From positions 16,430,001 to 16,494,000 of the forward strand of contig OX442316.1 of assembly GCA_949358305.1 (NCBI GenBank): DNA of 64,000 nucleotides, given 5' to 3'. Made by a program: the position numbers and the translations under genes. Numbering within the stretch: position 1 is the stretch's first letter; each line of letters starts with the position of its first letter. The notes below the pieces were generated by a model. That model worked only from the letters and a program-made list of their open reading frames with translations, was not told where the DNA came from and searched no databases. This document shows positions 1 to 64,000 of the stretch, one piece after another. The stretch is from Strigamia acuminata. Lineage: Eukaryota > Arthropoda > Chilopoda > Geophilomorpha > Linotaeniidae.

Positions 1-106
1 TTTGACGTGGCGTATAAATTCATTCCAATGCGTAGGTAGTGTATACGCAAATTTCCTTCTTATTTTATTAATATTTACATTTTTTAATTTTTTATTCTTG
101 TTTCAG

Positions 107-221
107 AAATGGTGAACCGAGCGAAGTTGCATCATTAATTGCTTTTTTGTGTTCGGATGATGCGTCGTACATAACAGGGGAAAACTACGTGGTTGCTGGA
201 GGAGTGCACTCTCGGCTTTGA
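107..221 (+). CDS. DHRS4-like short-chain dehydrogenase/reductase, last exon only
   Basis: The exon starts after a polypyrimidine tract and tttcag at 101-106 and runs to TGA at 219-221; the rest of the gene lies left of the window. The residues ([20 protein letters not shown], then [11 protein letters not shown]) match the C-terminal part of SDR-family reductases, where the ITG-x5-GG segment closes the fold near the cofactor and substrate pocket. The protein ends in Ser-Arg-Leu, a type-1 peroxisomal targeting signal, as in DHRS4 (peroxisomal NADP-dependent retinal/carbonyl reductase). Family membership is clear; the DHRS4 assignment rests on the SRL end and this short stretch. Confidence 0.85.
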
Positions 222-289
222 TTTATAATTCAATTGCAATTTAAAAAATATACACAAATATATACTTTATTCTATAGAATATTTTAACG

Positions 290-715
290 TATACTTGAGT
301 TGCACTCAAAAAGGCACCTCACAATGTGTACTCCCATTGGTCGAGCCAGTTCACTACTAACTCCAGACTGTATACTACTACTAGAAGTAGTTTTGTTTTT
401 TATTTATTGTTGTGATTGTTATGACTAATTTAGTTTATGTTATTTTGATTTTATTTAATAAAAAATGTTATTTCCATCATTAAAATAAAGTTTCACAAAT
501 TAAAAAATGTCAAACTCATGTTTGTTGTGTTTATTGCTTACACCGTCTGGAAGTTTGAATTTTAGGCCGTTGCCTAGGCAATCGATTACAATGTCTGTAC
601 ATTGTAATGTAATTCTGGTGTTTGGGTCTACTTTTCCGGATCACTACACCAGTAAACTTGCTCGACCAATGGGAGTACACATTGTGAGGTGCCTTTTTGA
701 GTGCAACTGGAGTAT
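290..715. mobile_element. MITE-like element with about 50-bp terminal inverted repeats
   Basis: The stretch 299-344 is the exact reverse complement of 661-706 (a 46-bp inverted repeat containing caaaaaggcacctcac), and weaker pairing extends to about 290 and 715. The interior has no convincing coding. This fits a non-autonomous DNA transposon; I could not define a target duplication with certainty. Confidence 0.6.
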
Positions 716-725
716 AGATATACAT

Positions 726-1101
726 TCCGTATTATATTACCCCGCTTTAAGCCGCATGCCGGTAAAGTGCGAGGTTTACTGGCATGCCAGTGTAAGTGAG
801 TAAGTTTTTTTTCAATCAGAATTTAGCCAAAACAAGCATAAAAAGCATTTTTACATGTGCAAAATGTAGGAAATTGGCCTAAGTTTCTATAATTTTTTCC
901 AAATTTTGGTAATAATCTTCAGAACATCAAGAAAACTCAAATTTCAGGCCCAAATTCCAACATAATTATTCATCCGGGCTCTTTTAAATAAAAAAAACTA
1001 ATATAAAAAACAGGCAAACCGGTATAAACTGTTTGACTGTAATTCCAAAAACCTGGTAAACCCATGTTCAGCGGCATGCGGCTTAAAGCCGGGTAATACG
1101 G
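726..1101. mobile_element. Second inverted-repeat (foldback) element
   Basis: The left end (726-760, ccgtattatattacccc then gctttaagccgcatgccg) is matched in inverted orientation by 1069-1101 (cggcatgcggcttaaag then ccgggtaatacgg). Further inward both arms carry an imperfectly inverted ggtttac block. The interior is AT-rich and non-coding. It abuts the previous element. Confidence 0.5.
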
Positions 1102-1224
1102 TATTTCGTATTTGCAGATGCGATTATTCCGTCCAAATAGGTATATAACGTTTACCTTACAATAAATAAAATTAATCAAATAAATAGCCCCGACCCATTC
1201 TTTTTATTATTAAAATTTTTGTAT

Positions 1225-1410
1225 TAAATTACTTCTTGGTCAGTCTGTCTTCGTCTTGGTTGTGAGCAAAGGCTTCGAGAGCTTCGAGTACGTTTAGAGT
1301 GAGAAAACGAACAGACATCAATAGGTCTCAACCAATCACAGCGCGTCATGAAAATAATACGTTCAAGTCGGACGTGAACGTAGCCACTGCCTATTTAGTA
1401 ACCATCTAAT
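1225..1410 (-). pseudogene. Decayed fragments of peptide-array genes (propeptide exon relic A1 plus a B-type start-codon relic)
   Basis: On the minus strand 1303-1232 reads as a mutated copy of the A-type propeptide exon: the VLEALEAFAHNQDEDRLTKK-like core is visible, but the LSLDEL part is altered, the tandem DNQYDEQDNKLNQDE block is missing and there is no acceptor. At about 1405-1388 an ATGGTTACTAAA block identical to the start of B-type signal exons runs straight into a stop. These are the left-most remains of the array. Confidence 0.55.
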
Positions 1411-1767
1411 CATCTTCTTACATGAAAAACAAAAAACAAATAATAAGTTGTGATTTACACTTGAAAACTGTTCTATACTTAAGTATACTTTTATTTCTTG
1501 TTGCGTTATAGCATAATGAATGTACGAGATGTCAAAACTATTCAATTTCCTAGTTGAATGCCTGCTTGCTAGCAATGATTTACGCCTAACTAGGCCTAAC
1601 CTAACATTGGAATTTCAGTTCAAGTTGAGAATTGATAAATGCCGCCCTCTGTCTATAATTCCATCCAACTGTATTTTATCTTTAAATAAAATTTACAATA
1701 TTTTGTCGTTTGTTGATTAGCATATTTTATTTAAATTGGTACAGATTGTATTCAAATTTTATATTTA

Positions 1768-2026
1768 TTAACGATTGCAGAAGCGACTACTCGGTCGAAA
1801 TGTACACAAAATGTTTCGATACTTTTGTTTCCCTGAAAATAAAATAAAACATTAAAATTTAAATGAGGGCGTTTTAAAAAATGATGACTAAATTTTGTGT
1901 TCAATTTACTTCTGGTCAGTTCGTCTTCGTCTTGGTTCAACTTATTGTCTTGTTCGTCGTATTGGTTGTCAGCAAAGGCTTCGAGAGCTTCGAGTTCATC
2001 CAGACTGAGCATCTCGTCTCCATTCC
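1768..2026 (-). CDS. Hairpin-peptide precursor A2, exons 2-3 (own signal exon degenerate)
   Basis: Exon 2 is 2026-1910 (117 nt, acidic propeptide with LSLDELEALEAFADNQ and LNQDEDELTR). Exon 3 is 1832-1768. Splicing at CCAGAA/GTAAAT and TTTTCAG/GGAAAC keeps phase 1 and gives a 21-residue basic tail with two cysteines (ILCTFRPSSRFCNR core), the same plan as A3-A6. The usual R-S-K-R furin site is changed to R-R-K-Q. The expected signal exon at 2060-2140 is recognisable but carries frame-breaking changes next to a minisatellite. The copy is therefore either dying or served by the upstream exons of B0 (2842-2527), which are phase-compatible. A conserved 3' flank with AATAAAATATGCTAATC (1731-1715) follows. 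Confidence 0.55.
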
Positions 2027-2200
2027 CTAAATACAATGTTTCATTATACAACACTCAGAAGACCCATTTGCAAATATTTAAAACTGACTCAAATAAGTGC
2101 ATTGACTAGGATGTTAACTAACATAACAGTGTGCTTGGCGGACACAAGTTTCTGGACAAACGGCACACATTTTTCGAACTGCTTTTCAACAAACTTGTGT

Positions 2201-2424
2201 AAAAATGCATTTTTTGGTCCGAAAATACATTTTTTGGCCCAAAAATGCATTTTTTTGAATGCAAATTGCATTTTTCTGGCCTGATAATGCATTTTTTGGA
2301 TCTGAAAATGCATTTTTTGGATTTAAAAATGCATTTTTTGGATCTGAAAATGCATTTTTTGGATCTGAAAATGCATTTTTTGGATCTGAAAATGCATTTT
2401 TTGGATCTGAAAATGCATTCTTTG
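2201..2424. repeat. 21-bp minisatellite (aaaatgcattttttggatctg)
   Basis: About ten tandem units of 21 bp; the right six or so are nearly perfect and the left ones diverged. Each unit contains the palindrome aaaatgcatttt and a T-tract. Because 21 is a multiple of three, all frames of both strands stay open and give meaningless heptad proteins. It sits exactly where the signal exon of A2 should be intact. Confidence 0.85.
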
Positions 2425-2526
2425 TATTATACATGGCCAGAAACACATGGGCGCAGCAGAATACCCTACGAACGGACCTGGCACCACAAACAGACTAAGG
2501 AAATTATTATCATTGTTACACAATAC

Positions 2527-2842
2527 CTCGCGCTCGACCTTCATTCTTGTCGTTAATCGTGAAAGAAATACTTCGTCCTTTGCTGGTGTTACTATTGTTG
2601 TTGTTGACCGGTTTCTCATCTTGGTTAGTACCAACATTCTCAAAGATCCCAGAGTCCTGCAGGTCGTTCAATGCAATCATCTCATTTTCATTTGCTTAAA
2701 AGAAATAATTGGTTTTTTTTTTTTTTTACTAAATGATCATAATTAATAAAAAGATTAATTTTTTCTTGCTCTTACCCATTGGAAAACATGTTACCAAGTG
2801 TACACTGACAAGAAGTGTGATAAACACTCCGGAAATAATCAT
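2527..2842 (-). CDS. Peptide precursor B0, signal and propeptide exons without their own mature exon
   Basis: Exon 1 is 2842-2776: a 22-residue signal peptide (MIISGVFITLLVSVHLVTCF) ending at a GTAAGA donor in phase 1. Exon 2 is 2694-2527, starting ANENEMIALND as in B-type genes. The rest is divergent: it holds one NQDE block, an Asn/Ser-rich stretch (NNNNSNTSKGRS) and ends in GRAR before the GTATTG donor. No two-cysteine exon lies between here and A2. The phase-1 junction would splice correctly onto A2 exon 2, giving a chimeric gene with two propeptides. Whether it is expressed cannot be seen from the sequence. Confidence 0.5.
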
Positions 2843-3139
2843 CTAAATGGAGGAAATCAATGTTGAATTTGTGGTTATAATGTTTAGATTGGAATTTACA
2901 CTACGGTATACCTTATTTTCTGAACTTTTGCTGGAACTGCGACTTGACACAATAATAGATAGACAATAAACCAAAATGATAAAACTTCCTTTTTATTCAA
3001 CCCATAAACTTCCCCTGTTTATGTTTTGTCTTCTGTGAAAAAGGGAATGATGAATTTCTGTTTTAAATAGTTTTTAAAAACATAACAGGAACTGTTTTGT
3101 TTATGAGTAAAGATGAGTTAAGTGACAATTGACAAATCA
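2843..3139. other. Spacer upstream of B0
   Basis: AT-rich spacer with no convincing gene, tandem repeat or retroelement. It should contain the B0 promoter, but I see no copy of the conserved array boxes. Confidence 0.4.
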
Positions 3140-3341
3140 ACATCAACATCCTGCAATAGGATGATAATAACATCAGCTTGGTTGCTGGCGTCATTCAGGG
3201 CAGTCATTTTATTTATATTGGCTAAATATGTTAAAATGATGTACAATCATGGGGATTGAGTTATCTATAGAATTATTATCTCCCGATGGCACGAAATGCA
3301 GAGTTAAGAAAATCACGCACAGCGTTATTAGTAACCATCAT
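3140..3341 (-). pseudogene. B-type peptide gene pseudogene (B1 relative)
   Basis: The sequence aligns with exons 1 and 2 of B1. Exon 1 (ATG at 3341-3339) has a frame-breaking indel near its start, which reads into TAA codons. The donor GTTACT of B1 is mutated to ATAACT. The exon 2 remnant holds MTALNDASNQADV but then stops matching, and exon 3 is absent. Its 5' flank (3342-3530) repeats the B1 5' flank (6264-6410). Confidence 0.75.
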
Positions 3342-3750
3342 CTTCTTGCATGAAAAAACAAAAAACAAAATAATAAGTTGTGATTTACACTTATGAAAAC
3401 TGTTCTATACCTAAATACACCTTTATTTCTTTTTGTGTTACAGCATAAACGTGTTTGGTAACCTGTTTACAAGTATATACTTCTGTAAACATGTTTTTGG
3501 TGTAACTAGTTATACTTAATGAGTTCTTGGTTGAATGCCTGCTTGCTAGCAATGATTTACGCATAATTAGGCCTAACCTAACATTGGAATTTCAATTCAT
3601 GTTGAGAATTGATAAATGCCGCGTGCCGCCCTCTGCATATAATTTATCCAACCGTATTTTATCTTTTAATAAAATTCACAACATTTTCTCGTTTGTCGAT
3701 TAGCATATTTTATTTAAATTGTTACGGACTGTATACATATTTCATAATCA

Positions 3751-4147
3751 TTAACGTTTGCATAAGTGACTGTTCGGATGATAATAACACCAAATACCTC
3801 GATACTTTCGTTTACCTGAAAATAAAATAAAACATTAAAATTTAAATAAGGGCGTTTTAAAAAATGATGACTAAATTTTGTGTTCAATTTACTTCTGGTC
3901 AGTCCGTCTTCGTCCTGGTTCAACTTATTGTCTTGTTCGTCGTATTGGTTGTCAGCAAAGGCTTCGAGAGCTTCGAGTTCATCCAGACTGAGCATCTCGT
4001 GTTCATTCCCTAAATGCAATGTTTCGTTATACAACACTCAAAAGACACATTTGCAAATATTGAAAACTAACCCATCGAAATGCATTGGCTCAATGTTACC
4101 AAACACAAAGTCACGAGAGCAATGCACAATATATTTGAACACTTCAT
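3751..4147 (-). CDS. Two-cysteine hairpin peptide precursor A3 (antimicrobial-peptide-like)
   Basis: Three exons: 4147-4072, 4009-3893 and 3815-3751, with GT-AG introns in phase 1, giving 85 residues. Residues 1-25 are a signal peptide (MKCSNILCIALVTLCLVTLS, then QC). The middle about 39 residues are strongly acidic (LSLDELEALEAFADNQ, NQDEDGLTR). The exon 2/3 junction creates R-S-K-R, a furin-type site, releasing an 18-residue basic peptide KYRGIWCYYHPNSHLCKR with C-x8-C. This signal/acidic pro/cationic hairpin layout is typical of arthropod antimicrobial peptides; the resemblance to thanatin-like hairpins is structural only and membership is not proven. AATAAAATATGCTAATC follows at 3714-3698. 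Confidence 0.8.
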
Positions 4148-4195
4148 CTTGCAATGAAATTACAGTGCAACTGTAAACAAAGTGACCACAGTTTT

Positions 4196-4270
4196 GTTTT
4201 ATATATGTATCCGGTTAAAACAAATTTCTAGAAAATGAATGAAGGCTTGCCCGACGGGAAATTGTCATTT
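4196..4270 (-). promoter_or_regulatory. A3 promoter: TATA box and conserved A-box
   Basis: Minus-strand TATATAAAAC at 4205-4196 lies about 50 bp before the ATG. The A-box at 4270-4255 (AAATGACAATTTCCCG; plus strand cgggaaattgtcattt) recurs at 103-108 bp before the ATG of A4, A5 and A6. Functional role is inferred from conservation and spacing. Confidence 0.5.
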
Positions 4271-4633
4271 AAAAATAAAGAAAGAAAGAAAACTGGAAGA
4301 TTCATGGAATGTGGGTTGAAAAATAGACAAAAGTGTAATTTATCCAAGCTTAGTCTCACCGAAGATGATGTGTAAATGTGTCCTTACACTCTACAGCAGC
4401 AGATAAACTAAAGAAATGCAAATCTGTCGTTTACTCAGATATTCCCAGCACAACAAATTAAAGAAAAACACAAAAACAAAATTGATTTTGTCGAATTAGT
4501 TTAATTCTGTTTTAATATTTAGTTATTTAGGGCTCAAATAAAAGCACAGCATTCAGTAAAGTTAAAGCAAATTTATTAGACATTTTTCATTACAAATTAC
4601 ACTTTTTGATTCAAGAAATGGCTCGTTTTAGTG

Positions 4634-4731
4634 TTATTTTCCACAAAAGCGACCACCCCAAGAACACCCCGGTCTCGGCCGAGGAAAACCCGGTCTCGGC
4701 CAAGTCGGAGGACGTCTTATCATCCTCTTAT
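4634..4731 (-). CDS. Orphan terminal exon for a proline/arginine-rich peptide
   Basis: After an ACAG acceptor (4735-4732), 32 phase-1 codons encode D/N-K-R then MIRRPPTWPRPGFPRPRP and a C-terminal loop CSWGGRFC-GK, ending in TAA. Pro-Arg-rich peptides with a C-terminal Cys loop are a known antimicrobial style in arthropods. The 3' flank is almost the same as that of B2 (6880-6975), so this is a relative of B2 exon 3. Its own exons 1-2 are missing: the sequence upstream switches to A-type 3' flank. A4 (5406-5147) lies just upstream in the right orientation and phase, so it could be an alternative last exon of A4, or a relic. Confidence 0.55.
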
Positions 4732-5003
4732 CTGTGAAAGCAAAAACACAATTGTCGATTAGCATATTCTATTTAAATTGGTACGGACTAGTATGTTTTA
4801 AAACTTGTAAGTTTTAAAATAATGCTTGAATGGGAAATGAGAGGACTTTATTTGCATGAGGTGGACATTAAAGTAATTGTTTATTCAAAGGTACATTAGG
4901 GGGCGCTGTAATAGCAGCGTCACAAAATAACAGGTAGTATTAATAACACAATGTTAAGCAGGGAAACGAACACCGTACGAACTGTGTACATATCTCATGT
5001 TCA

Positions 5004-5406
5004 TTAACGATTGCAGAAGCGACTAGTCGGTCGAAATTTACACCAAATACTTTTTATTCCGCGTTTACCTGAAAATAAAATAAAACATTAAAATTTAAAT
5101 AAGGGCGGTTTAAAAAATTTATGACTAAATTTTGTGTTGAATTTACTTCTGGTCAGTCCGTCTTCGTCCTGGTTCAACTTATTGTCTTGTTCGTCGTATT
5201 GGTTGTCAGCAAAGGCTTCGAGAGCTTCGAGTTCATCCAGACTGAGCATCTCGTCTTCATTCCCTAAATAAATTGACATTTCGTTATATAACACTCAAAT
5301 TGACCATACTTATAAATATTTAAAACTAACCCTTCGAAATGCATTGGCTCAATGTTACCAAACACAAAGTCACGAGAGCAATGCACAGTATATTTGAACA
5401 CTTCAT
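5004..5406 (-). CDS. Two-cysteine hairpin peptide precursor A4
   Basis: Exons 5406-5331, 5263-5147 and 5068-5004 give 85 residues with all splice sites intact. The signal peptide differs from A3 by very little (ends QCISK). The propeptide is the LSLDELEALEAFADNQ type with NQDEDGLTR. The furin-type site R-S-K-R is followed by the mature hairpin GIKSIWCKFRPTSRFCNR (18 residues, C-x8-C, strongly basic). This is one of the cleanest copies. The orphan Pro-rich exon at 4731-4634 lies 270 bp downstream and is phase-compatible. Confidence 0.8.
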
Positions 5407-5511
5407 CTTGCAATGAAGTTGCAGTGCAACTGTAAACAAAATGACAACAGTTGCGTCTTATATGTATCTGGTTAAGACAAAATTCTAGAAAATGAATAAA
5501 GGTTTGCCCGA

Positions 5512-5527
5512 CGGGAAATTGTCATTT
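5512..5527 (-). promoter_or_regulatory. A-box of A4
   Basis: The plus-strand cgggaaattgtcattt lies 106 bp before the A4 ATG, the same block and spacing as in A3. A TATA-like CATATAAG follows on the minus strand at about 5464-5457. Confidence 0.4.
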
Positions 5528-5784
5528 AAAAAGAAAGAAAGAAAGAAAACAGGAAGATTCACGGGATATGCGTTGAAAAATAGACAAAAGTGTAATTTAT
5601 CCAAGCTATATCTCACCGAAGATGATGTATAAATGTATACTTACACCTTTACACCAGCAGATAAACTAAAGGAATGCAAATTTGCAAATAATTGTAGACA
5701 ACCAATACGAACACAATTTCAGTGGAGTTTGAGGGAACTTTTATTTAACATCTAACATCTACAGTATTTATTATCACGTATTTA

Positions 5785-6263
5785 TTATCCACAAATAAAA
5801 GTATTCGGTTTAAAAGAACAAAAAAGCCGTCTTCCCATTTTCACTCCTTTCCACACGAATCTCACCACTTTGAAAACCATTTTGGGAATGGCCAATAACC
5901 CACGCTTGTCTGTAAAAACAAATGCACGGAAAAGGAGAATAGAAAACGAAAGTAATAAACAATAATTTTACTATTTAATTTACCTCGCATTTGATCAGTT
6001 TCGTGCTCGTTGGTTTCCATCAACGGTGGAAATACTTCTTGGTCGCTCGTGGTTTCGGAATCCTTCAATGGGTTGATGATGACATCAGCTTGGTTGCTGG
6101 CATCGTTCAGGCCAGTCATCTCATTTTTACTGGCTAAATAATTGTAAAATATGTTAAAATATGTACAATCATGCACCAGGATTGAGTAACCTATAGAGAA
6201 ATTATCGCCCAGTGATACGAATTGCAGAGTTAAGAAAATCACGCACAGCATTTTAGTTACCAT
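5785..6263 (-). CDS. Amphipathic-helix plus hairpin peptide precursor B1
   Basis: Exons 6263-6191, 6133-5984 and 5909-5785 give 115 residues. The signal peptide is MVTKMLCVIFLTLQFVSLGD-like. The acidic propeptide contains NQADVIINPL and SDQEVFPPLM blocks and ends HETDQMR. The junction gives R-D-K-R. The predicted mature part (38 residues) begins GLLAIPKMVFKVVRFVWKGV, which has helix-like spacing of hydrophobic and Lys/Arg residues, and ends in RRLFCSFKPNTFICG, the C-x8-C hairpin with a final Gly that could be amidated. The ATG chosen aligns with other B copies; an in-frame upstream ATG exists but is not conserved. Confidence 0.78.
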
Positions 6264-6390
6264 CTTTGTCATCTTATTACACAAGAAAACAAGACGAGAG
6301 TTGTAATTTACACATGAAAGCTATTCTATACTTTAGTTTACCTTTATTTCTTGTACAATGAATGTAACAGCAGACTGCCGAGATGTCAAT

Positions 6391-6403
6391 AGACTGTCAT
6401 TCC
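6391..6403 (-). promoter_or_regulatory. B-box of B1
   Basis: The plus-strand agactgtcattcc (minus GGAATGACAGTCT) lies about 128 bp before the ATG and matches the box found before all B-type copies. Confidence 0.4.
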
Positions 6404-6971
6404 TCGTAATGAAACAAGCCTAAGAAATTTTACGAAAAATACGGCGTATAAAAAGAAAAACAAAAACAGGAATCTTTTTAAAAAAAATATTAGCTATAAA
6501 AATTAAATAAAGTAAATAAATTCGCAATGTTGTCGTTGGTTGATTAGCATATTTTATTTTGTTACACAACGCTTAAAAGACCATTTTGTAATATTTGAAA
6601 ATAACGAAAGCAAGAAAGAAAACAGAATGATTTATGAGAATGGGTTGAAAAATAGACAAAGTTAGGTGTATTCTACCCAAGCTTAGTTTCACCGAAGATG
6701 GTGTGTAAATGTGTCCTTAATACACACCAGCAGATAAACTAAAGAAATGCAAATCTGCCGTTTACTGATTACTCAGATATTCCCAGCACAACAAAGTCAA
6801 GAAATACACAAAAACAAAATTGATTTTCTCGAATTTGTTTATTTCTGTTTTAATTTTTAGTTATTTAGGGCTCAAATAAAAGCGTAGCATTCAGTTCAGT
6901 TGAAGCAAATTTATTAGACATTTTTCATTACAAATTACACTTTTTGATTCAAGAAATGGCTCGTTTTGCTG
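6404..6971. other. Spacer with remnants of a lost A-type copy
   Basis: At 6540-6557 the conserved A-type 3' flank (gattagcatattttatt) appears without a gene. About 6560-6900 repeats 5' flank sequences seen near 4260-4560. 6880-6971 repeats the flank of the orphan Pro-rich exon. I see no open gene, so an A-type copy was probably deleted here. Confidence 0.5.
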
Positions 6972-7448
6972 TTATTTTCCACACCAGCGACCACTGCGAC
7001 CACTGCAACCTGGTCTCGGCCAAGTAGAACCCGGTCTCGGCCAAGTAGAACCCGGGCTAGACCAAGGTCTTTTCATCCTCTTATCTGTAAAAGCAAGAAC
7101 ACAATTGTAACAAAATTTAAAACTAGGTAATATTGTGTATTAGTTTGCCTCTCATTTGCCCAGTTTCATCCTGATTCGTTATCGGTAAAATAACTTCATC
7201 TTGATTGCCGGCAGATTCAAGATTAGTCAACGGTATGATGACATCGTCTTGGTTGTTAGCGTCAAACTCTGTTTCGTCATTCAGGGCAGACAACCCATTT
7301 TTGACGGCTGAATAATTTTAAAAATACATTAAAGTAATGAATTATGTCACGGATCGTGCATAATTGACCTACCAAATGAACAACTGGGGCCAAATGAAAC
7401 CAAACTCACACTTACAAGAAAAACACTCATCAATTTAGTAACCATCAT
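6972..7448 (-). CDS. Proline/tryptophan-rich peptide precursor B2
   Basis: Exons 7448-7373, 7307-7149 and 7084-6972 give 115 residues. The signal peptide is MMVTKLMSVFLVSVSLVSFG. The propeptide carries the B-type repeats NNQDDVIIPLTNLESAGNQD and ends TGQMR. The junction gives R-D-K-R. The mature part starts MKRPWSSPGSTWPRP, repeats GSTWPRPG and ends CSGRSGRWCGK (C-x7-C). This is a Pro-rich peptide on a B-type scaffold, whereas its near-identical neighbour B3 carries a hairpin peptide. Intron 2 would use a GC donor (AGAG/GCAAAC) where other copies have GT, which is rare but functional in animals; otherwise the copy may be damaged. Confidence 0.68.
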
Positions 7449-7536
7449 CTTAACCTATGTATACAAAGAAATAATCAAATGTGATTAGTGCTGTATTCTA
7501 TGCAGCATATCAATAACACTTTTGTGTTTTTACAGT

Positions 7537-7565
7537 GTTATTTATGTTGGAATGACTGTCATTCC
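7537..7565 (-). promoter_or_regulatory. B2 promoter: palindromic B-box and TATA-like element
   Basis: ggaatgactgtcattcc at 7549-7565 is a palindrome apart from its centre base. On the minus strand CATAAATAAC follows a few bases downstream. The box lies about 100 bp before the ATG. Confidence 0.45.
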
Positions 7566-8078
7566 CTTAAACACCGGCCCTTCATGAGAAAACTAAGGCG
7601 GAGCAAAAGGAAATCTTTTAAATCTTAAAAAACAAAAATCTAGTTTAAAGAAAAATAATTGTAAACAACCAAAAAGTCCGAATTTCAATAGAGTGCAAAT
7701 TATTGTTTTTAATCCTCACTGAAATCTAAATTTGATATCAAAGATACGACCGTTGACCAGACAAATGATCATTCAATTCTTTTGTCGTGGTTGTTAAGGT
7801 GGCAAACCGAATTGCGAGTAAATCATTCTAATTATACACATTTATTCGGTATATTTACTTGTATCAACATGTTTTAGGTATAATATGTTGTAACTAATAA
7901 GTTCTGCTTGTTTTAATGGGCGGGAACATCACCAACTCAAGTTGAGAATTTATAACTCTACCGCCCTCTGTATTTACTTTATCCGACTTTAATCGTCTAT
8001 AAAAAAAATAAATTCGCAACATTTTGTCGTTTATCGATTAGCATATTTTATTTCGATTGGTACAGATTGTATTCTTAT
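7566..8078. other. Spacer between B2 and A5
   Basis: Nearly identical to 9640-10173 between B3 and A6, which marks a block duplication. It ends with the conserved A-type 3' flank gattagcatattttatt (8037-8053). No gene is seen. Confidence 0.5.
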
Positions 8079-8520
8079 TCATCCAAGGTTACACACGCGA
8101 CTGTTTGGTCTGAATTGACACCAAATTTGTCCTCCACGTATGGCAGCATCGCCAACTCGTCTCCCGGTTTCTCGCCAACCACCACGCTTATCTGGAAATA
8201 AAATAAAACATCAAAATTTAAAGGGTTAAAAAATTAAGACTAAATTTTGTGTTCAATTTACTTCTGGTCAGTCCGTCTTCGTCTTGGTTGAACTTATTGT
8301 CTTGTTCGTCGTATTGGTTGTCAGCAAAGGCTTCCAGAGCTTCGAGTTCATCCAGACTGAGCATCTCGTCTTCATTCCCTAAATAAATTGACATTTCGTT
8401 ATACAACACTCAAAAGACCATACTTATAAATATTTAAAACCAACCCTTCGAAATGCATTGGCTGAATGTTACCAAACACAAAGTCACGAGAGCAATGCAC
8501 AATAAATTTGAATACATCAT
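8079..8520 (-). CDS. Extended hairpin peptide precursor A5
   Basis: Exons 8520-8445, 8378-8262 and 8191-8079 give 101 residues. The signal peptide starts MMYSNLLCIALVTLCLVTFS and the propeptide is the A type. The junction gives R-N-K-R. The mature part is longer than in A3/A4 (34 residues): a Gly/Arg-rich lead (GGWRETGRRVGDAAIRGG) is followed by the hairpin QIWCQFRPNSRVCNLG, with a C-terminal Gly suited to amidation. The lead resembles A6 and the B-type hairpin genes, so A- and B-type propeptides carry related mature exons. Confidence 0.78.
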
Positions 8521-8622
8521 CTTGCAATGAAATTGCAGCGTAACTGTAAACAAGGTGACAACAGTTGTGTCCTTTATGTATCTGTTTGAGACAAAATTCT
8601 AGAAAGAAAAAGGTTTGTCCGA

Positions 8623-8638
8623 CAGGAAATTGTCATTT
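8623..8638 (-). promoter_or_regulatory. A-box of A5
   Basis: caggaaattgtcattt lies 103 bp before the ATG, a one-base variant of the A3/A4 box. Confidence 0.4.
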
Positions 8639-9091
8639 AAAAATGAAAAATAAAGAAAACAGGAAAGATTTTATGGGATGGGGTAAAAAGCAGACAAAAA
8701 TAAAACCAATAAACATCCTATTTTTGTAAAATAACAATATTTACACAGTTTAAAACCCAGAAAAGAATATTAAATTAAGGTCCTGCGGTGCTGCCAAACT
8801 TTGCAGTGCAGAAAAGCGTGCATTATTGTATTAGCAGATACAAAACATACTGCTCAGAGTTTTATACTTTGAAAAATTCGTTTTATTGTATTTACAAAGT
8901 TCTATTCACGTTACATCAAGCAAAGCCCCAATACTGTATGTGTGTAAATGTAATCTTGGACGTTTAAAAACACAAAAAAATAAAATAAACAATTCAATAA
9001 AGCACAACTTTATTCATCATTTGAAATTATATAATTCAATTAATATGCGTCGTTTGGTATTTGTGGTATCTCGACATAACCCTAAAAGTAT
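8639..9091. other. Spacer between A5 and B3
   Basis: AT-rich and largely shared with 10733-10807 plus 11044-11340 upstream of A6, where an extra transposon-like insert interrupts it. No gene is seen. Confidence 0.45.
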
Positions 9092-9522
9092 TTACTTCTT
9101 TCCACAAATGCGACTGTTCGGATTTTTACTGCAATAATATTTTCTTCCCATCTTGGCTGCTTTCCACGCTAGTCCCGCAGCCATACCAACCCAACGCTTA
9201 TCTGTGAAAACCCAGAACACAATTTAAACAAAACACAATATAAAATGATTTTAGTTTACTTCTCATTTGCTCAGTTTCATCCTGATTCGTCATCGGTAAA
9301 ATAACTTCATCTTGATTGCCGGCATATTCGAGATTGGTCAACGGTATGATGACATCGTCTTGGTTGTTAGCGTCAAACTCTATTTCGTAATTTTAAAATA
9401 CGTTAAAATAATTAATTATGTTACGTATCGTGCATAATTGACCTACCAAATGAATAACTGGGGCCAAATGAAACCAAACTCACACTGACAAGAAAAACAC
9501 TCATCAATTTAGTAACCATCAT
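9092..9522 (-). CDS. Amphipathic plus hairpin peptide precursor B3 (exon 2 start deleted)
   Basis: Exon 1 (9522-9447) encodes MMVTKLMSVFLVSVSLVSFG and ends at a GTAGGT donor. Exon 3 (9201-9092) encodes N-K-R then WVGMAAGLAWKAAKMGRKYY and a C-x8-C loop CSKNPNSRIC-GKK. Compared with B2, a deletion removed the normal acceptor and about the first 13 codons of exon 2. A cryptic AAATAG acceptor (exon from 9379 to 9260) would keep the reading frame and leave NNQDDVIIPL through EQMR. The copy may thus still work with a shortened propeptide. Exons 1-2 are otherwise almost identical to B2. Confidence 0.6.
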
Positions 9523-9610
9523 CTTAACCTATGTATACAAAGAAATAATCAAATGTGATTAGTGCTGTATTCTATGCAGCATATCAATAACACTTTTGTG
9601 TTTTTAGAGT

Positions 9611-9639
9611 GTTATTTATGTTGGAACGACTGTCATTCC
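9611..9639 (-). promoter_or_regulatory. B3 promoter: B-box and TATA-like element
   Basis: ggaacgactgtcattcc at 9623-9639, one base different from B2, about 100 bp before the ATG, with CATAAATAAC beside it. Confidence 0.42.
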
Positions 9640-10173
9640 CTTAAACACCAGCCCTTCATGAGAAAACTAAGGCGGAGCAAAAGGAAACCCTTTAAATCTT
9701 AAAAAACAAAAATCTAGTTTAAAGAAAAATAATTGTAAACAACCAAAAAATCCTAATTTTAATAGAGTGCAAATTATTGTTTTTAATCCACACTGAAATC
9801 TAAATTTGATATCAAAGATACGACCGTTGACCAAACAAATGATCATTCAATTCTTTTGTCGTGGTTGTTAAGGTGGAAAACCGAATTGCGAGTAAATCAT
9901 TCTAATTACACACATTTATTCGGTAACCTACTCAACATCAGATGTGTATTTACTTGTATCAACATGTTTTAGGTATAACATGTTCTAACTAACAAGTTCT
10001 GCTTGTTTTAATGGGCGGGAACATCACCAACTCAAGTTGAGAATTTATAATTTTACAGCCTTCTGTGTTTAATTTATCGGACTTTGATCGTCTATACAAA
10101 AAATAAATTCGCAACATTTTATCGTTTGTCGATTAGCATATTTTATTTCGATCGGTACAGATTGTATTCTTAT
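9640..10173. other. Spacer between B3 and A6
   Basis: Near-identical duplicate of 7566-8078, ending with the conserved A-type 3' flank (gattagcatattttatt at 10131-10147). No gene is seen. Confidence 0.5.
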
Positions 10174-10614
10174 TCATCCAAGGTTACACACACGACTATT
10201 AGGTCTGAATGAACACCAAACTCTTCCTCCACCTATGGCAGCATCGCCAACTCGTTTCCCGACTTGAGCGATTTTTCCCCAATCACGACGCTTATCTGAA
10301 AATAAAATAAAACATCAAAATTTAAAGGGTTAAAAAAATTAAGACTAAATTTTGTGTTCAATTTACTTCTGGTCAGTCCGTCTTCGTCCTGGTTCAACTT
10401 ATTGTCTTGTTCGTCGTATTGGTTGTCAGCAAAGGCTTCGAGAGCTTCGAGTTCATCCAGACTGAGCATCTCGTCTTCATTCCCTAAATACAATGTTTCA
10501 TTACACACCAGTCAAAAGACCATATATTTAAAACTAACCCTTCGAAATGCATTGGCTCAATGTTACCAAACACAAAGTCACGAGAGCAATGCACAATAAA
10601 TTTGAATACATCAT
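10174..10614 (-). CDS. Extended hairpin peptide precursor A6
   Basis: Exons 10614-10539, 10483-10367 and 10295-10174 give 104 residues. Signal and propeptide exons are nearly the same as in A5. The junction gives R-N-K-R. The mature part (37 residues) begins RDWGKIAQVGKRVGDAAIGG and ends RVWCSFRPNSRVCNLG, again with a terminal Gly. Together with B3 it forms the second copy of the B2-A5 block. Confidence 0.78.
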
Positions 10615-10716
10615 CTTGCAATGAAATTGCAGCGTAACTGTAAACAAGGTGACAACAGTTGTGTCCTTAATGTATCTGTTTGAGACAAAATTCTAGAAAG
10701 AAAAAGGTTTGTCTGA

Positions 10717-10732
10717 CAGGAAATTGTCATTT
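10717..10732 (-). promoter_or_regulatory. A-box of A6
   Basis: acaggaaattgtcatt block lies 103 bp before the ATG, as in A5. Confidence 0.4.
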
Positions 10733-10807
10733 AAAAATGAAAAAATAAAGAAATCAGGAAAGATTTTATGGGACGGGGTAAAAAGCAGACAAAAATAAAA
10801 CCAATAA

Positions 10808-11043
10808 ACATCCTATTATTATTATGGAGTATTATTTATTGTTATTGTTTACTCTTTATTTTTTATTGTTATTATTTACTCCATATTATTTATTGTTTAT
10901 TTAATTTATTTATAATTTAATTTAATTGTATTAATTTTGCATTTTTATAATGATAAAAATCAAATAAAACCTGAAATGTATACCATTATTTAGGACAAAA
11001 ATAATACTAGAAATGTATACCATAATTTGGGACAGAGGGAGTA
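10808..11043. mobile_element. AT-rich insertion with a Stowaway-like (Tc1/mariner) right end
   Basis: This segment is absent from the otherwise identical flank of A5 (8718-8770). Its right end, read on the minus strand, is TACTCCCTCTGTCCCAAA, which resembles the TA-flanked CTCCCT-type ends of Stowaway/mariner MITEs. The interior is ATT-rich. No clean matching left end is visible, so it is truncated or diverged. Confidence 0.4.
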
Positions 11044-11342
11044 TTAAATTAAGGTCCTGCGGTGCTTCCAAACTTTGCAGTGCAGAAAAGCGTGCATTAC
11101 CGTATTAGTAGATACAAAACATACTGCTCAGAGTTTTATAATTCGAAAAATTCGTTTTATTGTATTTACAAAGCCCCAATATTGTGTATGTGTGTAAATG
11201 TAATCTTGGACGTTTAAAAACACAAAAAAAGATAATGAACAATTCAATAAAGCACAACTTTATTCATCATTTGAAATTATATAATTCAATTAATATGCGT
11301 CGTTTGGTATTTGTGGTATCTCGACATAACCCTAAAAGTATT

Positions 11343-11759
11343 CTATTGCTTTCCACAAATGCGACTGTTCGGCCTTTTACTACAAACATATTTTTTCCAC
11401 GCTTGTGCCGCAGCCGAACGCTTATCTGTGAAAACCCAGAACAAAATTTAAACAAAACACAAAATATAAATGATTTTAGTTTACTTCTCATTTGCTCAGC
11501 TTCATCCTGATTCGTCATTGGTATAAAAGCTTCATCTTGATTGCCGGCAGATTCAAAATTGGTCAACGGTATGATCACATCGTCTTGGTTGTCAGCGTCA
11601 AACTCCATCTCGTCTTTCAAGGCATTCATCGCGGCTAAATAGTTTTAAAATATGCTAAATATGTCACCAACCATGCGTAATTGACTTACCTAGTGAATAA
11701 CTGGGGCCAAATGACACCAAACTCACCAACAAAACGCACATCAAATTAGCAAACATCAT
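11343..11759 (-). CDS. Short hairpin peptide precursor B4
   Basis: Exons 11759-11690, 11634-11485 and 11425-11343 give 100 residues with normal GT-AG introns. The signal peptide is MMFANLMCVLLVSLVSFGPS. The propeptide has the blocks DNQDDVIIPLTNFESAGNQD and ends EAEQMR. The junction gives R-N-K-R. The mature part is 24 residues: SAAAQAWKKYV then CSKRPNSRIC-GKQ (C-x8-C). It ends in TAG, where most copies have TAA or TGA. Confidence 0.78.
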
Positions 11760-11899
11760 CTTATGGCTTGAGAACATAAAGAAATAATCAAATTGTTGAT
11801 TGTATTCAGTTAAAATTGTTTTAAATTAGTATACATCACCTCTGTGTCTGTAGAAAGCAAACCAATGAAAGCCACTAGCTCTTCTTCTGTATTTTTGGG

Positions 11900-11918
11900 A
11901 GAATAACTGTCATTTCTC
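11900..11918 (-). promoter_or_regulatory. B-box of B4
   Basis: gagaataactgtcatttctc, a diverged palindromic B-box about 140 bp before the ATG; the same variant is found at 28678-28697 in the sister copy. Confidence 0.38.
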
Positions 11919-12275
11919 ATTAAAAAACAAACCATCTTGAAGGAAAACAAGGCGTGTAGTTTAAGGAAACAAAAACAATAAGAATCCTGTTTGTGTTGTC
12001 GTATTATCATTAGACATTTGAGCATTGCTGAAAGCTTTGTTTGTCCACCGTCAAAAATAATCCACAAATTGTAAGTGCCAAATAAATTAACATGTTTCGA
12101 GTCAATTGGAATTAGAAATTAATTTTAAAAATAAAAAAACCCACAGAAAAATTGTGAATTTAAAGAAACAAAACGGACACAACTCAATATACTTTAAGCA
12201 ACTTTATTGACCATCGATCTTTACTAGCATTAGTAAAACGATTCAAGGACATTTTTATTGATGAAACACGTGTAT

Positions 12276-12727
12276 TTATTTTTTCCCACAAATAGCACTA
12301 TTCGGCTTCTTGTGGCACCAAATTTTGTGTCCAATTTTGGCTCCGACTCTGGCAAGGACTCCCCAAAAACGCTTATCTATCCAAATAAAAATAAAATTAT
12401 ATTCAAGATAATATAAAACATTAGTTTTAATTATACCTCGCGTTTTTCCATATTCATCCTGATTCATTAATGGTACGATGACATCGTCTTGGTTGCTGGC
12501 AGATTCGAAACTCTTTAATGGTATGACGACATCGTCCTGATTGCTGGCGTCAAAGTTCATTTCGTCGTTCAGCGCAGTCATGTCATCTTCATTGGCTAAA
12601 GAATTTTTTAAGAACATTGAAAAATGAATCAAATGATTCAGATTTACTTACCCAATGACAAACTGCGGCCAAATGCCAACAGATTCACGGTGAGAAAAAG
12701 GATGCACATCGAATTAGTAACCATCAT
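12276..12727 (-). CDS. Amphipathic plus hairpin peptide precursor B5
   Basis: Exons 12727-12652, 12595-12437 and 12376-12276 give 111 residues. The signal peptide is MMVTNSMCILFLTVNLLAFG. The propeptide has two clear repeats, SNQDDVVIPLKSFESASNQD and NQDDVIVPLMNQDE, and ends GKTR. The junction gives R-D-K-R. The 30-residue mature part is FWGVLARVGAKIGHK joined to IWCHKKPNSAICGKK: an amphipathic cationic segment followed by the C-x8-C loop. All splice signals are intact. Confidence 0.8.
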
Positions 12728-12827
12728 CTATATAAACGAAATTTGTAAGAAATTAAATCGTTCTGTTCGTCGTTTACGGTACCTTGTCTGTTGTGAAGTT
12801 AACAGTCAACTAAATGCCAGCTTTCAT

Positions 12828-12862
12828 CTTTATATATTTATGTCAAGATATACTGTCATTCT
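12828..12862 (-). promoter_or_regulatory. B5 promoter: TATA box and B-box
   Basis: Minus-strand TATATAAAG at 12836-12828 would place the start of transcription near 12800, about 70 bp before the ATG. The B-box core AATGACAGTA (plus tactgtcattct, 12851-12862) lies just upstream of the TATA box. This is the clearest promoter in the array. Confidence 0.55.
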
Positions 12863-13190
12863 GTTTAAAAACTCTCCTTTTTTTGGAAAATTTAGGACGG
12901 AACCCAGTCGAGACTAACAACAACAAGGATATTTTTGATAAAAAATTCAAGATAAAAATCGCTAAATCATAAAATTATCACACGTGACTTGATTTAGTTC
13001 GTAAAGGAACATCAAACCTGATCAATTTTTGTCATTTAGTTCGATTTTTTCTTTCCCAGTTTAAATTGTCAATCAGTTATTATTTATTTTTTCTTGTTAT
13101 GCAATGTATTAAATAAAATATACCTCACCTTCGTGAGTTTTGCTGCGTATCAATAACACTTTGGTATTTATCTCTTGTTATTTATATGTT
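12863..13190. other. Spacer upstream of B5
   Basis: AT-rich, shared in part with 29670-29900 upstream of B7. No gene is seen. Confidence 0.4.
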
Positions 13191-13207
13191 GGAATAACTG
13201 TCATTCC
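13191..13207 (-). promoter_or_regulatory. Orphan B-box
   Basis: ggaataactgtcattcc is an almost perfect B-box, but no gene follows it on the minus strand before B5. The flanking 13208-13310 repeats B2/B3 upstream sequence. It marks the promoter of a deleted B-type copy. Confidence 0.4.
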
Positions 13208-13312
13208 TTTCAAAGCAAGCCCTTTTTTTACTAAACCAAGGCGTAGTAAATAGAAACTCTCGTTACATCTTAGTTGTAAACAACCAAAAAGTACACAGTT
13301 TCAGGCTTTTCG

Positions 13313-13516
13313 AGATTGGTCAACGGTAAGATGACATCGTCTTGGTTGTTAGCGCCAAACTCCATCTCGTCATTCAAGGCATTCAATCCGGCTAAATAGT
13401 TTGAAAATATGTTAAAACGATGGATAATGTCCCGGACCATGCATAATTGACTTACCTAGTGAATAACTAGGGCCAAATAACACCAGCAAAACGCACATTA
13501 AATTAGTAAGCATCAT
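13313..13516 (-). pseudogene. B-type peptide gene B6, truncated
   Basis: Exon 1 (13516-13456) encodes MMLTNLMCVLLVLFGPSYSL with a good GTAAGT donor; it lacks three codons present in B4. Exon 2 starts normally at 13391 (AGLNALNDEMEFGANNQDDV) but after the TNLE block runs into unrelated upstream-type sequence and a stop. The second half of exon 2 and all of exon 3 are gone. Its promoter has been moved 15 kb away by the retroelement insertions that start at 13601. Confidence 0.75.
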
Positions 13517-13600
13517 CTTATGGCTTGAAAACGTAAAGAAGTAATAACATTGTTGATTGGATTGAGTTAAAATTGTTTTAAATTAATATACATCACCTCT

Positions 13601-14530
13601 TGTTGTGACCCGACTGGACCGGGGTCAACGAAGAGTTTCTCTCGTGACCTCGTTTCGGGTGTAAGGGGAGCCGCAAGCGCGTCTCCCTTCCCTCAGTGCA
13701 TTGACATCTAGTCAATGGACAGGCGTCTGCCCTGAGGGAGTGGGGATGGTTCGTCCACCCCACCATTGGGTGATTCTGGTCACCTGTCAACCCCGCTTTG
13801 TGCAAAGGAATGTGCCTTGCACTGAGCGGGCAGAACCAACACAACCATCAAACAAGAAACACACGAGAAATCTACCGTCCTACCAATCAGGCCTAAGTCA
13901 AGCACTAGGAGTGACCAGGGACAAAGGATATATTCTTCGTGAGTACATTTGATTCGTGTTAACCTCCGCAGAGTAACCTGCGTGATAAGATTACCGCGCT
14001 GTTTTAGCACACCCGCTAGAAACAGCAAACACCACTCCAGTTTAGCGAGTTGTGCAGACAAACGGTCGCACAAGCCTAAACTGCAGTAAAACCACGACGA
14101 GCGTTCCCGCCGCTGTGTGACCGCCGGGAACCAGAAGAGTCCGCCGCTGTGTGATCGCCGGACACCACACAAAAACCTAGACAACAGCCCGAAGTAAGTC
14201 TTTTAACTAAGCATTCACTCGCGCCCGACCAGCGTGAGCCCGAAGGACCAGCCAGAGACGAGCCGAGGACGCCATATTGCCACGCCGGCCCAAGACGACA
14301 CCACGTTGCCACAACGAGGACGCCATCTTGGACGCGAACGAAACAAAGGACGACCTCGCCGATTCCAGCCAGCTTTCATCTTACCTTTACCTTTCCATTT
14401 CCCATCACCCATTCCGATTTACCTTTTACTTACCCTTTATATATATATATAAGATATATCTGTACATTGCCCCGCAGAATAAATCTATATTATATTTTAC
14501 CTTTTATATCTGTGTAATCATTTCTTTGGG
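13601..14530 (+). mobile_element. Solo LTR of an older retrotransposon, left part (split)
   Basis: The unit begins TGTTGTGACC just after ctct (13597-13600) and resumes at 28534 to end ...GCGACA at 28618, followed by ctct again. So it is a TG...CA LTR of about 1.0 kb with a 4-bp target duplication, later split by the gypsy element. It is GC-richer than its surroundings and has a TATA-like run and AATAAA near 14480. The empty site is visible in the sister copy at 11836-11840. No internal coding region of this element is present. Confidence 0.8.
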
Positions 14531-16122
14531 TGTGACGGTTACACTGTCATACACTTTGTTAGTATAGGACGATTACTTCACCAATAGATGGCGCTGATAC
14601 GTTTTAGCGGTAATTTCAAATTTCGACAATTTTTGAATGAATATAAAATATAAATTACTATTTATATTTTATTCCACTGCGACTTTATACACTTTTAAAT
14701 ACTTTTGGATGTTTTAATACTAGTTGATTTATTTGTCACATAATTCTATTGAATTATGTGCAAACTTTACACCTGGTGAAGTCACCCTTCATCACCCACT
14801 GTGAGTTGGACTCCTTTTGGATTATAGTCAAAGGGACTTAATCCAAAATGTGTCCTGCGTATCCAGTTCCTGTTTTGGACCTAGTAGAAGACTATGTCCT
14901 GAGTATCCACTTCCTATGACCTAGGATTGGATGGATTTGACTGCCCAGTGATCCCATTGGATCACTGAACAGCTATTCTCCTCACCGAGTATATATCCCC
15001 CTGCAAAACGGATATAGCTCGCTCTTGTTCTGTTTTTGTTTGATACTGATATTACTTGAGCACATATTATACTTCTCTGCGTTCCGACAATCCGTTGTAG
15101 AAATACCTTGTATTTAGTGTAAGTATCTAGAGTGGGTAGAAGACTCACAGACACACTGCCCGCCTCTTCATGCCAACATTCCGTTGTAGAAATGTCGTAA
15201 CTAGAGTGAGTAATTCACAGACACATTTAAGTGTAGGATCTAGAGTGGGGTACAACCCACAGACGCACTCCCGCCAGCTTCATGCCAACATTCCGTTGTA
15301 GAATGCAGAATCTAGAGTGGAGTAAAATTCACAGACGCATTGGTAATGTAGCATCTAGAGTGGAGTATTTAATATTCCACAGACACATTATCAGAGTAAT
15401 CGACGCGGAGTAATTTCCCGGTTACTCTCCCGCCAGCCAGGACCGAGTGGAGTAATTTCCCGGCGATGGATAACCTTTCCTGCGAGATATTTCGATTCAA
15501 TTCGTTATTGGTTTGACGGAACATTTAAGTCTAACTTAGATGTTGATTGCACTCGGGGCAAAAAATAGCTCGGCGCTATTTTAATATATTTTACTTATTT
15601 TCACAGTTTAAGTTAAGTTTGTGACTCTAAAATATCATGATTAATTCCATAGAATTAATATGACTATTTATTCTCACATTGTTACATCTCGCGGTAATTA
15701 TTGATTACAATAATTATCTGCGATGCGATGTGTGTGACGATACAGAAAAGCCAACCGCACCTCTCGGATATAACCCACCCAGCCTAACCATTTACACGCC
15801 TTTTAGAATCAAACCCCGGACCATTTAGAAGCCAAAGCCATTCATAGATGACATCTTTTACGTCACAGCAATAAGACCGTTACAAATTCTTATTGCATGA
15901 CTGAAGCCTTCAAATGATATTATTTCAGGGTTTTTGCCACATAACTGTATAGTTTAACTTATCGTCATTTTAGCCACTTGTAGGCATAATAGTTATATAA
16001 GTTTCAACCGGAATAAATGTTATATGTTTTGAGAAAACATCAGGTTTGCATATTTTACACTTTCACACAGATAGTTCACACTTTAGTTTAGCAATTGCTA
16101 TCTCCAGAAGGTAATCGTCACA
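14531..16122 (+). repeat. 5' LTR of the gypsy element
   Basis: TGTGACGG...CGTCACA, 1592 bp, with a short inverted repeat at its ends (TGTGACG/CGTCACA). Between 15126 and 15390 it contains five copies of a motif of the form CTAGAGTG, short hairpin loop, CACAGACRCAYT. The motif near catgccaacattccgttgtaga occurs twice between them. A polyadenylation signal is at about 16013. The LTR is long for this class. Confidence 0.92.
15126..15390 (+). repeat. Five hairpin-forming direct repeats within the LTR
   Basis: Hairpin cores at 15132-15148, 15206-15218, 15245-15260, 15317-15332 and 15360-15380 each have a GTGRG-type left arm and a CYCAC/TTCAC-type right arm. Each is preceded by CTAGA and followed by AGACRCA. 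Loop sequences differ while pairing is kept, for instance GTGGG-CCCAC against GTGGA-TTCAC and GTGGAGTATT-AATATTCCAC. Compensating change suggests RNA or cruciform structure. The 3' LTR has the same set. Confidence 0.6.
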
Positions 16123-16124
16123 CG

Positions 16125-16142
16125 TGGAGGTCCCACCGAGAT
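16125..16142 (+). promoter_or_regulatory. Primer-binding site, tRNA-Gln type
   Basis: Two bases after the LTR, TGGAGGTCCCACCGAGAT is complementary to the 3' end of an animal tRNA-Gln (ATCTCGGTGGGACCT plus CCA). This would prime minus-strand DNA synthesis. Confidence 0.75.
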
Positions 16143-16988
16143 AGGTTGCATTTTATCGAAGTGAACTCTGTGATCCAAGTGTAAAAATTGAAAAGCGAAT
16201 TTTTGATTATTTATGTAAATATTATAATCAGAAAATTTCAGATTTTCTCCTTGAACTTACTGCGCAATATTCATTTGTTTTCAAAAAAATTCTCATTATC
16301 TTTTGGAAACATTTGAAGTCGAATTTTTGGATTATTTTGAAAACTCATTATAATTCCGAATTTCGTACAAAAAATCTATTTTGATTTTGTTGAGTTTCCC
16401 AGAATATTCGGCTATATTCTGGAAAATTTTGAAACCCGAAATTTTGATCAAAAAACGATTTTGACCAGAATTTCTGCTAACGAAAGAATAAAAGTTAAAA
16501 TATTTTATTTTGCTGGTTAAAAGACTTGACCAAGTTTCCATTGTTCTGTTCAACGTTTTGGATTATTATTTTAATCTTTGACGAAGTAAAGAATGTAACA
16601 AAGAGAGCCACTCACGATGCAGCTCGGAGTGGGTCATCCAGATGTGGGATTGTTGAGAATTTCGGGTTAAGAAATTATCAGAAATTTTTTCAACATCACC
16701 AATCACAACAGACTGTCTTGACAAAAAAGGTTTTCCGGAAGCTAGTTTGACAACCAATATTCAGCCACACTTGCTTTTCGACAGTGCGACCATCCAGTTG
16801 TGCCTTTGTGACCAGTGCCCGTTGGACCATTCTTGACCACGCAACAGGACAGTTCCTTCCCGAAGCCACTTCAGCTTCAGCAGCTAAGGTTGTATTTTTT
16901 CAAATTATTTCTTAGTTTAATTTTAAGCGTGTTACATTTACGCTAGTTCAGTTAATTTTTATTTTGTACGTGTATTTCTTTGAGTATT
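16143..16988. other. Retroelement 5' leader
   Basis: About 850 bp of AT-rich untranslated leader between the primer-binding site and gag. It contains short upstream ATGs but no convincing ORF and would hold the packaging signal. Confidence 0.5.
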
Positions 16989-19037
16989 ATGGCCCGTAGA
17001 CCTGTAAGAGTTCGTGGAACACGAGGAAATCGTGGAGCACGACGACGTGGTGGTATGTGTGAAACACCAAGAGGAATTGTGGAGTCTGATCTAGAAAGCC
17101 AGGGGGAAGAAAATGTTCCTAGAGACGTTTCCAACCCAGGTAGTTCTCGAACGGATCCACTATCAGTCCCACATGATTTAGAGGTTTACTGTCGCCATTA
17201 CCAATTGGAAGTGACGCAGTTTTCCTCTCTGTGTGAAGCTCAACAATACACGGCGAATAATCATCACGAGAGAAATCGTGTAATTACTCCCGATGTAGTT
17301 GTAACCAACGAACGAAGTGTTTCTGTAGATCGAACTGGCCCTCGTTCACCGGCCACATATCGCTACCAGCAATTACCTGGATGGCGAATGAATGTTGCTC
17401 GTGACGACAATGGGCAGTTAAATTCTTCATTATCCGTTCAACCTTCGATTCAGTTACCAGCTAGTTCTTGGCGATCGAATTCGGCCGAAAGAATGGGAAA
17501 TTCCGGACAAGGGAATATTTCTGCGCCAATTTCCCGAAATTTGCCAAGTGCGACGGCAGTAAATAATAATTTACCCTCTCCCACTGGAAATTTGAACGAT
17601 TCTTTCAGAATTCCACAGCCTCGAACTAATCTGTCGATCCAACCAAGGGGGAGAAATGAAAATTATCAAAATTTTCAATCTCACGCCCAATCTGATGGAG
17701 ATTTTAGGAATTATAGGAATTCCCGCTCTCAAGGTGGACGAGCTCCGCCGAGAAATCAACGTTTTCCCGGAGCTCCAGGTGATCCTCGTGACTCTGACCC
17801 TAACTCGAGTAGTGACGAATCTCACGCTGGTAGAGGGGGAAATTATGACAATAATTTCCACCGACGAAATAATTCGCGTTCTCCACCGCCACCTGATGGA
17901 CATCAAAATTGTCAAGGAGAGCCAAATCCGCCACCCAGAGACCAAAAAAGTCGGTCTACACCCAATTCGAACTCTGTTTCTAATTTGTCGGACGAAAATG
18001 TAAAACAAATTATTCAGGGTTTAGTTGGTCAAATCCGAAGTCCGAGTAATCCCAGTCAGAATTTTGGAAAAGGAATTGAGATTCCTATTTTTGACGGGAA
18101 ACAGACAGAGGTTGCGCGATTCCTTGAAATTGTCAAAGCTGTCGCACTCGGGAAAGGCATTCCTTTAGACGACATGGTACACACTGCTGTACCTGGACGA
18201 CTATTAGGCCATGCACAACGTTGGTTCCATAAGCAACGCCACACTTTTAACAGTTGGCGAACTTTCGAAGCCTCTTTTCTCGATTGTTTCGATCTCGTTC
18301 CACTTACAAGAGAAAGGCGACTTCTTAATGTAAAACAACGAGCCGACGAGTCACTTTATAGTTTTCTTCTGCGTTATACGCAAGAACAAGGTGAAGTGCC
18401 GCCAGGTGATAAAACTGGACGTGCACAATTATTCGACAATCTAACTCAAGAAAGTTTCACGGCGTTATGTACACAAGGAATGTATGGTAACTTTACAGTA
18501 GATGACATTCTACAATATGTAGGAGCAAATCGCTCTAAGTTTGAAAGTTCTCAACTTGCAGCAAAATTGGAGTATGATAATCGAGAGAATCATCCTACCC
18601 CAAAAGTTCACGAAAAATCTAAGATTTTTCCATCTAAAACTTCACTACGTTTGACACAAACGCAAGATGAGGTTGAAAATGAAGACGAGTCGGAAAATGA
18701 CGACTCAACTGACGATGGTTCAATGGAGCGATTATTTGCCGCCCAGTATGAAAAGACTACTGGAAAATGCTTTTTCTGTCACGAGCCTGGACATTTTAAA
18801 AGAGAATGTCCCGCTCTTGCTAAAAAATTAGCAGGGAAAACAGACTCGTTAAATTCAAATAAAAGATTTAACCACTCTGCTCCCAACCCCGAGTTTAAAC
18901 GACCCAAACAAAATTGGGTTACGTCAGAAACTTTAGACTCCAAATTTACTGACTTTCAGAAAAACATGGTTGACCTGTTAATTAAGCATTTACCAGCAGC
19001 CACTGAGTCAGTCACTCCCGACGAGACAAAAAACTGA
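16989..19037 (+). CDS. gag: Gag polyprotein of the gypsy element
   Basis: 682 residues from the first ATG (MARRPVRVRGTRGNRGARRR). The N-terminal half is Arg/Gly/Asn/Ser/Pro-rich and disordered. The middle (about genome 18060-18600) has the capsid-like segment with a PGRLLGHAQRWFHKQR block, as in retrotransposon Gag. An acidic linker (DEVENEDESENDDSTDD) precedes one CCHC zinc knuckle, CFFCHEPGHFKREC, typical of nucleocapsids. The ORF ends at TGA 19035-19037, right after the slippery heptamer. The highly basic N-terminus is unusual. Confidence 0.9.
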   Translation: MARRPVRVRGTRGNRGARRRGGMCETPRGIVESDLESQGEENVPRDVSNPGSSRTDPLSVPHDLEVYCRHYQLEVTQFSSLCEAQQYTANNHHERNRVITPDVVVTNERSVSVDRTGPRSPATYRYQQLPGWRMNVARDDNGQLNSSLSVQPSIQLPASSWRSNSAERMGNSGQGNISAPISRNLPSATAVNNNLPSPTGNLNDSFRIPQPRTNLSIQPRGRNENYQNFQSHAQSDGDFRNYRNSRSQGGRAPPRNQRFPGAPGDPRDSDPNSSSDESHAGRGGNYDNNFHRRNNSRSPPPPDGHQNCQGEPNPPPRDQKSRSTPNSNSVSNLSDENVKQIIQGLVGQIRSPSNPSQNFGKGIEIPIFDGKQTEVARFLEIVKAVALGKGIPLDDMVHTAVPGRLLGHAQRWFHKQRHTFNSWRTFEASFLDCFDLVPLTRERRLLNVKQRADESLYSFLLRYTQEQGEVPPGDKTGRAQLFDNLTQESFTALCTQGMYGNFTVDDILQYVGANRSKFESSQLAAKLEYDNRENHPTPKVHEKSKIFPSKTSLRLTQTQDEVENEDESENDDSTDDGSMERLFAAQYEKTTGKCFFCHEPGHFKRECPALAKKLAGKTDSLNSNKRFNHSAPNPEFKRPKQNWVTSETLDSKFTDFQKNMVDLLIKHLPAATESVTPDETKN

Positions 19038-19068
19038 TTCAGGGGGTTGTTCAAGTTGTCCAACCCCC
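19028..19068 (+). promoter_or_regulatory. -1 programmed ribosomal frameshift signal (gag-pol)
   Basis: A AAA AAC (19028-19034) is in the gag zero frame as X-XXY-YYZ, directly followed by the gag stop codon. After a 7-nt spacer comes a perfect 8-bp GC-rich stem: GGGGGTTG (19042-19049) with CAACCCCC (19061-19068) and an 11-nt loop. Pol is open in exactly the -1 frame from this point. All three parts of a classic frameshift cassette are present. Confidence 0.85.
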
Positions 19069-22000
19069 GCTTAAAGAGTTGTTTCCTCTCTCGGAATTGT
19101 CAAATGATTTATTTTCACGAAAAGATGAATTTAAATTAAGACATAAGCCTAGTCATCTCACAGTACCTTATGTTGACGATTCGAAGAATAAACCACCATC
19201 GTTGGTCATTTCTTACGAAGCAGTACCTGTCTGTCGAAAAGCGAGTAGTTCCACTGGTGGTGTCGATGAGAATTTAAAAATCATGACAGACCAACTAGAA
19301 AATTTGAGTATTTTCAGTGGAAGTTGGAATGCACCTAAGAAACCGCTTGTACCCAAGGTTTTCAAGTTAAGAAAACTTCTTAAACTTGAAAAATGGAACA
19401 AGAAAGAACGAAAAGTATTGCTTGGCAAACTTTGCAATAGCAAATTAATCAATGGTGGCAAAGATGATCCGCGTATGAATGTCCAAATTGGAGGTTTGGA
19501 TTACAACGCACTAATGGACTCTGGAGCCACCCAATGTTTTATTGGAGTACAACTCCTTTCAAACACAGAAATTCCGGTGGAATTCATACAAGAATGTCCC
19601 CGCGGAATGCGTGTCTGCGCAGTCGGAATAGATCACCGACCTATCGGTCAAGTTTGTCTTTGTGTCAAATGGGCCGATAAAAGGAGAGTTACACCTATGA
19701 CCTTCATAATTCTACACAAGAATGTATGTGGGTTAATTTTGGGTCACAATTTTATGCGTAGAACGGGGATAAACCCTAATCCCCGACGGGCTGTGTTCAC
19801 CTGTGATGACATGCCCGGATGGACAGCACCATACGAGACCACTGAACTTAACTGTTGTTTAGCAAGCATTAGGACTTTGGGTCTCCAAGGTGAAGGAACT
19901 CCCACTTCACCTGACTGGGCAGAAAAACTCGTCGAAGGCTGCAACAGCTCGGCGGAAGAAAAACAGCTACTCGTAAACGTTCTTGTGAAATTAAAAAACG
20001 TATTTCGAGACCAATTGGGCTGTACGAAGGTGGCCAAGCACAGCATCAAGTTTAAACCTGGTGCTACTTGGAAACACCAGCCATATAGAATGTACAACCC
20101 GGCCAAGAAGGCCATTATGACGGAATTGGTCGAGGAGTTAGAGGCCGATGGGTTAATCGAACCTGCCACTGGCCCTTATATAAGTCACCCCGTCATAGTG
20201 GCTAAACCCGGCGGGAAGTATCGATTATGTATCGACTACCGCTGGTTGAATGCGATCACAGAAGTTGATGCAATTCAAATGCCAAGTATTGACCTATTAA
20301 TTCACCATACTAATCAGGCCAAGTACTTTACATCCATTGATTTAACTAAAGGTTATCATCAAATGGAAATGGAGGAGGAGGATAAGAGCAAAACTGCTTT
20401 TTACACCCTAAAAGGCAAATTTCAATTCAAGAGATTGCCATTTGGTCTTTGTAATGCACCTAGTTCTTTTCAACACCTCATGACTACTGTATTGGGTGAC
20501 TCTTTATATAAACATGCTCTGGTCTATTTAGACGATATAATTATTTTTTCTGACACATGGGAAAATCATTTATTACATATTAAAGACGTACTTGAGAAGT
20601 TAGATGCCGCAAATCTAACTATCAATAAAGACAAGTCAAAATTTGGTCGAACATCATTACGATTTTTAGGCCATTTAATTTCCGAGGGATCTCTTCTTCC
20701 AGACCCGGACAAAGTCTCGGCTGTAAGGAATTTTCCCAAACCGACTTGTTCTAAAGACATTCAGAGATTTGTAGGACTTGCGAATTTTTTCCGAAAATTT
20801 ATTCCTAACATCGCAAATATTGCTCGTCCATTGACCAATATTATGCATGATCAAGCAAAGTTTGTGTGGGATGATTCACAAACAACTGCATTCGAAACTA
20901 TCAAAGATATTTTGTGTGACAAGGACCAAGCCCTTCTTCACATGCCAGATATGAATAAACCTTTTGTCATTTTGACAGATGCTTCTCATTCAGGCTTGGG
21001 TGCAGTACTCTGTCAAGACGTAGAGTTATTCTGTGAAAAGAAACAGAAATTAATAATGGTCCCGAAAGCAGTCGCGTACGCCAGTCGAGTGTTACACGGG
21101 GCCGAAGTAAGGTATTCTACGCCGGAATTAGAGTGTTTGGCTGTTGTATGGGCAATCGAAAGATTTCGCCCATATATTGAATACACGACTTTCACTCTCG
21201 AGTCCGATGCTAAGGCCCTTAGCTGGTTGATGAGTACGCCGGAACCATCGGGAAGGTTTGGTCGTTGGGCCGTCAAAATACAATGTGGCGCGTTTAAAAT
21301 TATTTTTAGACGCGGCGCAATGAACCAAGTAGCGGACGCATTGTCACGCGCTCCACTGTCTGCACTAGACACTCCGGATTATGATTATATCGAACCAGAG
21401 GAAATCACCCATTTCTATCCAACTTGGAATGGAAACAGGTGTGCATCTTTACAAGTGACGGAAACTGAGCGCAAACATTTTCTTACAAATGTTGGCCTTA
21501 GTTTAGATTTTTTCTCAGAATCATATAATCCAGTTAGATTTCATGATTCTGGAGAAAAGGGGGAGGAAGAAGGATGTACGAGAGAAAATTGCAGACATAT
21601 AGATGTCCACAATTGTAATCACGAAAATGTACACACTGCGCTAACAGATATCCTAAAAGTAGTTCCGCCGACGCGAGACGAAATTATCGAAGCGCAGCTT
21701 AAAGATCCAGCATGTAGTAAAATCCTTGTTTACCTAAAAGGAGACGAAAAATTAAAAAATCGTATCACGGATAAACATTGGTTAAATGCGATTCGTGGCT
21801 ACACTCTCGACGAACCGGAAGAAAATAAAGGTGTTATGCTAATTTATTTTGCTCCGACCGATGAGGAGGAGTTAAACGACTCCGGCAACGGGTTTAAGGC
21901 GGTAATTCCACGCTCTCTTGTGAGACGTGCATTATTCGCATGCCACGGCCACCCACTTACAGGACATGCCGGCATGAGCAAAACCCTGGATAGAGCAAAA

Positions 22001-23314
22001 AAGATGTATTTCTGGCCTAGAATGAGCAAAGACACTCGAAACTACGTTCGCAGTTGCACTCATTGCCAACAATACAAACCTAGTCAACACCAAAAGCATC
22101 GGGCAAGCTATACACCCCACAACATGACCAACCCGTGGGAGACTGTAAGCATTGACCTGATGGGACCAAAACCAGCCGGTCGTTCACAATTAAAATGGAT
22201 TTTAGTAATCATTGATAATTGTACAAAATGGATTGAAGTCTTCCCACTAGCGACTGCATCAAGTGAATGCATCGTTAATAAAATGAGCGAAGTTTTCCAC
22301 CGTTGGGGTTATCCAAAAAAGATAATCTCCGACAACGGCAAACAATTCGTGTCAACAATATTTAATGATTTTTGTCGAAAAAATCACGTAGATATTGCTC
22401 ACATTAGTCCATATCACGCTGCCGCTAATATTACAGAGCGGGCTAACAGGACTTTAAAAATGATGTTAGCTTTATACTCGGACATTCACTCTCACTGGCC
22501 AAAATATTTAAATTCTTTTGCCTTTGCGATGCGCACCGCTAAGTCCGAGGCAACAAATTGTTCTCCGATGATTCTTAATACGGGAAGAATCGTTCCTTTG
22601 CCATTTGACCCGCGTATTACTAAACACGCCATCAAATTCGACAAAGAAAATCCCGAAGCTTATGTCTATAGTATTTTAGACGTAATTAGACGTGCACACA
22701 GCGAAATGCATCGGAAAATTCAATCGAATTACGAAAAGCATGATCGACTACATAAAGACAAATATTATATTTGCCAATTTGCCAAAGGAGATCTCGTGTG
22801 GAAAGCCACACATATTTTATCAAATAAAGATAAAGGGATTTCGGCAGGATTCGCTGAGAAACGTGATGGACCTTGGGAAATTACGGCTGTTCTCGGCGGA
22901 GGTTCCTACACACTACGGAAGCTTTCTGATAACACGAAAGCACAAGCGATCAACATACAGGATTTAATGCCTTATATCCCAAGTTATCCGATTGAGGAAT
23001 GGACATTAGATCAGAAAGTCGGTACCAACGAGTCACACCCGACTCCAGATTGGATGGCAGGTCAGGTTATTAATTCTCCAGAATTAATAAATGACCCTGT
23101 GTCCACAGAAACAGAGGATTTAGTTGAAGGAAAAGAGGAGGAAACTTCTCAGATTTCTTCTAAAGAGGACGAAACTCCTCAAAATCCATCTAAAAAGAGG
23201 AAAAGATTTCCATCTCCCGTTCGACAGTCTAAACGAAGACCCAAGCCGAACACAAAATACGTGACCGATTTTGTACAACTCATAAATTGTTTAAAACAAG
23301 TCAAGTTGGGTTAG
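19034..23314 (+). CDS. pol: Pol polyprotein (protease-RT-RNase H-integrase), made by frameshift
   Basis: There is no plausible ATG near the 5' end; the frame is open from the slip site, so it should be made as Gag-Pol. Counting from 19079: aspartic protease motif ALMDSGATQ at about residue 147; reverse transcriptase with FTSIDLTKGYHQ and the catalytic VYLDDI at about 482; RNase H with ILTDASHSGLGAV near 632; integrase with an HHCC zinc finger (H..H near 955, CTHC near 993) and the D-D-E triad (SIDLMG, ISDNGKQF, ITERANR). A GPWEIT-type C-terminal integrase domain follows, then a Glu/Lys-rich tail. No chromodomain is visible. No stop or frameshift interrupts the 1.4-kb-residue frame. Confidence 0.93.
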   Translation: MIQGVVQVVQPPLKELFPLSELSNDLFSRKDEFKLRHKPSHLTVPYVDDSKNKPPSLVISYEAVPVCRKASSSTGGVDENLKIMTDQLENLSIFSGSWNAPKKPLVPKVFKLRKLLKLEKWNKKERKVLLGKLCNSKLINGGKDDPRMNVQIGGLDYNALMDSGATQCFIGVQLLSNTEIPVEFIQECPRGMRVCAVGIDHRPIGQVCLCVKWADKRRVTPMTFIILHKNVCGLILGHNFMRRTGINPNPRRAVFTCDDMPGWTAPYETTELNCCLASIRTLGLQGEGTPTSPDWAEKLVEGCNSSAEEKQLLVNVLVKLKNVFRDQLGCTKVAKHSIKFKPGATWKHQPYRMYNPAKKAIMTELVEELEADGLIEPATGPYISHPVIVAKPGGKYRLCIDYRWLNAITEVDAIQMPSIDLLIHHTNQAKYFTSIDLTKGYHQMEMEEEDKSKTAFYTLKGKFQFKRLPFGLCNAPSSFQHLMTTVLGDSLYKHALVYLDDIIIFSDTWENHLLHIKDVLEKLDAANLTINKDKSKFGRTSLRFLGHLISEGSLLPDPDKVSAVRNFPKPTCSKDIQRFVGLANFFRKFIPNIANIARPLTNIMHDQAKFVWDDSQTTAFETIKDILCDKDQALLHMPDMNKPFVILTDASHSGLGAVLCQDVELFCEKKQKLIMVPKAVAYASRVLHGAEVRYSTPELECLAVVWAIERFRPYIEYTTFTLESDAKALSWLMSTPEPSGRFGRWAVKIQCGAFKIIFRRGAMNQVADALSRAPLSALDTPDYDYIEPEEITHFYPTWNGNRCASLQVTETERKHFLTNVGLSLDFFSESYNPVRFHDSGEKGEEEGCTRENCRHIDVHNCNHENVHTALTDILKVVPPTRDEIIEAQLKDPACSKILVYLKGDEKLKNRITDKHWLNAIRGYTLDEPEENKGVMLIYFAPTDEEELNDSGNGFKAVIPRSLVRRALFACHGHPLTGHAGMSKTLDRAKKMYFWPRMSKDTRNYVRSCTHCQQYKPSQHQKHRASYTPHNMTNPWETVSIDLMGPKPAGRSQLKWILVIIDNCTKWIEVFPLATASSECIVNKMSEVFHRWGYPKKIISDNGKQFVSTIFNDFCRKNHVDIAHISPYHAAANITERANRTLKMMLALYSDIHSHWPKYLNSFAFAMRTAKSEATNCSPMILNTGRIVPLPFDPRITKHAIKFDKENPEAYVYSILDVIRRAHSEMHRKIQSNYEKHDRLHKDKYYICQFAKGDLVWKATHILSNKDKGISAGFAEKRDGPWEITAVLGGGSYTLRKLSDNTKAQAINIQDLMPYIPSYPIEEWTLDQKVGTNESHPTPDWMAGQVINSPELINDPVSTETEDLVEGKEEETSQISSKEDETPQNPSKKRKRFPSPVRQSKRRPKPNTKYVTDFVQLINCLKQVKLG

Positions 23315-24619
23315 AACACAATATATTGAAAATATTTTATTTTAAATAAATATTTCCAATCATATTCACGAAGGATTGTTAAATTTTATTGATTAAAAAC
23401 ATTTTTTTTTTGTGTGAATAAAATCTAACAAATGTTTGAGTTATTTTTACACGGCCGATTATATTTAAATTAATCTACGTGTAAACATTTACTTGAAACT
23501 ATGTTTCCCCCTTTGGGTTAATAGAAACTTCGAGATGAGTAATTGCAAACCAATCAAATTACTCCTCGAAACTCCCCTTAACCCCTGGTCTGAGATTATC
23601 ACTCACTTGTTCGCCAAGTTTTGTACTGGACTGAAATCAAGGATTATTCTCGACTTTTCGACACTTCAACGGATTTTCGCTGGAATTTAGTGAGTTAAAA
23701 TCTAGAAGATTTTGAACACTTATCGTTTGTTTTAACTGATTTTTCTCATTTTGACCAATATCAGTTTAAACTTAGGAATTACCGATACACTGCTTGTATA
23801 TCGAAACCATTTCGTGGCAGAATCGCAAGGAACCTTCCCGCGAATTCACTACGTGATTTTCCGGTAAATATTTAAGCAATATTTTGTCAAAATTAATAAT
23901 ATTTTGACATTAATTGACGACATTTATTTTGGTTAAGCGTCCATTACGGCAGACTTAGAGTTCACACGCGCCGCACAACGTTTTTATCGGCCAACGTCGC
24001 CGGAACCGAGCAGCCCTCGCAAATACGTGAAGCTAGACATTAAACTAGCCAAATATACCCTTCTAGGACTACACCTAATTAGTAAGTGTTTATTTTATGA
24101 AAGATAAAATATCTCTTAAGTTCCTCGGAAATTGGTGAGCATACATGTGTTAACAAGTCACGTGTATGATAGTGACAAACGCCACCAGATGTCGGTGATA
24201 GATTATTTACTCGGACGAATTATAGAGTTATTCGTCCAGCTAAAATTATGTAAAGTGACTATTGTCAGGTACTAAAATGCTTGCAAAAATATTTTTTAAT
24301 ATTTTGACAGGTTTTTTAGTTATCATGTCGTTTAGATGCCAAAATTAGGTTTATTTCATCTAATAAACGCTAAATTGAATATTTTATCAACAATATTGTT
24401 TTTAAAGGATAAGATGAAATTATCTACCAAGTCGAGAATAATTATTAATTTTAATAATTATTCGACAAATAAAGGAAACACGCTAACAAAAGGAACTTAA
24501 GAATTAATTATGGAATTTAACCCGATTTTAGGTCGACAATTAGTTTAATTTAAATTAAATTAGTTGCCGACGTTTCGATTCATGTTCTCAAATAAAATTT
24601 ATATTTTCTTGAAGATGCA
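23315..24619. other. Retroelement spacer between pol and ORF3
   Basis: 1.3 kb, AT-rich, no long ORF. Just before ORF3 the sequence ttatattttcttgaag is a plausible 3' splice site, which could generate a spliced subgenomic mRNA for ORF3. Confidence 0.45.
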
Positions 24620-26275
24620 ATGAGTCGCCGAGGTCGTGCTAGCAAGCGACAATACGTGCATTGGGATCCAGAAGAGTCGGAAGAGACGGATTATCGCTTT
24701 GTTAATCCCTCCTCTGACCCCGAGCTCGTCGCCAACTGGGCCCGTGATAACCCGGATCTCGTACCGCCACGAATTAGGAGCGCCATGGGCGTTAGTCCGA
24801 ACGACTCGCGTCCTTCCAGAGGCCGTCAAGCTAGTCAGCGCGTCGTAACCTATGATGCGCCTCACGAGACTCCGAATTGGGATTTTTCTGACGACTCGTC
24901 ACAATACTCCCGTTCTGCTTCACGGAGACGGCGCCAAGATGACTTCTCGCAAGAAGAAGAATCGGTTGAAGAAGCTCCACCTCAGACCACCAGCAGGCAG
25001 TTTGCCCGACCACGAAATCCTCGCGATACCGCTAGTCGAGGAAAAACCGGCAAGTCCAAAGGACCCACCAAGTCCACGTTGGCATCTTCATCCGAAGCGC
25101 TGACTCGCCCAACATCGCAAGCTCGCTCATTATCGGAGCTCAACTTACCGAGTTATCGTAAGCAACGGCGAGAACACGTGTTTCGCGATATGGAAGCTGC
25201 CGCCTTGGGAACCAATATCATGCCTAAATCGAAGTTGATGTTCTGCCCATTGTGCGCAGGATGCGGGTGGTTATCTTCACTTTTGTCCGGCATTCACGCC
25301 GTAGTCTGCGTGAACTGTCACGGTGGTAAGCGCGTTGCCATATCGAGCATGTGGAACGAGGAAATTCTTCCATTCATCGTCAAAGGGCTAAGTACGCCGA
25401 CAGCACGCAATTGGGCGATGTGTCGCGAATGTGGCCTCATCCACCAGGGCCCGGAGCAAGCTATTTATTTAGAACCGGCGCAAATGTCCAGCAACTCGAC
25501 TCCACGAGGAGGATTTACGGAGCCACAACCCGAGCCGGCTACCTCCGCCAAGGTGATTGATGGGACTCCAGTTGTCTCGGCGGAAAACCTTCCAACGTCA
25601 GTTACTGCGTCTGATTCTCCGCCGGTTGCATCCGATTCTGGTCCACAAGCCGCCGCTTCTCCAGAGGGAACATCGATTAACAACATGATTGTAGCGACTA
25701 TTCCGCTCCCAGAAGTAAGCCACGCTGTTGAACCGGTTATTTTACTGGTCCACCCATATATGCCGAGACCAGACATGTCACTCACGGAGCAAACTAAGGC
25801 GGAAGTGGAACATTATTTCCCAATTTTATTGGAAGCAGCTAAGCGTATTAGTGTGTCGATTTCAAACGACCGAATTCCAGATTTGAGCGTGCCACTGGCC
25901 GTGATCCAATGGATTTTCCATCCATCCCGGCCGGAATCTTTTCAAACCCGCTCTTTTATTTGGTGTAAGATTTTGCAACAGGTCTCAGCAGCAGCACACC
26001 CATTGATTCGTGAGGGATGGCACTCTGGCTTACCCAACCATCACTTGGTTTTCTCCGAGCCAACCAGCGCTAACACCATTCCGTTAGGAGGGCCTGATCC
26101 CCTGGAAGTATTCACCGAGGAACAACACAGAATGCTCCTGAATCCACTGGCCCATGACGTTGAGCCAGATGTAGTACCGGAATTGGTAGCTATTCAACTT
26201 AATTCTCCACCCGCAGCCGTCTCGGAAGTTGTTACATCCATGGAGGGTTTTATTGAGGATGAAGAGTTGGACTAG
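24620..26275 (+). CDS. Third ORF of the gypsy element, cysteine-rich, not a recognisable envelope
   Basis: 551 residues from ATG to TAG. The first about 190 residues are Arg/Ser/Glu-rich and disordered (MSRRGRASKRQYVHWDPEES). A middle cysteine cluster follows: CPLCAGCG, CVNCHGGK, and CRECGLIHQ, spaced like one or two zinc-binding folds (about residues 205-285). Then comes a Pro/Ala/Ser linker and a C-terminal alpha/beta-looking part (LPEVSHAVEPVILLVHPYMP onward). I see no signal peptide, transmembrane segment or fusion-peptide pattern, so it does not look like the env of errantiviruses. Position after pol and an intact frame suggest it is used. Function unknown; nucleic-acid binding is one guess. 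Confidence 0.8.
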   Translation: MSRRGRASKRQYVHWDPEESEETDYRFVNPSSDPELVANWARDNPDLVPPRIRSAMGVSPNDSRPSRGRQASQRVVTYDAPHETPNWDFSDDSSQYSRSASRRRRQDDFSQEEESVEEAPPQTTSRQFARPRNPRDTASRGKTGKSKGPTKSTLASSSEALTRPTSQARSLSELNLPSYRKQRREHVFRDMEAAALGTNIMPKSKLMFCPLCAGCGWLSSLLSGIHAVVCVNCHGGKRVAISSMWNEEILPFIVKGLSTPTARNWAMCRECGLIHQGPEQAIYLEPAQMSSNSTPRGGFTEPQPEPATSAKVIDGTPVVSAENLPTSVTASDSPPVASDSGPQAAASPEGTSINNMIVATIPLPEVSHAVEPVILLVHPYMPRPDMSLTEQTKAEVEHYFPILLEAAKRISVSISNDRIPDLSVPLAVIQWIFHPSRPESFQTRSFIWCKILQQVSAAAHPLIREGWHSGLPNHHLVFSEPTSANTIPLGGPDPLEVFTEEQHRMLLNPLAHDVEPDVVPELVAIQLNSPPAAVSEVVTSMEGFIEDEELD

Positions 26276-26937
26276 AAAAGCGTCCACGATGTCGGGATCC
26301 GTTACTTTCCCGATATCTTCCCCTTTTAGGCAAGACCAGAAGTAACGAGTCCATCTTCTCCATCTCCATTGCTTGACCCGAGATGAAGCAAAAATTTAGT
26401 CAGGTTCAGGTGTATTTTATGCCGTTTTTTTTTGTGAATAATTCAAAGATCTTTAATATTTAAACTAACAATTCTGTTAAAATTTGATTACGAGTCAATG
26501 TGAGTTTGTTTTATATGAATACTAATTTTAATACTTGAATTTTAACGTGTAAAGTGTTATTTTGCAAACCATTATATTTCCAATGAGAAGTTAAGTTTTG
26601 TGAAAATAATTGTTAAATTTTATTAATCATTTGTTTGATACAAGAGTTTGATGTTAGTTTAAGTTATTGCCTTTTCTTGATGCAGTTGTAAGTCCACCTG
26701 TAAAGAGAGATTGGAATTATTATTAATAATTGAGAGTTTTATAACCCTAATAAATATTTTTTGAAGCATTTGATTAAGAAATACTCTTTATTTATACTAT
26801 TAAGATATAAAATAAAGGTTTTTACTTACCAAGGATTACAGCTCCAGTTCCATAGATGACAGTGTGGTCTTGATCCTCAAGATATTCGGAATAAATAGTA
26901 TGTTAATACAGGTATTAACATATATTTAAGGGGGACT
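26276..26937. other. Retroelement 3' noncoding region with polypurine tract
   Basis: AT-rich noncoding sequence ending with the polypurine tract aaggggga (26928-26935), two bases before the 3' LTR. This is the plus-strand primer position. Confidence 0.7.
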
Positions 26938-28529
26938 TGTGACGGTTACACTGTCATACACTTTGTTAGTATAGGACGATTACTTCACCAATAGATGGCG
27001 CTGATACGTTTTAGCGGTAATTTCAAATTTCGACAATTTTTGAATGAATATAAAATATAAATTACTATTTATATTTTATTCCACTGCGACTTTATACACT
27101 TTTAAATACTTTTGGATGTTTTAATACTAGTTGATTTATTTGTCACATAATTCTATTGAATTATGTGCAAACTTTACACCTGGTGAAGTCACCCTTCATC
27201 ACCCACTGTGAGTTGGACTCCTTTTGGATTATAGTCAAAGGGACTTAATCCAAAATGTGTCCTGCGTATCCAGTTCCTGTTTTGGACCTAGTAGAAGACT
27301 ATGTCCTGAGTATCCACTTCCTATGACCTAGGATTGGATGGATTTGACTGCCCAGTGATCCCATTGGATCACTGAACAGCTATTCTCCTCACCGAGTATA
27401 TATCCCCCTGCAAAACGGATATAGCTCGCTCTTGTTCTGTTTTTGTTTGATACTGATATTACTTGAGCACATATTATACTTCTCTGCGTTCCGACAATCC
27501 GTTGTAGAAATACCTTGTATTTAGTGTAAGTATCTAGAGTGGGTAGAAGACTCACAGACACACTGCCCGCCTCTTCATGCCAACATTCCGTTGTAGAAAT
27601 GTCGTAACTAGAGTGAGTAATTCACAGACACATTTAAGTGTAGGATCTAGAGTGGGGTACAACCCACAGACGCACTCCCGCCAGCTTCATGCCAACATTC
27701 CGTTGTAGAATGCAGAATCTAGAGTGGAGTAAAATTCACAGACGCATTGGTAATGTAGCATCTAGAGTGGAGTATTTAATATTCCACAGACACATTATCA
27801 GAGTAATCGACGCGGAGTAATTTCCCGGTTACTCTCCCGCCAGCCAGGACCGAGTGGAGTAATTTCCCGGCGATGGATAACCTTTCCTGCGAGATATTTC
27901 GATTCAATTCGTTATTGGTTTGACGGAACATTTAAGTCTAACTTAGATGTTGATTGCACTCGGGGCAAAAAATAGCTCGGCGCTATTTTAATATATTTTA
28001 CTTATTTTCACAGTTTAAGTTAAGTTTGTGACTCTAAAATATCATGATTAATTCCATAGAATTAATATGACTATTTATTCTCACATTGTTACATCTCGCG
28101 GTAATTATTGATTACAATAATTATCTGCGATGCGATGTGTGTGACGATACAGAAAAGCCAACCGCACCTCTCGGATATAACCCACCCAGCCTAACCATTT
28201 ACACGCCTTTTAGAATCAAACCCCGGACCATTTAGAAGCCAAAGCCATTCATAGATGACATCTTTTACGTCACAGCAATAAGACCGTTACAAATTCTTAT
28301 TGCATGACTGAAGCCTTCAAATGATATTATTTCAGGGTTTTTGCCACATAACTGTATAGTTTAACTTATCGTCATTTTAGCCACTTGTAGGCATAATAGT
28401 TATATAAGTTTCAACCGGAATAAATGTTATATGTTTTGAGAAAACATCAGGTTTGCATATTTTACACTTTCACACAGATAGTTCACACTTTAGTTTAGCA
28501 ATTGCTATCTCCAGAAGGTAATCGTCACA
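26938..28529 (+). repeat. 3' LTR of the gypsy element
   Basis: 1592 bp, the same length as the 5' LTR and indistinguishable from it in all stretches compared, including the five hairpin repeats. Confidence 0.92.
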
Positions 28530-28533
28530 TGGG

Positions 28534-28618
28534 TAAACCGCTTGAGCAAAGCGGTAGTGAGTTAGTCGAATTAAGTAATCAACCCACGAGTTAGCGACGG
28601 TTAGAGTTGAGCGCGACA
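28534..28618 (+). mobile_element. Solo LTR of the older retrotransposon, right part
   Basis: Continuation of 13601-14530 after removal of the gypsy element and one copy of tggg. It ends GCGCGACA, followed by the ctct target duplication (28619-28622), after which the array sequence resumes exactly where it stopped at 13600. Confidence 0.75.
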
Positions 28619-28677
28619 CTCTGTGTCTATAAAAAGCAAACCAATGAGAGCCACTTGCTCTTCTTCTGTATTTATGG

Positions 28678-28697
28678 GAGAATAACTGTCATTTCTC
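28678..28697 (-). promoter_or_regulatory. B-box of B6, displaced by the retroelements
   Basis: gagaataactgtcatttctc is the same variant as before B4. It was once about 140 bp upstream of B6 and now lies 15 kb from it. Confidence 0.4.
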
Positions 28698-29056
28698 ATT
28701 AAAAAACAAACCATCTTGAAGGAAAACAAGGCGTGTAGTTTTAGGATACAAATATAATAAGAATTCTGTTTGTGTTGTCGTATTATCATTCGACATTTGA
28801 GCATTGCTCAAAGCTTTGTTTGTGCAAATAAATTAGCATGTTTTGAGTCAATTGGATCTTTGCAAAAGGAAATTAGAGGTTAGGAATTAATTTTAAAAAT
28901 AAAAAAAAATAAAAACCCTGAGAAAAATTTTCAATTTAAACAAACAAAACGGACACAACTCAATATACTTTAAGCAACTTTATTGACCATCGATCTTTAC
29001 AAGCATTAGTAAAACGGTTTGAATCAAGAACATTTTTGTTGATGAAACACGTGTAT
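28698..29056. other. Spacer between the displaced B6 promoter and B7
   Basis: Closely related to 11919-12275 between B4 and B5. It confirms the block duplication. No gene is seen. Confidence 0.5.
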
Positions 29057-29521
29057 TTATTTTTTCCCACAAATACGACTATTCGGCCTCTTGTGGCACC
29101 AAATTTTATGTCCAATTTTGGCTCCGGTGAAAGCGAGGCCTACCCAACGCTTATCTATCCAAACAAAAATTAAATTATATTAGGAAAAATATAAAAACGT
29201 CAGTTTTAATTAAATTATAGTCTTGTTTACCTCGAATTTTGCCATATTCATCCTGATTCATTAATGGAACGATGACATCGTCTTGGTTGCTGGCAGATTC
29301 GAAACTCTTTAATGGTATGACGACATCGTCCTGATTGCTGGCGTCAAAGTTCATTTCGTCGTTCAGGGCAGTCATGTCATCTTCATTGGCTAAATAATTT
29401 TTTTAAAATATTAAAAAATGAGTAAAATGAGTCAGAGTTACTTACCCAATGACAAACTGCGGCCAAATGCCAACAGATTCACGGTGAGAAAAAGGATGCA
29501 CATCGAATTAGTAACCCTCAT
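29057..29521 (-). CDS. Amphipathic plus hairpin peptide precursor B7
   Basis: Exons 29521-29446, 29389-29231 and 29154-29057 give 110 residues. It is the sister copy of B5: the signal peptide is MRVTNSMCILFLTVNLLAFG and the propeptide is nearly identical, ending GKIR. The junction gives R-D-K-R. The mature part is WVGLAFTGAKIGHK joined to IWCHKRPNSRICGKK (29 residues). Against B5 the changes concentrate in the first mature residues, while the hairpin is kept. Confidence 0.8.
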
Positions 29522-29638
29522 CTATATAAACGAAATTTATAAAAAATTTATATCGTTCTGTTCGTCGTTTACGGTACCTTGTCTGTTGCGATTGTTATTG
29601 AAGTTTAACAGTCAACTAAATGCCAGCTTTCATCCTTG

Positions 29639-29668
29639 TATATTTATGTCAAAATATACTGTCATTCT
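29639..29668 (-). promoter_or_regulatory. B7 promoter: TATA-like element and B-box
   Basis: Minus-strand CATAAATATA beside AATGACAGTA (plus tactgtcattct, 29657-29668), about 136 bp before the ATG, as in B5. Confidence 0.48.
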
Positions 29669-30021
29669 GTTTAAAAACTCTCCTTTTTTTGGAAAATTTG
29701 GAACGGAACCCAGTAGAGACAAACAACAACAACAAGGATATTTTTGATAGAAAATTCAAGATAAAATCGCGAAACTAATTGTAAACCGTAAAATTGTCAT
29801 GCGTGACTTGATTTAGCTCATAAAGGAACATCTAATTGATCAATTTTTGACATTTAGTTCGATTTATTTCTTCTTGCTCAGTTTATTGTCAACAAATTAT
29901 TTTAGAAATAAACTAATAAACATATTGGTCGATTTAAATTCCCATTTATTTTTATTTCGTTTCCATTTGCAATAAATTACAATGCAAAAATGAATATTCA
30001 ATGATAATGAGGTATGTTTAT

Positions 30022-30470
30022 TTATCCGAGGTTACAAAGTGGACTTTTTTGTTGCGTAACTAAACACCACATGGTTCCTCCACGTACGATAATGTCTTGT
30101 ATTTTTTTGGCAATCATTTTAAGCTTGTCCAGTTTCCCACGTTTGCCTGCAAACAAATTCATACAGATAAAATGAATTAAAGAATAAAAACAAACAAAAT
30201 TGTGTGATTTATACTTCGAATTCGCTCGTCTTCTTCCTGATTGAGCTGATTAGTGATGTCGTCGTCTTGATTGCCGACAACAGCCTCATTCAAAGCGAGC
30301 AACGTGTCGCCATTCCCTAAATTATTATTTTGTTTTTTGGAATAAAAATCAAAAATTTAGATAATATTTTTGAATACCGGAATTTATAACTAACCCACGG
30401 GAAAACTTTGGCTAAATGTAACCAAATGCAATGTTAGAAGAAAAATGCATATTAAATTGGCAGTCGACAT
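30022..30470 (-). CDS. Divergent peptide precursor C1 (right end of the array)
   Basis: Exons 30470-30395, 30316-30215 and 30146-30022 give 100 residues. The signal peptide is MSTANLICIFLLTLHLVTFS. The short acidic propeptide (GNGDTLLALNEAVVGNQDDD) mixes A-type start and B-type NQDD features and ends DERIR. The junction gives R-S-K-R. The mature part (38 residues) starts GKLDKLKMIAKKIQDIIVRG, an evident cationic amphipathic segment, then TMWCLVTQQKSPLCNLG with C-x9-C and a terminal Gly. It looks like an early-diverged member. Confidence 0.75.
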
Positions 30471-30858
30471 TGCAAAGTTTAAAACTTTCAGAATATTCAC
30501 AACTGAATGTCTGTGTGTGTAAAAATAGTAAACAAAAACTGTCAACCAAGTGCCATTTTATAAAGAAAAATTCATGTTTTTCCCACATTTTCTGGGAAAA
30601 ACACAAGGGAGATTGTTATTTCAAAAATATAAATAAAAAAACAGGATGATTAGAGATCAATTAGGTGTGGCATTAAGACAAACTTATGGAATTTATAATT
30701 TCTAAATCTATTATGACTTTATTGAAGGATTTTTAAATGATTTTATAAGTTAAGTACTTGAATCACAATGGAATTGCTGACCATAAAAGATAATTTCACT
30801 TTTATAATTGATTGATTTAATCGTTTACTGGATCAAGTTTCAACGATTACTGCAAATT

Positions 30859-31266
30859 TCAAATTCCAATGCTCATTGAAAACCCGTTAGAGCAACTATG
30901 CAGTATTTTATAATCGTAAGTACAAATATAAAATCTTAAAATTGATTTTTTAGATTCCAATAATTGCTTAATCCGACATTTCAGTTTTGGATTCACGTCC
31001 TTATTTCTGCGTGCATCATTTACAACCAAGTTACAGCGCTTCTTAAAACCGAGTATAATTTTATTTTCTATTTTTTGACGTTTCATTAATTTAAATTCCG
31101 TTTGATCGTCTCGTTTTTTAGTTGTCGCAAATCCGGTAGCGGCTGTGGCAATCCTGACCAATGCTGCAGCAACACTTGCTTTCTTATAGTTTGCTTGTAA
31201 ATAAATACGAAACAAATTCGATTTATTACGTATTTCAATAATAGATTTATTTATAAAATACAACAT
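30859..31266 (-). CDS. Hypothetical lysine/arginine-rich protein
   Basis: 135 open codons, not recognised. The middle is very basic (KKASVAAALVRIATAATGFA, then TTKKRDDQTEFKLMKRQKIE). There is no clear signal peptide in this frame, and an upstream exon is possible because a TTTATTTACAAG acceptor-like site lies just before ANYKKAS. It sits between the peptide array and STK16. It could also be chance or a transposon remnant. Confidence 0.3.
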   Translation of the reverse strand: MLYFINKSIIEIRNKSNLFRIYLQANYKKASVAAALVRIATAATGFATTKKRDDQTEFKLMKRQKIENKIILGFKKRCNLVVNDARRNKDVNPKLKCRIKQLLESKKSILRFYICTYDYKILHSCSNGFSMSIGI

Positions 31267-31369
31267 GTACTGAAATAAACCAAAAAAAATCCAATTCGTA
31301 TTGTTCTTTTTCTTCTATCATTAATTTTACACTTGGAATTTATTATTTTGTTTTGAATTTTGAATTTTA

Positions 31370-31555
31370 AACCTCGCGCCACAGCCATCACCCGGGTGGG
31401 CAACCGATCGCGACCTTCCCAGAAATAACATGGCGCCTACGCGTGTAATGACGTGTAAAACGATAGTTTCAGTCGTCCTTATCACCTACTGACAAATGAA
31501 TCTCGCTTAAAAACAAGTGCCTATGAATAGTCTCGGCTTATCGTTGCTATTTCGA
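31370..31555 (+). promoter_or_regulatory. GC-rich, TATA-less probable promoter region of the STK16-like gene
   Basis: A local rise in GC and CpG (cgcgccacagccatcacccg, then ggcaaccgatcgcgacc) just upstream of the kinase ATG, with no TATA box. This is inference from composition and position. Confidence 0.3.
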
Positions 31556-33423
31556 ATGGGTTGCGTGTGCGCCAGAGAAACGGTTGACATTAATGGACGC
31601 AAATACCGAGTCCGGTCGCGCATTGCTGAGGGGTGAGTCGATAAAAGAGCAAAACAATTCGCATATGGCATCGAAAAACTAACCGATTTCTCTCTCTTTT
31701 CCCTCAATTCAGCGGCTTCAGCGTCGTGGATCTCGTAGAGGACATGCGCACGCACAAAACATACGCTCTGAAACGAATTTTCTGCCACAGTAAACCGGAC
31801 GAAAAGCAAGCGGTGCAAGAAATGGAATTCCACAATCAAATCAAACACCCATTCATTCTAGAATGCATATCCTCAGCCTTGCGTGGCACCCCTGACGTTC
31901 TAAATAACTCCAGAAGCGAACTTTTGCTCCTATTGCCTTACCATAGTGTAAGCGAAGAATTTAAAACAAAAAATTTAATTGATGGGTGTCAATAATTTTG
32001 TCGTTTGACAGAGGGGGAGTTTGCAAGATGATTTGCAGCGAAGGATGAATAGGAAAAATCATTTTTCGGAAGAATACGTTTTACGCTTGTTCGCTAAGAT
32101 CTGTCAAGGGGTTGAGACGATCCACAATGCTCAGCCGGTTGTGTTGGCGCACAGGTGAATGAATTAATGAGAGTAAATAGAGTAGAGTAGTGTGTGATTA
32201 ACTGATTTTCTCATTGCAGAGATTTAAAACCGGGAAATGTTCTGCTCACAATGGACGATAATCCTGTGATTATGGATTTTGGTTCAATGGGCAAAGCGAG
32301 ATATGAAATTAAAGGGATTGTCCAAGCGAGGACTCTACAAGTGCGTTTAACGTCGAATGAAATATCTTATTATTTATGAAGCAATGTTAGAATTTTGTTT
32401 GTAAATTATTACGTGCGATTTATGGCTTACATCAATCGGGTCGAGAATGGAATATGGCAGGGTTTTCCAAACGGTGAGGCGCGAGCTGATTATTGGTGGG
32501 GCGCACCCATCATACATGCCTAAATAAAACAAGCTTATTTTGCAAACTTTTGTAAATTTTTAAGCAAAATTATATAAAATTATATAAAAAATTATACAAA
32601 GTTTTCTGCAAAATTATATAAAAATTTCTTTTTTTCTTTTTAGTAGTATATTTTTTAAAAATTTAATGCACTGGTAGATGAAGTGGGGCGCAGAAGATCG
32701 CCTTGCTTAAAAAGTGGGGCGCGATGCTAAAAAGTTTGGGAACCCCTGGAATATGGAATTAGACGACGCGTTATTGCGGTTAGGTTTCGCACGTGTCGGT
32801 TGGTGGAATTGCGTACATCACAACAAGAACTTAGTTTTTCTAATTGTATATGTGGATGACCTTGTGCAAACGGCTGCAATTATTATTTTTTTGTATTTAT
32901 GTTTTGTTTATTTTTAGGATTTTGCATCTGAACGCTGTTCCATGCCGTATCGGGCCCCCGAATTATTTAATGTCGAAAGTTTTGGTAGCATCGACGAAAG
33001 AACTGACATTTGGGTGCACTTTTATTTATTTTCTAATGTTGTTGCGCTTGTTTTTTTGGGATTTCTAATTGTTATTATATTTTTTTTTTTGTTTTACAGT
33101 CGTTGGGATGTCTCCTGTACGCCATGTGCTTCTTTAAATCGCCATTCGACTTGACGTACGAACGTGGGGACAGCGTAGCGTTGGCAGTCGTTAGCGGGAA
33201 TGTTTTTATTCCCGAAAACTCTCCGTAAGAACAAAAAAAATATATATATTTAAAAAAAAATAATTTCTTATGTTTATTTTTTAAATATTAAAACAGATAT
33301 TCGCCCGCCCTTCATGATTTAATCCATTCCATGCTGGTTGTGAATGCAATGGAGCGGCCATTTATAAATGACGTAATTAAAAAAGTAGACACCTTGTTGC
33401 AAACGGCCATCAACGCGGTGTAA
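31556..33423 (+). CDS. STK16: STK16-like (MPSK1/NAK family) serine/threonine kinase, complete
   Basis: Seven exons with GT-AG introns: 31556-31632, 31713-31947, 32012-32154, 32220-32340, 32918-33013, 33100-33224 and 33297-33423. Together they give 307 residues, the family length (about 305). The start MGCVCARE fits the N-myristoylation/palmitoylation used by STK16 for Golgi and membrane attachment. Motifs: glycine loop AEGGFSVVDLV, YALKR (ATP lysine), AHRDLKPGNVLL (catalytic loop, split by intron 3), IMDFGSMGKA (DFG), YRAPELFNVES (APE), DERTDIWSLGCLLYAM. Kinase is predicted active. Intron 4 carries a hAT MITE. AATAAA is at about 33505. Confidence 0.95.
32458..32748. mobile_element. hAT-family MITE in STK16 intron 4
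   Basis: 291 bp with ends CAGGGTTTTCCAAAC and GTTTGGGAACCCCTG, flanked by the perfect 8-bp target duplication gaatatgg (32450-32457 and 32749-32756). The 8-bp duplication and CAGGGG ends are hAT hallmarks. Confidence 0.85.
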
Positions 33424-33712
33424 ACACATTCCATCTTATTTATTTCGCTTTGTACGTAAAAAAAAAATAAAAAAAAAATCCTTATTGTACATTTAAAAAA
33501 CCCCGAATAAAACGTCCGGTGCTGTCACCTAGTGGCAATAACTGAAAACACAAATCTCCACACAATTTTCCTTTTATTTATCAAAAACAAAATTCTTTCG
33601 ACTGTACAACGCACGCAATGAGATACCATGAAAGATGAACAAAAATTTAAAAAAAAAAATAAAACAATTCCGAAATAATTAAAACGAGAGAAAAACGGCC
33701 CCAATCTCGTCC
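33424..33712. other. Intergenic space between convergent genes
   Basis: Contains the plus-strand AATAAA of STK16 (about 33505) and a minus-strand AATAAA (33578-33573) for the next gene. Nothing else is seen. Confidence 0.5.
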
Positions 33713-35348
33713 CTACTGCGCCGTCTCGAGAATCTTCTGAACATAAGTCCAATAATGGTGCAAGAAATGTTTCCAAGTGCGTCGAAACTCGTCCGAATTC
33801 ACCTGCACGAACTTGGTGACCGTGTCGGTAACATTGCGTATATTCTGCGCCGTCACCGCGCTCTCATCGTCTTTAATCTCGTTCACCGCACTCGCCTCCC
33901 CGACCCTCGCTTCCGCGGTCTCGTTTCCGCTCTCCACGATACCGGAAGTGGCGTTCCCAGCGCCCCGCATCAACATGGGCAACATCTGCTTCGCGTGCGC
34001 GGTCAAAGTGCCCAAAGCATCCGCAACTTGCATGGTCAACATCTCCAAACTGCGATCCAACTTCTGCGCCATCTTCTCCACGTTCCCGTTGCCCGACGCG
34101 TTCACTTCCGGCGGCGCGACCGTCGTCGGCTCGGCGCGCGGCGGCGCCACCGCGTTAAAGATCTTCATCACCGTCTGCAGACTGTCCATGACGACCGGTC
34201 GAAGACGCTGCGCGCTCTCGATCACCAAAATCCTCTGACTGCGCACGTTCAACGGCGATTCTTCCTCGTTTTCCTCAATTTCCTCTTGCGGCTCGTCCAC
34301 TTCCGGTTCGACGTCTTCGCCGCCCTGTTCCTCGTCTTCGAGGGGTCGCGAAGACATAGGAAACGCTCGCATTTGGATCTGGGGTCTCTGAATGGGCAAT
34401 TGTATACGCATGGCTGGCAGCCCTTCCGCTTGATTGACACTCATGAAAGACTGTTGTTGTTGTTGTTGTTGTTGTCGTTGGTCCATGATGGGCATGCGCA
34501 CTAGGAAGGGCATTGGGGCCGGGCCCATTTCGCGGGGGCCGAGGGGGATGAATGGCATCTGGGGGGGCATTTCTTGCTGTTCCATCATCACCTCTTCGTC
34601 CATTCTTCGCTGGGGACTGAATGGCATTTGGCTGAGGAGTTCCTCGTCGGCGTCCATGCGGCGCTGCATGGTGGACGTGGAGGGGTCGGGAAGGGGGAGG
34701 AAGGAGGGGCCCATGCGTGCTTGAGCTGGGAATGTCATGGGTTGGGGCGGGGGGTGGTCCGGCATGGGTTCCACGAACGAAAATGGGGCCGAGGGTGCGT
34801 CTGAACGACTCTGCAGTGTGAATTCGGGCTGGTGGTGCGAGTTGTCTTGGTTCGTGGGCTCTTGGTTCAATAGTTTTGGCAGGAAGATGAAACGGAGTGA
34901 TACGGGGATGGAGTGAACGGTCGATGATAAAAGCAGGAGTGTCAACACGATCTGATTGAATCGAAAAAATCGAAAAAATTAAAAATTAAAATTAAATTAA
35001 ATTAAAAAATAAAAAATAAGAAAATAAAAATAAATTTTTAGATTTTTTTTTCGTAATAGTGGACTATTTTTTAACCAGTTTGACCGTTTGTTACGGTTTA
35101 GTTGACTAGGAAGTGACCTCTAGTGGTTAATTGTGCGCTGGTTTGTTTTGGGATGGTTCGAATGAGTTTCCGTAGTTTTGTTTTGTAAATAATAAAATGA
35201 AATTTTCGATTTATTTTTTTAAACCATTTTGACCGTTTGTTACGGTTTAGTTGACTAGGAAGTGACCGATGATCGTAATAATTGTTTGCGGGTTTGTTTT
35301 GGAATGTTTCTAATGAGTTTCCGTATTAAATTGGGCACTTACCTTCAT
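33713..35348 (-). CDS. Secreted Met/Pro/Gln-rich protein of unknown function (1)
   Basis: A tiny first coding exon (35348-35343, ATGAAG then GTAAGT) joins at a TCAATCAG acceptor to 34951-33713, giving 415 residues. The join produces a classic signal peptide, MKIVLTLLLLSSTVHS. The protein is Pro/Met-rich (PMPDHPPPQPMTFPAQ), has repeated RRMD-EE segments, an eight-Gln run, an acidic stretch (EDEEQGGEDVEPEVDEPQEE) and a helical C-terminal part (EKMAQKLDRSLEMLTMQVAD). The codons are GC-rich against AT-rich surroundings. I do not recognise a family; a cuticle, egg-coat or other extracellular matrix role is only a guess. Confidence 0.75.
35078..35330. repeat. Two-copy tandem duplication in intron 1 of the secreted protein gene
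   Basis: About 100 bp containing gaccgtttgttacggtttag and ttgactaggaagtgacc appears at about 35078-35181 and again at 35227-35330, diverging in the middle. Confidence 0.7.
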
Positions 35349-35427
35349 GTTTATTGTTTGAGTCGGCTTGCTGGTCGGATCGATGTTGATGTGACGAGAG
35401 GCGAGCCTCGAATCAAGTGGCCCGGGG

Positions 35428-35637
35428 ATGTACAAAGATTTTTATTCGGATGAAAAGTGTGTCATGCAACTATTGTCTAGTGCGCTGCTGTATTGCGCAT
35501 TTAACCCCGAAACCCTGGTCTATTTCCCGCAACAACGGACAGAAAACTGTGGGTTCAATAACTTCACGACCGTGTCCTACTTTGCATATATCAAACCAAC
35601 ATTAAACGAGACTTTTACCCGACACATGATTAATTAA
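35428..35637 (+). CDS. Hypothetical 69-residue protein or exon
   Basis: ATG TAC AAA start, TAA stop. The residues are varied and protein-like (VMQLLSSALLYCAFNPETLV, YFPQQRTENCGFNN), not low complexity. No homologue is recognised and no splice sites stand out. It lies just upstream of the preceding gene on the opposite strand and could be an exon or pseudogene fragment. Confidence 0.3.
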   Translation: MYKDFYSDEKCVMQLLSSALLYCAFNPETLVYFPQQRTENCGFNNFTTVSYFAYIKPTLNETFTRHMIN

Positions 35638-36299
35638 TTTGCGTTAAACAAAAATAAATAAATAAAAATAAAAATAAAAATAAATTAAATTTTTTTATTT
35701 TATTAATTTTGTAATTTTCTTCATTAATAGAAAGAAAAATTGTGCTAATTCTAATTTGGAGTTGAAGCGCCTTTGCTTTAGGCCTGTGACGTTTCACCCG
35801 TTGATATATATTGTCATGCATTGACAGACAATCGCCCATCAAAGAGGTCTGTGACCAAATGGATTAATTACAACCTCTTGATGTGTAATAATACAAAATA
35901 AAATATATAAAAATCTATTGTGTATTCATAAAAGTGTTTTTAGCAACACTTGGATGCTTTTTTATATTTTTCTAATTTTTATTTTTTAAATATTTAATTA
36001 TTTTCATTTTTATTCTCAATGGAGAGAAAAAAACAAGCGGAGGACAACAGCATATATGAGAAATTGACAAAGTCACTGAACTGTTTAGTTTATGGAACCA
36101 AATAACCAGAAAAGTAATGTCAAAAGGTTCATAAAACCGCCCGGTTTGATTTATTAGATGATAATGCAAAGAAAACCCGAAAGAAAATCAAATCATCCTG
36201 GAATCGGTAGTCAATGAAAAATGTACAAATCGTTTAAAACATTAATTCACTGATGAATATCTTCTTATCACGTTGTTAAAAAATCATTATTTTATGGCC
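35638..36299. other. AT-rich intergenic stretch
   Basis: Contains short A/T-rich simple repeats (aaataaataaa). No gene or RNA feature is recognised. Confidence 0.4.
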
Positions 36300-36665
36300 A
36301 TTGTTTGTGGATAATTCAACCAGACCCAATTAACAAACAACATTGTTTCTTTTTATTATTATCGCCATCTCCATCTTGGCTTCGTAGAGTTCAAAAACAC
36401 GGAAGTCATCTCGTGAGAGAATCGTAAAACAATCTCGACGCAACGTCGGTTCTTCCTTTTTATCGTTCATCTGTTTTGTTTATTTTATTTTTTATGTCTT
36501 TTATTTTATTTACTACAAAAGTGGCGCCCGAATGTCCAATACGGCTAACCTCATTCAATACGTGACCTTGCCCCGAGTTGCTCGTGACCCCGATCAATTA
36601 TTTAGTGGTCATTCAAATTATAGTGTTAAAATCAGCCACGCGACGGCGCAATTTAATGATTTGTA
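36300..36665 (+). mobile_element. LTR retrotransposon 5' remnant (LTR end, tRNA-Lys-type PBS, start of gag)
   Basis: An AT-rich LTR-like stretch ends in ...ctaca at 36517 and is followed by TGGCGCCCGAA (36522-36532), the core of tRNA-Lys-type primer sites. ATG at 36532 opens a short frame (MSNTANLIQYVTLPRVARDP) that looks like a Gag N-terminus and stops after 44 codons. The LTR start is not defined. The rest of the element is missing. Confidence 0.5.
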
Positions 36666-36925
36666 AATCAAAATTAGAAAACAATTCCCACACGTTTTTA
36701 TTGAGTATTGTTACAAAAATGTACACTGTACATATAAAAAAAATAGAAGTAATAAAAAAGATAGGAAACAATAAACCTTTTGCAACATTGTTTCGTATAT
36801 TTAATAATGCACAGCACATGTAAAAAATCAAAATGGATGACTCCTGGCAAAACCATCGATAAAAAATAATAAAAAAAAAAAAAAATTTCATATAAAAACA
36901 ATTATTTTTTCTTCAATAAAATTCT

Positions 36926-38182
36926 CTACAAATTAGTCAACAAATCCAAAATGTCGTCCACTTGGAACAGGCCTTTAGTTGGTTTTTTCTCCCCAAAGAT
37001 GGCGTTGGATGCCGCTTGCACCAACCGCTCCCACAAATTCGGCTTTTGCGTCGCAATTTTCGTCGGTTTCTTCCCCGGTTTCTTCCTCAACCGGTTCGGA
37101 TTTTTAGATCCCTTTTTCCCACCGCTTGCCGCCGAATTCTTCGCCTTTGTCTTCTTCGACTTTGTCTCCGTCTTCGTCGCATTCGCGCTTTCGGTCTCGA
37201 CTTCGGCCGATTTCGCCGTCGAAGTGTTGACGGCCATTCCCACGTCGTGCATCAACTGCGCCACGTGACCGTCCGAAATAGTGACCGGTTTCTCCTCCAG
37301 AAAATCCCCGGAAGTGTCGATCGCTCCAACCATCGCCGAAATGTTATTATTAATGTTGTTTACGTCTCTGATGATGGCGGCGATCGCTTCGTCGCTGATT
37401 CCGCCGCCAGGTTTCACTTTTTCCGGCCATTCGAGACCGGTCGCGTTGGTCGTCAACGTATCTAACAACGACTCGGTCACCTCGGTCATCATTTCCGCGC
37501 TCACCGTGACCGGTTCGTCCAAACTGAGCGTGGGCCGAGCGACCAACACCGGCGATTCGGTCGGCAGCTGCAACGACTTCAACAGAGTGGCCAACAAATC
37601 GTCACCGATCCCGATCGGTCGCGTAAATTGCGTGATGGGCGCGATCGTGGTGGGCGAGAACTTATTCACCGCTTGCTGCAGCATAGATATGAGCATGTCG
37701 TCCGTCATCGCTATCATCGGACCCGGGGTCGCTGGGAACTGCGTGATGACGTCAGATTCGTTCAAGCCGTTGAACAGCCAACTGAGGATTGGATCCATAG
37801 TGGTTGACGTCACAGTCGTGGGGCGCGTGGATCCGAGTCTTTCGGCCGATTCTGGCGGCTCGTTCGTTAGGGTTAGGTTGTTGTGGTTTGGAAAGAGTCC
37901 CGGGAGAAGCATTTGCAGTAGTTTGGCTTCTTCCTGGTTGAGCAATGCCAGTAGTGGATCTACGATTAAACTTTGGCGCACTGACTGAGGTTCTGTCGCG
38001 TTTTTCACCGCGCCGGTGACGATGGAGACGAGTTGTGGAGGCGGGATGAAGAGGGACAAAGATGGCGTGTCTACTTCCTTGCTGCTGTTTAGGTGTAAGA
38101 GTTCTCTAAGGCGGTTATGTTCCCCCGTGGTACTCGTTATCCATGTCAGGATCATAACCCAGTGAAGGAGTTGGACGTGCAT
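36926..38182 (-). CDS. Secreted protein of unknown function (2), basic C-terminus
   Basis: 418 residues. A signal peptide (MHVQLLHWVMILTWITSTTG) begins exactly after a tttaag acceptor-like site at 38183, so an upstream untranslated exon is likely. The body has several DDMLISMLQQ / DDLLATLLKSLQ / DEAIAAIIRDVN repeats of about 60-90 residues, spaced by Thr/Pro-rich linkers with N-glycosylation sites. Near the end is a Lys-rich tract (KKTKAKNSAASGGKKGSKN) followed by an amphipathic tail (LFQVDDILDLLTNL). The family is not recognised. Confidence 0.75.
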   Translation of the reverse strand: MHVQLLHWVMILTWITSTTGEHNRLRELLHLNSSKEVDTPSLSLFIPPPQLVSIVTGAVKNATEPQSVRQSLIVDPLLALLNQEEAKLLQMLLPGLFPNHNNLTLTNEPPESAERLGSTRPTTVTSTTMDPILSWLFNGLNESDVITQFPATPGPMIAMTDDMLISMLQQAVNKFSPTTIAPITQFTRPIGIGDDLLATLLKSLQLPTESPVLVARPTLSLDEPVTVSAEMMTEVTESLLDTLTTNATGLEWPEKVKPGGGISDEAIAAIIRDVNNINNNISAMVGAIDTSGDFLEEKPVTISDGHVAQLMHDVGMAVNTSTAKSAEVETESANATKTETKSKKTKAKNSAASGGKKGSKNPNRLRKKPGKKPTKIATQKPNLWERLVQAASNAIFGEKKPTKGLFQVDDILDLLTNL

Positions 38183-38224
38183 CTTAAAAATTGTAAAAAA
38201 GATTTAATAACATTTTAGGTTTGA

Positions 38225-40470
38225 GCACTAGGCCTGTGAGATATTGCGACATATTGCATTGCGATGTTAAAGTTATCATTTCGGACTGTAATGCGGTTAC
38301 TTTGGTCAGCGGGGCGTCAGTGGACATAGTTGCAAAGAGTTTGCCAGCGCAACTTACTAATATACTCCAAACCGGTAAAACGTTATCCTAATTCCTATTG
38401 GTTGAGCCGAATTACGTCTAACTGTGGACTGTGCTCTACTGCGTGGAAAAGTAGTTCTGTTTACTTTCAATGAATAGGAGTTAGGACAACGTTGTACCAG
38501 TTTGGAGTATGTATACCTTGGACAATTAACTACAGGAGTTCCCATCTGCGATTTTTGCTGAATCGAAATTTTCCCGCACAAAAATGAAGTAAGCGTCATC
38601 TGTTGTCGCAATGCTAAAACTTTTTGCAGGCAAATGGCGGTGACGACGATATTGACAGTCATCAAAGAATAATTAGTTTTACACATGGGAGAGATCGGGG
38701 CCACAAATCACAGTTCACTTCCCATTTAGCCAATCCTGTCGCTCCATCTATTTCCACCACCAGACTGCGCGAAATTCAATTTCGCCAGTTTGTTGTGCCT
38801 GTTTTTTTTTTTATCGCCGTAACGCGTGCCGTACTGATTGAAAATGACTATTCAAGGTTAGATCCATTTTTTTTATTATATTTTTGATTTTTTTTCATGA
38901 TATTTCACATTTTTTTTTTATGAAATATTCGATTATTTGATGTTTTATTCAATATTTTTCGATTTTTTAAAGAAAATATTAGATTTTTGAACACAAATAT
39001 TTGATATTTAAAAGGAAATATCGCTTTTTGAAAGGAAATATCCGATTTTTGAAAGGAAATATCCGATTTTTGAAAGGAAATATCCGATTTTTGAAAGGAA
39101 ATATCCGATTTTTGAAAGGAAATATCCGATTTTTGAAAGGAAATATCCGATTTTTGAAAAAAAATATTTTTTTTTTAGTTTTGACAAATGGCTTTATCAA
39201 ATAACTCCGAATTCATGGATGATAGTTTTATGGTTTGTTTGTCCAAGCATATTGGTTTATTAAATTGATTTTGAAAATAACAAATTATTTGGTTAGTAAA
39301 AATTCTCTTGCTAAATCTGCTAAACAGTACAGATTCCAGAGTTAACCAAACAGACAAACTTGAATGGTAAAAACTTGGTATTATTAATTAAAGCAAATGG
39401 TACAAAAAATATAAGTAAAAGCTTGTATTTGCTGGAGTTTATTACTTTTTTTATTGGTGTTTAATACATTCTTAATGTTTATTGCAGGGCATTACTGTAC
39501 ATGAATTAGAAGAAAAGATAATCTAATATTTCCTTTCAAAAATGGATATTTCCTTTCAAAAATCGAAAAATATTGAATAAAACTTGAAATAATGGATTAT
39601 TTCATGAAAAAATGTGAAATATCATAAAAAAAATAAAAAATAATAATAAAAAAATGGATCTTACCTTGAATAGTCGTTTTCAATCAGTCCGGCACGCGTT
39701 ACTGTACGGCGATAAAAAAACATACACGACAAACTGGCGATAAAAAAACATGCACGACAAACTGGTGATAAAAAAACATGCACGACAAACTACCGATAAA
39801 AAAAACATGCATGACAAACTGGCGAAATTAAATTTCGCGCGGTCTGGTGGTGGAAATAGATGGTGCGACAGCATTGGCTGAATGGGAGGTGAGCTGTAAT
39901 TAGTAGCGCCCATATCTCCCATATGTAAAACAATAGAACAACACCAAAGTAAGTAGAATGTAGAAGGTAAGACGGATAGGCGGTGCGCGTCGAAAAACTA
40001 GTTTCGCCATTACACGGTGGACGCAATAAAGGCGCGAACAAGCTAGCGGTAAAACAATCGGTGCGCTCTGTGATTGGCTAATTGCGTATTCGTCTACCCC
40101 TGGAACAATACTACCGCCATTTGTCCACAAAATGATGTCATTTTGTGTCTTTTTGGCCATGACGGCCAAAAAACATGCACCACGATTTCAGAATTACAGA
40201 ATCGCTTCACGGTCGAACAATTGAATTATGCTAGATGGGAAGTCCTGTAGTTAATCGTCCTAGCTGCTACTTACTACTGCGTAATAAGTACAGAAATATT
40301 GGACCAGGGATTTCTTGTAGCGCTGTGGCAAACATTTTGCCAAGCGTGTCCAAAGTAACCCATTCTAATGTATTCGCTTCTCGCAATCGAATATCGCAAA
40401 CAATATTTCGCAATAGAGTTGGCGGAAGAGTACTTGCGGGTTACAAAAAGTCAAGTTATAAGCTTATACT
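38225..40470. mobile_element. Large imperfect foldback element (about 2.2 kb)
   Basis: The two halves are inverted repeats of each other. Outer pairs: gcggttactttggtcagc (about 38290) with the complement near 40355, and ggacaattaactacaggag (38519) with the complement near 40240. Middle pair: agccaatcctgtcgctccat (about 38728) with the complement near 39855. Inner pair: ttgaaaatgactattcaagg (about 38838) with ccttgaatagtcgttttcaa (about 39673). The spacer holds a 21-bp minisatellite. The right arm also has a fourfold repeat of acatgcacgacaaactgg. No transposase is seen. Confidence 0.6.
39003..39172. repeat. 21-bp minisatellite (aggaaatatccgatttttgaa)
   Basis: About eight tandem 21-bp units, the central ones identical, near the centre of the foldback element. 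Two inverted units recur near 39530-39560. Confidence 0.85.
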
Positions 40471-41977
40471 GTTGTGATGGGGTAAAATTATAATTATAAT
40501 CTGAATTCTTTTATGAAATACAGGGAGTCAAACTGCAGCTATCTTATGGTTTTGCCATCATGGCGCCTGACCTATTTCGTCACTCTTAAGTTTAATACAA
40601 TTTATATCTAATCGATCTCGGGGTTAATTTAAACATCACCTAGCTTAATATGCTCCTTACAACATGAACAATTCATATGATTGGCCAAACTGGGGTCACC
40701 ACAGCAACAAATTTGAGATAATCCGTTGTTTAAAATCACCGTAAATTTTGCATGATCACAACCTAATCAAAATTTCCATGGACCAGTTGATTGATCTTCA
40801 TGCGGCATCGTGCTGCAGCTAACACACTTCCTGTGTCTCACTAGCTGCATTCAAAAATTAAAATAACAATTTTAGTTTAAGTGTATTTTAAGTTTTAACA
40901 TGGGTTTAAACAGGAAATGATGTCATTTTTGGTTTAAAATTGAAGTAAAACACAAAATATTTTAGTTTTTGAATGCAGCTACTCATTGTTTGAGCGCTAA
41001 CTCACGAATACACAAATTCATAAACTTCCTAATGAATTTATACTCCAGTTGACTTTTTATAACGCACAAGCACCCTTCCGTAAACTCTCTAATCTCTCAC
41101 AATCGTGTTAATACGATATAACAGGCCTATATTGAGCAGAGTCAACTCAGCGCCACCGCATTTAGTGTGTTTTCTTAGAACTAGACACACTGCCACCCAT
41201 TGATAAAATACGTAAATTAATTTTTTTTTTTTTTAAATAAAATAAAAAACGCAAATATTGTTTCAAATTATTAGTTTCTGTTGATTTTTTTTGTGTACAG
41301 GAAGTGCAATTAATCCACGTGCACTCTGGTGACAAAACAACACAACTACATACCCATAAAAATCTGAAAACATAAAAATCAATAAATAATGTAGAAGAAG
41401 TAAAGCAAGTCAGTAGTTTAATCAAGTTCACTGACACTTTCCTTGCCCCAAGGAACTGCATCAATTGGTCCACATTTTTTTCTCTTACTTCCCAAGCCGG
41501 TTCTGCCAATCTACGTGAACAGCTGTAAACCTACTGAATCCGAAAGTTGCATTGCATCTCCCACTTCCAAATCGAGGTCACCAGGCAACCATGTAAATTC
41601 ATGGTCAAAAAAAATAAAACAAAAAATTTGCTCATCCTAATTTTCCTCACCGCGAATTAAAATTTAAAACACGCTAAACATTTTAACCCTAAAACCCATA
41701 AGCTAACATGAGAAAATGTGTAATTACGAGGCTTCACTGCAGCGCCTGCATCTTGGAATATATGAATGGAATTAATAATCCATTTATTGAGGTCAAATTT
41801 ATTCCTAAATCTGCAATTGATTCGAGTTTTAAGGTCGAAATTAAATATATATGTTTTTTTTAAATATGAATTTGATGAATAAAGTTGAGAAATACATGGA
41901 AATATCCAGTAGTTGGCATTTACTTTGCTCCAGTAAAGCGGAAAAACCTGGGTCAAGTTCAAAACTTTAAGAATATC
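40471..41977. other. Intergenic, with weak coding-like islands
   Basis: No convincing gene. On the minus strand around 41610-41430 two short protein-like stretches (FTWLPGDLDLEVGDAMQLSD and RTGLGSKRKKCGPIDAVPWG) are separated by a stop. With an AG-bounded stretch near 41750 they could be decayed or unresolved exons of the small secreted gene upstream. Confidence 0.3.
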
Positions 41978-42103
41978 TTAATTTTGTGGCCGTTTTAATG
42001 CAATAATGCACACAAGTGGATGAACTCGTTTTAAATCCCCGCAGTAATTGCATCCATCCTCCGCACAAACAACATTAAAAACAACAAAACAAAAAAAAAC
42101 CAT
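41978..42103 (-). CDS. Possible small secreted cysteine-containing peptide or first exon
   Basis: 41 residues starting MVFFCFVVFNVVCAEDGCNY: a hydrophobic signal-like start, then a Cys-x2-Cys. A strong TATA box (TATAAAAG, 42203-42196, minus) lies about 95 bp before the ATG. It may be the first exon of a longer gene running left, but I could not define the splice sites. Confidence 0.3.
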   Translation of the reverse strand: MVFFCFVVFNVVCAEDGCNYCGDLKRVHPLVCIIALKRPQN

Positions 42104-42195
42104 CGTCTTTCTCCACAATTTACTGTATATCTCGCATACACATCTAACAGATGAGCACAAGGTCACGCGACCTTTAGCAGAGACCTACTGACCTT

Positions 42196-42203
42196 CTTTT
42201 ATA
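42196..42203 (-). promoter_or_regulatory. TATA box
   Basis: GGTATAAAAGAAGG on the minus strand, well placed for the small secreted ORF at 42103-41978. Confidence 0.4.
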
Positions 42204-43919
42204 CCAAAAGCACATTTTCCATGTGTGAGAAATGAGAAAAACCATTAAATTTAAAACAAATTCACACGATGAAATCCACAATTGTCTCCAGACAAAACAA
42301 CACTAATAAACTTCAAACGAGTTGTCATTAAGCCAATTTAACTCATTTAGTGATTTAACATCGAATAAAATAATTTTCGTGCCGAATTCCATCGAAATTT
42401 GTCAAAATTCCACTCGAATTTCGCGATTTTGTCAAAATTCCACTCGAATTTCGCGATTTTCCACACAACTTCCGCCTTATTCCACACAATTTCCGCATTT
42501 CCAACGCGTATAATGCGATTCGACACTCGTATAGACCGACAACGATGTCGGAAATGTAAAATAAAGTGGAATTGTGGCGAAAAAAAGCGTCTTACCTTGT
42601 GCGATACGAGACAAGGTGGTGTTTGTTGTTGACACGTGCAATCCTGGCCTTGGAATGCTCGTTGCCGACATCACTGACCTTGTTCATATAGACGGGCGTG
42701 CGCTGTTCGTTGGCCCGCACTTTTTGCCGCCAAAATCTAGGTTCCCAACCCTGATTCGTCCCTGGATGAAATGGATGGGTTCGGGTCTTACTCTCAGCAT
42801 TCCGTCCCACCTTTTCACACGCCAGGCGTGAAATGGCTGTAAATCACTACGCACAAAAACGAACGAAAAAAGCGTCGTATTTATGACTAAACACAAGTCG
42901 GGTGGAAAATTAACAAATAAATACCGTAATCACACCTAGAAATCAATCGACTAGATCTGGATGATGGAAAAAAAAATCATAATCTCGTTCATTTGTGCAT
43001 TTTGCACTGTTATTATTTGCATATTAAGTCCTAATGGATTTCTATTTTTATTTTTCTATTTTTGAGTGATGTGTGAATGTAAATTTGAGTCAGGTATATA
43101 ACCAGTATGGTCAAATGGGTTATAATTTCAGCACGATGCACTTACTTTAATTTGACCTTGAAATCTTGTTTGTGCGAATGTCTTCTTCATATCGCTCGTT
43201 TGGACTCATCACACGTCGCGCATTGTTCGAGTTGATCGTTGATCGTTCACGTTCGGTTGGCGCTAAATTGCGATATTTATGTGCGGAGCGTGCAGCAATT
43301 TGTCCGAATAATCGTACGACGGTTCGTCAACCTGTCAAATAAAATAAAAGATGAAGAAATGAATAAAAATTGATAAAATAAAATTTTTTAATTTTAATTT
43401 TTGTTTATTTATTTTTTGACGTTTATTTTGGGGTTCGGCCGTTCGGGTTCAACCTTTGGCCGCGTGGGAACATAAATCCCGTCTAATTTCAAGTTCGTAA
43501 CGTGTAGTCGTATATTTTGCGTTGTAATTAATTTAATAACATGTTTTTCTCGTTGTATCACGTATTTTTCACACGTTTGAAGATGCACGCTCGCAATGGT
43601 GAGGCCCGAGATTTGATTCGTAGAGATTTATTATTGATTTTTATCAGAAAAATAAATTTTGTTACAGAATTTTACGAAGCGAGGAAATGTGCAAATGTGC
43701 TACCGTAACGACGGATTAGTTAGAAAGTCTTAATTTATTGCCTTATAATTGTCGTGTAATTACGTGGATTAAGTGTTACAAATTCCATTTAGATTATGCA
43801 CGAATAAATGACTCAGGAATGTGTTAAATATGCTTAGCGAGGTTTTTTTCGTGAGAAAATTAACATTGAACGTGAAATCAAAATCAGGTTGAAACGTTTT
43901 GGGTTGAAAAATGAAAAAT
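42204..43919. other. Intergenic with possible minus-strand exons
   Basis: A 30-bp unit is duplicated at 42398-42457. On the minus strand, 43190-43146 (MKKTFAQTRFQGQIK then GTAAGT) and a segment ending at 42593 (RVNNKHHLVSYRT then GGTAAGAC) look like exons with good donors. I could not connect them into a gene or recognise a family. Confidence 0.25.
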
Positions 43920-43992
43920 GTTCTCGTGCGGGTTCGAACCGCAGACCTTCCGCGTGTTAGGCGGACGTGATGACCAACTACACCACGAGAAC
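43920..43992 (-). tRNA. tRNA-Val (AAC)
   Basis: 73 nt, cloverleaf folds: acceptor GTTCTCG/CGAGAAC, anticodon stem TCCGC/GCGGA with loop CTAACAC (anticodon AAC), T loop GGTTCGAACC. No intron. Confidence 0.92.
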
Positions 43993-44080
43993 ACACGAGA
44001 AATGACTGGCTATTTAGGAGTTAGAAAATTTCGTAAAAAAAAAATTTAAAAAATATTTCAAAAAAAAAAAAATTGTATTT

Positions 44081-44152
44081 GTTTCCACGCGGGTTCGAAC
44101 CGCGGACCTTCCGCGTGTAAAGCGGACGTGATGACCACTACACTATGGAAAC
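44081..44152 (-). tRNA. tRNA-Val (UAC)
   Basis: 72 nt, acceptor GTTTCCA pairing with TGGAAAC, anticodon loop TTTACAC (anticodon TAC), T loop GGTTCGAACC. It differs from its neighbours in acceptor and anticodon, so it reads other valine codons. Confidence 0.9.
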
Positions 44153-44624
44153 ACACATCTCCATTGTGAGTTTTAAGAAAAAAAAATTAAATTTTATGAC
44201 AGATGTATTATTTTATTCAAATTCCAAAACGTTCGATCGCCTAAAATAGTTTTCCTTAAAATAAGCCTAAAATAAGCCAGATTTGTCCGTGTCGTGGGTT
44301 TTCGGACAACTGGTTTGAATACAACTCTGTTTTTAGCCAATATCTCTGTAATGATGACAAATAGCGCAATTTTTTGACCACATTAATCGATTTTGACGTT
44401 ATTTCCTATCGATTGAGCACTAATTTTTAGTAATTTATTTTTTTAAGCTCATTTGAAAAAAATTTGGAAAGTTTTTGGACAAAAAACTATTCCGAAAAAA
44501 ACTATTCCGAAAAAAATGGTGTTGACCCTGGAATGACTTTCAAAACATCAACCAATTTAAAAATAAAACCAAACCAAACAACTTTTCTCCGAATCATTTT
44601 TCAATCAGACAAAAAATACTTGAT

Positions 44625-44697
44625 GTTCTCGTGCGGGTTCGAACCGCAGACCTTCCGCGTGTTAGGCGGATGTGATAACCAACTACACCACGAGAAC
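44625..44697 (-). tRNA. tRNA-Val (AAC), second copy
   Basis: Same as 43920-43992 apart from two changes in the D arm/anticodon-stem region (GGTTATCACATCCG in place of GGTCATCACGTCCG); one of them turns a G-C into A-C or shifts pairing outside the stem. Probably functional. Confidence 0.85.
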
Positions 44698-44789
44698 ACA
44701 CGAGAAATTGGCCGCTTATTTAAGTATAAGAAAAATTGTGGCAAAGGAAAATAAAAAATAGAAAAAAAACCAGTTCGTTTCCACTTGAT

Positions 44790-44862
44790 GTTCTCGTGCG
44801 GGTTCGAACCGCAGACCTTCCGCGTGTTAGGCGGACGTGATGACCAGCTACACCACGAGAAC
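44790..44862 (-). tRNA. tRNA-Val (AAC), third copy
   Basis: One base different in the D loop from the first copy. It lies in a tandem duplication of about 170 bp together with the copies on either side: the flank gaaattggccgcttatttaa is shared. Confidence 0.9.
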
Positions 44863-44963
44863 ACACGAGAAATTGGCCGCTTATTTAAGTATAAGAAAAA
44901 TTGTGGCAAAGGAAAATAAAAAAATAAAAAAATAACTAAAAAACCAGCTCGTTTCCACGTGAT

Positions 44964-45040
44964 GTTCTCGTGCGGGTTCGAACTTCGAACCGCAGACCTT
45001 CCGCGTGTTAGGCGGACGTGATGACCAACTACACGAGAAC
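44964..45040 (-). pseudogene. tRNA-Val (AAC) pseudogene, fourth tandem copy
   Basis: A 7-bp duplication in the T arm (ttcgaacttcgaacc) and a 3-bp deletion in the D arm/acceptor region (actacacgagaac in place of actacaccacgagaac) break the cloverleaf and the internal promoter boxes. Confidence 0.8.
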
Positions 45041-45595
45041 ATCCATATCTACCGAGCACTAACTAACGTACAAGAGATTAGTTTTTATCCATTTATTTTT
45101 TGTTTCCTAGAATTAACTGTTTGAACCGCATCAAGAATGTTCACCCCCGCAATAAACTCATTCCCACAGAACATAAAACACGTTTGATGATAATAAATGG
45201 CTGCATCAACATTATTTAATTCTTTTCCTCCACTAATGCACAAAAATGACCTATTTATTCACCAATATCTCTACATCTTAATTTACACGTATAATTAATT
45301 CTAAAAACCGCCACCAGGTGCCAGAAAACTCAAATTTCATATAAAAATCATTTATTATCTCAATTTACATAGAATTTCATACGAAAAAACAACAAAATAT
45401 TGAATAAAAATAAACATTTAATTACACAGTATAACAATCGGTTAATTTAATATTATAAAACGAATAAATCTATATAATAAAAAAAATAACTATAGAATAA
45501 TATTTTCATAATAAAAACAATCACACCAAACCAAACTTTATTTCAATTATTTACACGCATTTAAAACGAATTTAAAAAAAAAATCAAATGGTCCC
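45041..45595. other. Intergenic
   Basis: AT-rich. It includes the probable 3' UTR of the next minus-strand gene. Nothing else is seen. Confidence 0.4.
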
Positions 45596-46543
45596 TCACG
45601 GATTCCGTACACTATTCTCGTGCACCGCTGCCGCCAGGGCGGCGCGCATGTCGTTCCCAAACAACGCGCCTAAAAACGTGAGAATCGTTTTCCGATCGAT
45701 CGCGAAGTAAATCTTATCATCATCACCGGAAGTGACCGTCGCATCGGGCGGATGCGGCAGCATCCCCGACGGAATCACTTGCGGAAGTGACATCATCGAC
45801 GAACTCTCCTCACCTTCCGTTTCATCATCATCATCGTCGCTTTTATCCTCCATTTCCGGTTCATCTTTCGGCCCCATCAACGAAACACGAGCCGATTCCG
45901 CCCTCCCCGACCGGTCCTGCGCCGCCAACATGGCGGCGGCCTGCTGGTAGTTGATGGGCACGACCACAGACGGCGCCACCGACTCGGAGGTCTGCTCCAC
46001 CTGCTTAACGGGCATGAGAACGGACAGAGTCGTCTCGGACGGCATGCTCAGTTGATCCGCGGCATCGTCGGCGGTCGAGCCTTGCGAGCGGCGCATGCGC
46101 GGCATCATGCCCAGAAAGCCGGCCGTGGCTGGCGCGATAGAGTTGACTATGGGGAAGACCGTTTCCATGATTGTTTGTTGAGCTTGCAGGGCCTGGTTCA
46201 CTTTCTCGCGGTTTTTCTCGTCCTCTTCGTCCTTGCTGGCTTGGGTGGGCGCGGCTCTGGCGCCGAACAGTCGGCTGAGGAAGGGCACTCGACGGCGCAT
46301 GGGCGGGCCGTAGGACGGCGGGGCTTCGTATTCGCGGGATTGGGGCATCATCATGGATCGGGGTTCGGGCTGGTAGAAGTGCCACTGAGGCGCGGAGGGT
46401 CGGCGGGGGTAAAAAGCGAGCGGGGAGCCGTCGTTGTCGTCGGAGTCAGCGCCGACGCCGAGTTCGTACGGGAATGGGAGACATTGCGCGAGCTGAGTCA
46501 ATGTCAATGTCAACAGGAGAGCAAAGTTCAATAAACGATTCAT
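45596..46543 (-). CDS. Secreted Pro/Met/Ser-rich protein of unknown function (3)
   Basis: 315 residues. The ATG sits exactly after a CTTCCAG acceptor (46544), so the 5' UTR is split; the upstream exon ends at a CAG/GTGAGA donor at 47372/47371. The signal peptide is MNRLLNFALLLTLTLTQLAQ. Next come a Pro/Arg-rich part (FYPRRPSAPQWHFYQPEPRS), several Arg-Arg/Arg-Arg-Arg sites, a helical stretch (QALQAQQTIMETVFPIVNSI), a Ser/Asp/Glu-rich linker (DKSDDDDDETEGEESSSMM) and an Ala-rich end. GC-rich like proteins 1 and 2, but no clear alignment to them. Family unknown. Confidence 0.78.
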   Translation of the reverse strand: MNRLLNFALLLTLTLTQLAQCLPFPYELGVGADSDDNDGSPLAFYPRRPSAPQWHFYQPEPRSMMMPQSREYEAPPSYGPPMRRRVPFLSRLFGARAAPTQASKDEEDEKNREKVNQALQAQQTIMETVFPIVNSIAPATAGFLGMMPRMRRSQGSTADDAADQLSMPSETTLSVLMPVKQVEQTSESVAPSVVVPINYQQAAAMLAAQDRSGRAESARVSLMGPKDEPEMEDKSDDDDDETEGEESSSMMSLPQVIPSGMLPHPPDATVTSGDDDKIYFAIDRKTILTFLGALFGNDMRAALAAAVHENSVRNP

Positions 46544-46756
46544 CTGGAAGAGATACAAATAGAAAAGTGATTTTAGCATTAAATTGACCACCAGGTGGGT
46601 TTGTTCTCCAAGGGGGGTTGACGAAATAATGCAATTAAAAACTAAAGCGTTGTTTGGAGATAAGATACGCAATTATCAAATAGCGTAAATGCTCTAATAG
46701 ATTGCGGGATGGTCATTCAACGCGGTATCTAGTACAACGCGGGTCTAATCTAATTA

Positions 46757-46965
46757 TCTAAATGGACCAAAACGACCGAAATCTGTGTGTAAATTAACTG
46801 TAATCACTACATTTTGTATCTAAATTGAACAAAACGACTAAAATAAATGTTTATATTGATCAAAACGACTAAAATAAATGTCTTAATTAAACAAAACGAC
46901 TAAAATAAACGTCTAAATTGATCAAAACGACTAAAATAAATGTCTAAATTGATCAAAATCTAGGT
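46757..46965. repeat. 31-bp minisatellite in the 5' UTR intron
   Basis: About six units of the form tctaaattgatcaaaacgac followed by taaaataaatg. The period is 31 bp, about three helical turns. Confidence 0.75.
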
Positions 46966-47426
46966 TTTGTCAATAAAACAGTTCACAGATTTTCTCTGCA
47001 ATTTTGTTTTTTAAAATTTGTGATAATTTATGGCGAGAAAAACGTGCGAGCGAATTGCGGTAACGGAGGTCTTCCCAGAATCGGATATTGACAAACCGTG
47101 AATATTAAAACAAAAATCCGCATAAATGAATAATTACAAACAAAAAACTGAATAAAACTCAATACCATACCATTAATCTAAAACAACGTAATCACATTCA
47201 TTAAAACTCACCTAGTTTGCCTTAAACCTTCCCAAAATCACCAAAATCCACAAAATAAAAAATTTCCCCATAAATCTTAAAAATCCATCCTCAAAAAAAA
47301 ATCCAAAATAAAAATCCCAAAAAAAAAAAAAATATTAAAAATTAAAAATTCTCGTGCAAATCATATCTCACCTGACGAATGGTAGTAAATTCCAAATGAA
47401 GCCTTCTTCGTATTCTTCCATCGAGC

Positions 47427-47436
47427 TATTTATATC
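47427..47436 (-). promoter_or_regulatory. TATA box of secreted protein gene 3
   Basis: Minus-strand TATAAATAGC about 30 bp before a predicted start near 47400. The first exon would run to the GTGAGA donor at 47371. Confidence 0.55.
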
Positions 47437-49440
47437 AAACACGCATGCAGGCAGCGCCTTCTAGCGGCCATTCACCTCGACCTGAATAATTGAAGCAGCT
47501 AAGACGAAACAAGGTCAGTGGCAACATGTCCGCAACCATGACCAAGCGGCATGAGTGCCGAGTGGGCACCGGCAGAAGATTAAGCAATTAAAAGTGACCG
47601 TACACTCAAAGACTTAAGTCTCATGTAGCAATGAAAAACCACGAGCGTTTAATTGCACCTCTCGGTCGAATAAAGTGGCAAATAAAGTCGAGAATCTCGC
47701 AGAACACAAACATCACGTTTAAAAGATGTTATTGTGGTGCACTATTCTTTTCAAACCTGTTTCTTTTTTGTCAGAAACAAGGCCAATATCACTGATTAAG
47801 GTCAGAATGAAAAGCAAAGGGCATTTGGTCCATTCACCTCAAGGCGGGTTTTCAGAGAAATGCAAATAATGCGAGTTTTGTCATAGTGACAGATTTTCTA
47901 TCACTATTCAGTTGGCATCAAGGGCACGTCCACACAAAGGTTATTGTCTATTGGATTCCCTCCCACATTAGAATTACATCTCATTTAATTATTCAAAATA
48001 TTTTGATATAAATATGATTTGGAGTTATTGTCTCCAGAGGACTCTCGTTTGAATGATGTTTAGGAAAAAAACATGTAGACGGAGCAATTTTCTAGCATCG
48101 TTAGAATAAAGCAGGGGTCGGCAAGTAATTTTAAGTGGGGTCCGGATACTATTGAAAATTTTTATCGAGGTCCAGAAAAAAAACGCTTAAAAACCTTACT
48201 AAAAATCTAAGAAAACGAAAAAAAAACACATAAAAACCAAATAAACCCCTCCAATAAACACACACAACCCAAAAAATACCAGGAAAACCTAAAAAACATG
48301 AAAAAAAAACAAGAAAAACAAGAAAAAAACCACCGAAAAATCAAAGAAACCGAGGGAAAAACGTTGCTAAAACGCCACCGCGGTTCAAGTATCGACCTTC
48401 CGCGGTCCGTGACGTTACATTCGAAACTTTTCAAAAACTTCCACAAAAGTCTTCAGGAAAGCCAAATAAAGAAGCCCTAGAACGCACAGGATGTGGTATA
48501 GTAAAGACAACTGAATTCAAACAGTTCAGCTGCCCAATCGGCTTTGCTGCAAACATTCACGCATAAATTTGATTAGTTCAAACGGTTAACACCAGGTGGA
48601 GGTGCCTTACAGCAATACATAAAAGTCTTAACATCCTCAATGCGTTTCAAAACATATGGCAATAAGATTCCAGTGTTTTTGAACCATATGGAAATAACCA
48701 ACAATGCAGTCTACTGTGCAAACCCTTGTTTTTGTGACCAGCTGGCCATCAGTTGGCACTGGTAACATTATTGTAGCCAACAGGACGAGAGAATTCTGCA
48801 AGAGGTCAGTCAGTACCATGTGGTAGGACAGTCGTGAGTCATGACTGACCCAAGACAACATTCAGAATAGGAAAACGATGGACGATAGGATGGCAAAGAG
48901 AGGCGAAATCGCACTCAAGTCCGAAGGGAGTTGAAGCAACCTGTTGGGCCGCGCTACAAAGCACGGCATGAACAAGTTATTTCCACCATGTGGTCAGCGG
49001 TTGATCTTTGCTGAAAGTGCAACCCAACAACCAAGTCGATAACACGGTGAACCCACAACCCCTAAACAACGTGGTAATAAAGATAATATCAATCCCAAAC
49101 TGTATGTTCTCCCTGTCATTTATATTAATCATCGTGAATGGTGTCCAAACTCCCCGTAACCCTCCCCTGACCACGAGGTGTATTTTTAAACCATGCGGCT
49201 TTAAATGACTTTGCAAATGCACCTAATCGTGTCTGGAGTTCAAACTCCAGCATCATTCCACTGATCACTAAATAAACATTTTTATTAATTTGTTTTATCA
49301 CTTTTGCTTCCCGTCGCGCCTAACCCGGTTGCCTATCCATCTCCGTTCGTGATATGATAAGCGAGGGTAAGAGACAGATAAAAACAATGTTTAATTATAG
49401 TATCAGTCAAACTCCAATTCTTATCATTCCAATCAATCAC
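47437..49440. other. Intergenic with a one-ended hAT remnant
   Basis: At 48112-48135 gcaggggtcggcaagtaatt and the following tggggtccggata match the style of hAT element ends. The matching right end is not visible. The rest shows no gene; a short CpG-richer block lies at 48370-48420. Confidence 0.4.
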
Positions 49441-49449
49441 TATATAAAC
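49441..49449 (+). promoter_or_regulatory. TATA box of the first PLAAT-like gene
   Basis: TATATAAAC about 30 bp before a likely start near 49475. A non-coding first exon would end at TAACTT/GTAAGT (49506/49507), joining at the TGTCTCAG acceptor (49568). Confidence 0.5.
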
Positions 49450-49580
49450 AAAACCTTTTAGCGTCACCGTCAACCCTAATCCGTGTCCGCCCGTCTCTGT
49501 TAACTTGTAAGTGAGAAATGTGAAAAATTTTCTTCATCTTAATTTAATTCCTTTAATTCCTGTCTCAGTGATCGCCATTC

Positions 49581-50207
49581 ATGGGTGCGTCTTCTTCTTC
49601 TCCCAGCTGTGAATCATCGCCGTGGCGAACCCGGTACGTAACCAAAGAAAATCTTTCCGACTTATACGCTGTTCTTAAACCCGGAGATATACTCAAGTTT
49701 CCTCGAGGATCCTTTTCTCATTACGCCATTTACATCGGCAAATTCAAAGGAATCGAGCACTATATTATCGAGCTGAATTCCACGGAAATGAACGCCGTTT
49801 TGGACAGCATGGTTGGATCGGTGACAAAAAAATCGAGTTGTATTTGCGGGGCTAAACCGAGCAACAAATCGGAGAAAAGGAAAGGAAAAATTGAATTCTT
49901 ATCGGTGGAAGACGCCTTAGAAAATAAAAATGGAGGCTCAGTGGCCGTACATAATAAGTTAGACAAGAAAATCGTTCCTCTTCCGAATGCCGTCGAGAAA
50001 GCGAAGGAAGCCTATTGGGATCAACCAAATAATTTAACAGATTACGACGTATTCGGCTACAATTGCGAACATTTCGCAAATACAATGAGATACGGCGTTC
50101 CGTATAGCACGCAAGCTAACACGCTTAAAGATGTCGGTGCAGGTTTTGGTGCTGCATTGATGATTGTTGCTGGAGGTGTTCTTTTGGGTTTAATGACTCA
50201 AAAATAA
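49581..50207 (+). CDS. PLAAT (HRASLS)/LRAT-domain phospholipase-acyltransferase 1
   Basis: 208 residues, single coding exon. LRAT-fold (NlpC/P60 superfamily) markers: LKPGDILKFPRGSFSHYAIY with the first catalytic His (about residue 49), EHYIIELN with the second His, and NCEHFANTMRYG with the catalytic Cys (about 166). A C-terminal hydrophobic segment (AGFGAALMIVAGGVLLGLM) anchors it in membranes, as in PLAAT proteins, which hydrolyse or transfer acyl chains of phospholipids. A charged insert (KPSNKSEKRKGK) lies between the His and Cys motifs. The N-terminus MGASSSS fits the N-myristoylation consensus. Confidence 0.9.
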   Translation: MGASSSSPSCESSPWRTRYVTKENLSDLYAVLKPGDILKFPRGSFSHYAIYIGKFKGIEHYIIELNSTEMNAVLDSMVGSVTKKSSCICGAKPSNKSEKRKGKIEFLSVEDALENKNGGSVAVHNKLDKKIVPLPNAVEKAKEAYWDQPNNLTDYDVFGYNCEHFANTMRYGVPYSTQANTLKDVGAGFGAALMIVAGGVLLGLMTQK

Positions 50208-50617
50208 GATAAAAATCTTGTTTGAAAATCAAAGAATATTGTCAGAAATAGTCGAATTATACCGAGATAAGTTTTAGAGTTGTGTTCGGATGTAAATGCT
50301 ATCAGAGTTCCTACTTTGAAATGTTTAAATTGAAATGTACTTTATTGCTTTTCATGATACTTAAATGTGTAGTCTGTTGAGTGATGTATTACTGTTTTGA
50401 TGCGACTGGGATGTGAATAAAACTGAAATTGATACAAAGAGCCATTTGCTGTATTCAAAAAATTGTTTCAAGTGTTTTATTTGTTTGTGATTTTTTCGCC
50501 TTGCTCGAGTTAATGGAAATGGCGAACAACGACACACGAAATTCTTTTACAAAATTAGCAAAAATATAATCACTTCTACCGAATACCTACACCAAACGAG
50601 CGAAAATAGCAAAAAAG
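50208..50617. other. 3' flank of PLAAT 1
   Basis: AATAAA at about 50417 (gtgaataaaactg) ends the gene. Nothing else is seen. Confidence 0.5.
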
Positions 50618-50845
50618 TCAAACCGAAGCAAATACGGCTGTGATCACTGCACAGCAACAGCAATGCACTTGTGCAGCTCCAGCACCTCTCGTCTTTCGCG
50701 CAGCCTGTTGCAGTCCTCCGCAACCAGGTGGAGCTGCGGGCCCTTGATTAGCAGAATCGGGCCCCGGAAGTGACCCTTCCGGAAGTGAGTGGGCCCCGTA
50801 GGGACCCACGAGTTGTGCAACAACCAGCAAGGCGAACAGTCGCAT
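50618..50845 (-). CDS. Possible small secreted peptide in a GC-rich island
   Basis: 75 residues from ATG in TCGCGATGCGA: MRLFALLVVAQLVGPYGAHS is a good signal peptide. The rest is Gly/Pro/Ala-rich and ends with four consecutive cysteines (HCCCCAVITA). The island 50640-51090 is much GC-richer than its surroundings, and another frame is also open over the same DNA (THFRKGHFRGPILLIKGPQL, then HLVAEDCNRLRERREVLELH), so an intron could switch frames. No homologue is recognised. Confidence 0.35.
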   Translation of the reverse strand: MRLFALLVVAQLVGPYGAHSLPEGSLPGPDSANQGPAAPPGCGGLQQAARKTRGAGAAQVHCCCCAVITAVFASV

Positions 50846-51099
50846 CGCGACCGTCTCCGAAACTGGCTGTAAAGGCGACCCAAACGATTGGTGTGGCGAC
50901 TCTGTCGCCCACCGGGACCTGAGCGTCCAGTTGCGCCGCGTCCGCCGTACGTTCTCCATAACTTACGGCGGCGTGGCCCAAACCTTAACCGACCACGCAT
51001 GTCATGCGACCAACGGTCGCCGTGACACGTGGTCTGATTAGGGATGGCTCGAGTAGCCATTGCATTTGGGAAATACACCGTGGGACACTGCATCATACC

Positions 51100-51701
51100 C
51101 CTAGACTATAATAAAAGCCATAACCAAAACTATATTGTGTCTCTGTGTATTTCGTGGGTTGAATTCATCGTGTGTATTGCGTCCAGTGCCTCGTGATCCT
51201 CCCCTGACCATGTGGCGTCCGTCCGAACACTCACACGGCGTTCAAGATCAAAATCAGGAAAATAAAAAACAGAAAGATTCATCTTTTCAAATCATGCCAT
51301 TCAAATTTTTTTTTTTTTAAAAAAAAACTGTATTTATTATTTATTTAATACATAACACGATGACATTTCTCAGTTTCCGTTTCATGTTTTGTTTCCTTTG
51401 TGCGGCTCCTTTTTCCTGCCTGATTAAGGGAACTCCCTTAAAAATCTCTAGACGCCTACTAGTTGAGACATATTGCCCTATTGGCCACTTCGACAGTGTG
51501 ATGCCAGTCGTGCTGACCAGTCATTGAAAAACGTTGATACTCGATTTACATCACAGACAAATTTTTCGGAGCTAATTTCACTGTTTTAGGATCTCTAAGT
51601 CCCTCTGATGTTCCCATATTTTCACAGGTAATAGCGATAAAATAAACTAATATTGTAATAAGTTTAATATTTACAGTTGGAACCAGTCACCGGCCTATAC
51701 A
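51100..51701. other. Intergenic before PLAAT 2
   Basis: AT-rich with poly-T/A runs. An acceptor-like tttacag near 51675 precedes the second PLAAT ATG, so a 5' UTR intron is possible. No other feature. Confidence 0.4.
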
Positions 51702-52407
51702 ATGTTTCCAGGCAACATCATTCAATTCATTCTACTAGCACTCTTAGTATTCTGTCTAACCTTTTTGTGGTTACTCATCACAACAAATATCTCGCGCAGC
51801 ACTGCAAATTACCAATCTTTCTTTGGAAAAAACAAGTAAACACAACATTTTAAATGTAAAATAGCCACTCGGTTTCATCTTCTCTACTCCTGCCAGAATC
51901 TTGTACACCGAAGAAAATCTTTCCGATTTCTACGACGCAGTTCAACCAGGAGATAAACTCAAATTTCCCCGAGGAAATTATTCGCATTATGCAATTTACA
52001 TCGGCGGATTCGAAGCAATCGAGCACGGCGTCGTTGAGCTGAATCCCGGAGAGGAGTACAATGTCGTAGGGGACATACTGAACACCGGACCAGGAAAAAA
52101 GTCAGGAAAGATAGAAATTAATTCGGTCGAAGATGCCCTGAACCGTCCAGGTGGAGGTACGATGCTCATAGACAACGAGATGGATCATTTACATCATCCT
52201 TTCAAGAACATCGTCGAACGAGCGATTCGAGCCTGTGTGGATCAACCTTTGGATGGAATATATTACAGCCTAGTCAGAAACAACTGCGAACAATTCGTAA
52301 ATGTAACGAGATATGGCGTCCATTACAGCGAGCAAGTACAGAAGGCAATGTTGGGTGTTGGAGCGGCAGGGTTGGCTGCGACAGCTTGGATTTCTTCTCG
52401 AAAATAA
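51702..52407 (+). CDS. PLAAT (HRASLS)/LRAT-domain acyltransferase 2, N-terminally anchored
   Basis: Two exons, 51702-51835 and 51897-52407 (GTAAAC donor, TGCCAG acceptor), 214 residues. Exon 1 encodes an N-terminal transmembrane segment (IIQFILLALLVFCLTFLWLL). Exon 2 holds the domain: YTEENLSDFYDAVQPGDKLK, NYSHYAIYIGGFEAIEHGVV (both His) and NNCEQFVNVTRYG (catalytic Cys; Gln replaces the His of NCEHF). A short hydrophobic C-terminus (GVGAAGLAATAWI) remains. Clearly a tandem paralogue of PLAAT 1 with a new N-terminal exon. Confidence 0.88.
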
Positions 52408-52440
52408 GAAAAATAGTCAAACTATCGTATTTCTTCCATT

Positions 52441-52543
52441 TTAAAGGCTATAGTTTACAATTCTGCGAAGCAAATTCAGAATTGAAAATTGCGAAACACT
52501 GCGATTGTGAACAACAATTCGCAGCATTGTAAACTAGCCTTAA
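52441..52543. mobile_element. Short TTAA-flanked MITE
   Basis: Ends TTAAAGGCTATAGTTTACAAT and ATTGTAAACTAGCCTTAA are inverted repeats bordered by TTAA, the piggyBac-type target. Length 103 bp. Confidence 0.6.
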
Positions 52544-52571
52544 AAGACGCACTTTTGTGCCTGTATATATC

Positions 52572-52925
52572 TCAAAAGGCTCGTTTACATTGTTGCGATA
52601 TTTAGCACGCGAAATGGTCACGCCCAAAAATACACATGAAAAAATTTGCTTCTCATTTTCTCAATGAAGCAAAGAGAAGTGATGAAGTGAAGTCTCGTTT
52701 CAGACGAGATTGTGCGAGAATCAATTGTGTAGTTGGTGACGACATACGCTATCTCGTCTGTCATTGGCCAAGGCGTGCAAACTTTCCAAGCGAAGCGAAA
52801 AAGTTGACTTCAAGTCTACTCTGAAATTTCGCGTGCGAAGGGTTGCCACATGAACTTTCACGCACGAAATTGTCACGTTCTCATCAATTCGAACGCAATT
52901 TTGCAACAATGTAAACAAGCCTTAA
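52572..52925. mobile_element. Longer MITE related to the previous one
   Basis: Ends aaggctcgtttacattgttgc and gcaacaatgtaaacaagcc are inverted repeats and share the AAGGCT-GTTTACA head of the 103-bp element. The right side has TTAA; the left is mutated (tcaa). Confidence 0.6.
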
Positions 52926-54944
52926 CAACAGGGTGCGTCATTCAATCGAATCAAAGAAATATGGTATGTTCTATTTTTATTTTATTTTTTATTTTGTTTT
53001 GTACTACTGTATGAAAAATTGTGTTCTTGTTTCTTCCTTATTCCCATGTTCAATTTCTTCATTAAACCTACCTCGCAGGTCGTGTTTTATTTAGTCATGC
53101 TCTATATTTAGTAAATACACATCAAGCACATTCATAAAGTCATTTAAACTTGTTTAGTTGCACACACCACCAGAGGGGCGCTCGAGTACTAGCAGCAGCG
53201 CAACTGTCAATTTCTTATTGTTTTCTAGACTGAACGAGCGGGCAGAGGGCCATTCAAGTAACGGAGAACATTCATTTTGTTTCGTTTTCCGTTTTAATTG
53301 CCCTAGAATAATAGCCGCGGCTACTGTTCAAGGGCGGCTCTTATTTCACACCTGCGCTCTCGACCGCGGCTAGTATTCGAGGGCGGCTACAATTCAAATG
53401 CGACTCTTAATTGAGCAAATACGATAATTTATGTTTTTCACCTCAATAAATAACTTCAATTCTTTGCCAACAGAGGGCGCCTGGATGAAGTAAAATCGCA
53501 GCAAAAACCGAGCGAGGAACCGTCTCCACGCTGCAACAAACTGTTTGATAACGCCTGAGAACCATCGCCATCTAGAAGCAAATTAATTAACCACAAAATA
53601 GTAAACTAGAATTAAAAAATACCAATTGCAGTCTTTTAACTTGTGCAAAAATGCACATTTTCTAACATATATTTAAGTTACAACCAGTCCATCGGTCATG
53701 TCACGGACCATCCTGCTCATAATCATATTTAGCTGCGATAAATACATTCGTTGTGTGTGAGCACGCAGCAGTTTGCAATAAATGTAGATATTATACAAAA
53801 CAGATTGTCCGATCATAAGAAACACAAATTAAAGCCAAACAATGGATAAATAAAATAAGCAAGTAACATCTGTCCCCGTTTCAATCAACCTCCATGAATA
53901 GAAGCTTAGAAAATGATAAATAAATAAATAAATAAAACTTAGAAAATGAATATCATTTTAATTCTAAGGTCCTTATCCTTATTACATCTCGCTTCGTGGA
54001 AATTTCCCGACACTTGTGACAGATATGACTTTACTGCCACTCTTATTCAACGACCGCACGGCATGTAAACACATTTACTAGCCATCTGAGATAAACAACA
54101 CTTAGTAGATAGAATTTCTCAATGCATCCACATAATACTTGATTAGGGCGTTACATTTGATCTCATTAGTGCGCGAGCTTATTATTTAAATCTGAATGCC
54201 AGCAGAAACAATTAATTAATTTGTTTACAAGCATCTGCTATTATGTATTCAGCTAAAATCAAGGAAGTTTGGAGATATGTTTCCACCAGTTTAAAAATCA
54301 TTAAAAATGACTTATTGGGTTTGGATTATAGAATTGTTTTTGGTGACGTTTACAATCTTACAAGTAAGTCAAATGAATAAAATGTGACTTATGATTTAAC
54401 GGTAAACGCACTGAATGCTTTATTCGCACGAGTAATTCACGATAATATATTTAGAGCAACGTGATTGGAGTGATTACGAGTCAAAGAGGGGGGGCTGTTT
54501 TAGCATTATGACTCTAAGAGGGAAATGAAAATGTTTCACTGCAATACACCGCATTAAGGCACATCCATAAAGCCATAACTATAAATAATTAAATAATGTT
54601 TTGGTGTTTAAATGTCGCGCGCATGTCCACTGTAACAGAAAACGGACTAAATCGCCATTTATATTTATATTTGTTGTTTACAATGCCAACAACTTTATGA
54701 ATGCACCTACTGATGTTTTGAAATAATAACAAGCAATGGCACTGATGACTTCTCTCTTAAGTTTGTAGAATTTGGTGATAAAGCGAAATGACTATAAAGC
54801 GGCCATTACGATGATATTCAAAATCATTGCTTTATTTTGTTTTATTTGGTACTGCAGAAGGTGGTGTCACAAAAAGATGATACAAAATGGAAATGATCAG
54901 ACTGTAAGTATGCAGGCACTAGCACTATTCACTTGTATGCAATA
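52926..54944. other. Intergenic with a possible isolated exon
   Basis: Degenerate gcggct repeats lie at 53315-53395. At 54243-54363 a 40-codon frame (MYSAKIKEVWRYVSTSLKII) ends at a good GTAAGT donor, but no next exon could be matched. No recognised gene. Confidence 0.25.
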
Positions 54945-55086
54945 ACCCAGCGGCCGGTCATTTTTGTCCCAATATATCACAGAACGATGGGAATGCATTT
55001 CGTAATACATTTTACAAATGTGTTATCATTTGCAAACCAACAACCCGCAAAAATGTATTACAAAATACATTCCCACGAACCCAAAT
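54945..55086. repeat. Dispersed repeat, short form
   Basis: Contains cgtaatacattttacaaa, catttgcaaacca and aaaatgtattacaaaatac, the same order as at 60178-60672, but without the expanded minisatellite between them. Confidence 0.6.
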
Positions 55087-57043
55087 GCAATTTTACTCCG
55101 TATTATTTCATTTATTTATTTATAGTCCGACGTCTGTGATTTTTATCCAAATAAATGAAAGACTGACTGTTTGTGGTGAATGCTTAGTGCAGACTGAATA
55201 TGCTATATTGCAAGGGAACTTATATACCAAGCGGGAGAGAAAAAAGGGTTTGCATCATAAGAAAAGACACAATATTACAATTTCTGCCCCTGAACACCTC
55301 ATCTTAATTTCCCTCTTCTTCTAAAGACGACAAGCATTTCTTCATTCCAACAACCTTATTTCCTCGCAAACCCACATTGGTCCACGAAACATGATTTACC
55401 CGGTCTATCTTTTAATACTGTTATTAGGGCAAGACGAGAGACCGGGTCAAGATTGATTGTGAGTTTGGGTAATAAAGCAATAAAACACTTTTGAAACATA
55501 CAAGACCTCAAGCGATCAGGTTTACTTCATGAGACGACTATACATGAGTTACAAAACAATAAACGAAACTAACATGACGTGCAATGACGCACAATTTCCT
55601 GCTAATGACACATTAAACACTGATTGGTTACACTAACATCGATGTCATTGAATCTCAATGGATTTTTATGCCACCCGGTAGATAAACTAAAAACATCTAA
55701 ACTGAAGAAAAGTTTTTTCGTCCACGACTGAACATGCTTACGTAGTTCAGAATCTGTCTACGCAACCCCCAAAAAAGCAATAACACAAACGACACCCAAT
55801 GACACATGTTAATCCATTGATCAAGCTGAGAGGACATCCTGTCCCGTCCTGTCCACACCAGACAAATCACACACAAGATAAGGAATGGGCGGTGACTTTG
55901 AGGAGAGAGAGAAATGGGTGATGAAGTAAGTGCAGGGAAGAGAAATGGGGCAGGAATCTAGGGGGAAATAATTGAGTTGGCACGTGCCCGGATGACATTC
56001 ATCAAGAACCAATCACATTGTCTGTGCAGCACAACAAAACGACCACCTCCATTCCCTCTTCCTCCACGCAATTGTAAATGTTGTGCAGTAAAAATTCATG
56101 AAGCAAACAAACGAGAGGAAGAGGAAAAAGGCAACTTGTCCTGTTTTCATTGGCCACTGCCATTACATTAGAAGAAAACATTATCCGCTGCAAAAATGCT
56201 TTTCTTTGCACATGGACACGTTCCCACCATCTATTATCAAACGAAACACACAACACAACCGTTTGTGGATGGGACCTCGTTTAGTGACACAAATTCCATT
56301 ACGAGGCGAACTACGTTCCTATAAATAATTTCTTGCGGGATAAAAAGAAGGAAAAAATAAACATCAGACTTTTTCGCCGAATGACACGTGATGAGTGTCG
56401 CCTGCCAGCACCAGAAGGCGCCAGTCAAGAGATTAATAAAATGGTAATGAAGACAATGACAAATGGACAACTGGAGTCACCGAGTTGGACGCGTGAGAGA
56501 GAAAAAGTTTCGTCTTTAAACGTCATGGAAATGAGTAAATCCTTTCATTTGCACGTTCGGTTGACAGAGGGCCCTGACAATTCCACAATTTCTATCTGTG
56601 AACGAGTCAACTTTTCTGTGCTTTGGTGTTCTGTACCGGATATTGGCTTTTCGCGCTATGCAAAGCTCTCGCTTAAAGATCAAATGCTCGTGTGTCGCGA
56701 CAAGTGAGTTTAATTGTCAACGGCGTGGCAGCAACTTGTGCGCGGATGCCAAAAGTGATGCGGATAATCCGGAGCAAGATCTGCGTTTTGTTGCGCGGAT
56801 TATTGTGTCGAGTGGAGACGTTGGTTGAGCAAACACGGTGGTGTGGTTGTGGTTGGCTTGTTTTTGTTTAAGTCGATGGGTTTTGGCATTTAGACAGACG
56901 TGCGTTTTGTTTCGTGTGGTAAACAAGTTGGCATGTGTCGTTATTGTTTTGCTCGTTTCTAAATGATGATGATTAAGTATTGGGTGGAAAAAATTGAGTT
57001 TGGCCCGTCGTTTCTTCTGGGTTTATATTTGGCAGGTAATTTA
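55087..57043. other. Intergenic
   Basis: Moderate GC with several short open frames around 56330-56830, none with a recognised domain or convincing splice context. Confidence 0.3.
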
Positions 57044-57890
57044 TGGTGGTTGAGTATTCATTGATGGATTTGATGGAATTGTTGTAGAATTGATGGAATT
57101 GTTGTAGAATTGATGGAATTGTTGTAGAATTGATGGAATTGTTGTAGAATTGATGGAATTGTTGTAGAATTGATGGCATTGTTGTAAATTTGCTGGATTT
57201 GTTGTAGATTTGCTGGATTTGCTGTGGATTTTCTGAATTTGCTGTAGATCTGATGGATGTGTTGTATATTTGATGTATTTGTTGTAGATTTGATGTATTT
57301 GCTGTAGAATTGATGGAATTGTTGTAAATTTGCTAGGTTTGTTGTAGATTTGCTGGATTTGCTGTAGATTTGCTGGATTTGCTGGATTTGCTGTAGATTT
57401 GCTGAATTTGCTGTAGATCTGATAGATGTGTTGTAGATTTGATGTATTTGCTGTAAATCTGATGGATTCGCTGTACATCTGATGGATTTGTTGTAGATCT
57501 TATGGATTTGCAGTAGATTTGATGATTTTGTTTTAGCTCTCATGGATTTGTTGTAGATGTGATGGGTTTGTTGTTTATTTGCTGTAAATTTGCTGGATTT
57601 AATTTAGATTTGATGTATTTGCTGTAGATTTGCTGGATTTAATTTAGATTTGATGTATTTGCTGTAGATTTGATGTATTTGCTGTAGATTTGATGTATTT
57701 GCTGTAGATTTGATGGATTTGCTGTAGATTTGATGGATTTGCTGTAGATTTGATGGATTTGCTGTAGATTTGATGATTTGCTGTAGATTTGATGATTTGC
57801 TGTAGATTTGATGGATTTGCTGTAGATTTGATGGATTTGCTGAATCTGCTGTAGATTTGCTGAATCTGCTGTAGATTTGTTACGATTTTA
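57044..57890. repeat. 20/21-bp minisatellite (ttgatggatttgctgtaga)
   Basis: About 40 tandem units of ttgatgGAATTgttgtagaa and variants with gatgTATTTgctgtag or ctgGATTTgctgtag. Five near-perfect units at 57070-57170 are the homogenised core. Long frames on the minus strand are a by-product. Confidence 0.88.
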
Positions 57891-60171
57891 TAGATCTAAA
57901 ATTCTGCAAGTGACTTTCGTTTTAACAAATTACCAAACTATCGAAAACACTTTGGAATACAGTATGTATTGATGAATTTTTAACCAGTTCTTTCTAAGCG
58001 GGTTTCCACTTTACTAAGCGCATTTGTAGCACCAGCGCCAGAGAGTAAAGCGATATTTCCAAGTCTAAAACACGAGACGTGTGCTAAACTTTCCCAAGTA
58101 CATTAATAATGAAGTCAAATCTGCTAAAAGACTTTAATTTAATCTTTATTTCCAGCAATAATTATTTCAGTGTGCTTCTCTTTGAAATGAATTTAGTGCA
58201 GAAAGAAAGCCAGTTTCGCTTGCCTAAAAGGGTTAAAAAGTAGTTAAGTTTGTGCATTCCACACCATTTTATGTCCGCAATTGGTCCCAAGGTGGTGCAT
58301 GGAAGCTGTGTCTTCATTAAGATGAAACAAGAAGATAGAAAAGAACAAAAAAAAATTCCCCACTAACATGTGGCTTGTTTAACGAGCAGGTTAAATGGCA
58401 AGTCCTCTCATCATTTGTTTTTAAAGGGAAATTCCCATTCAAGAAACAAAAAAAAAAAAAAAATTCTCCAATTGATTTAGGAACAAATTATTTAGTGAAT
58501 TCAATCACTAAGAGCATAAAAGAGAGTTTAAATTTGCCCTTTGCTCGAATTATCTGCTTCCTAATAACACAGCAAGTGAAAAATGTATGAGAAGCAGGAA
58601 TCACAAACCCCATAATTTTCTGCTACTCAAATCCACTTCCTCTATCCAAGTTGGAAACAAATCAAGTTTGTGCATTTTTTTTCTTCCATTTTTATCACTG
58701 CAATCAGATGGTCTTGCTTCATTTTCATCTTATTACACGTTTTAAAACAGAAAAAAAAGCTCCAATTTAAATGTATAAATATTAATAATCCAAACTTACA
58801 TTATTTTCCCCTTGCCCCCCCCCCCCCAAAAAAAAAATAAAAAAAAATAAAAGAAGTGAAAATAATAAATTCAAATTAAAGTTGTATATACTGTATAAGT
58901 AATTTAGTTTATTCATATGCAGCAACTGCAGAGCATGTAAAACCCAAGTGTTATACAGCTTTCATGTAATTGGCATTATTTATGTATGTGTAGTGATTCA
59001 AACATCAAGTTGGGAAATCTAGTTGAACAGAACAGCAAGGTCAGAGTTCCCACAATGCCAGTAATGTGCAAAAAACAAGTTCATCATTGGGGTCAATGGA
59101 GACAAGATTAACCTGTTATTATCAATTAGTTATGTGTGGTGGATAGTGGCAATTTGACTGTTTTGTTTGCAACATCTGGGAGACTTAGCAGATTTTCTTT
59201 AAGGTGAGCTCATTAGTTTGAGCAAATTTGGGGTTCAACTCAGCACTGACTTCATTGCTGGTCAAAGGTCAGTCGCCAAGTTGGTCCACCAGGGGTTATT
59301 AGGGTTTTTAATGCGTAGAAGAATAGTAAATCACTTAATGAGTTGACTCGAAGAAGTGAATTCTCAATTGAACACACTAAAAACTGAACTGAACTAAAAA
59401 GATGGCTGCCTGCAACGTGCGGTAACGATAGCCAATAGCCGGTGCGCAAGAGATACGTCACTTCTATTATCTGTGTTTCCTAGTTGGCGTGAACTAGAGG
59501 TTACAAACCTTCTTAATCTTAATCCTCATATCTGAATTCTTTCAAGTTGACTTCTCAGAGATTTGATGTAAAAAACGTCATGTCCTGTTTGGAGATGTCG
59601 TTTCGTCTTTCGAAGATTGAATACTGATAAACAAATCGACAACAGCGAAAGATACAAAACTAATGCCATCTTGGAAACGTTTGAGAAACATTTAGAGACA
59701 CCATTCCATACTTTTCTGCTATAAAGCACATGCCCCAACCAGCATAAAAAGTTTGTCATATAATTCTCCAGAATGCAAAAGAAAAAATAATAATAAAAAA
59801 CAAGTAAAAGACAACTTGACATTAATGAGCAGAAAAACATGAGACATAAACATGCTAAGTAGCTCCACTAAGTGTATGGCACATTTTTCTTGAACATATA
59901 AGGGACAATGAACAACTTTTTCATGTCATTGTGCTCTGTGGAGTGAAATCCAGTGGCTATATGAGCAATACAAGAATTCCTCATGGAGCATTCCACATGG
60001 CTCAAAAATATATTTTACAATATCTTGTTTTTCACTTAACGCATTTTGCAGAATTGAGTACTGTATATTATTTGTATACATTAAAATAATGCATTTCATA
60101 ATACAATTGAAAAATGCATTTGAAAATGCATTCATACTCGACAAATATTAATATTGAGAATGTAAGTAAAA
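57891..60171. other. Intergenic
   Basis: AT-rich, poly-A and poly-C runs near 58445 and 58817. No gene, RNA or element recognised. Confidence 0.4.
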
Positions 60172-60672
60172 ATATTTCGTAATACATTTTACAAAATTGT
60201 ACAAAATTGTACAAAATTGTACAAAATTTTTACAAAATTGTACAAAATTGTACAAAATTTTTACAAAATTTTTACAAAATTGTACAAAATTGAACAAAAT
60301 TGTACAAAATTGTACAAAATTGTACAAAATTTTTACAAAATTGTACAAAATTTTTACAAAATTGTACAAAATTTTTACAAAATTGTACAAAATTTTTACA
60401 AAATTGTACAAAATTTTTACAAAATTGTACAAAATTTTTACAAAATTGTACAAAATTTTTACAAAATTGTACAAAATTTTTACAAAATTGTACAAAATTT
60501 TTACAAAATTGTACAAAATTTTTACAAAATTGTACAAAATTTTTACAAAATTGTACAAATTTTTTACAAAATTGTACAAAATGCTACAAAATTTTACAAG
60601 ATATATTACATTTGCAAACCAATGGCAAGCAAAAATGTATTACAAAATGCATTCTCGCAATATATTTCATAA
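60172..60672. repeat. 21-bp minisatellite inside a dispersed repeat
   Basis: About 20 units of acaaaattgtacaaaattttt between cgtaatacattttacaaa and catttgcaaacca. Flanks match 54990-55080, so the array grew inside a copy of that repeat. Every half unit is about 10-11 bp with an A-tract. Confidence 0.88.
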
Positions 60673-63600
60673 TACTTTGCAATAGGCCTACATTCTAATA
60701 CAATAGCAATAAATTTATGAACCATGTGTGCTGCATCAATTTCTCTTCTCCATCCAAAAAAAATGCAATTATAATCACAAAACTTTATTAACATCATGAT
60801 AAATTTCTCCTTTGAAGCTCCCATCCCCATTTCCCATCCCCATTTCTATTACAATCAGAATCAAAATTTAATTAGGCCTAAACTCGACTGAAATGAATAC
60901 GAGCACTGAGCAGACTCTTGTACAGTTTAAAGAGCTCTAATGAAAAGGAGTTTAATGGTAATATCAATTCAATTTGTAAGACATGAGCACAATGTTGTAT
61001 CAAATTTCAATGCCATGAAACTTGCAGTTTAAGTTAATTGGAAACTCACTTCTGTTGCTATTGCACTTAATTTCACTAGTAATTATACTGTATAATTGGC
61101 TCTCCCAACTATTGATGTTGCATGCAGAGAAGGCAAATGGTGTGAGCAAGGGATGGCGTTCCAAGCTCTATAAAATGTGCAAGAGAAGTTTAAAAGGTGG
61201 AATCATAAAAAAAACTGCAGAGAAACAAAGGCAAAAGCCAAGCAGGGACATAAATGTTGCACTTTCTCAGCTTTTATTTCCTAACATTCAAAATTCATGA
61301 GGACAATTTTCTGACACGAGAAACAACTTTTTCGACAACAAATCTCGTAATTTCTTCATACACTTTTTCCTTTCTGTTTTATTTCTTTTTTAAGATTGGA
61401 AAATATTAAAAAGGGGAGGACAAAAACAAAATGGATTTTTTTCTACCTCTTATCTTCAATAGACAAAACCCTAAGGCTTCACAACTTGACTCAAGGGGGT
61501 CCCCAACAAGACGACGTGTGTTGAATATGTCCAAAATGGAGGTCATATATGACATGGTTATAACTTTTCTGGATAGTTTTTTATTGGCCTTAAAGGTAAG
61601 CTAACATACGGAGCGCCGTTATCTTTTAGTGTGGATTTAGATTGGGTGCAGATCTCCAAGTAGACAATTAAAATTCTCCTGGGCTCCACGAGAGGGCTCC
61701 ATCCTGGAGTCGTCTCTGATTCTTCCAAATAGAGAACTATCGGTGAATCAGAGCCGGTCTCAGCAATTGCGGGCCCCAATTTGGGACATTTTGGCGACGT
61801 CTCCTGGGCATGTCGTGACTGGACATTTTTGGCAATGTTCGTAGAAATTTTAGCAATTTTGCACTTTTGGATTTGTCACGTGGTTTCAGTTCCACCTATT
61901 AGTCTACGAGCGTCATCCCGTGCGGTTAAAAAGTATATTTTACAATATATTGCTTTTTGGTTAATGCATTACAAAATGTGTAGCACTTCGGGAAATTAAG
62001 TGTGTTATTGGTAAATTATACAGAGGCGTGACTACAGATTTTGAGGCCCGAGGCAAAATTAAAAATGGCGTCCCCCCCTAAAAATTATAAATGGTGAGAA
62101 TTTTTAAAATTATGCAATGAGGCTTTAAATCTGAGATTCAGAATAGTGTGTATTAACTAAAGATGTAATTCGTGTTCTAACAGTGGCCAAGAACAGGTCA
62201 GCCATTACGGTCATCAAAATTACAAGTGAACTTTATTCTGGTGCTTTTACATAGGTGGTGCTGGGGGTACAGCGCTCCTGACAAGCTGTCAATCAAACAC
62301 AAGTTATGCAGTAAGGCTAAAAACACAGCACAGAAAGTGGTTCCCAAACTTTGTCGATTCACGACGCACTATCAAACCTGTAATTGACTGCAACCCTTTC
62401 TTCTTTTAACCAAGAATACGTCAAGAAGTTTAACTTCTGCCGTGCGGCCATAAGCACACGTTCTTTTTCGACTTCTAAACCTGATGTTTAGAAAGTCTAA
62501 TAAAACGGTCATGTCCGTCGGTCCGTGCACTTCCGGCTTATTCATTACACTATGACGTCATTTCCGGAAGAAGTTTGTAATATGAAAATCACACTACTTA
62601 GACGTGCGCGACATCTACAGAGTATATCGCACTTTTGCGACTTCGACGTCTACATCGAGGTTTAGAAGTCTAATATAATATGTAATGCGTCCATGCATTA
62701 TAGATGTTTACTTGTTTTCTATATACTTTCATAATTTTTGTATTTGTTACGGCTCAAATACTAATTTAACTAATTTAACTTACCGGACTTCCTAATTGGT
62801 CAAATAAAAGTTGCACAATTTGTGTAGTTGAAAAGTCGAAAAGTGAATTCCAACAGTTCTAAATATCACCTCCGGTGTTTGAATTTATCGCCTTTACTTC
62901 TTAACTTTCTTTTCAAATTTGTATCGCTGAGATTTTGCAGTTTTTGCCATTTCCTCATTGAATTCCTTCTTCGCCCGTATCACTTCATCTCACATGCCAC
63001 TTCATTACATTTCCTCACACTTGTCTCTTATTTTCACCAAAAAAAAGCATCACAAAGTGAATTTCCTTTCAATATGTTCATTAAGACTTTACTGCCATCG
63101 ATTTTCCTTTTATTGCAAAGATAAAAAAAAATCTCACATGCAATTTAAAATTCCCCACATTGTTCTTCCTTCCCCTCCCATAACTGATTTCCATCTTGTA
63201 GACTGATTCAAATTTCACTCACCAGGCTTCGTTAAATTCGATTAAATGGCGTCGGCAACGCCATTTTAATGGCAGAAAAGAGAGAGATTATTTTTCATAG
63301 TGAAAAGAAAAAGAAAAAGAAAAAAAAAAACTTATAAATAAAAAAATAGAGCAAAATCACCTGTGCAAACCCCCTGGTGACAAAAGGGAGAATTAAAAGC
63401 TTCCATTATGCCCATTGCATGGATGACGATAAAAATTTTTAATAGGAAAATAAAACTCGTCCCTGGAGACAGATTCTTATCGCGGATCCCACGTCGTTTA
63501 CTTCATAGACACACAAAGGATTTTCACTCATGCAATTTGCACTGCTCTGTTCTGTTGGAAATTGATTTTCATTTAGAGGGCGCTGCAGTATCAACCAAAG

Positions 63601-63689
63601 AAACATTCCTTCTTATTTTCAATTTGCAACTCCGATAATTCGCTTTACAAATAAGGGGCTCCATTAAATGCACGATTCTGTGATCTTCT
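60673..63689. other. Intergenic
   Basis: Pieces of the dispersed repeat recur near 61930-61980 (tatattttacaatatattgc). At 62400-62700 a GC-richer stretch with repeated acttctaaa/gtttagaa motifs may be a decayed foldback. No gene is recognised. Confidence 0.35.
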
Positions 63690-63955
63690 GATTCGATTTT
63701 ACATCATTTTTCAACATTTTCTGCCATAAAGTTTGATCCACGGTCAGTGATTAATTGTCATGACATTGCGCGTCGTAAGATGATATTACGCACAAATGCT
63801 TTCACCGCTGTATCTGCTTTCTGATTCGGCATTGGAATTGCTTCTGCATAGCAAGATAAATTATCAGTAAATAAAAGTCTTTATACTTATGATTTTGCAA
63901 GGAAACTGCTAATGGTCCAAGAATATTTATCACAACAAAATTTAAGACTGCGATT
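63690..63955 (-). pseudogene. Retrotransposon integrase fragment, decayed
   Basis: Minus-strand translation shows VVINILGPLAVSLQNHKY, then after a frameshift YAEAIPMPNQKADTAVKAFV and, past an in-frame stop, LITDRGSNFMAE. These are the first and second catalytic regions of a gypsy-type integrase core (the first Asp appears as Asn). One frameshift and at least one stop make it dead. It may continue beyond the window. Confidence 0.75.
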
Positions 63956-64000
63956 TGTGATTTGCGATTGGCTGAAAATCAAGAAAATCAAGAAAAGCAA

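Follow-up and report, generated by a model that had tools for sequence, protein, structure and literature searches.

Does a tandem array of small peptide precursors in a geophilomorph centipede encode the effectors missing from the immune inventory of Strigamia? According to the available excerpts, the first genome study of a myriapod, that of S. maritima, recorded receptors and pathways of immunity while finding no homologues of antimicrobial peptides by similarity (PMC4244043), and a later study of eight arthropods including Strigamia placed Drosophila antimicrobial peptide domains in Ixodes and Mesobuthus only (PMC4833078). The array analysed here is a concrete candidate for these effectors. 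It lies in a 64,000-nucleotide stretch of the Strigamia acuminata genome (GCA_949358305.1, OX442316.1:16,430,001-16,494,000), hereafter the window, and all coordinates below are window positions.

Layout and gene models of the array

Eleven complete three-exon gene models (g1 to g11) were drawn on the minus strand between 3.7 and 30.5 kb of the window. A further mature-peptide exon stands as an orphan, and about five copies are incomplete, which brings the array to ~17 units. An earlier reading made from the letters of the sequence (the sequence-only reading) had proposed a one-strand array with a signal, acidic propeptide and basic mature exon plan, which the 11 models confirm; its figure of about 16 copies was near our count, and complete copies do exist, but in the number of 11 rather than nine.

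Two genes, g1 (exons 4147-4072, 4009-3893 and 3815-3751; C-x8-C) and g2 (5406-5331, 5263-5147 and 5068-5004), encode loop-only short mature peptides of 18 aa. The orphan exon 3 (4731-4634, minus strand), Pro/Arg/Trp-rich with a C-x6-C loop and a CGK end, lies downstream of g2. It is phase-compatible with g2, and the otherwise conserved 3′ AATAAA reads AATAGA downstream of that gene; the orphan may be a candidate alternative last exon. A helix is combined with a C-x8-C loop in g5 (8520-8445, 8378-8262 and 8191-8079), g6 (9522-9447, 9379-9260 and 9201-9092), g7 (10614-10539, 10483-10367 and 10295-10174) and g10 (29521-29446, 29389-29231 and 29154-29057), while g8 (11759-11690, 11634-11485 and 11425-11343) has a short helix before the same loop. 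The 38 aa mature peptide of g3 (6263-6191, 6133-5984 and 5909-5785) is also of the helix and loop type; g9 (12727-12652, 12595-12437 and 12376-12276) is among the copies nearest the S. maritima protein T1J1F6, and g11 (30470-30395, 30316-30215 and 30146-30022), with a helix and C-x9-C, is the most divergent copy. The mature peptide of g4 (7448-7373, 7307-7149 and 7084-6972) is Pro/Trp/Ser-rich with a C-x7-C loop.

The incomplete units are likewise on the minus strand. In a truncated copy (13516-13309) the signal exon is followed by a partial propeptide exon and no mature exon, and another (2842-2527) has a signal exon (2842-2776) and a propeptide exon (2694-2527) with no convincing mature exon. 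At 2054-1768, propeptide and mature exons are present, the dibasic KR reads KQ (1830), and a signal exon was not found. Two fragments correspond to g3 exons 1-2 with the upstream region (about 3431-3148) and to part of a propeptide exon with the intron after it (1303-1203). A recent 14-kb LTR element is located within the array at 14.5-28.5 kb.

Only candidate models with a GT or GC-AA donor, an AG acceptor, introns in phase 1 and an exon 3 opening with a dibasic pair were enumerated. These features are accordingly conditions rather than results, unlike the P4 Arg of R-x-K-R, the charges, the lengths and the agreement with T1J1F6, none of which was required. The chosen model was the top-scored one for g1, g3, g4, g5, g7 and g8 and tied for g2; those of g6, g9, g10 and g11 were not top-scored, and alignment to the remaining copies decided in their favour. 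In g3, the start at 6263 was a choice over the alternative ATG at 6272. The g4 model requires a GC donor in exon 2, and exon 2 of g6 is 39 nt shorter than that of g4, with a shifted AG acceptor and a poor pyrimidine tract. To gauge how often such exons arise by chance, we used a signature of exon 3 (an AG, a dibasic in phase 1 and a short ORF with a Cys pair at its end), which matched the minus strand of the array 13 times, 12 of these being family members, against one match on its plus strand and none on either strand of the right half of the window. In 100 Markov resamples the mean was 0.19 and the maximum two.

Two consensus patterns for kB-like sites had no match within 500 bp upstream of any of the 11 genes or of two incomplete copies, 13 upstream regions in all. 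There is therefore no sign of insect-style NF-kB induction, which counts against the host-defence reading below. The palindrome GGAATGACnGTCATTCC, noticed by eye, is perfect in g4 alone; its core AATGACA is found in 10 of 11 copies.

Precursor design and divergence among copies

Every one of the 11 precursors opens with a signal-like segment and combines a propeptide charge of -8 to -12 with a mature charge of +4 to +8 (K/R/D/E count). Each carries a furin-type R-x-K-R split by intron 2, in which the KR was a search condition and the P4 Arg was not, and a single Cys pair at the C-terminus of the mature peptide. The nine invariant columns of family alignment A1 include R, K, R and both Cys. The C-x8-C loop that had been described as shared occurs in nine of the 11 models, with x9 in g11, x7 in g4 and x6 in the orphan exon, and the turn within those nine loops follows [FKY]-[RKHN]-P-[NT]-[ST] rather than the [RKH]-[RK]-P-N-[ST] first proposed. 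A C-terminal Gly is placed for amidation in nine of 11 models (in g8 with a Gln tail) and in the orphan exon, but not in g1 and g2. The predicted Pro/Arg/Trp-rich variants with a Cys loop are seen in the translations of g4 and the orphan exon. One precursor plan carries three mature designs: helix with loop, loop-only, and Pro/Arg/Trp-rich with loop.

The hydrophobic moment exceeded that of shuffles in five of eight helix-type segments (g3, g5, g7, g9 and g11; p<0.05, uncorrected), and the remaining three gave p values of 0.06-0.07. Despite its significant moment, g4 was excluded from this set because a Pro-rich segment cannot form a regular helix, and the mature parts of g1 and g2 were too short for the test. 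AlphaFold modelled the g7 mature part as a helix (3-27) followed by a loop without strands, at a low-confidence mean pLDDT of only 68.

Change is concentrated in the mature exon. In g1/g2, g5/g7 and g9/g10, propeptide exons are 97-99% identical and mature exons 69-87%, with more nonsynonymous change in the mature part than in the propeptide (p=3e-8, 3e-5 and 4e-4, respectively); the same contrast was not significant for g6/g8 (p=0.11). Mature exons were also compared with their flanks. For g9/g10 the difference was not significant (p=0.52), and for g1/g2 it gave p=5e-6 with intron 2 alone and 0.19 when the diverged downstream 150 bp were counted; the flank was limited to intron 2 because those 150 bp align at 60% identity and contain 66 gap columns. 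We computed dN/dS for 13 pairs and took the four closest within subfamilies for the contrast tests, ignoring infinite signal-peptide ratios, which had zero synonymous changes behind them. In the four closest pairs dN/dS was 0.74-1.08 in mature parts and 0.09-0.43 in propeptides, and strict positive selection, which would need a ratio clearly above 1, was not detected. Synonymous change is also raised in the mature parts of three of the four pairs. Given this and the mature ratios, positive selection need not be invoked: the pattern may stem from gene conversion of the flanks or from exon replacement.

These values bear on whether the array is largely decaying, a duplicating region in which a few genes work and many copies are not expressed. 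The five or so incomplete copies, the orphan exon, the GC donor of g4, the shortened exon 2 of g6, the KQ at 1830 and the recent LTR insertion would all suit such a history, but we consider it very improbable given the 11 complete open models, the propeptide dN/dS of the four closest pairs and a homologous precursor annotated in a second species.

That precursor, the uncharacterised S. maritima protein T1J1F6, was the sole relative found among 5.77 billion proteins (E=2.9e-42 to the family profile), and the earlier remark that the family was unrecognised holds. Like the array genes, T1J1F6 has a signal, an acidic NQDD-type propeptide, RDKR, a W-rich start, a helix-like part, a C-x8-C loop with KPNSRIC and a CGKK end, and it is identical to g9 in 80 of 145 alignment columns; unlike them, it repeats an NQDE-type unit additional times in its propeptide. 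No array gene is identical to it, since the best S. acuminata exon matches are at most 77% identical, and it bears no antimicrobial annotation (UniRef name "Uncharacterized protein"). Within the S. acuminata genome, all matches with E<0.1 to five queries, which did not include the Pro-rich g4 precursor, fell inside the window, and weak matches outside it had E values of 0.6 or worse; at the sensitivity of this search, the family is distributed at one locus. One annotated relative in ~5.8 billion proteins illustrates how short, intron-split and fast-changing genes can escape similarity-based annotation.

Pfam gave nothing better than E 0.03 for the 11 precursors, and the matches at E 0.03-0.1 to OB_RNB (4/11) and Arnt_C (1/11) were judged to be chance. 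The profile had no match in PDB, nor had the g9 mature part; 13 PDB matches of the g7 mature part, all to designed "Pizza" propellers with ~3 bits per repeat in the alignments shown, were also put down to chance. As a single query, the g7 precursor yielded two candidates and no homologue.

A candidate host-defence family and its rivals

The array probably represents a host-defence (antimicrobial) peptide family of Strigamia. This reading starts from the open, family-consistent gene anatomy, the charges, the processing site and the second-species relative, and agrees with the pairing of an acidic propeptide with a basic mature part, with the amphipathic segments and PR-rich variants, and with the faster change in the mature parts. 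Once expressed, the precursor would be routed into the secretory pathway by its signal peptide, while the acidic propeptide would offset the basic mature part and hold it inert. A furin-type protease would then cleave after R-x-K-R, the two cysteines would close a small C-terminal loop by a disulphide, and in most members trimming of the basic tail would bare the Gly for C-terminal amidation. In helix and loop members, the N-terminal amphipathic helix is predicted to attach to microbial membranes and disrupt them while the loop caps the C-terminus, and Pro/Arg/Trp-rich members may act in an arasin-like manner, partly within bacteria. The family would have grown by tandem duplication at one locus, with the signal and propeptide exons kept and the mature exon diversified or replaced.

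The same anatomy could belong to venom peptides, expressed mainly in the forcipular venom gland as cytolytic or other prey toxins and perhaps corresponding to GEOTX01 or CHLTX01 of S. maritima; we regard this as unlikely. Centipedes are venomous, and venom peptides are often encoded in tandem arrays whose prepro part is constant while the mature part varies. Excerpted accounts list 12 toxin families in S. maritima venom, among them CHLTX01, GEOTX01 and GEOTX02 as new peptide families (PMC6878950), and linear antimicrobial peptides from Scolopendra venom (PMC4379518). The sole point against is that GEOTX02, as described in the excerpts, has relatives in fungi and carries 8-10 cysteines in the mature peptide (PMC7864903), a mismatch to the array, whose mature parts have two Cys.

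It is quite unlikely that the peptides belong to another kind of secretion, for example defence secretions of the sternal or coxal glands, reproductive gland products, or a neuropeptide or hormone family. The function of an acidic propeptide is not specific, and signal peptides, KR cleavage and Gly amidation are common to neuropeptides and gland peptides. In neuropeptide families, however, the mature peptide is usually more constant than the propeptide, whereas here it is significantly more variable in three of four close pairs and takes three dissimilar forms, with a net charge reaching +8.

Beyond the host-defence reading itself, we tentatively suggest that this may be a centipede-specific candidate antimicrobial family whose single locus acts as a peptide cassette. 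Its constant secretion-and-masking unit would comprise the signal exon and the acidic propeptide exon, which is phase-1/phase-1 and terminates within the furin site, and its interchangeable mature exons would supply the three unlike designs. If true, this would fill the antimicrobial-peptide gap of the first myriapod genome study.

Comparison with known peptide systems

Thanatin is a cationic beta-hairpin with C-x6-C and one disulphide near the C-terminus. The sequence-only reading had seen a structural resemblance to thanatin-like hairpins, which is not supported here: the low-confidence g7 model has a helix and then a loop without strands, and the array has C-x8-C with a P-N-S turn, the C-x6-C spacing occurring only in the orphan exon. 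What stands of that reading overall is a secreted, furin-type-processed cationic arthropod family with no known family match. The segments before the loop in g5 and g7 have a composition that we take to resemble the N-terminal helix of cecropins, but cecropin PF00272 had no genome match at E<=0.1, in a search whose control was also unmatched, and none among the 11 members. In the excerpts of one survey, collembolan cecropins are without Cys, and the collembolan and insect families diapausin, Alo, diptericin and defensin show 6-Cys patterns or are Gly-rich without Cys (PMC10051947), unlike the two Cys of the array mature parts.

Short peptides reported as antimicrobial from centipedes, Scolopendra in the excerpts, include scolopin, scolopendrin, scolopendin, scolopendrasin and pinipesin (PMC9325314, PMC4379518, PMC6754450). 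Excerpts from this literature describe no precursor array like that of Strigamia, and the Scolopendra venom peptides of known sequence are there linear and without disulphide, a description that sets the array apart from them. The crab arasins have a Pro/Arg-rich N-terminus and a Cys-stabilised C-terminus, and the mature parts of g4 and the orphan exon are Pro/Arg/Trp-rich followed by a C-terminal Cys loop. This likeness is one of composition. Arasins have two C-terminal disulphides (PMC11678341), against only two Cys each in g4 and the orphan, and hence one possible disulphide; arasin 1, built on the PR-rich and Cys-stabilised plan, is active according to the excerpted report (PMC3543460).

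The helix-type members are predicted to combine an N-terminal amphipathic helix with a C-terminal disulphide loop, the layout of the nicomicins of the polychaete Nicomache minor and the frog Rana-box peptides. The excerpts give nicomicins 33-residue mature peptides and an acidic proregion, the latter common to the array, and report nicomicin-1, of similar architecture, as active (PMC6265681). No sequence homology to either group was found; their rings have six or seven residues against ten (C-x8-C) in 9/11 models here, and the nicomicin propeptide includes a BRICHOS domain, to which none of the 11 precursors had a Pfam match at E<=5. By analogy, the array family appears to work like the nicomicin and Rana-box peptides while standing outside both groups.

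Structure of the array and its surroundings

Eleven copies of the candidate peptide gene on the minus strand, between 3.7 and 30.5 kb of the window, yielded complete open gene models (g1–g11) when repeat blocks, a listing of mature exons and model enumeration were combined. All share one three-exon plan with introns of 55–78 bp, in which the signal-like start comes from exon 1, the acidic propeptide from exon 2, and both the last residues of a furin site and the entire mature peptide from exon 3. The enumeration accepted only phase-1 introns with a GT or GC donor and an AG acceptor, and only third exons that begin with a dibasic pair, so these features are not results; it set no requirement for an arginine at P4 of the cleavage site, for the charges or for agreement with a relative that had been annotated independently. 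Of the 22 introns, 21 have a GT donor; the remaining one, intron 2 of g4, has GC. Exon 2 of g6 is 39 nt shorter than that of g4; the usual acceptor has been lost, and the frame stays open from a displaced AG whose pyrimidine tract is poor.

Besides these models, the array contains one orphan mature exon (4731–4634) and about five incomplete copies. The sequence-only reading, which proposed about 16 small genes in a row on one strand at 1.2–30.5 kb, is upheld, as is its plan of signal, acidic propeptide and basic mature peptide, which holds for every complete model. A chance control with the exon-3 signature gave 13 matches on the array strand, 12 of which are family members, one on the opposite strand of the array, and none on either strand in the window's right half; the mean was 0.19 in 100 resampled sequences (maximum 2).

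A 21-bp tandem repeat (2209–2449) lies downstream of the incomplete copy at 2842–2527, at the expected place of its mature exon. A 14-kb LTR element occupies 14531–28529, and its LTRs (14531–16122 and 26938–28529) are identical over 1,592 bp. It carries gag-like and pol-like ORFs (judged by eye), a third long ORF without a Pfam match, and TGGG flanks on both sides. To judge from its sequence, the element is a very recent insertion that left all 11 gene models intact, apparently nested in an older repeat upstream of a truncated copy at 13516. Near the left edge of the window, a long inverted repeat seen by eye (about 300–355 and 660–720) probably corresponds to the two termini of a small mobile element. 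To the right of the array are two adjoining LRAT-domain genes on the plus strand (49587–50204 and 51901–52404; PF04970, E about 1e-15) and three long single-frame ORFs on the minus strand (33716–34978, 36929–38203 and 45599–46672). By eye, the latter show hydrophobic stretches close to the start of the frame; they have no Pfam match and are possibly another local secreted family.

Precursor chemistry and divergence of the mature exons

In all 11 precursors, a propeptide with a charge of −8 to −12 is followed by R-x-K-R (RSKR in three, RDKR in four, RNKR in four) and a mature part with a charge of +4 to +8. Nine alignment columns are invariant, including the three fixed residues of R-x-K-R and both cysteines of the mature part. 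The C-x8-C loop with a P-N-[ST] turn described earlier was recovered in part: nine of the 11 peptides have C-x8-C, and eight of these nine have P-N-S or P-N-T inside it, the exception being g2 with P-T-S. Likewise, the claimed C-terminal glycine is placed for amidation in nine of 11 (CG, CGK, CGKK, CGKQ or CNLG) but is missing from g1 (CKR) and g2 (CNR). Three kinds of mature peptide share one precursor plan: g3 and g5–g11 combine a predicted helix with the loop, g1 and g2 have the loop only, and g4, like the orphan exon, joins a Pro/Trp/Arg-rich part to a loop. Helical moments exceeded those of shuffled sequences at p < 0.05 in five of the eight helix-type segments. For the mature part of g7, AlphaFold places a helix at residues 3–27, followed by the loop; with a mean pLDDT of 68, this layout is only suggestive.

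In the pairs g1/g2, g5/g7 and g9/g10, exons 1 and 2 are each 97–99% identical, whereas exon 3 identity falls to 69%, 87% and 87%, respectively. In these pairs, nonsynonymous change in the mature part far exceeds that in the propeptide (p = 3e-8, 3e-5 and 4e-4), and the same comparison is not significant for g6/g8 (p = 0.11). With intron 2 and 150 bp of downstream sequence as the non-coding flank, the excess of change in the mature part is significant for g5/g7 (p = 0.003) and g6/g8 (p = 0.0005) and not for g9/g10 (p = 0.52). For g1/g2, the result depends on the flank, with p = 5e-6 for intron 2 alone and p = 0.19 when the diverged downstream stretch is added. Across the four pairs, dN/dS is 0.74–1.08 in the mature part and 0.09–0.43 in the propeptide. 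At such mature values we do not claim positive selection, and since synonymous change is likewise raised in the mature part in three of four pairs, the cause appears to be, at least in part, the replacement of exons or gene conversion affecting the flanks.

The gene g4 is a direct case of mature-exon replacement. Its signal and propeptide exons are 97% and 95% identical to those of g6, while its mature exon is unrelated to that of g6 (54%) and homologous to the orphan exon. The similarity between these two exons extends into the flanks, by about 24 bp on the 5′ side and about 240 bp on the 3′ side. The orphan is located downstream of g2, and a 3′ block found at six places in the array has AATAGA instead of AATAAA at g2 only. 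The orphan could conceivably serve as an alternative last exon of g2, although this is not strongly indicated because two other AATAAA motifs lie between them.

Relatives and genomic distribution

A profile of the 11 precursors was run against 5.77 billion proteins (641 candidates at E ≤ 1). It returned a single relative, Strigamia maritima T1J1F6 (E = 2.9e-42), named ‘Uncharacterized protein’ in the database. T1J1F6 follows the precursor plan in full; its propeptide is longer and contains a repeated unit of NQDE type. A profile started from T1J1F6 matched itself alone (7,406 candidates at E ≤ 10), and the g7 precursor as a lone query found no relative; because these searches require exact words in common and a comparable length, they may overlook distant relatives. 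Five proteins (g9, g7, T1J1F6, g11 and g3; Pro-rich g4 was left out of the set) were used in a six-frame search of the S. acuminata genome, where none had a match at E < 0.1 outside C4:16431902–16460470, which is within the window. As far as such a search can tell, the family is therefore confined to one locus in this species.

Probable host-defence role, the rival venom reading and known peptide systems

Among masked host-defence peptides, it is a standard design for an acidic propeptide to be joined to a basic mature part through a furin site. On the likely reading of the array as such a family, the propeptide would mask the mature part, and a furin-type cut would release the peptide. Upstream, AATGACA occurs 115–155 bp before the start codon in ten of the 11 genes (absent from g11), and in g4 it belongs to a perfect GGAATGAC-GTCATTCC palindrome. 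It is a possible common control element but only a lead, because close copies share motifs by descent. Two kB-like patterns were found in none of 13 upstream regions, which takes away one argument for inducible immunity and does not favour venom. A venom role is the strongest rival explanation: S. maritima venom is reported to contain 12 toxin families, including the new peptides CHLTX01, GEOTX01 and GEOTX02 (PMC6878950), but GEOTX02, described with 8–10 cysteines (PMC7864903), is for that reason not the array family.

As for the antimicrobial reading, we found no description of the array peptides in the open literature, a scope outside which most subscription papers fall. The first myriapod genome paper reports that it identified no homologues of antimicrobial peptides (PMC4244043). 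A comparative immunity study notes that such peptides are often limited to single clades, and reports Drosophila antimicrobial peptide domains in Ixodes and Mesobuthus only (PMC4833078). Known families may not be missing altogether: two weak matches to the defensin profile (PF01097) in the S. acuminata genome pass the Pfam cut-off of 20.4 bits, one at C3:32125836–32125931 (L035:1489–1707; 24.6 bits), whose six-cysteine spacing resembles by eye that of CS-alpha-beta defensins, and one at C1:1849202–1849291 (23.0 bits). Controls for this search matched in three of 14 genomes, none above the cut-off.

The predicted layout of the helix-plus-loop members (g3, g5–g11) resembles that of nicomicin-1, for which an amphipathic helix at the N-terminus, a six-residue disulphide loop resembling the frog Rana box at the C-terminus, an acidic proregion and strong activity against Gram-positive bacteria are described (PMC6265681). 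These members are not nicomicins, because ring size and propeptide domain differ. The Pro/Arg-rich members share a layout with arasin 1, which is reported to damage membranes at concentrations far exceeding the MIC and to have a possible intracellular target at the MIC itself (PMC3543460); they have at most one disulphide, compared with the two given for arasin (PMC11678341). The functional kind, a masked cationic peptide with a helix and a cysteine loop, is already known; the sources searched contain neither the family, nor its C-x8-C P-N-S loop, nor the mixing of designs within a single precursor plan.
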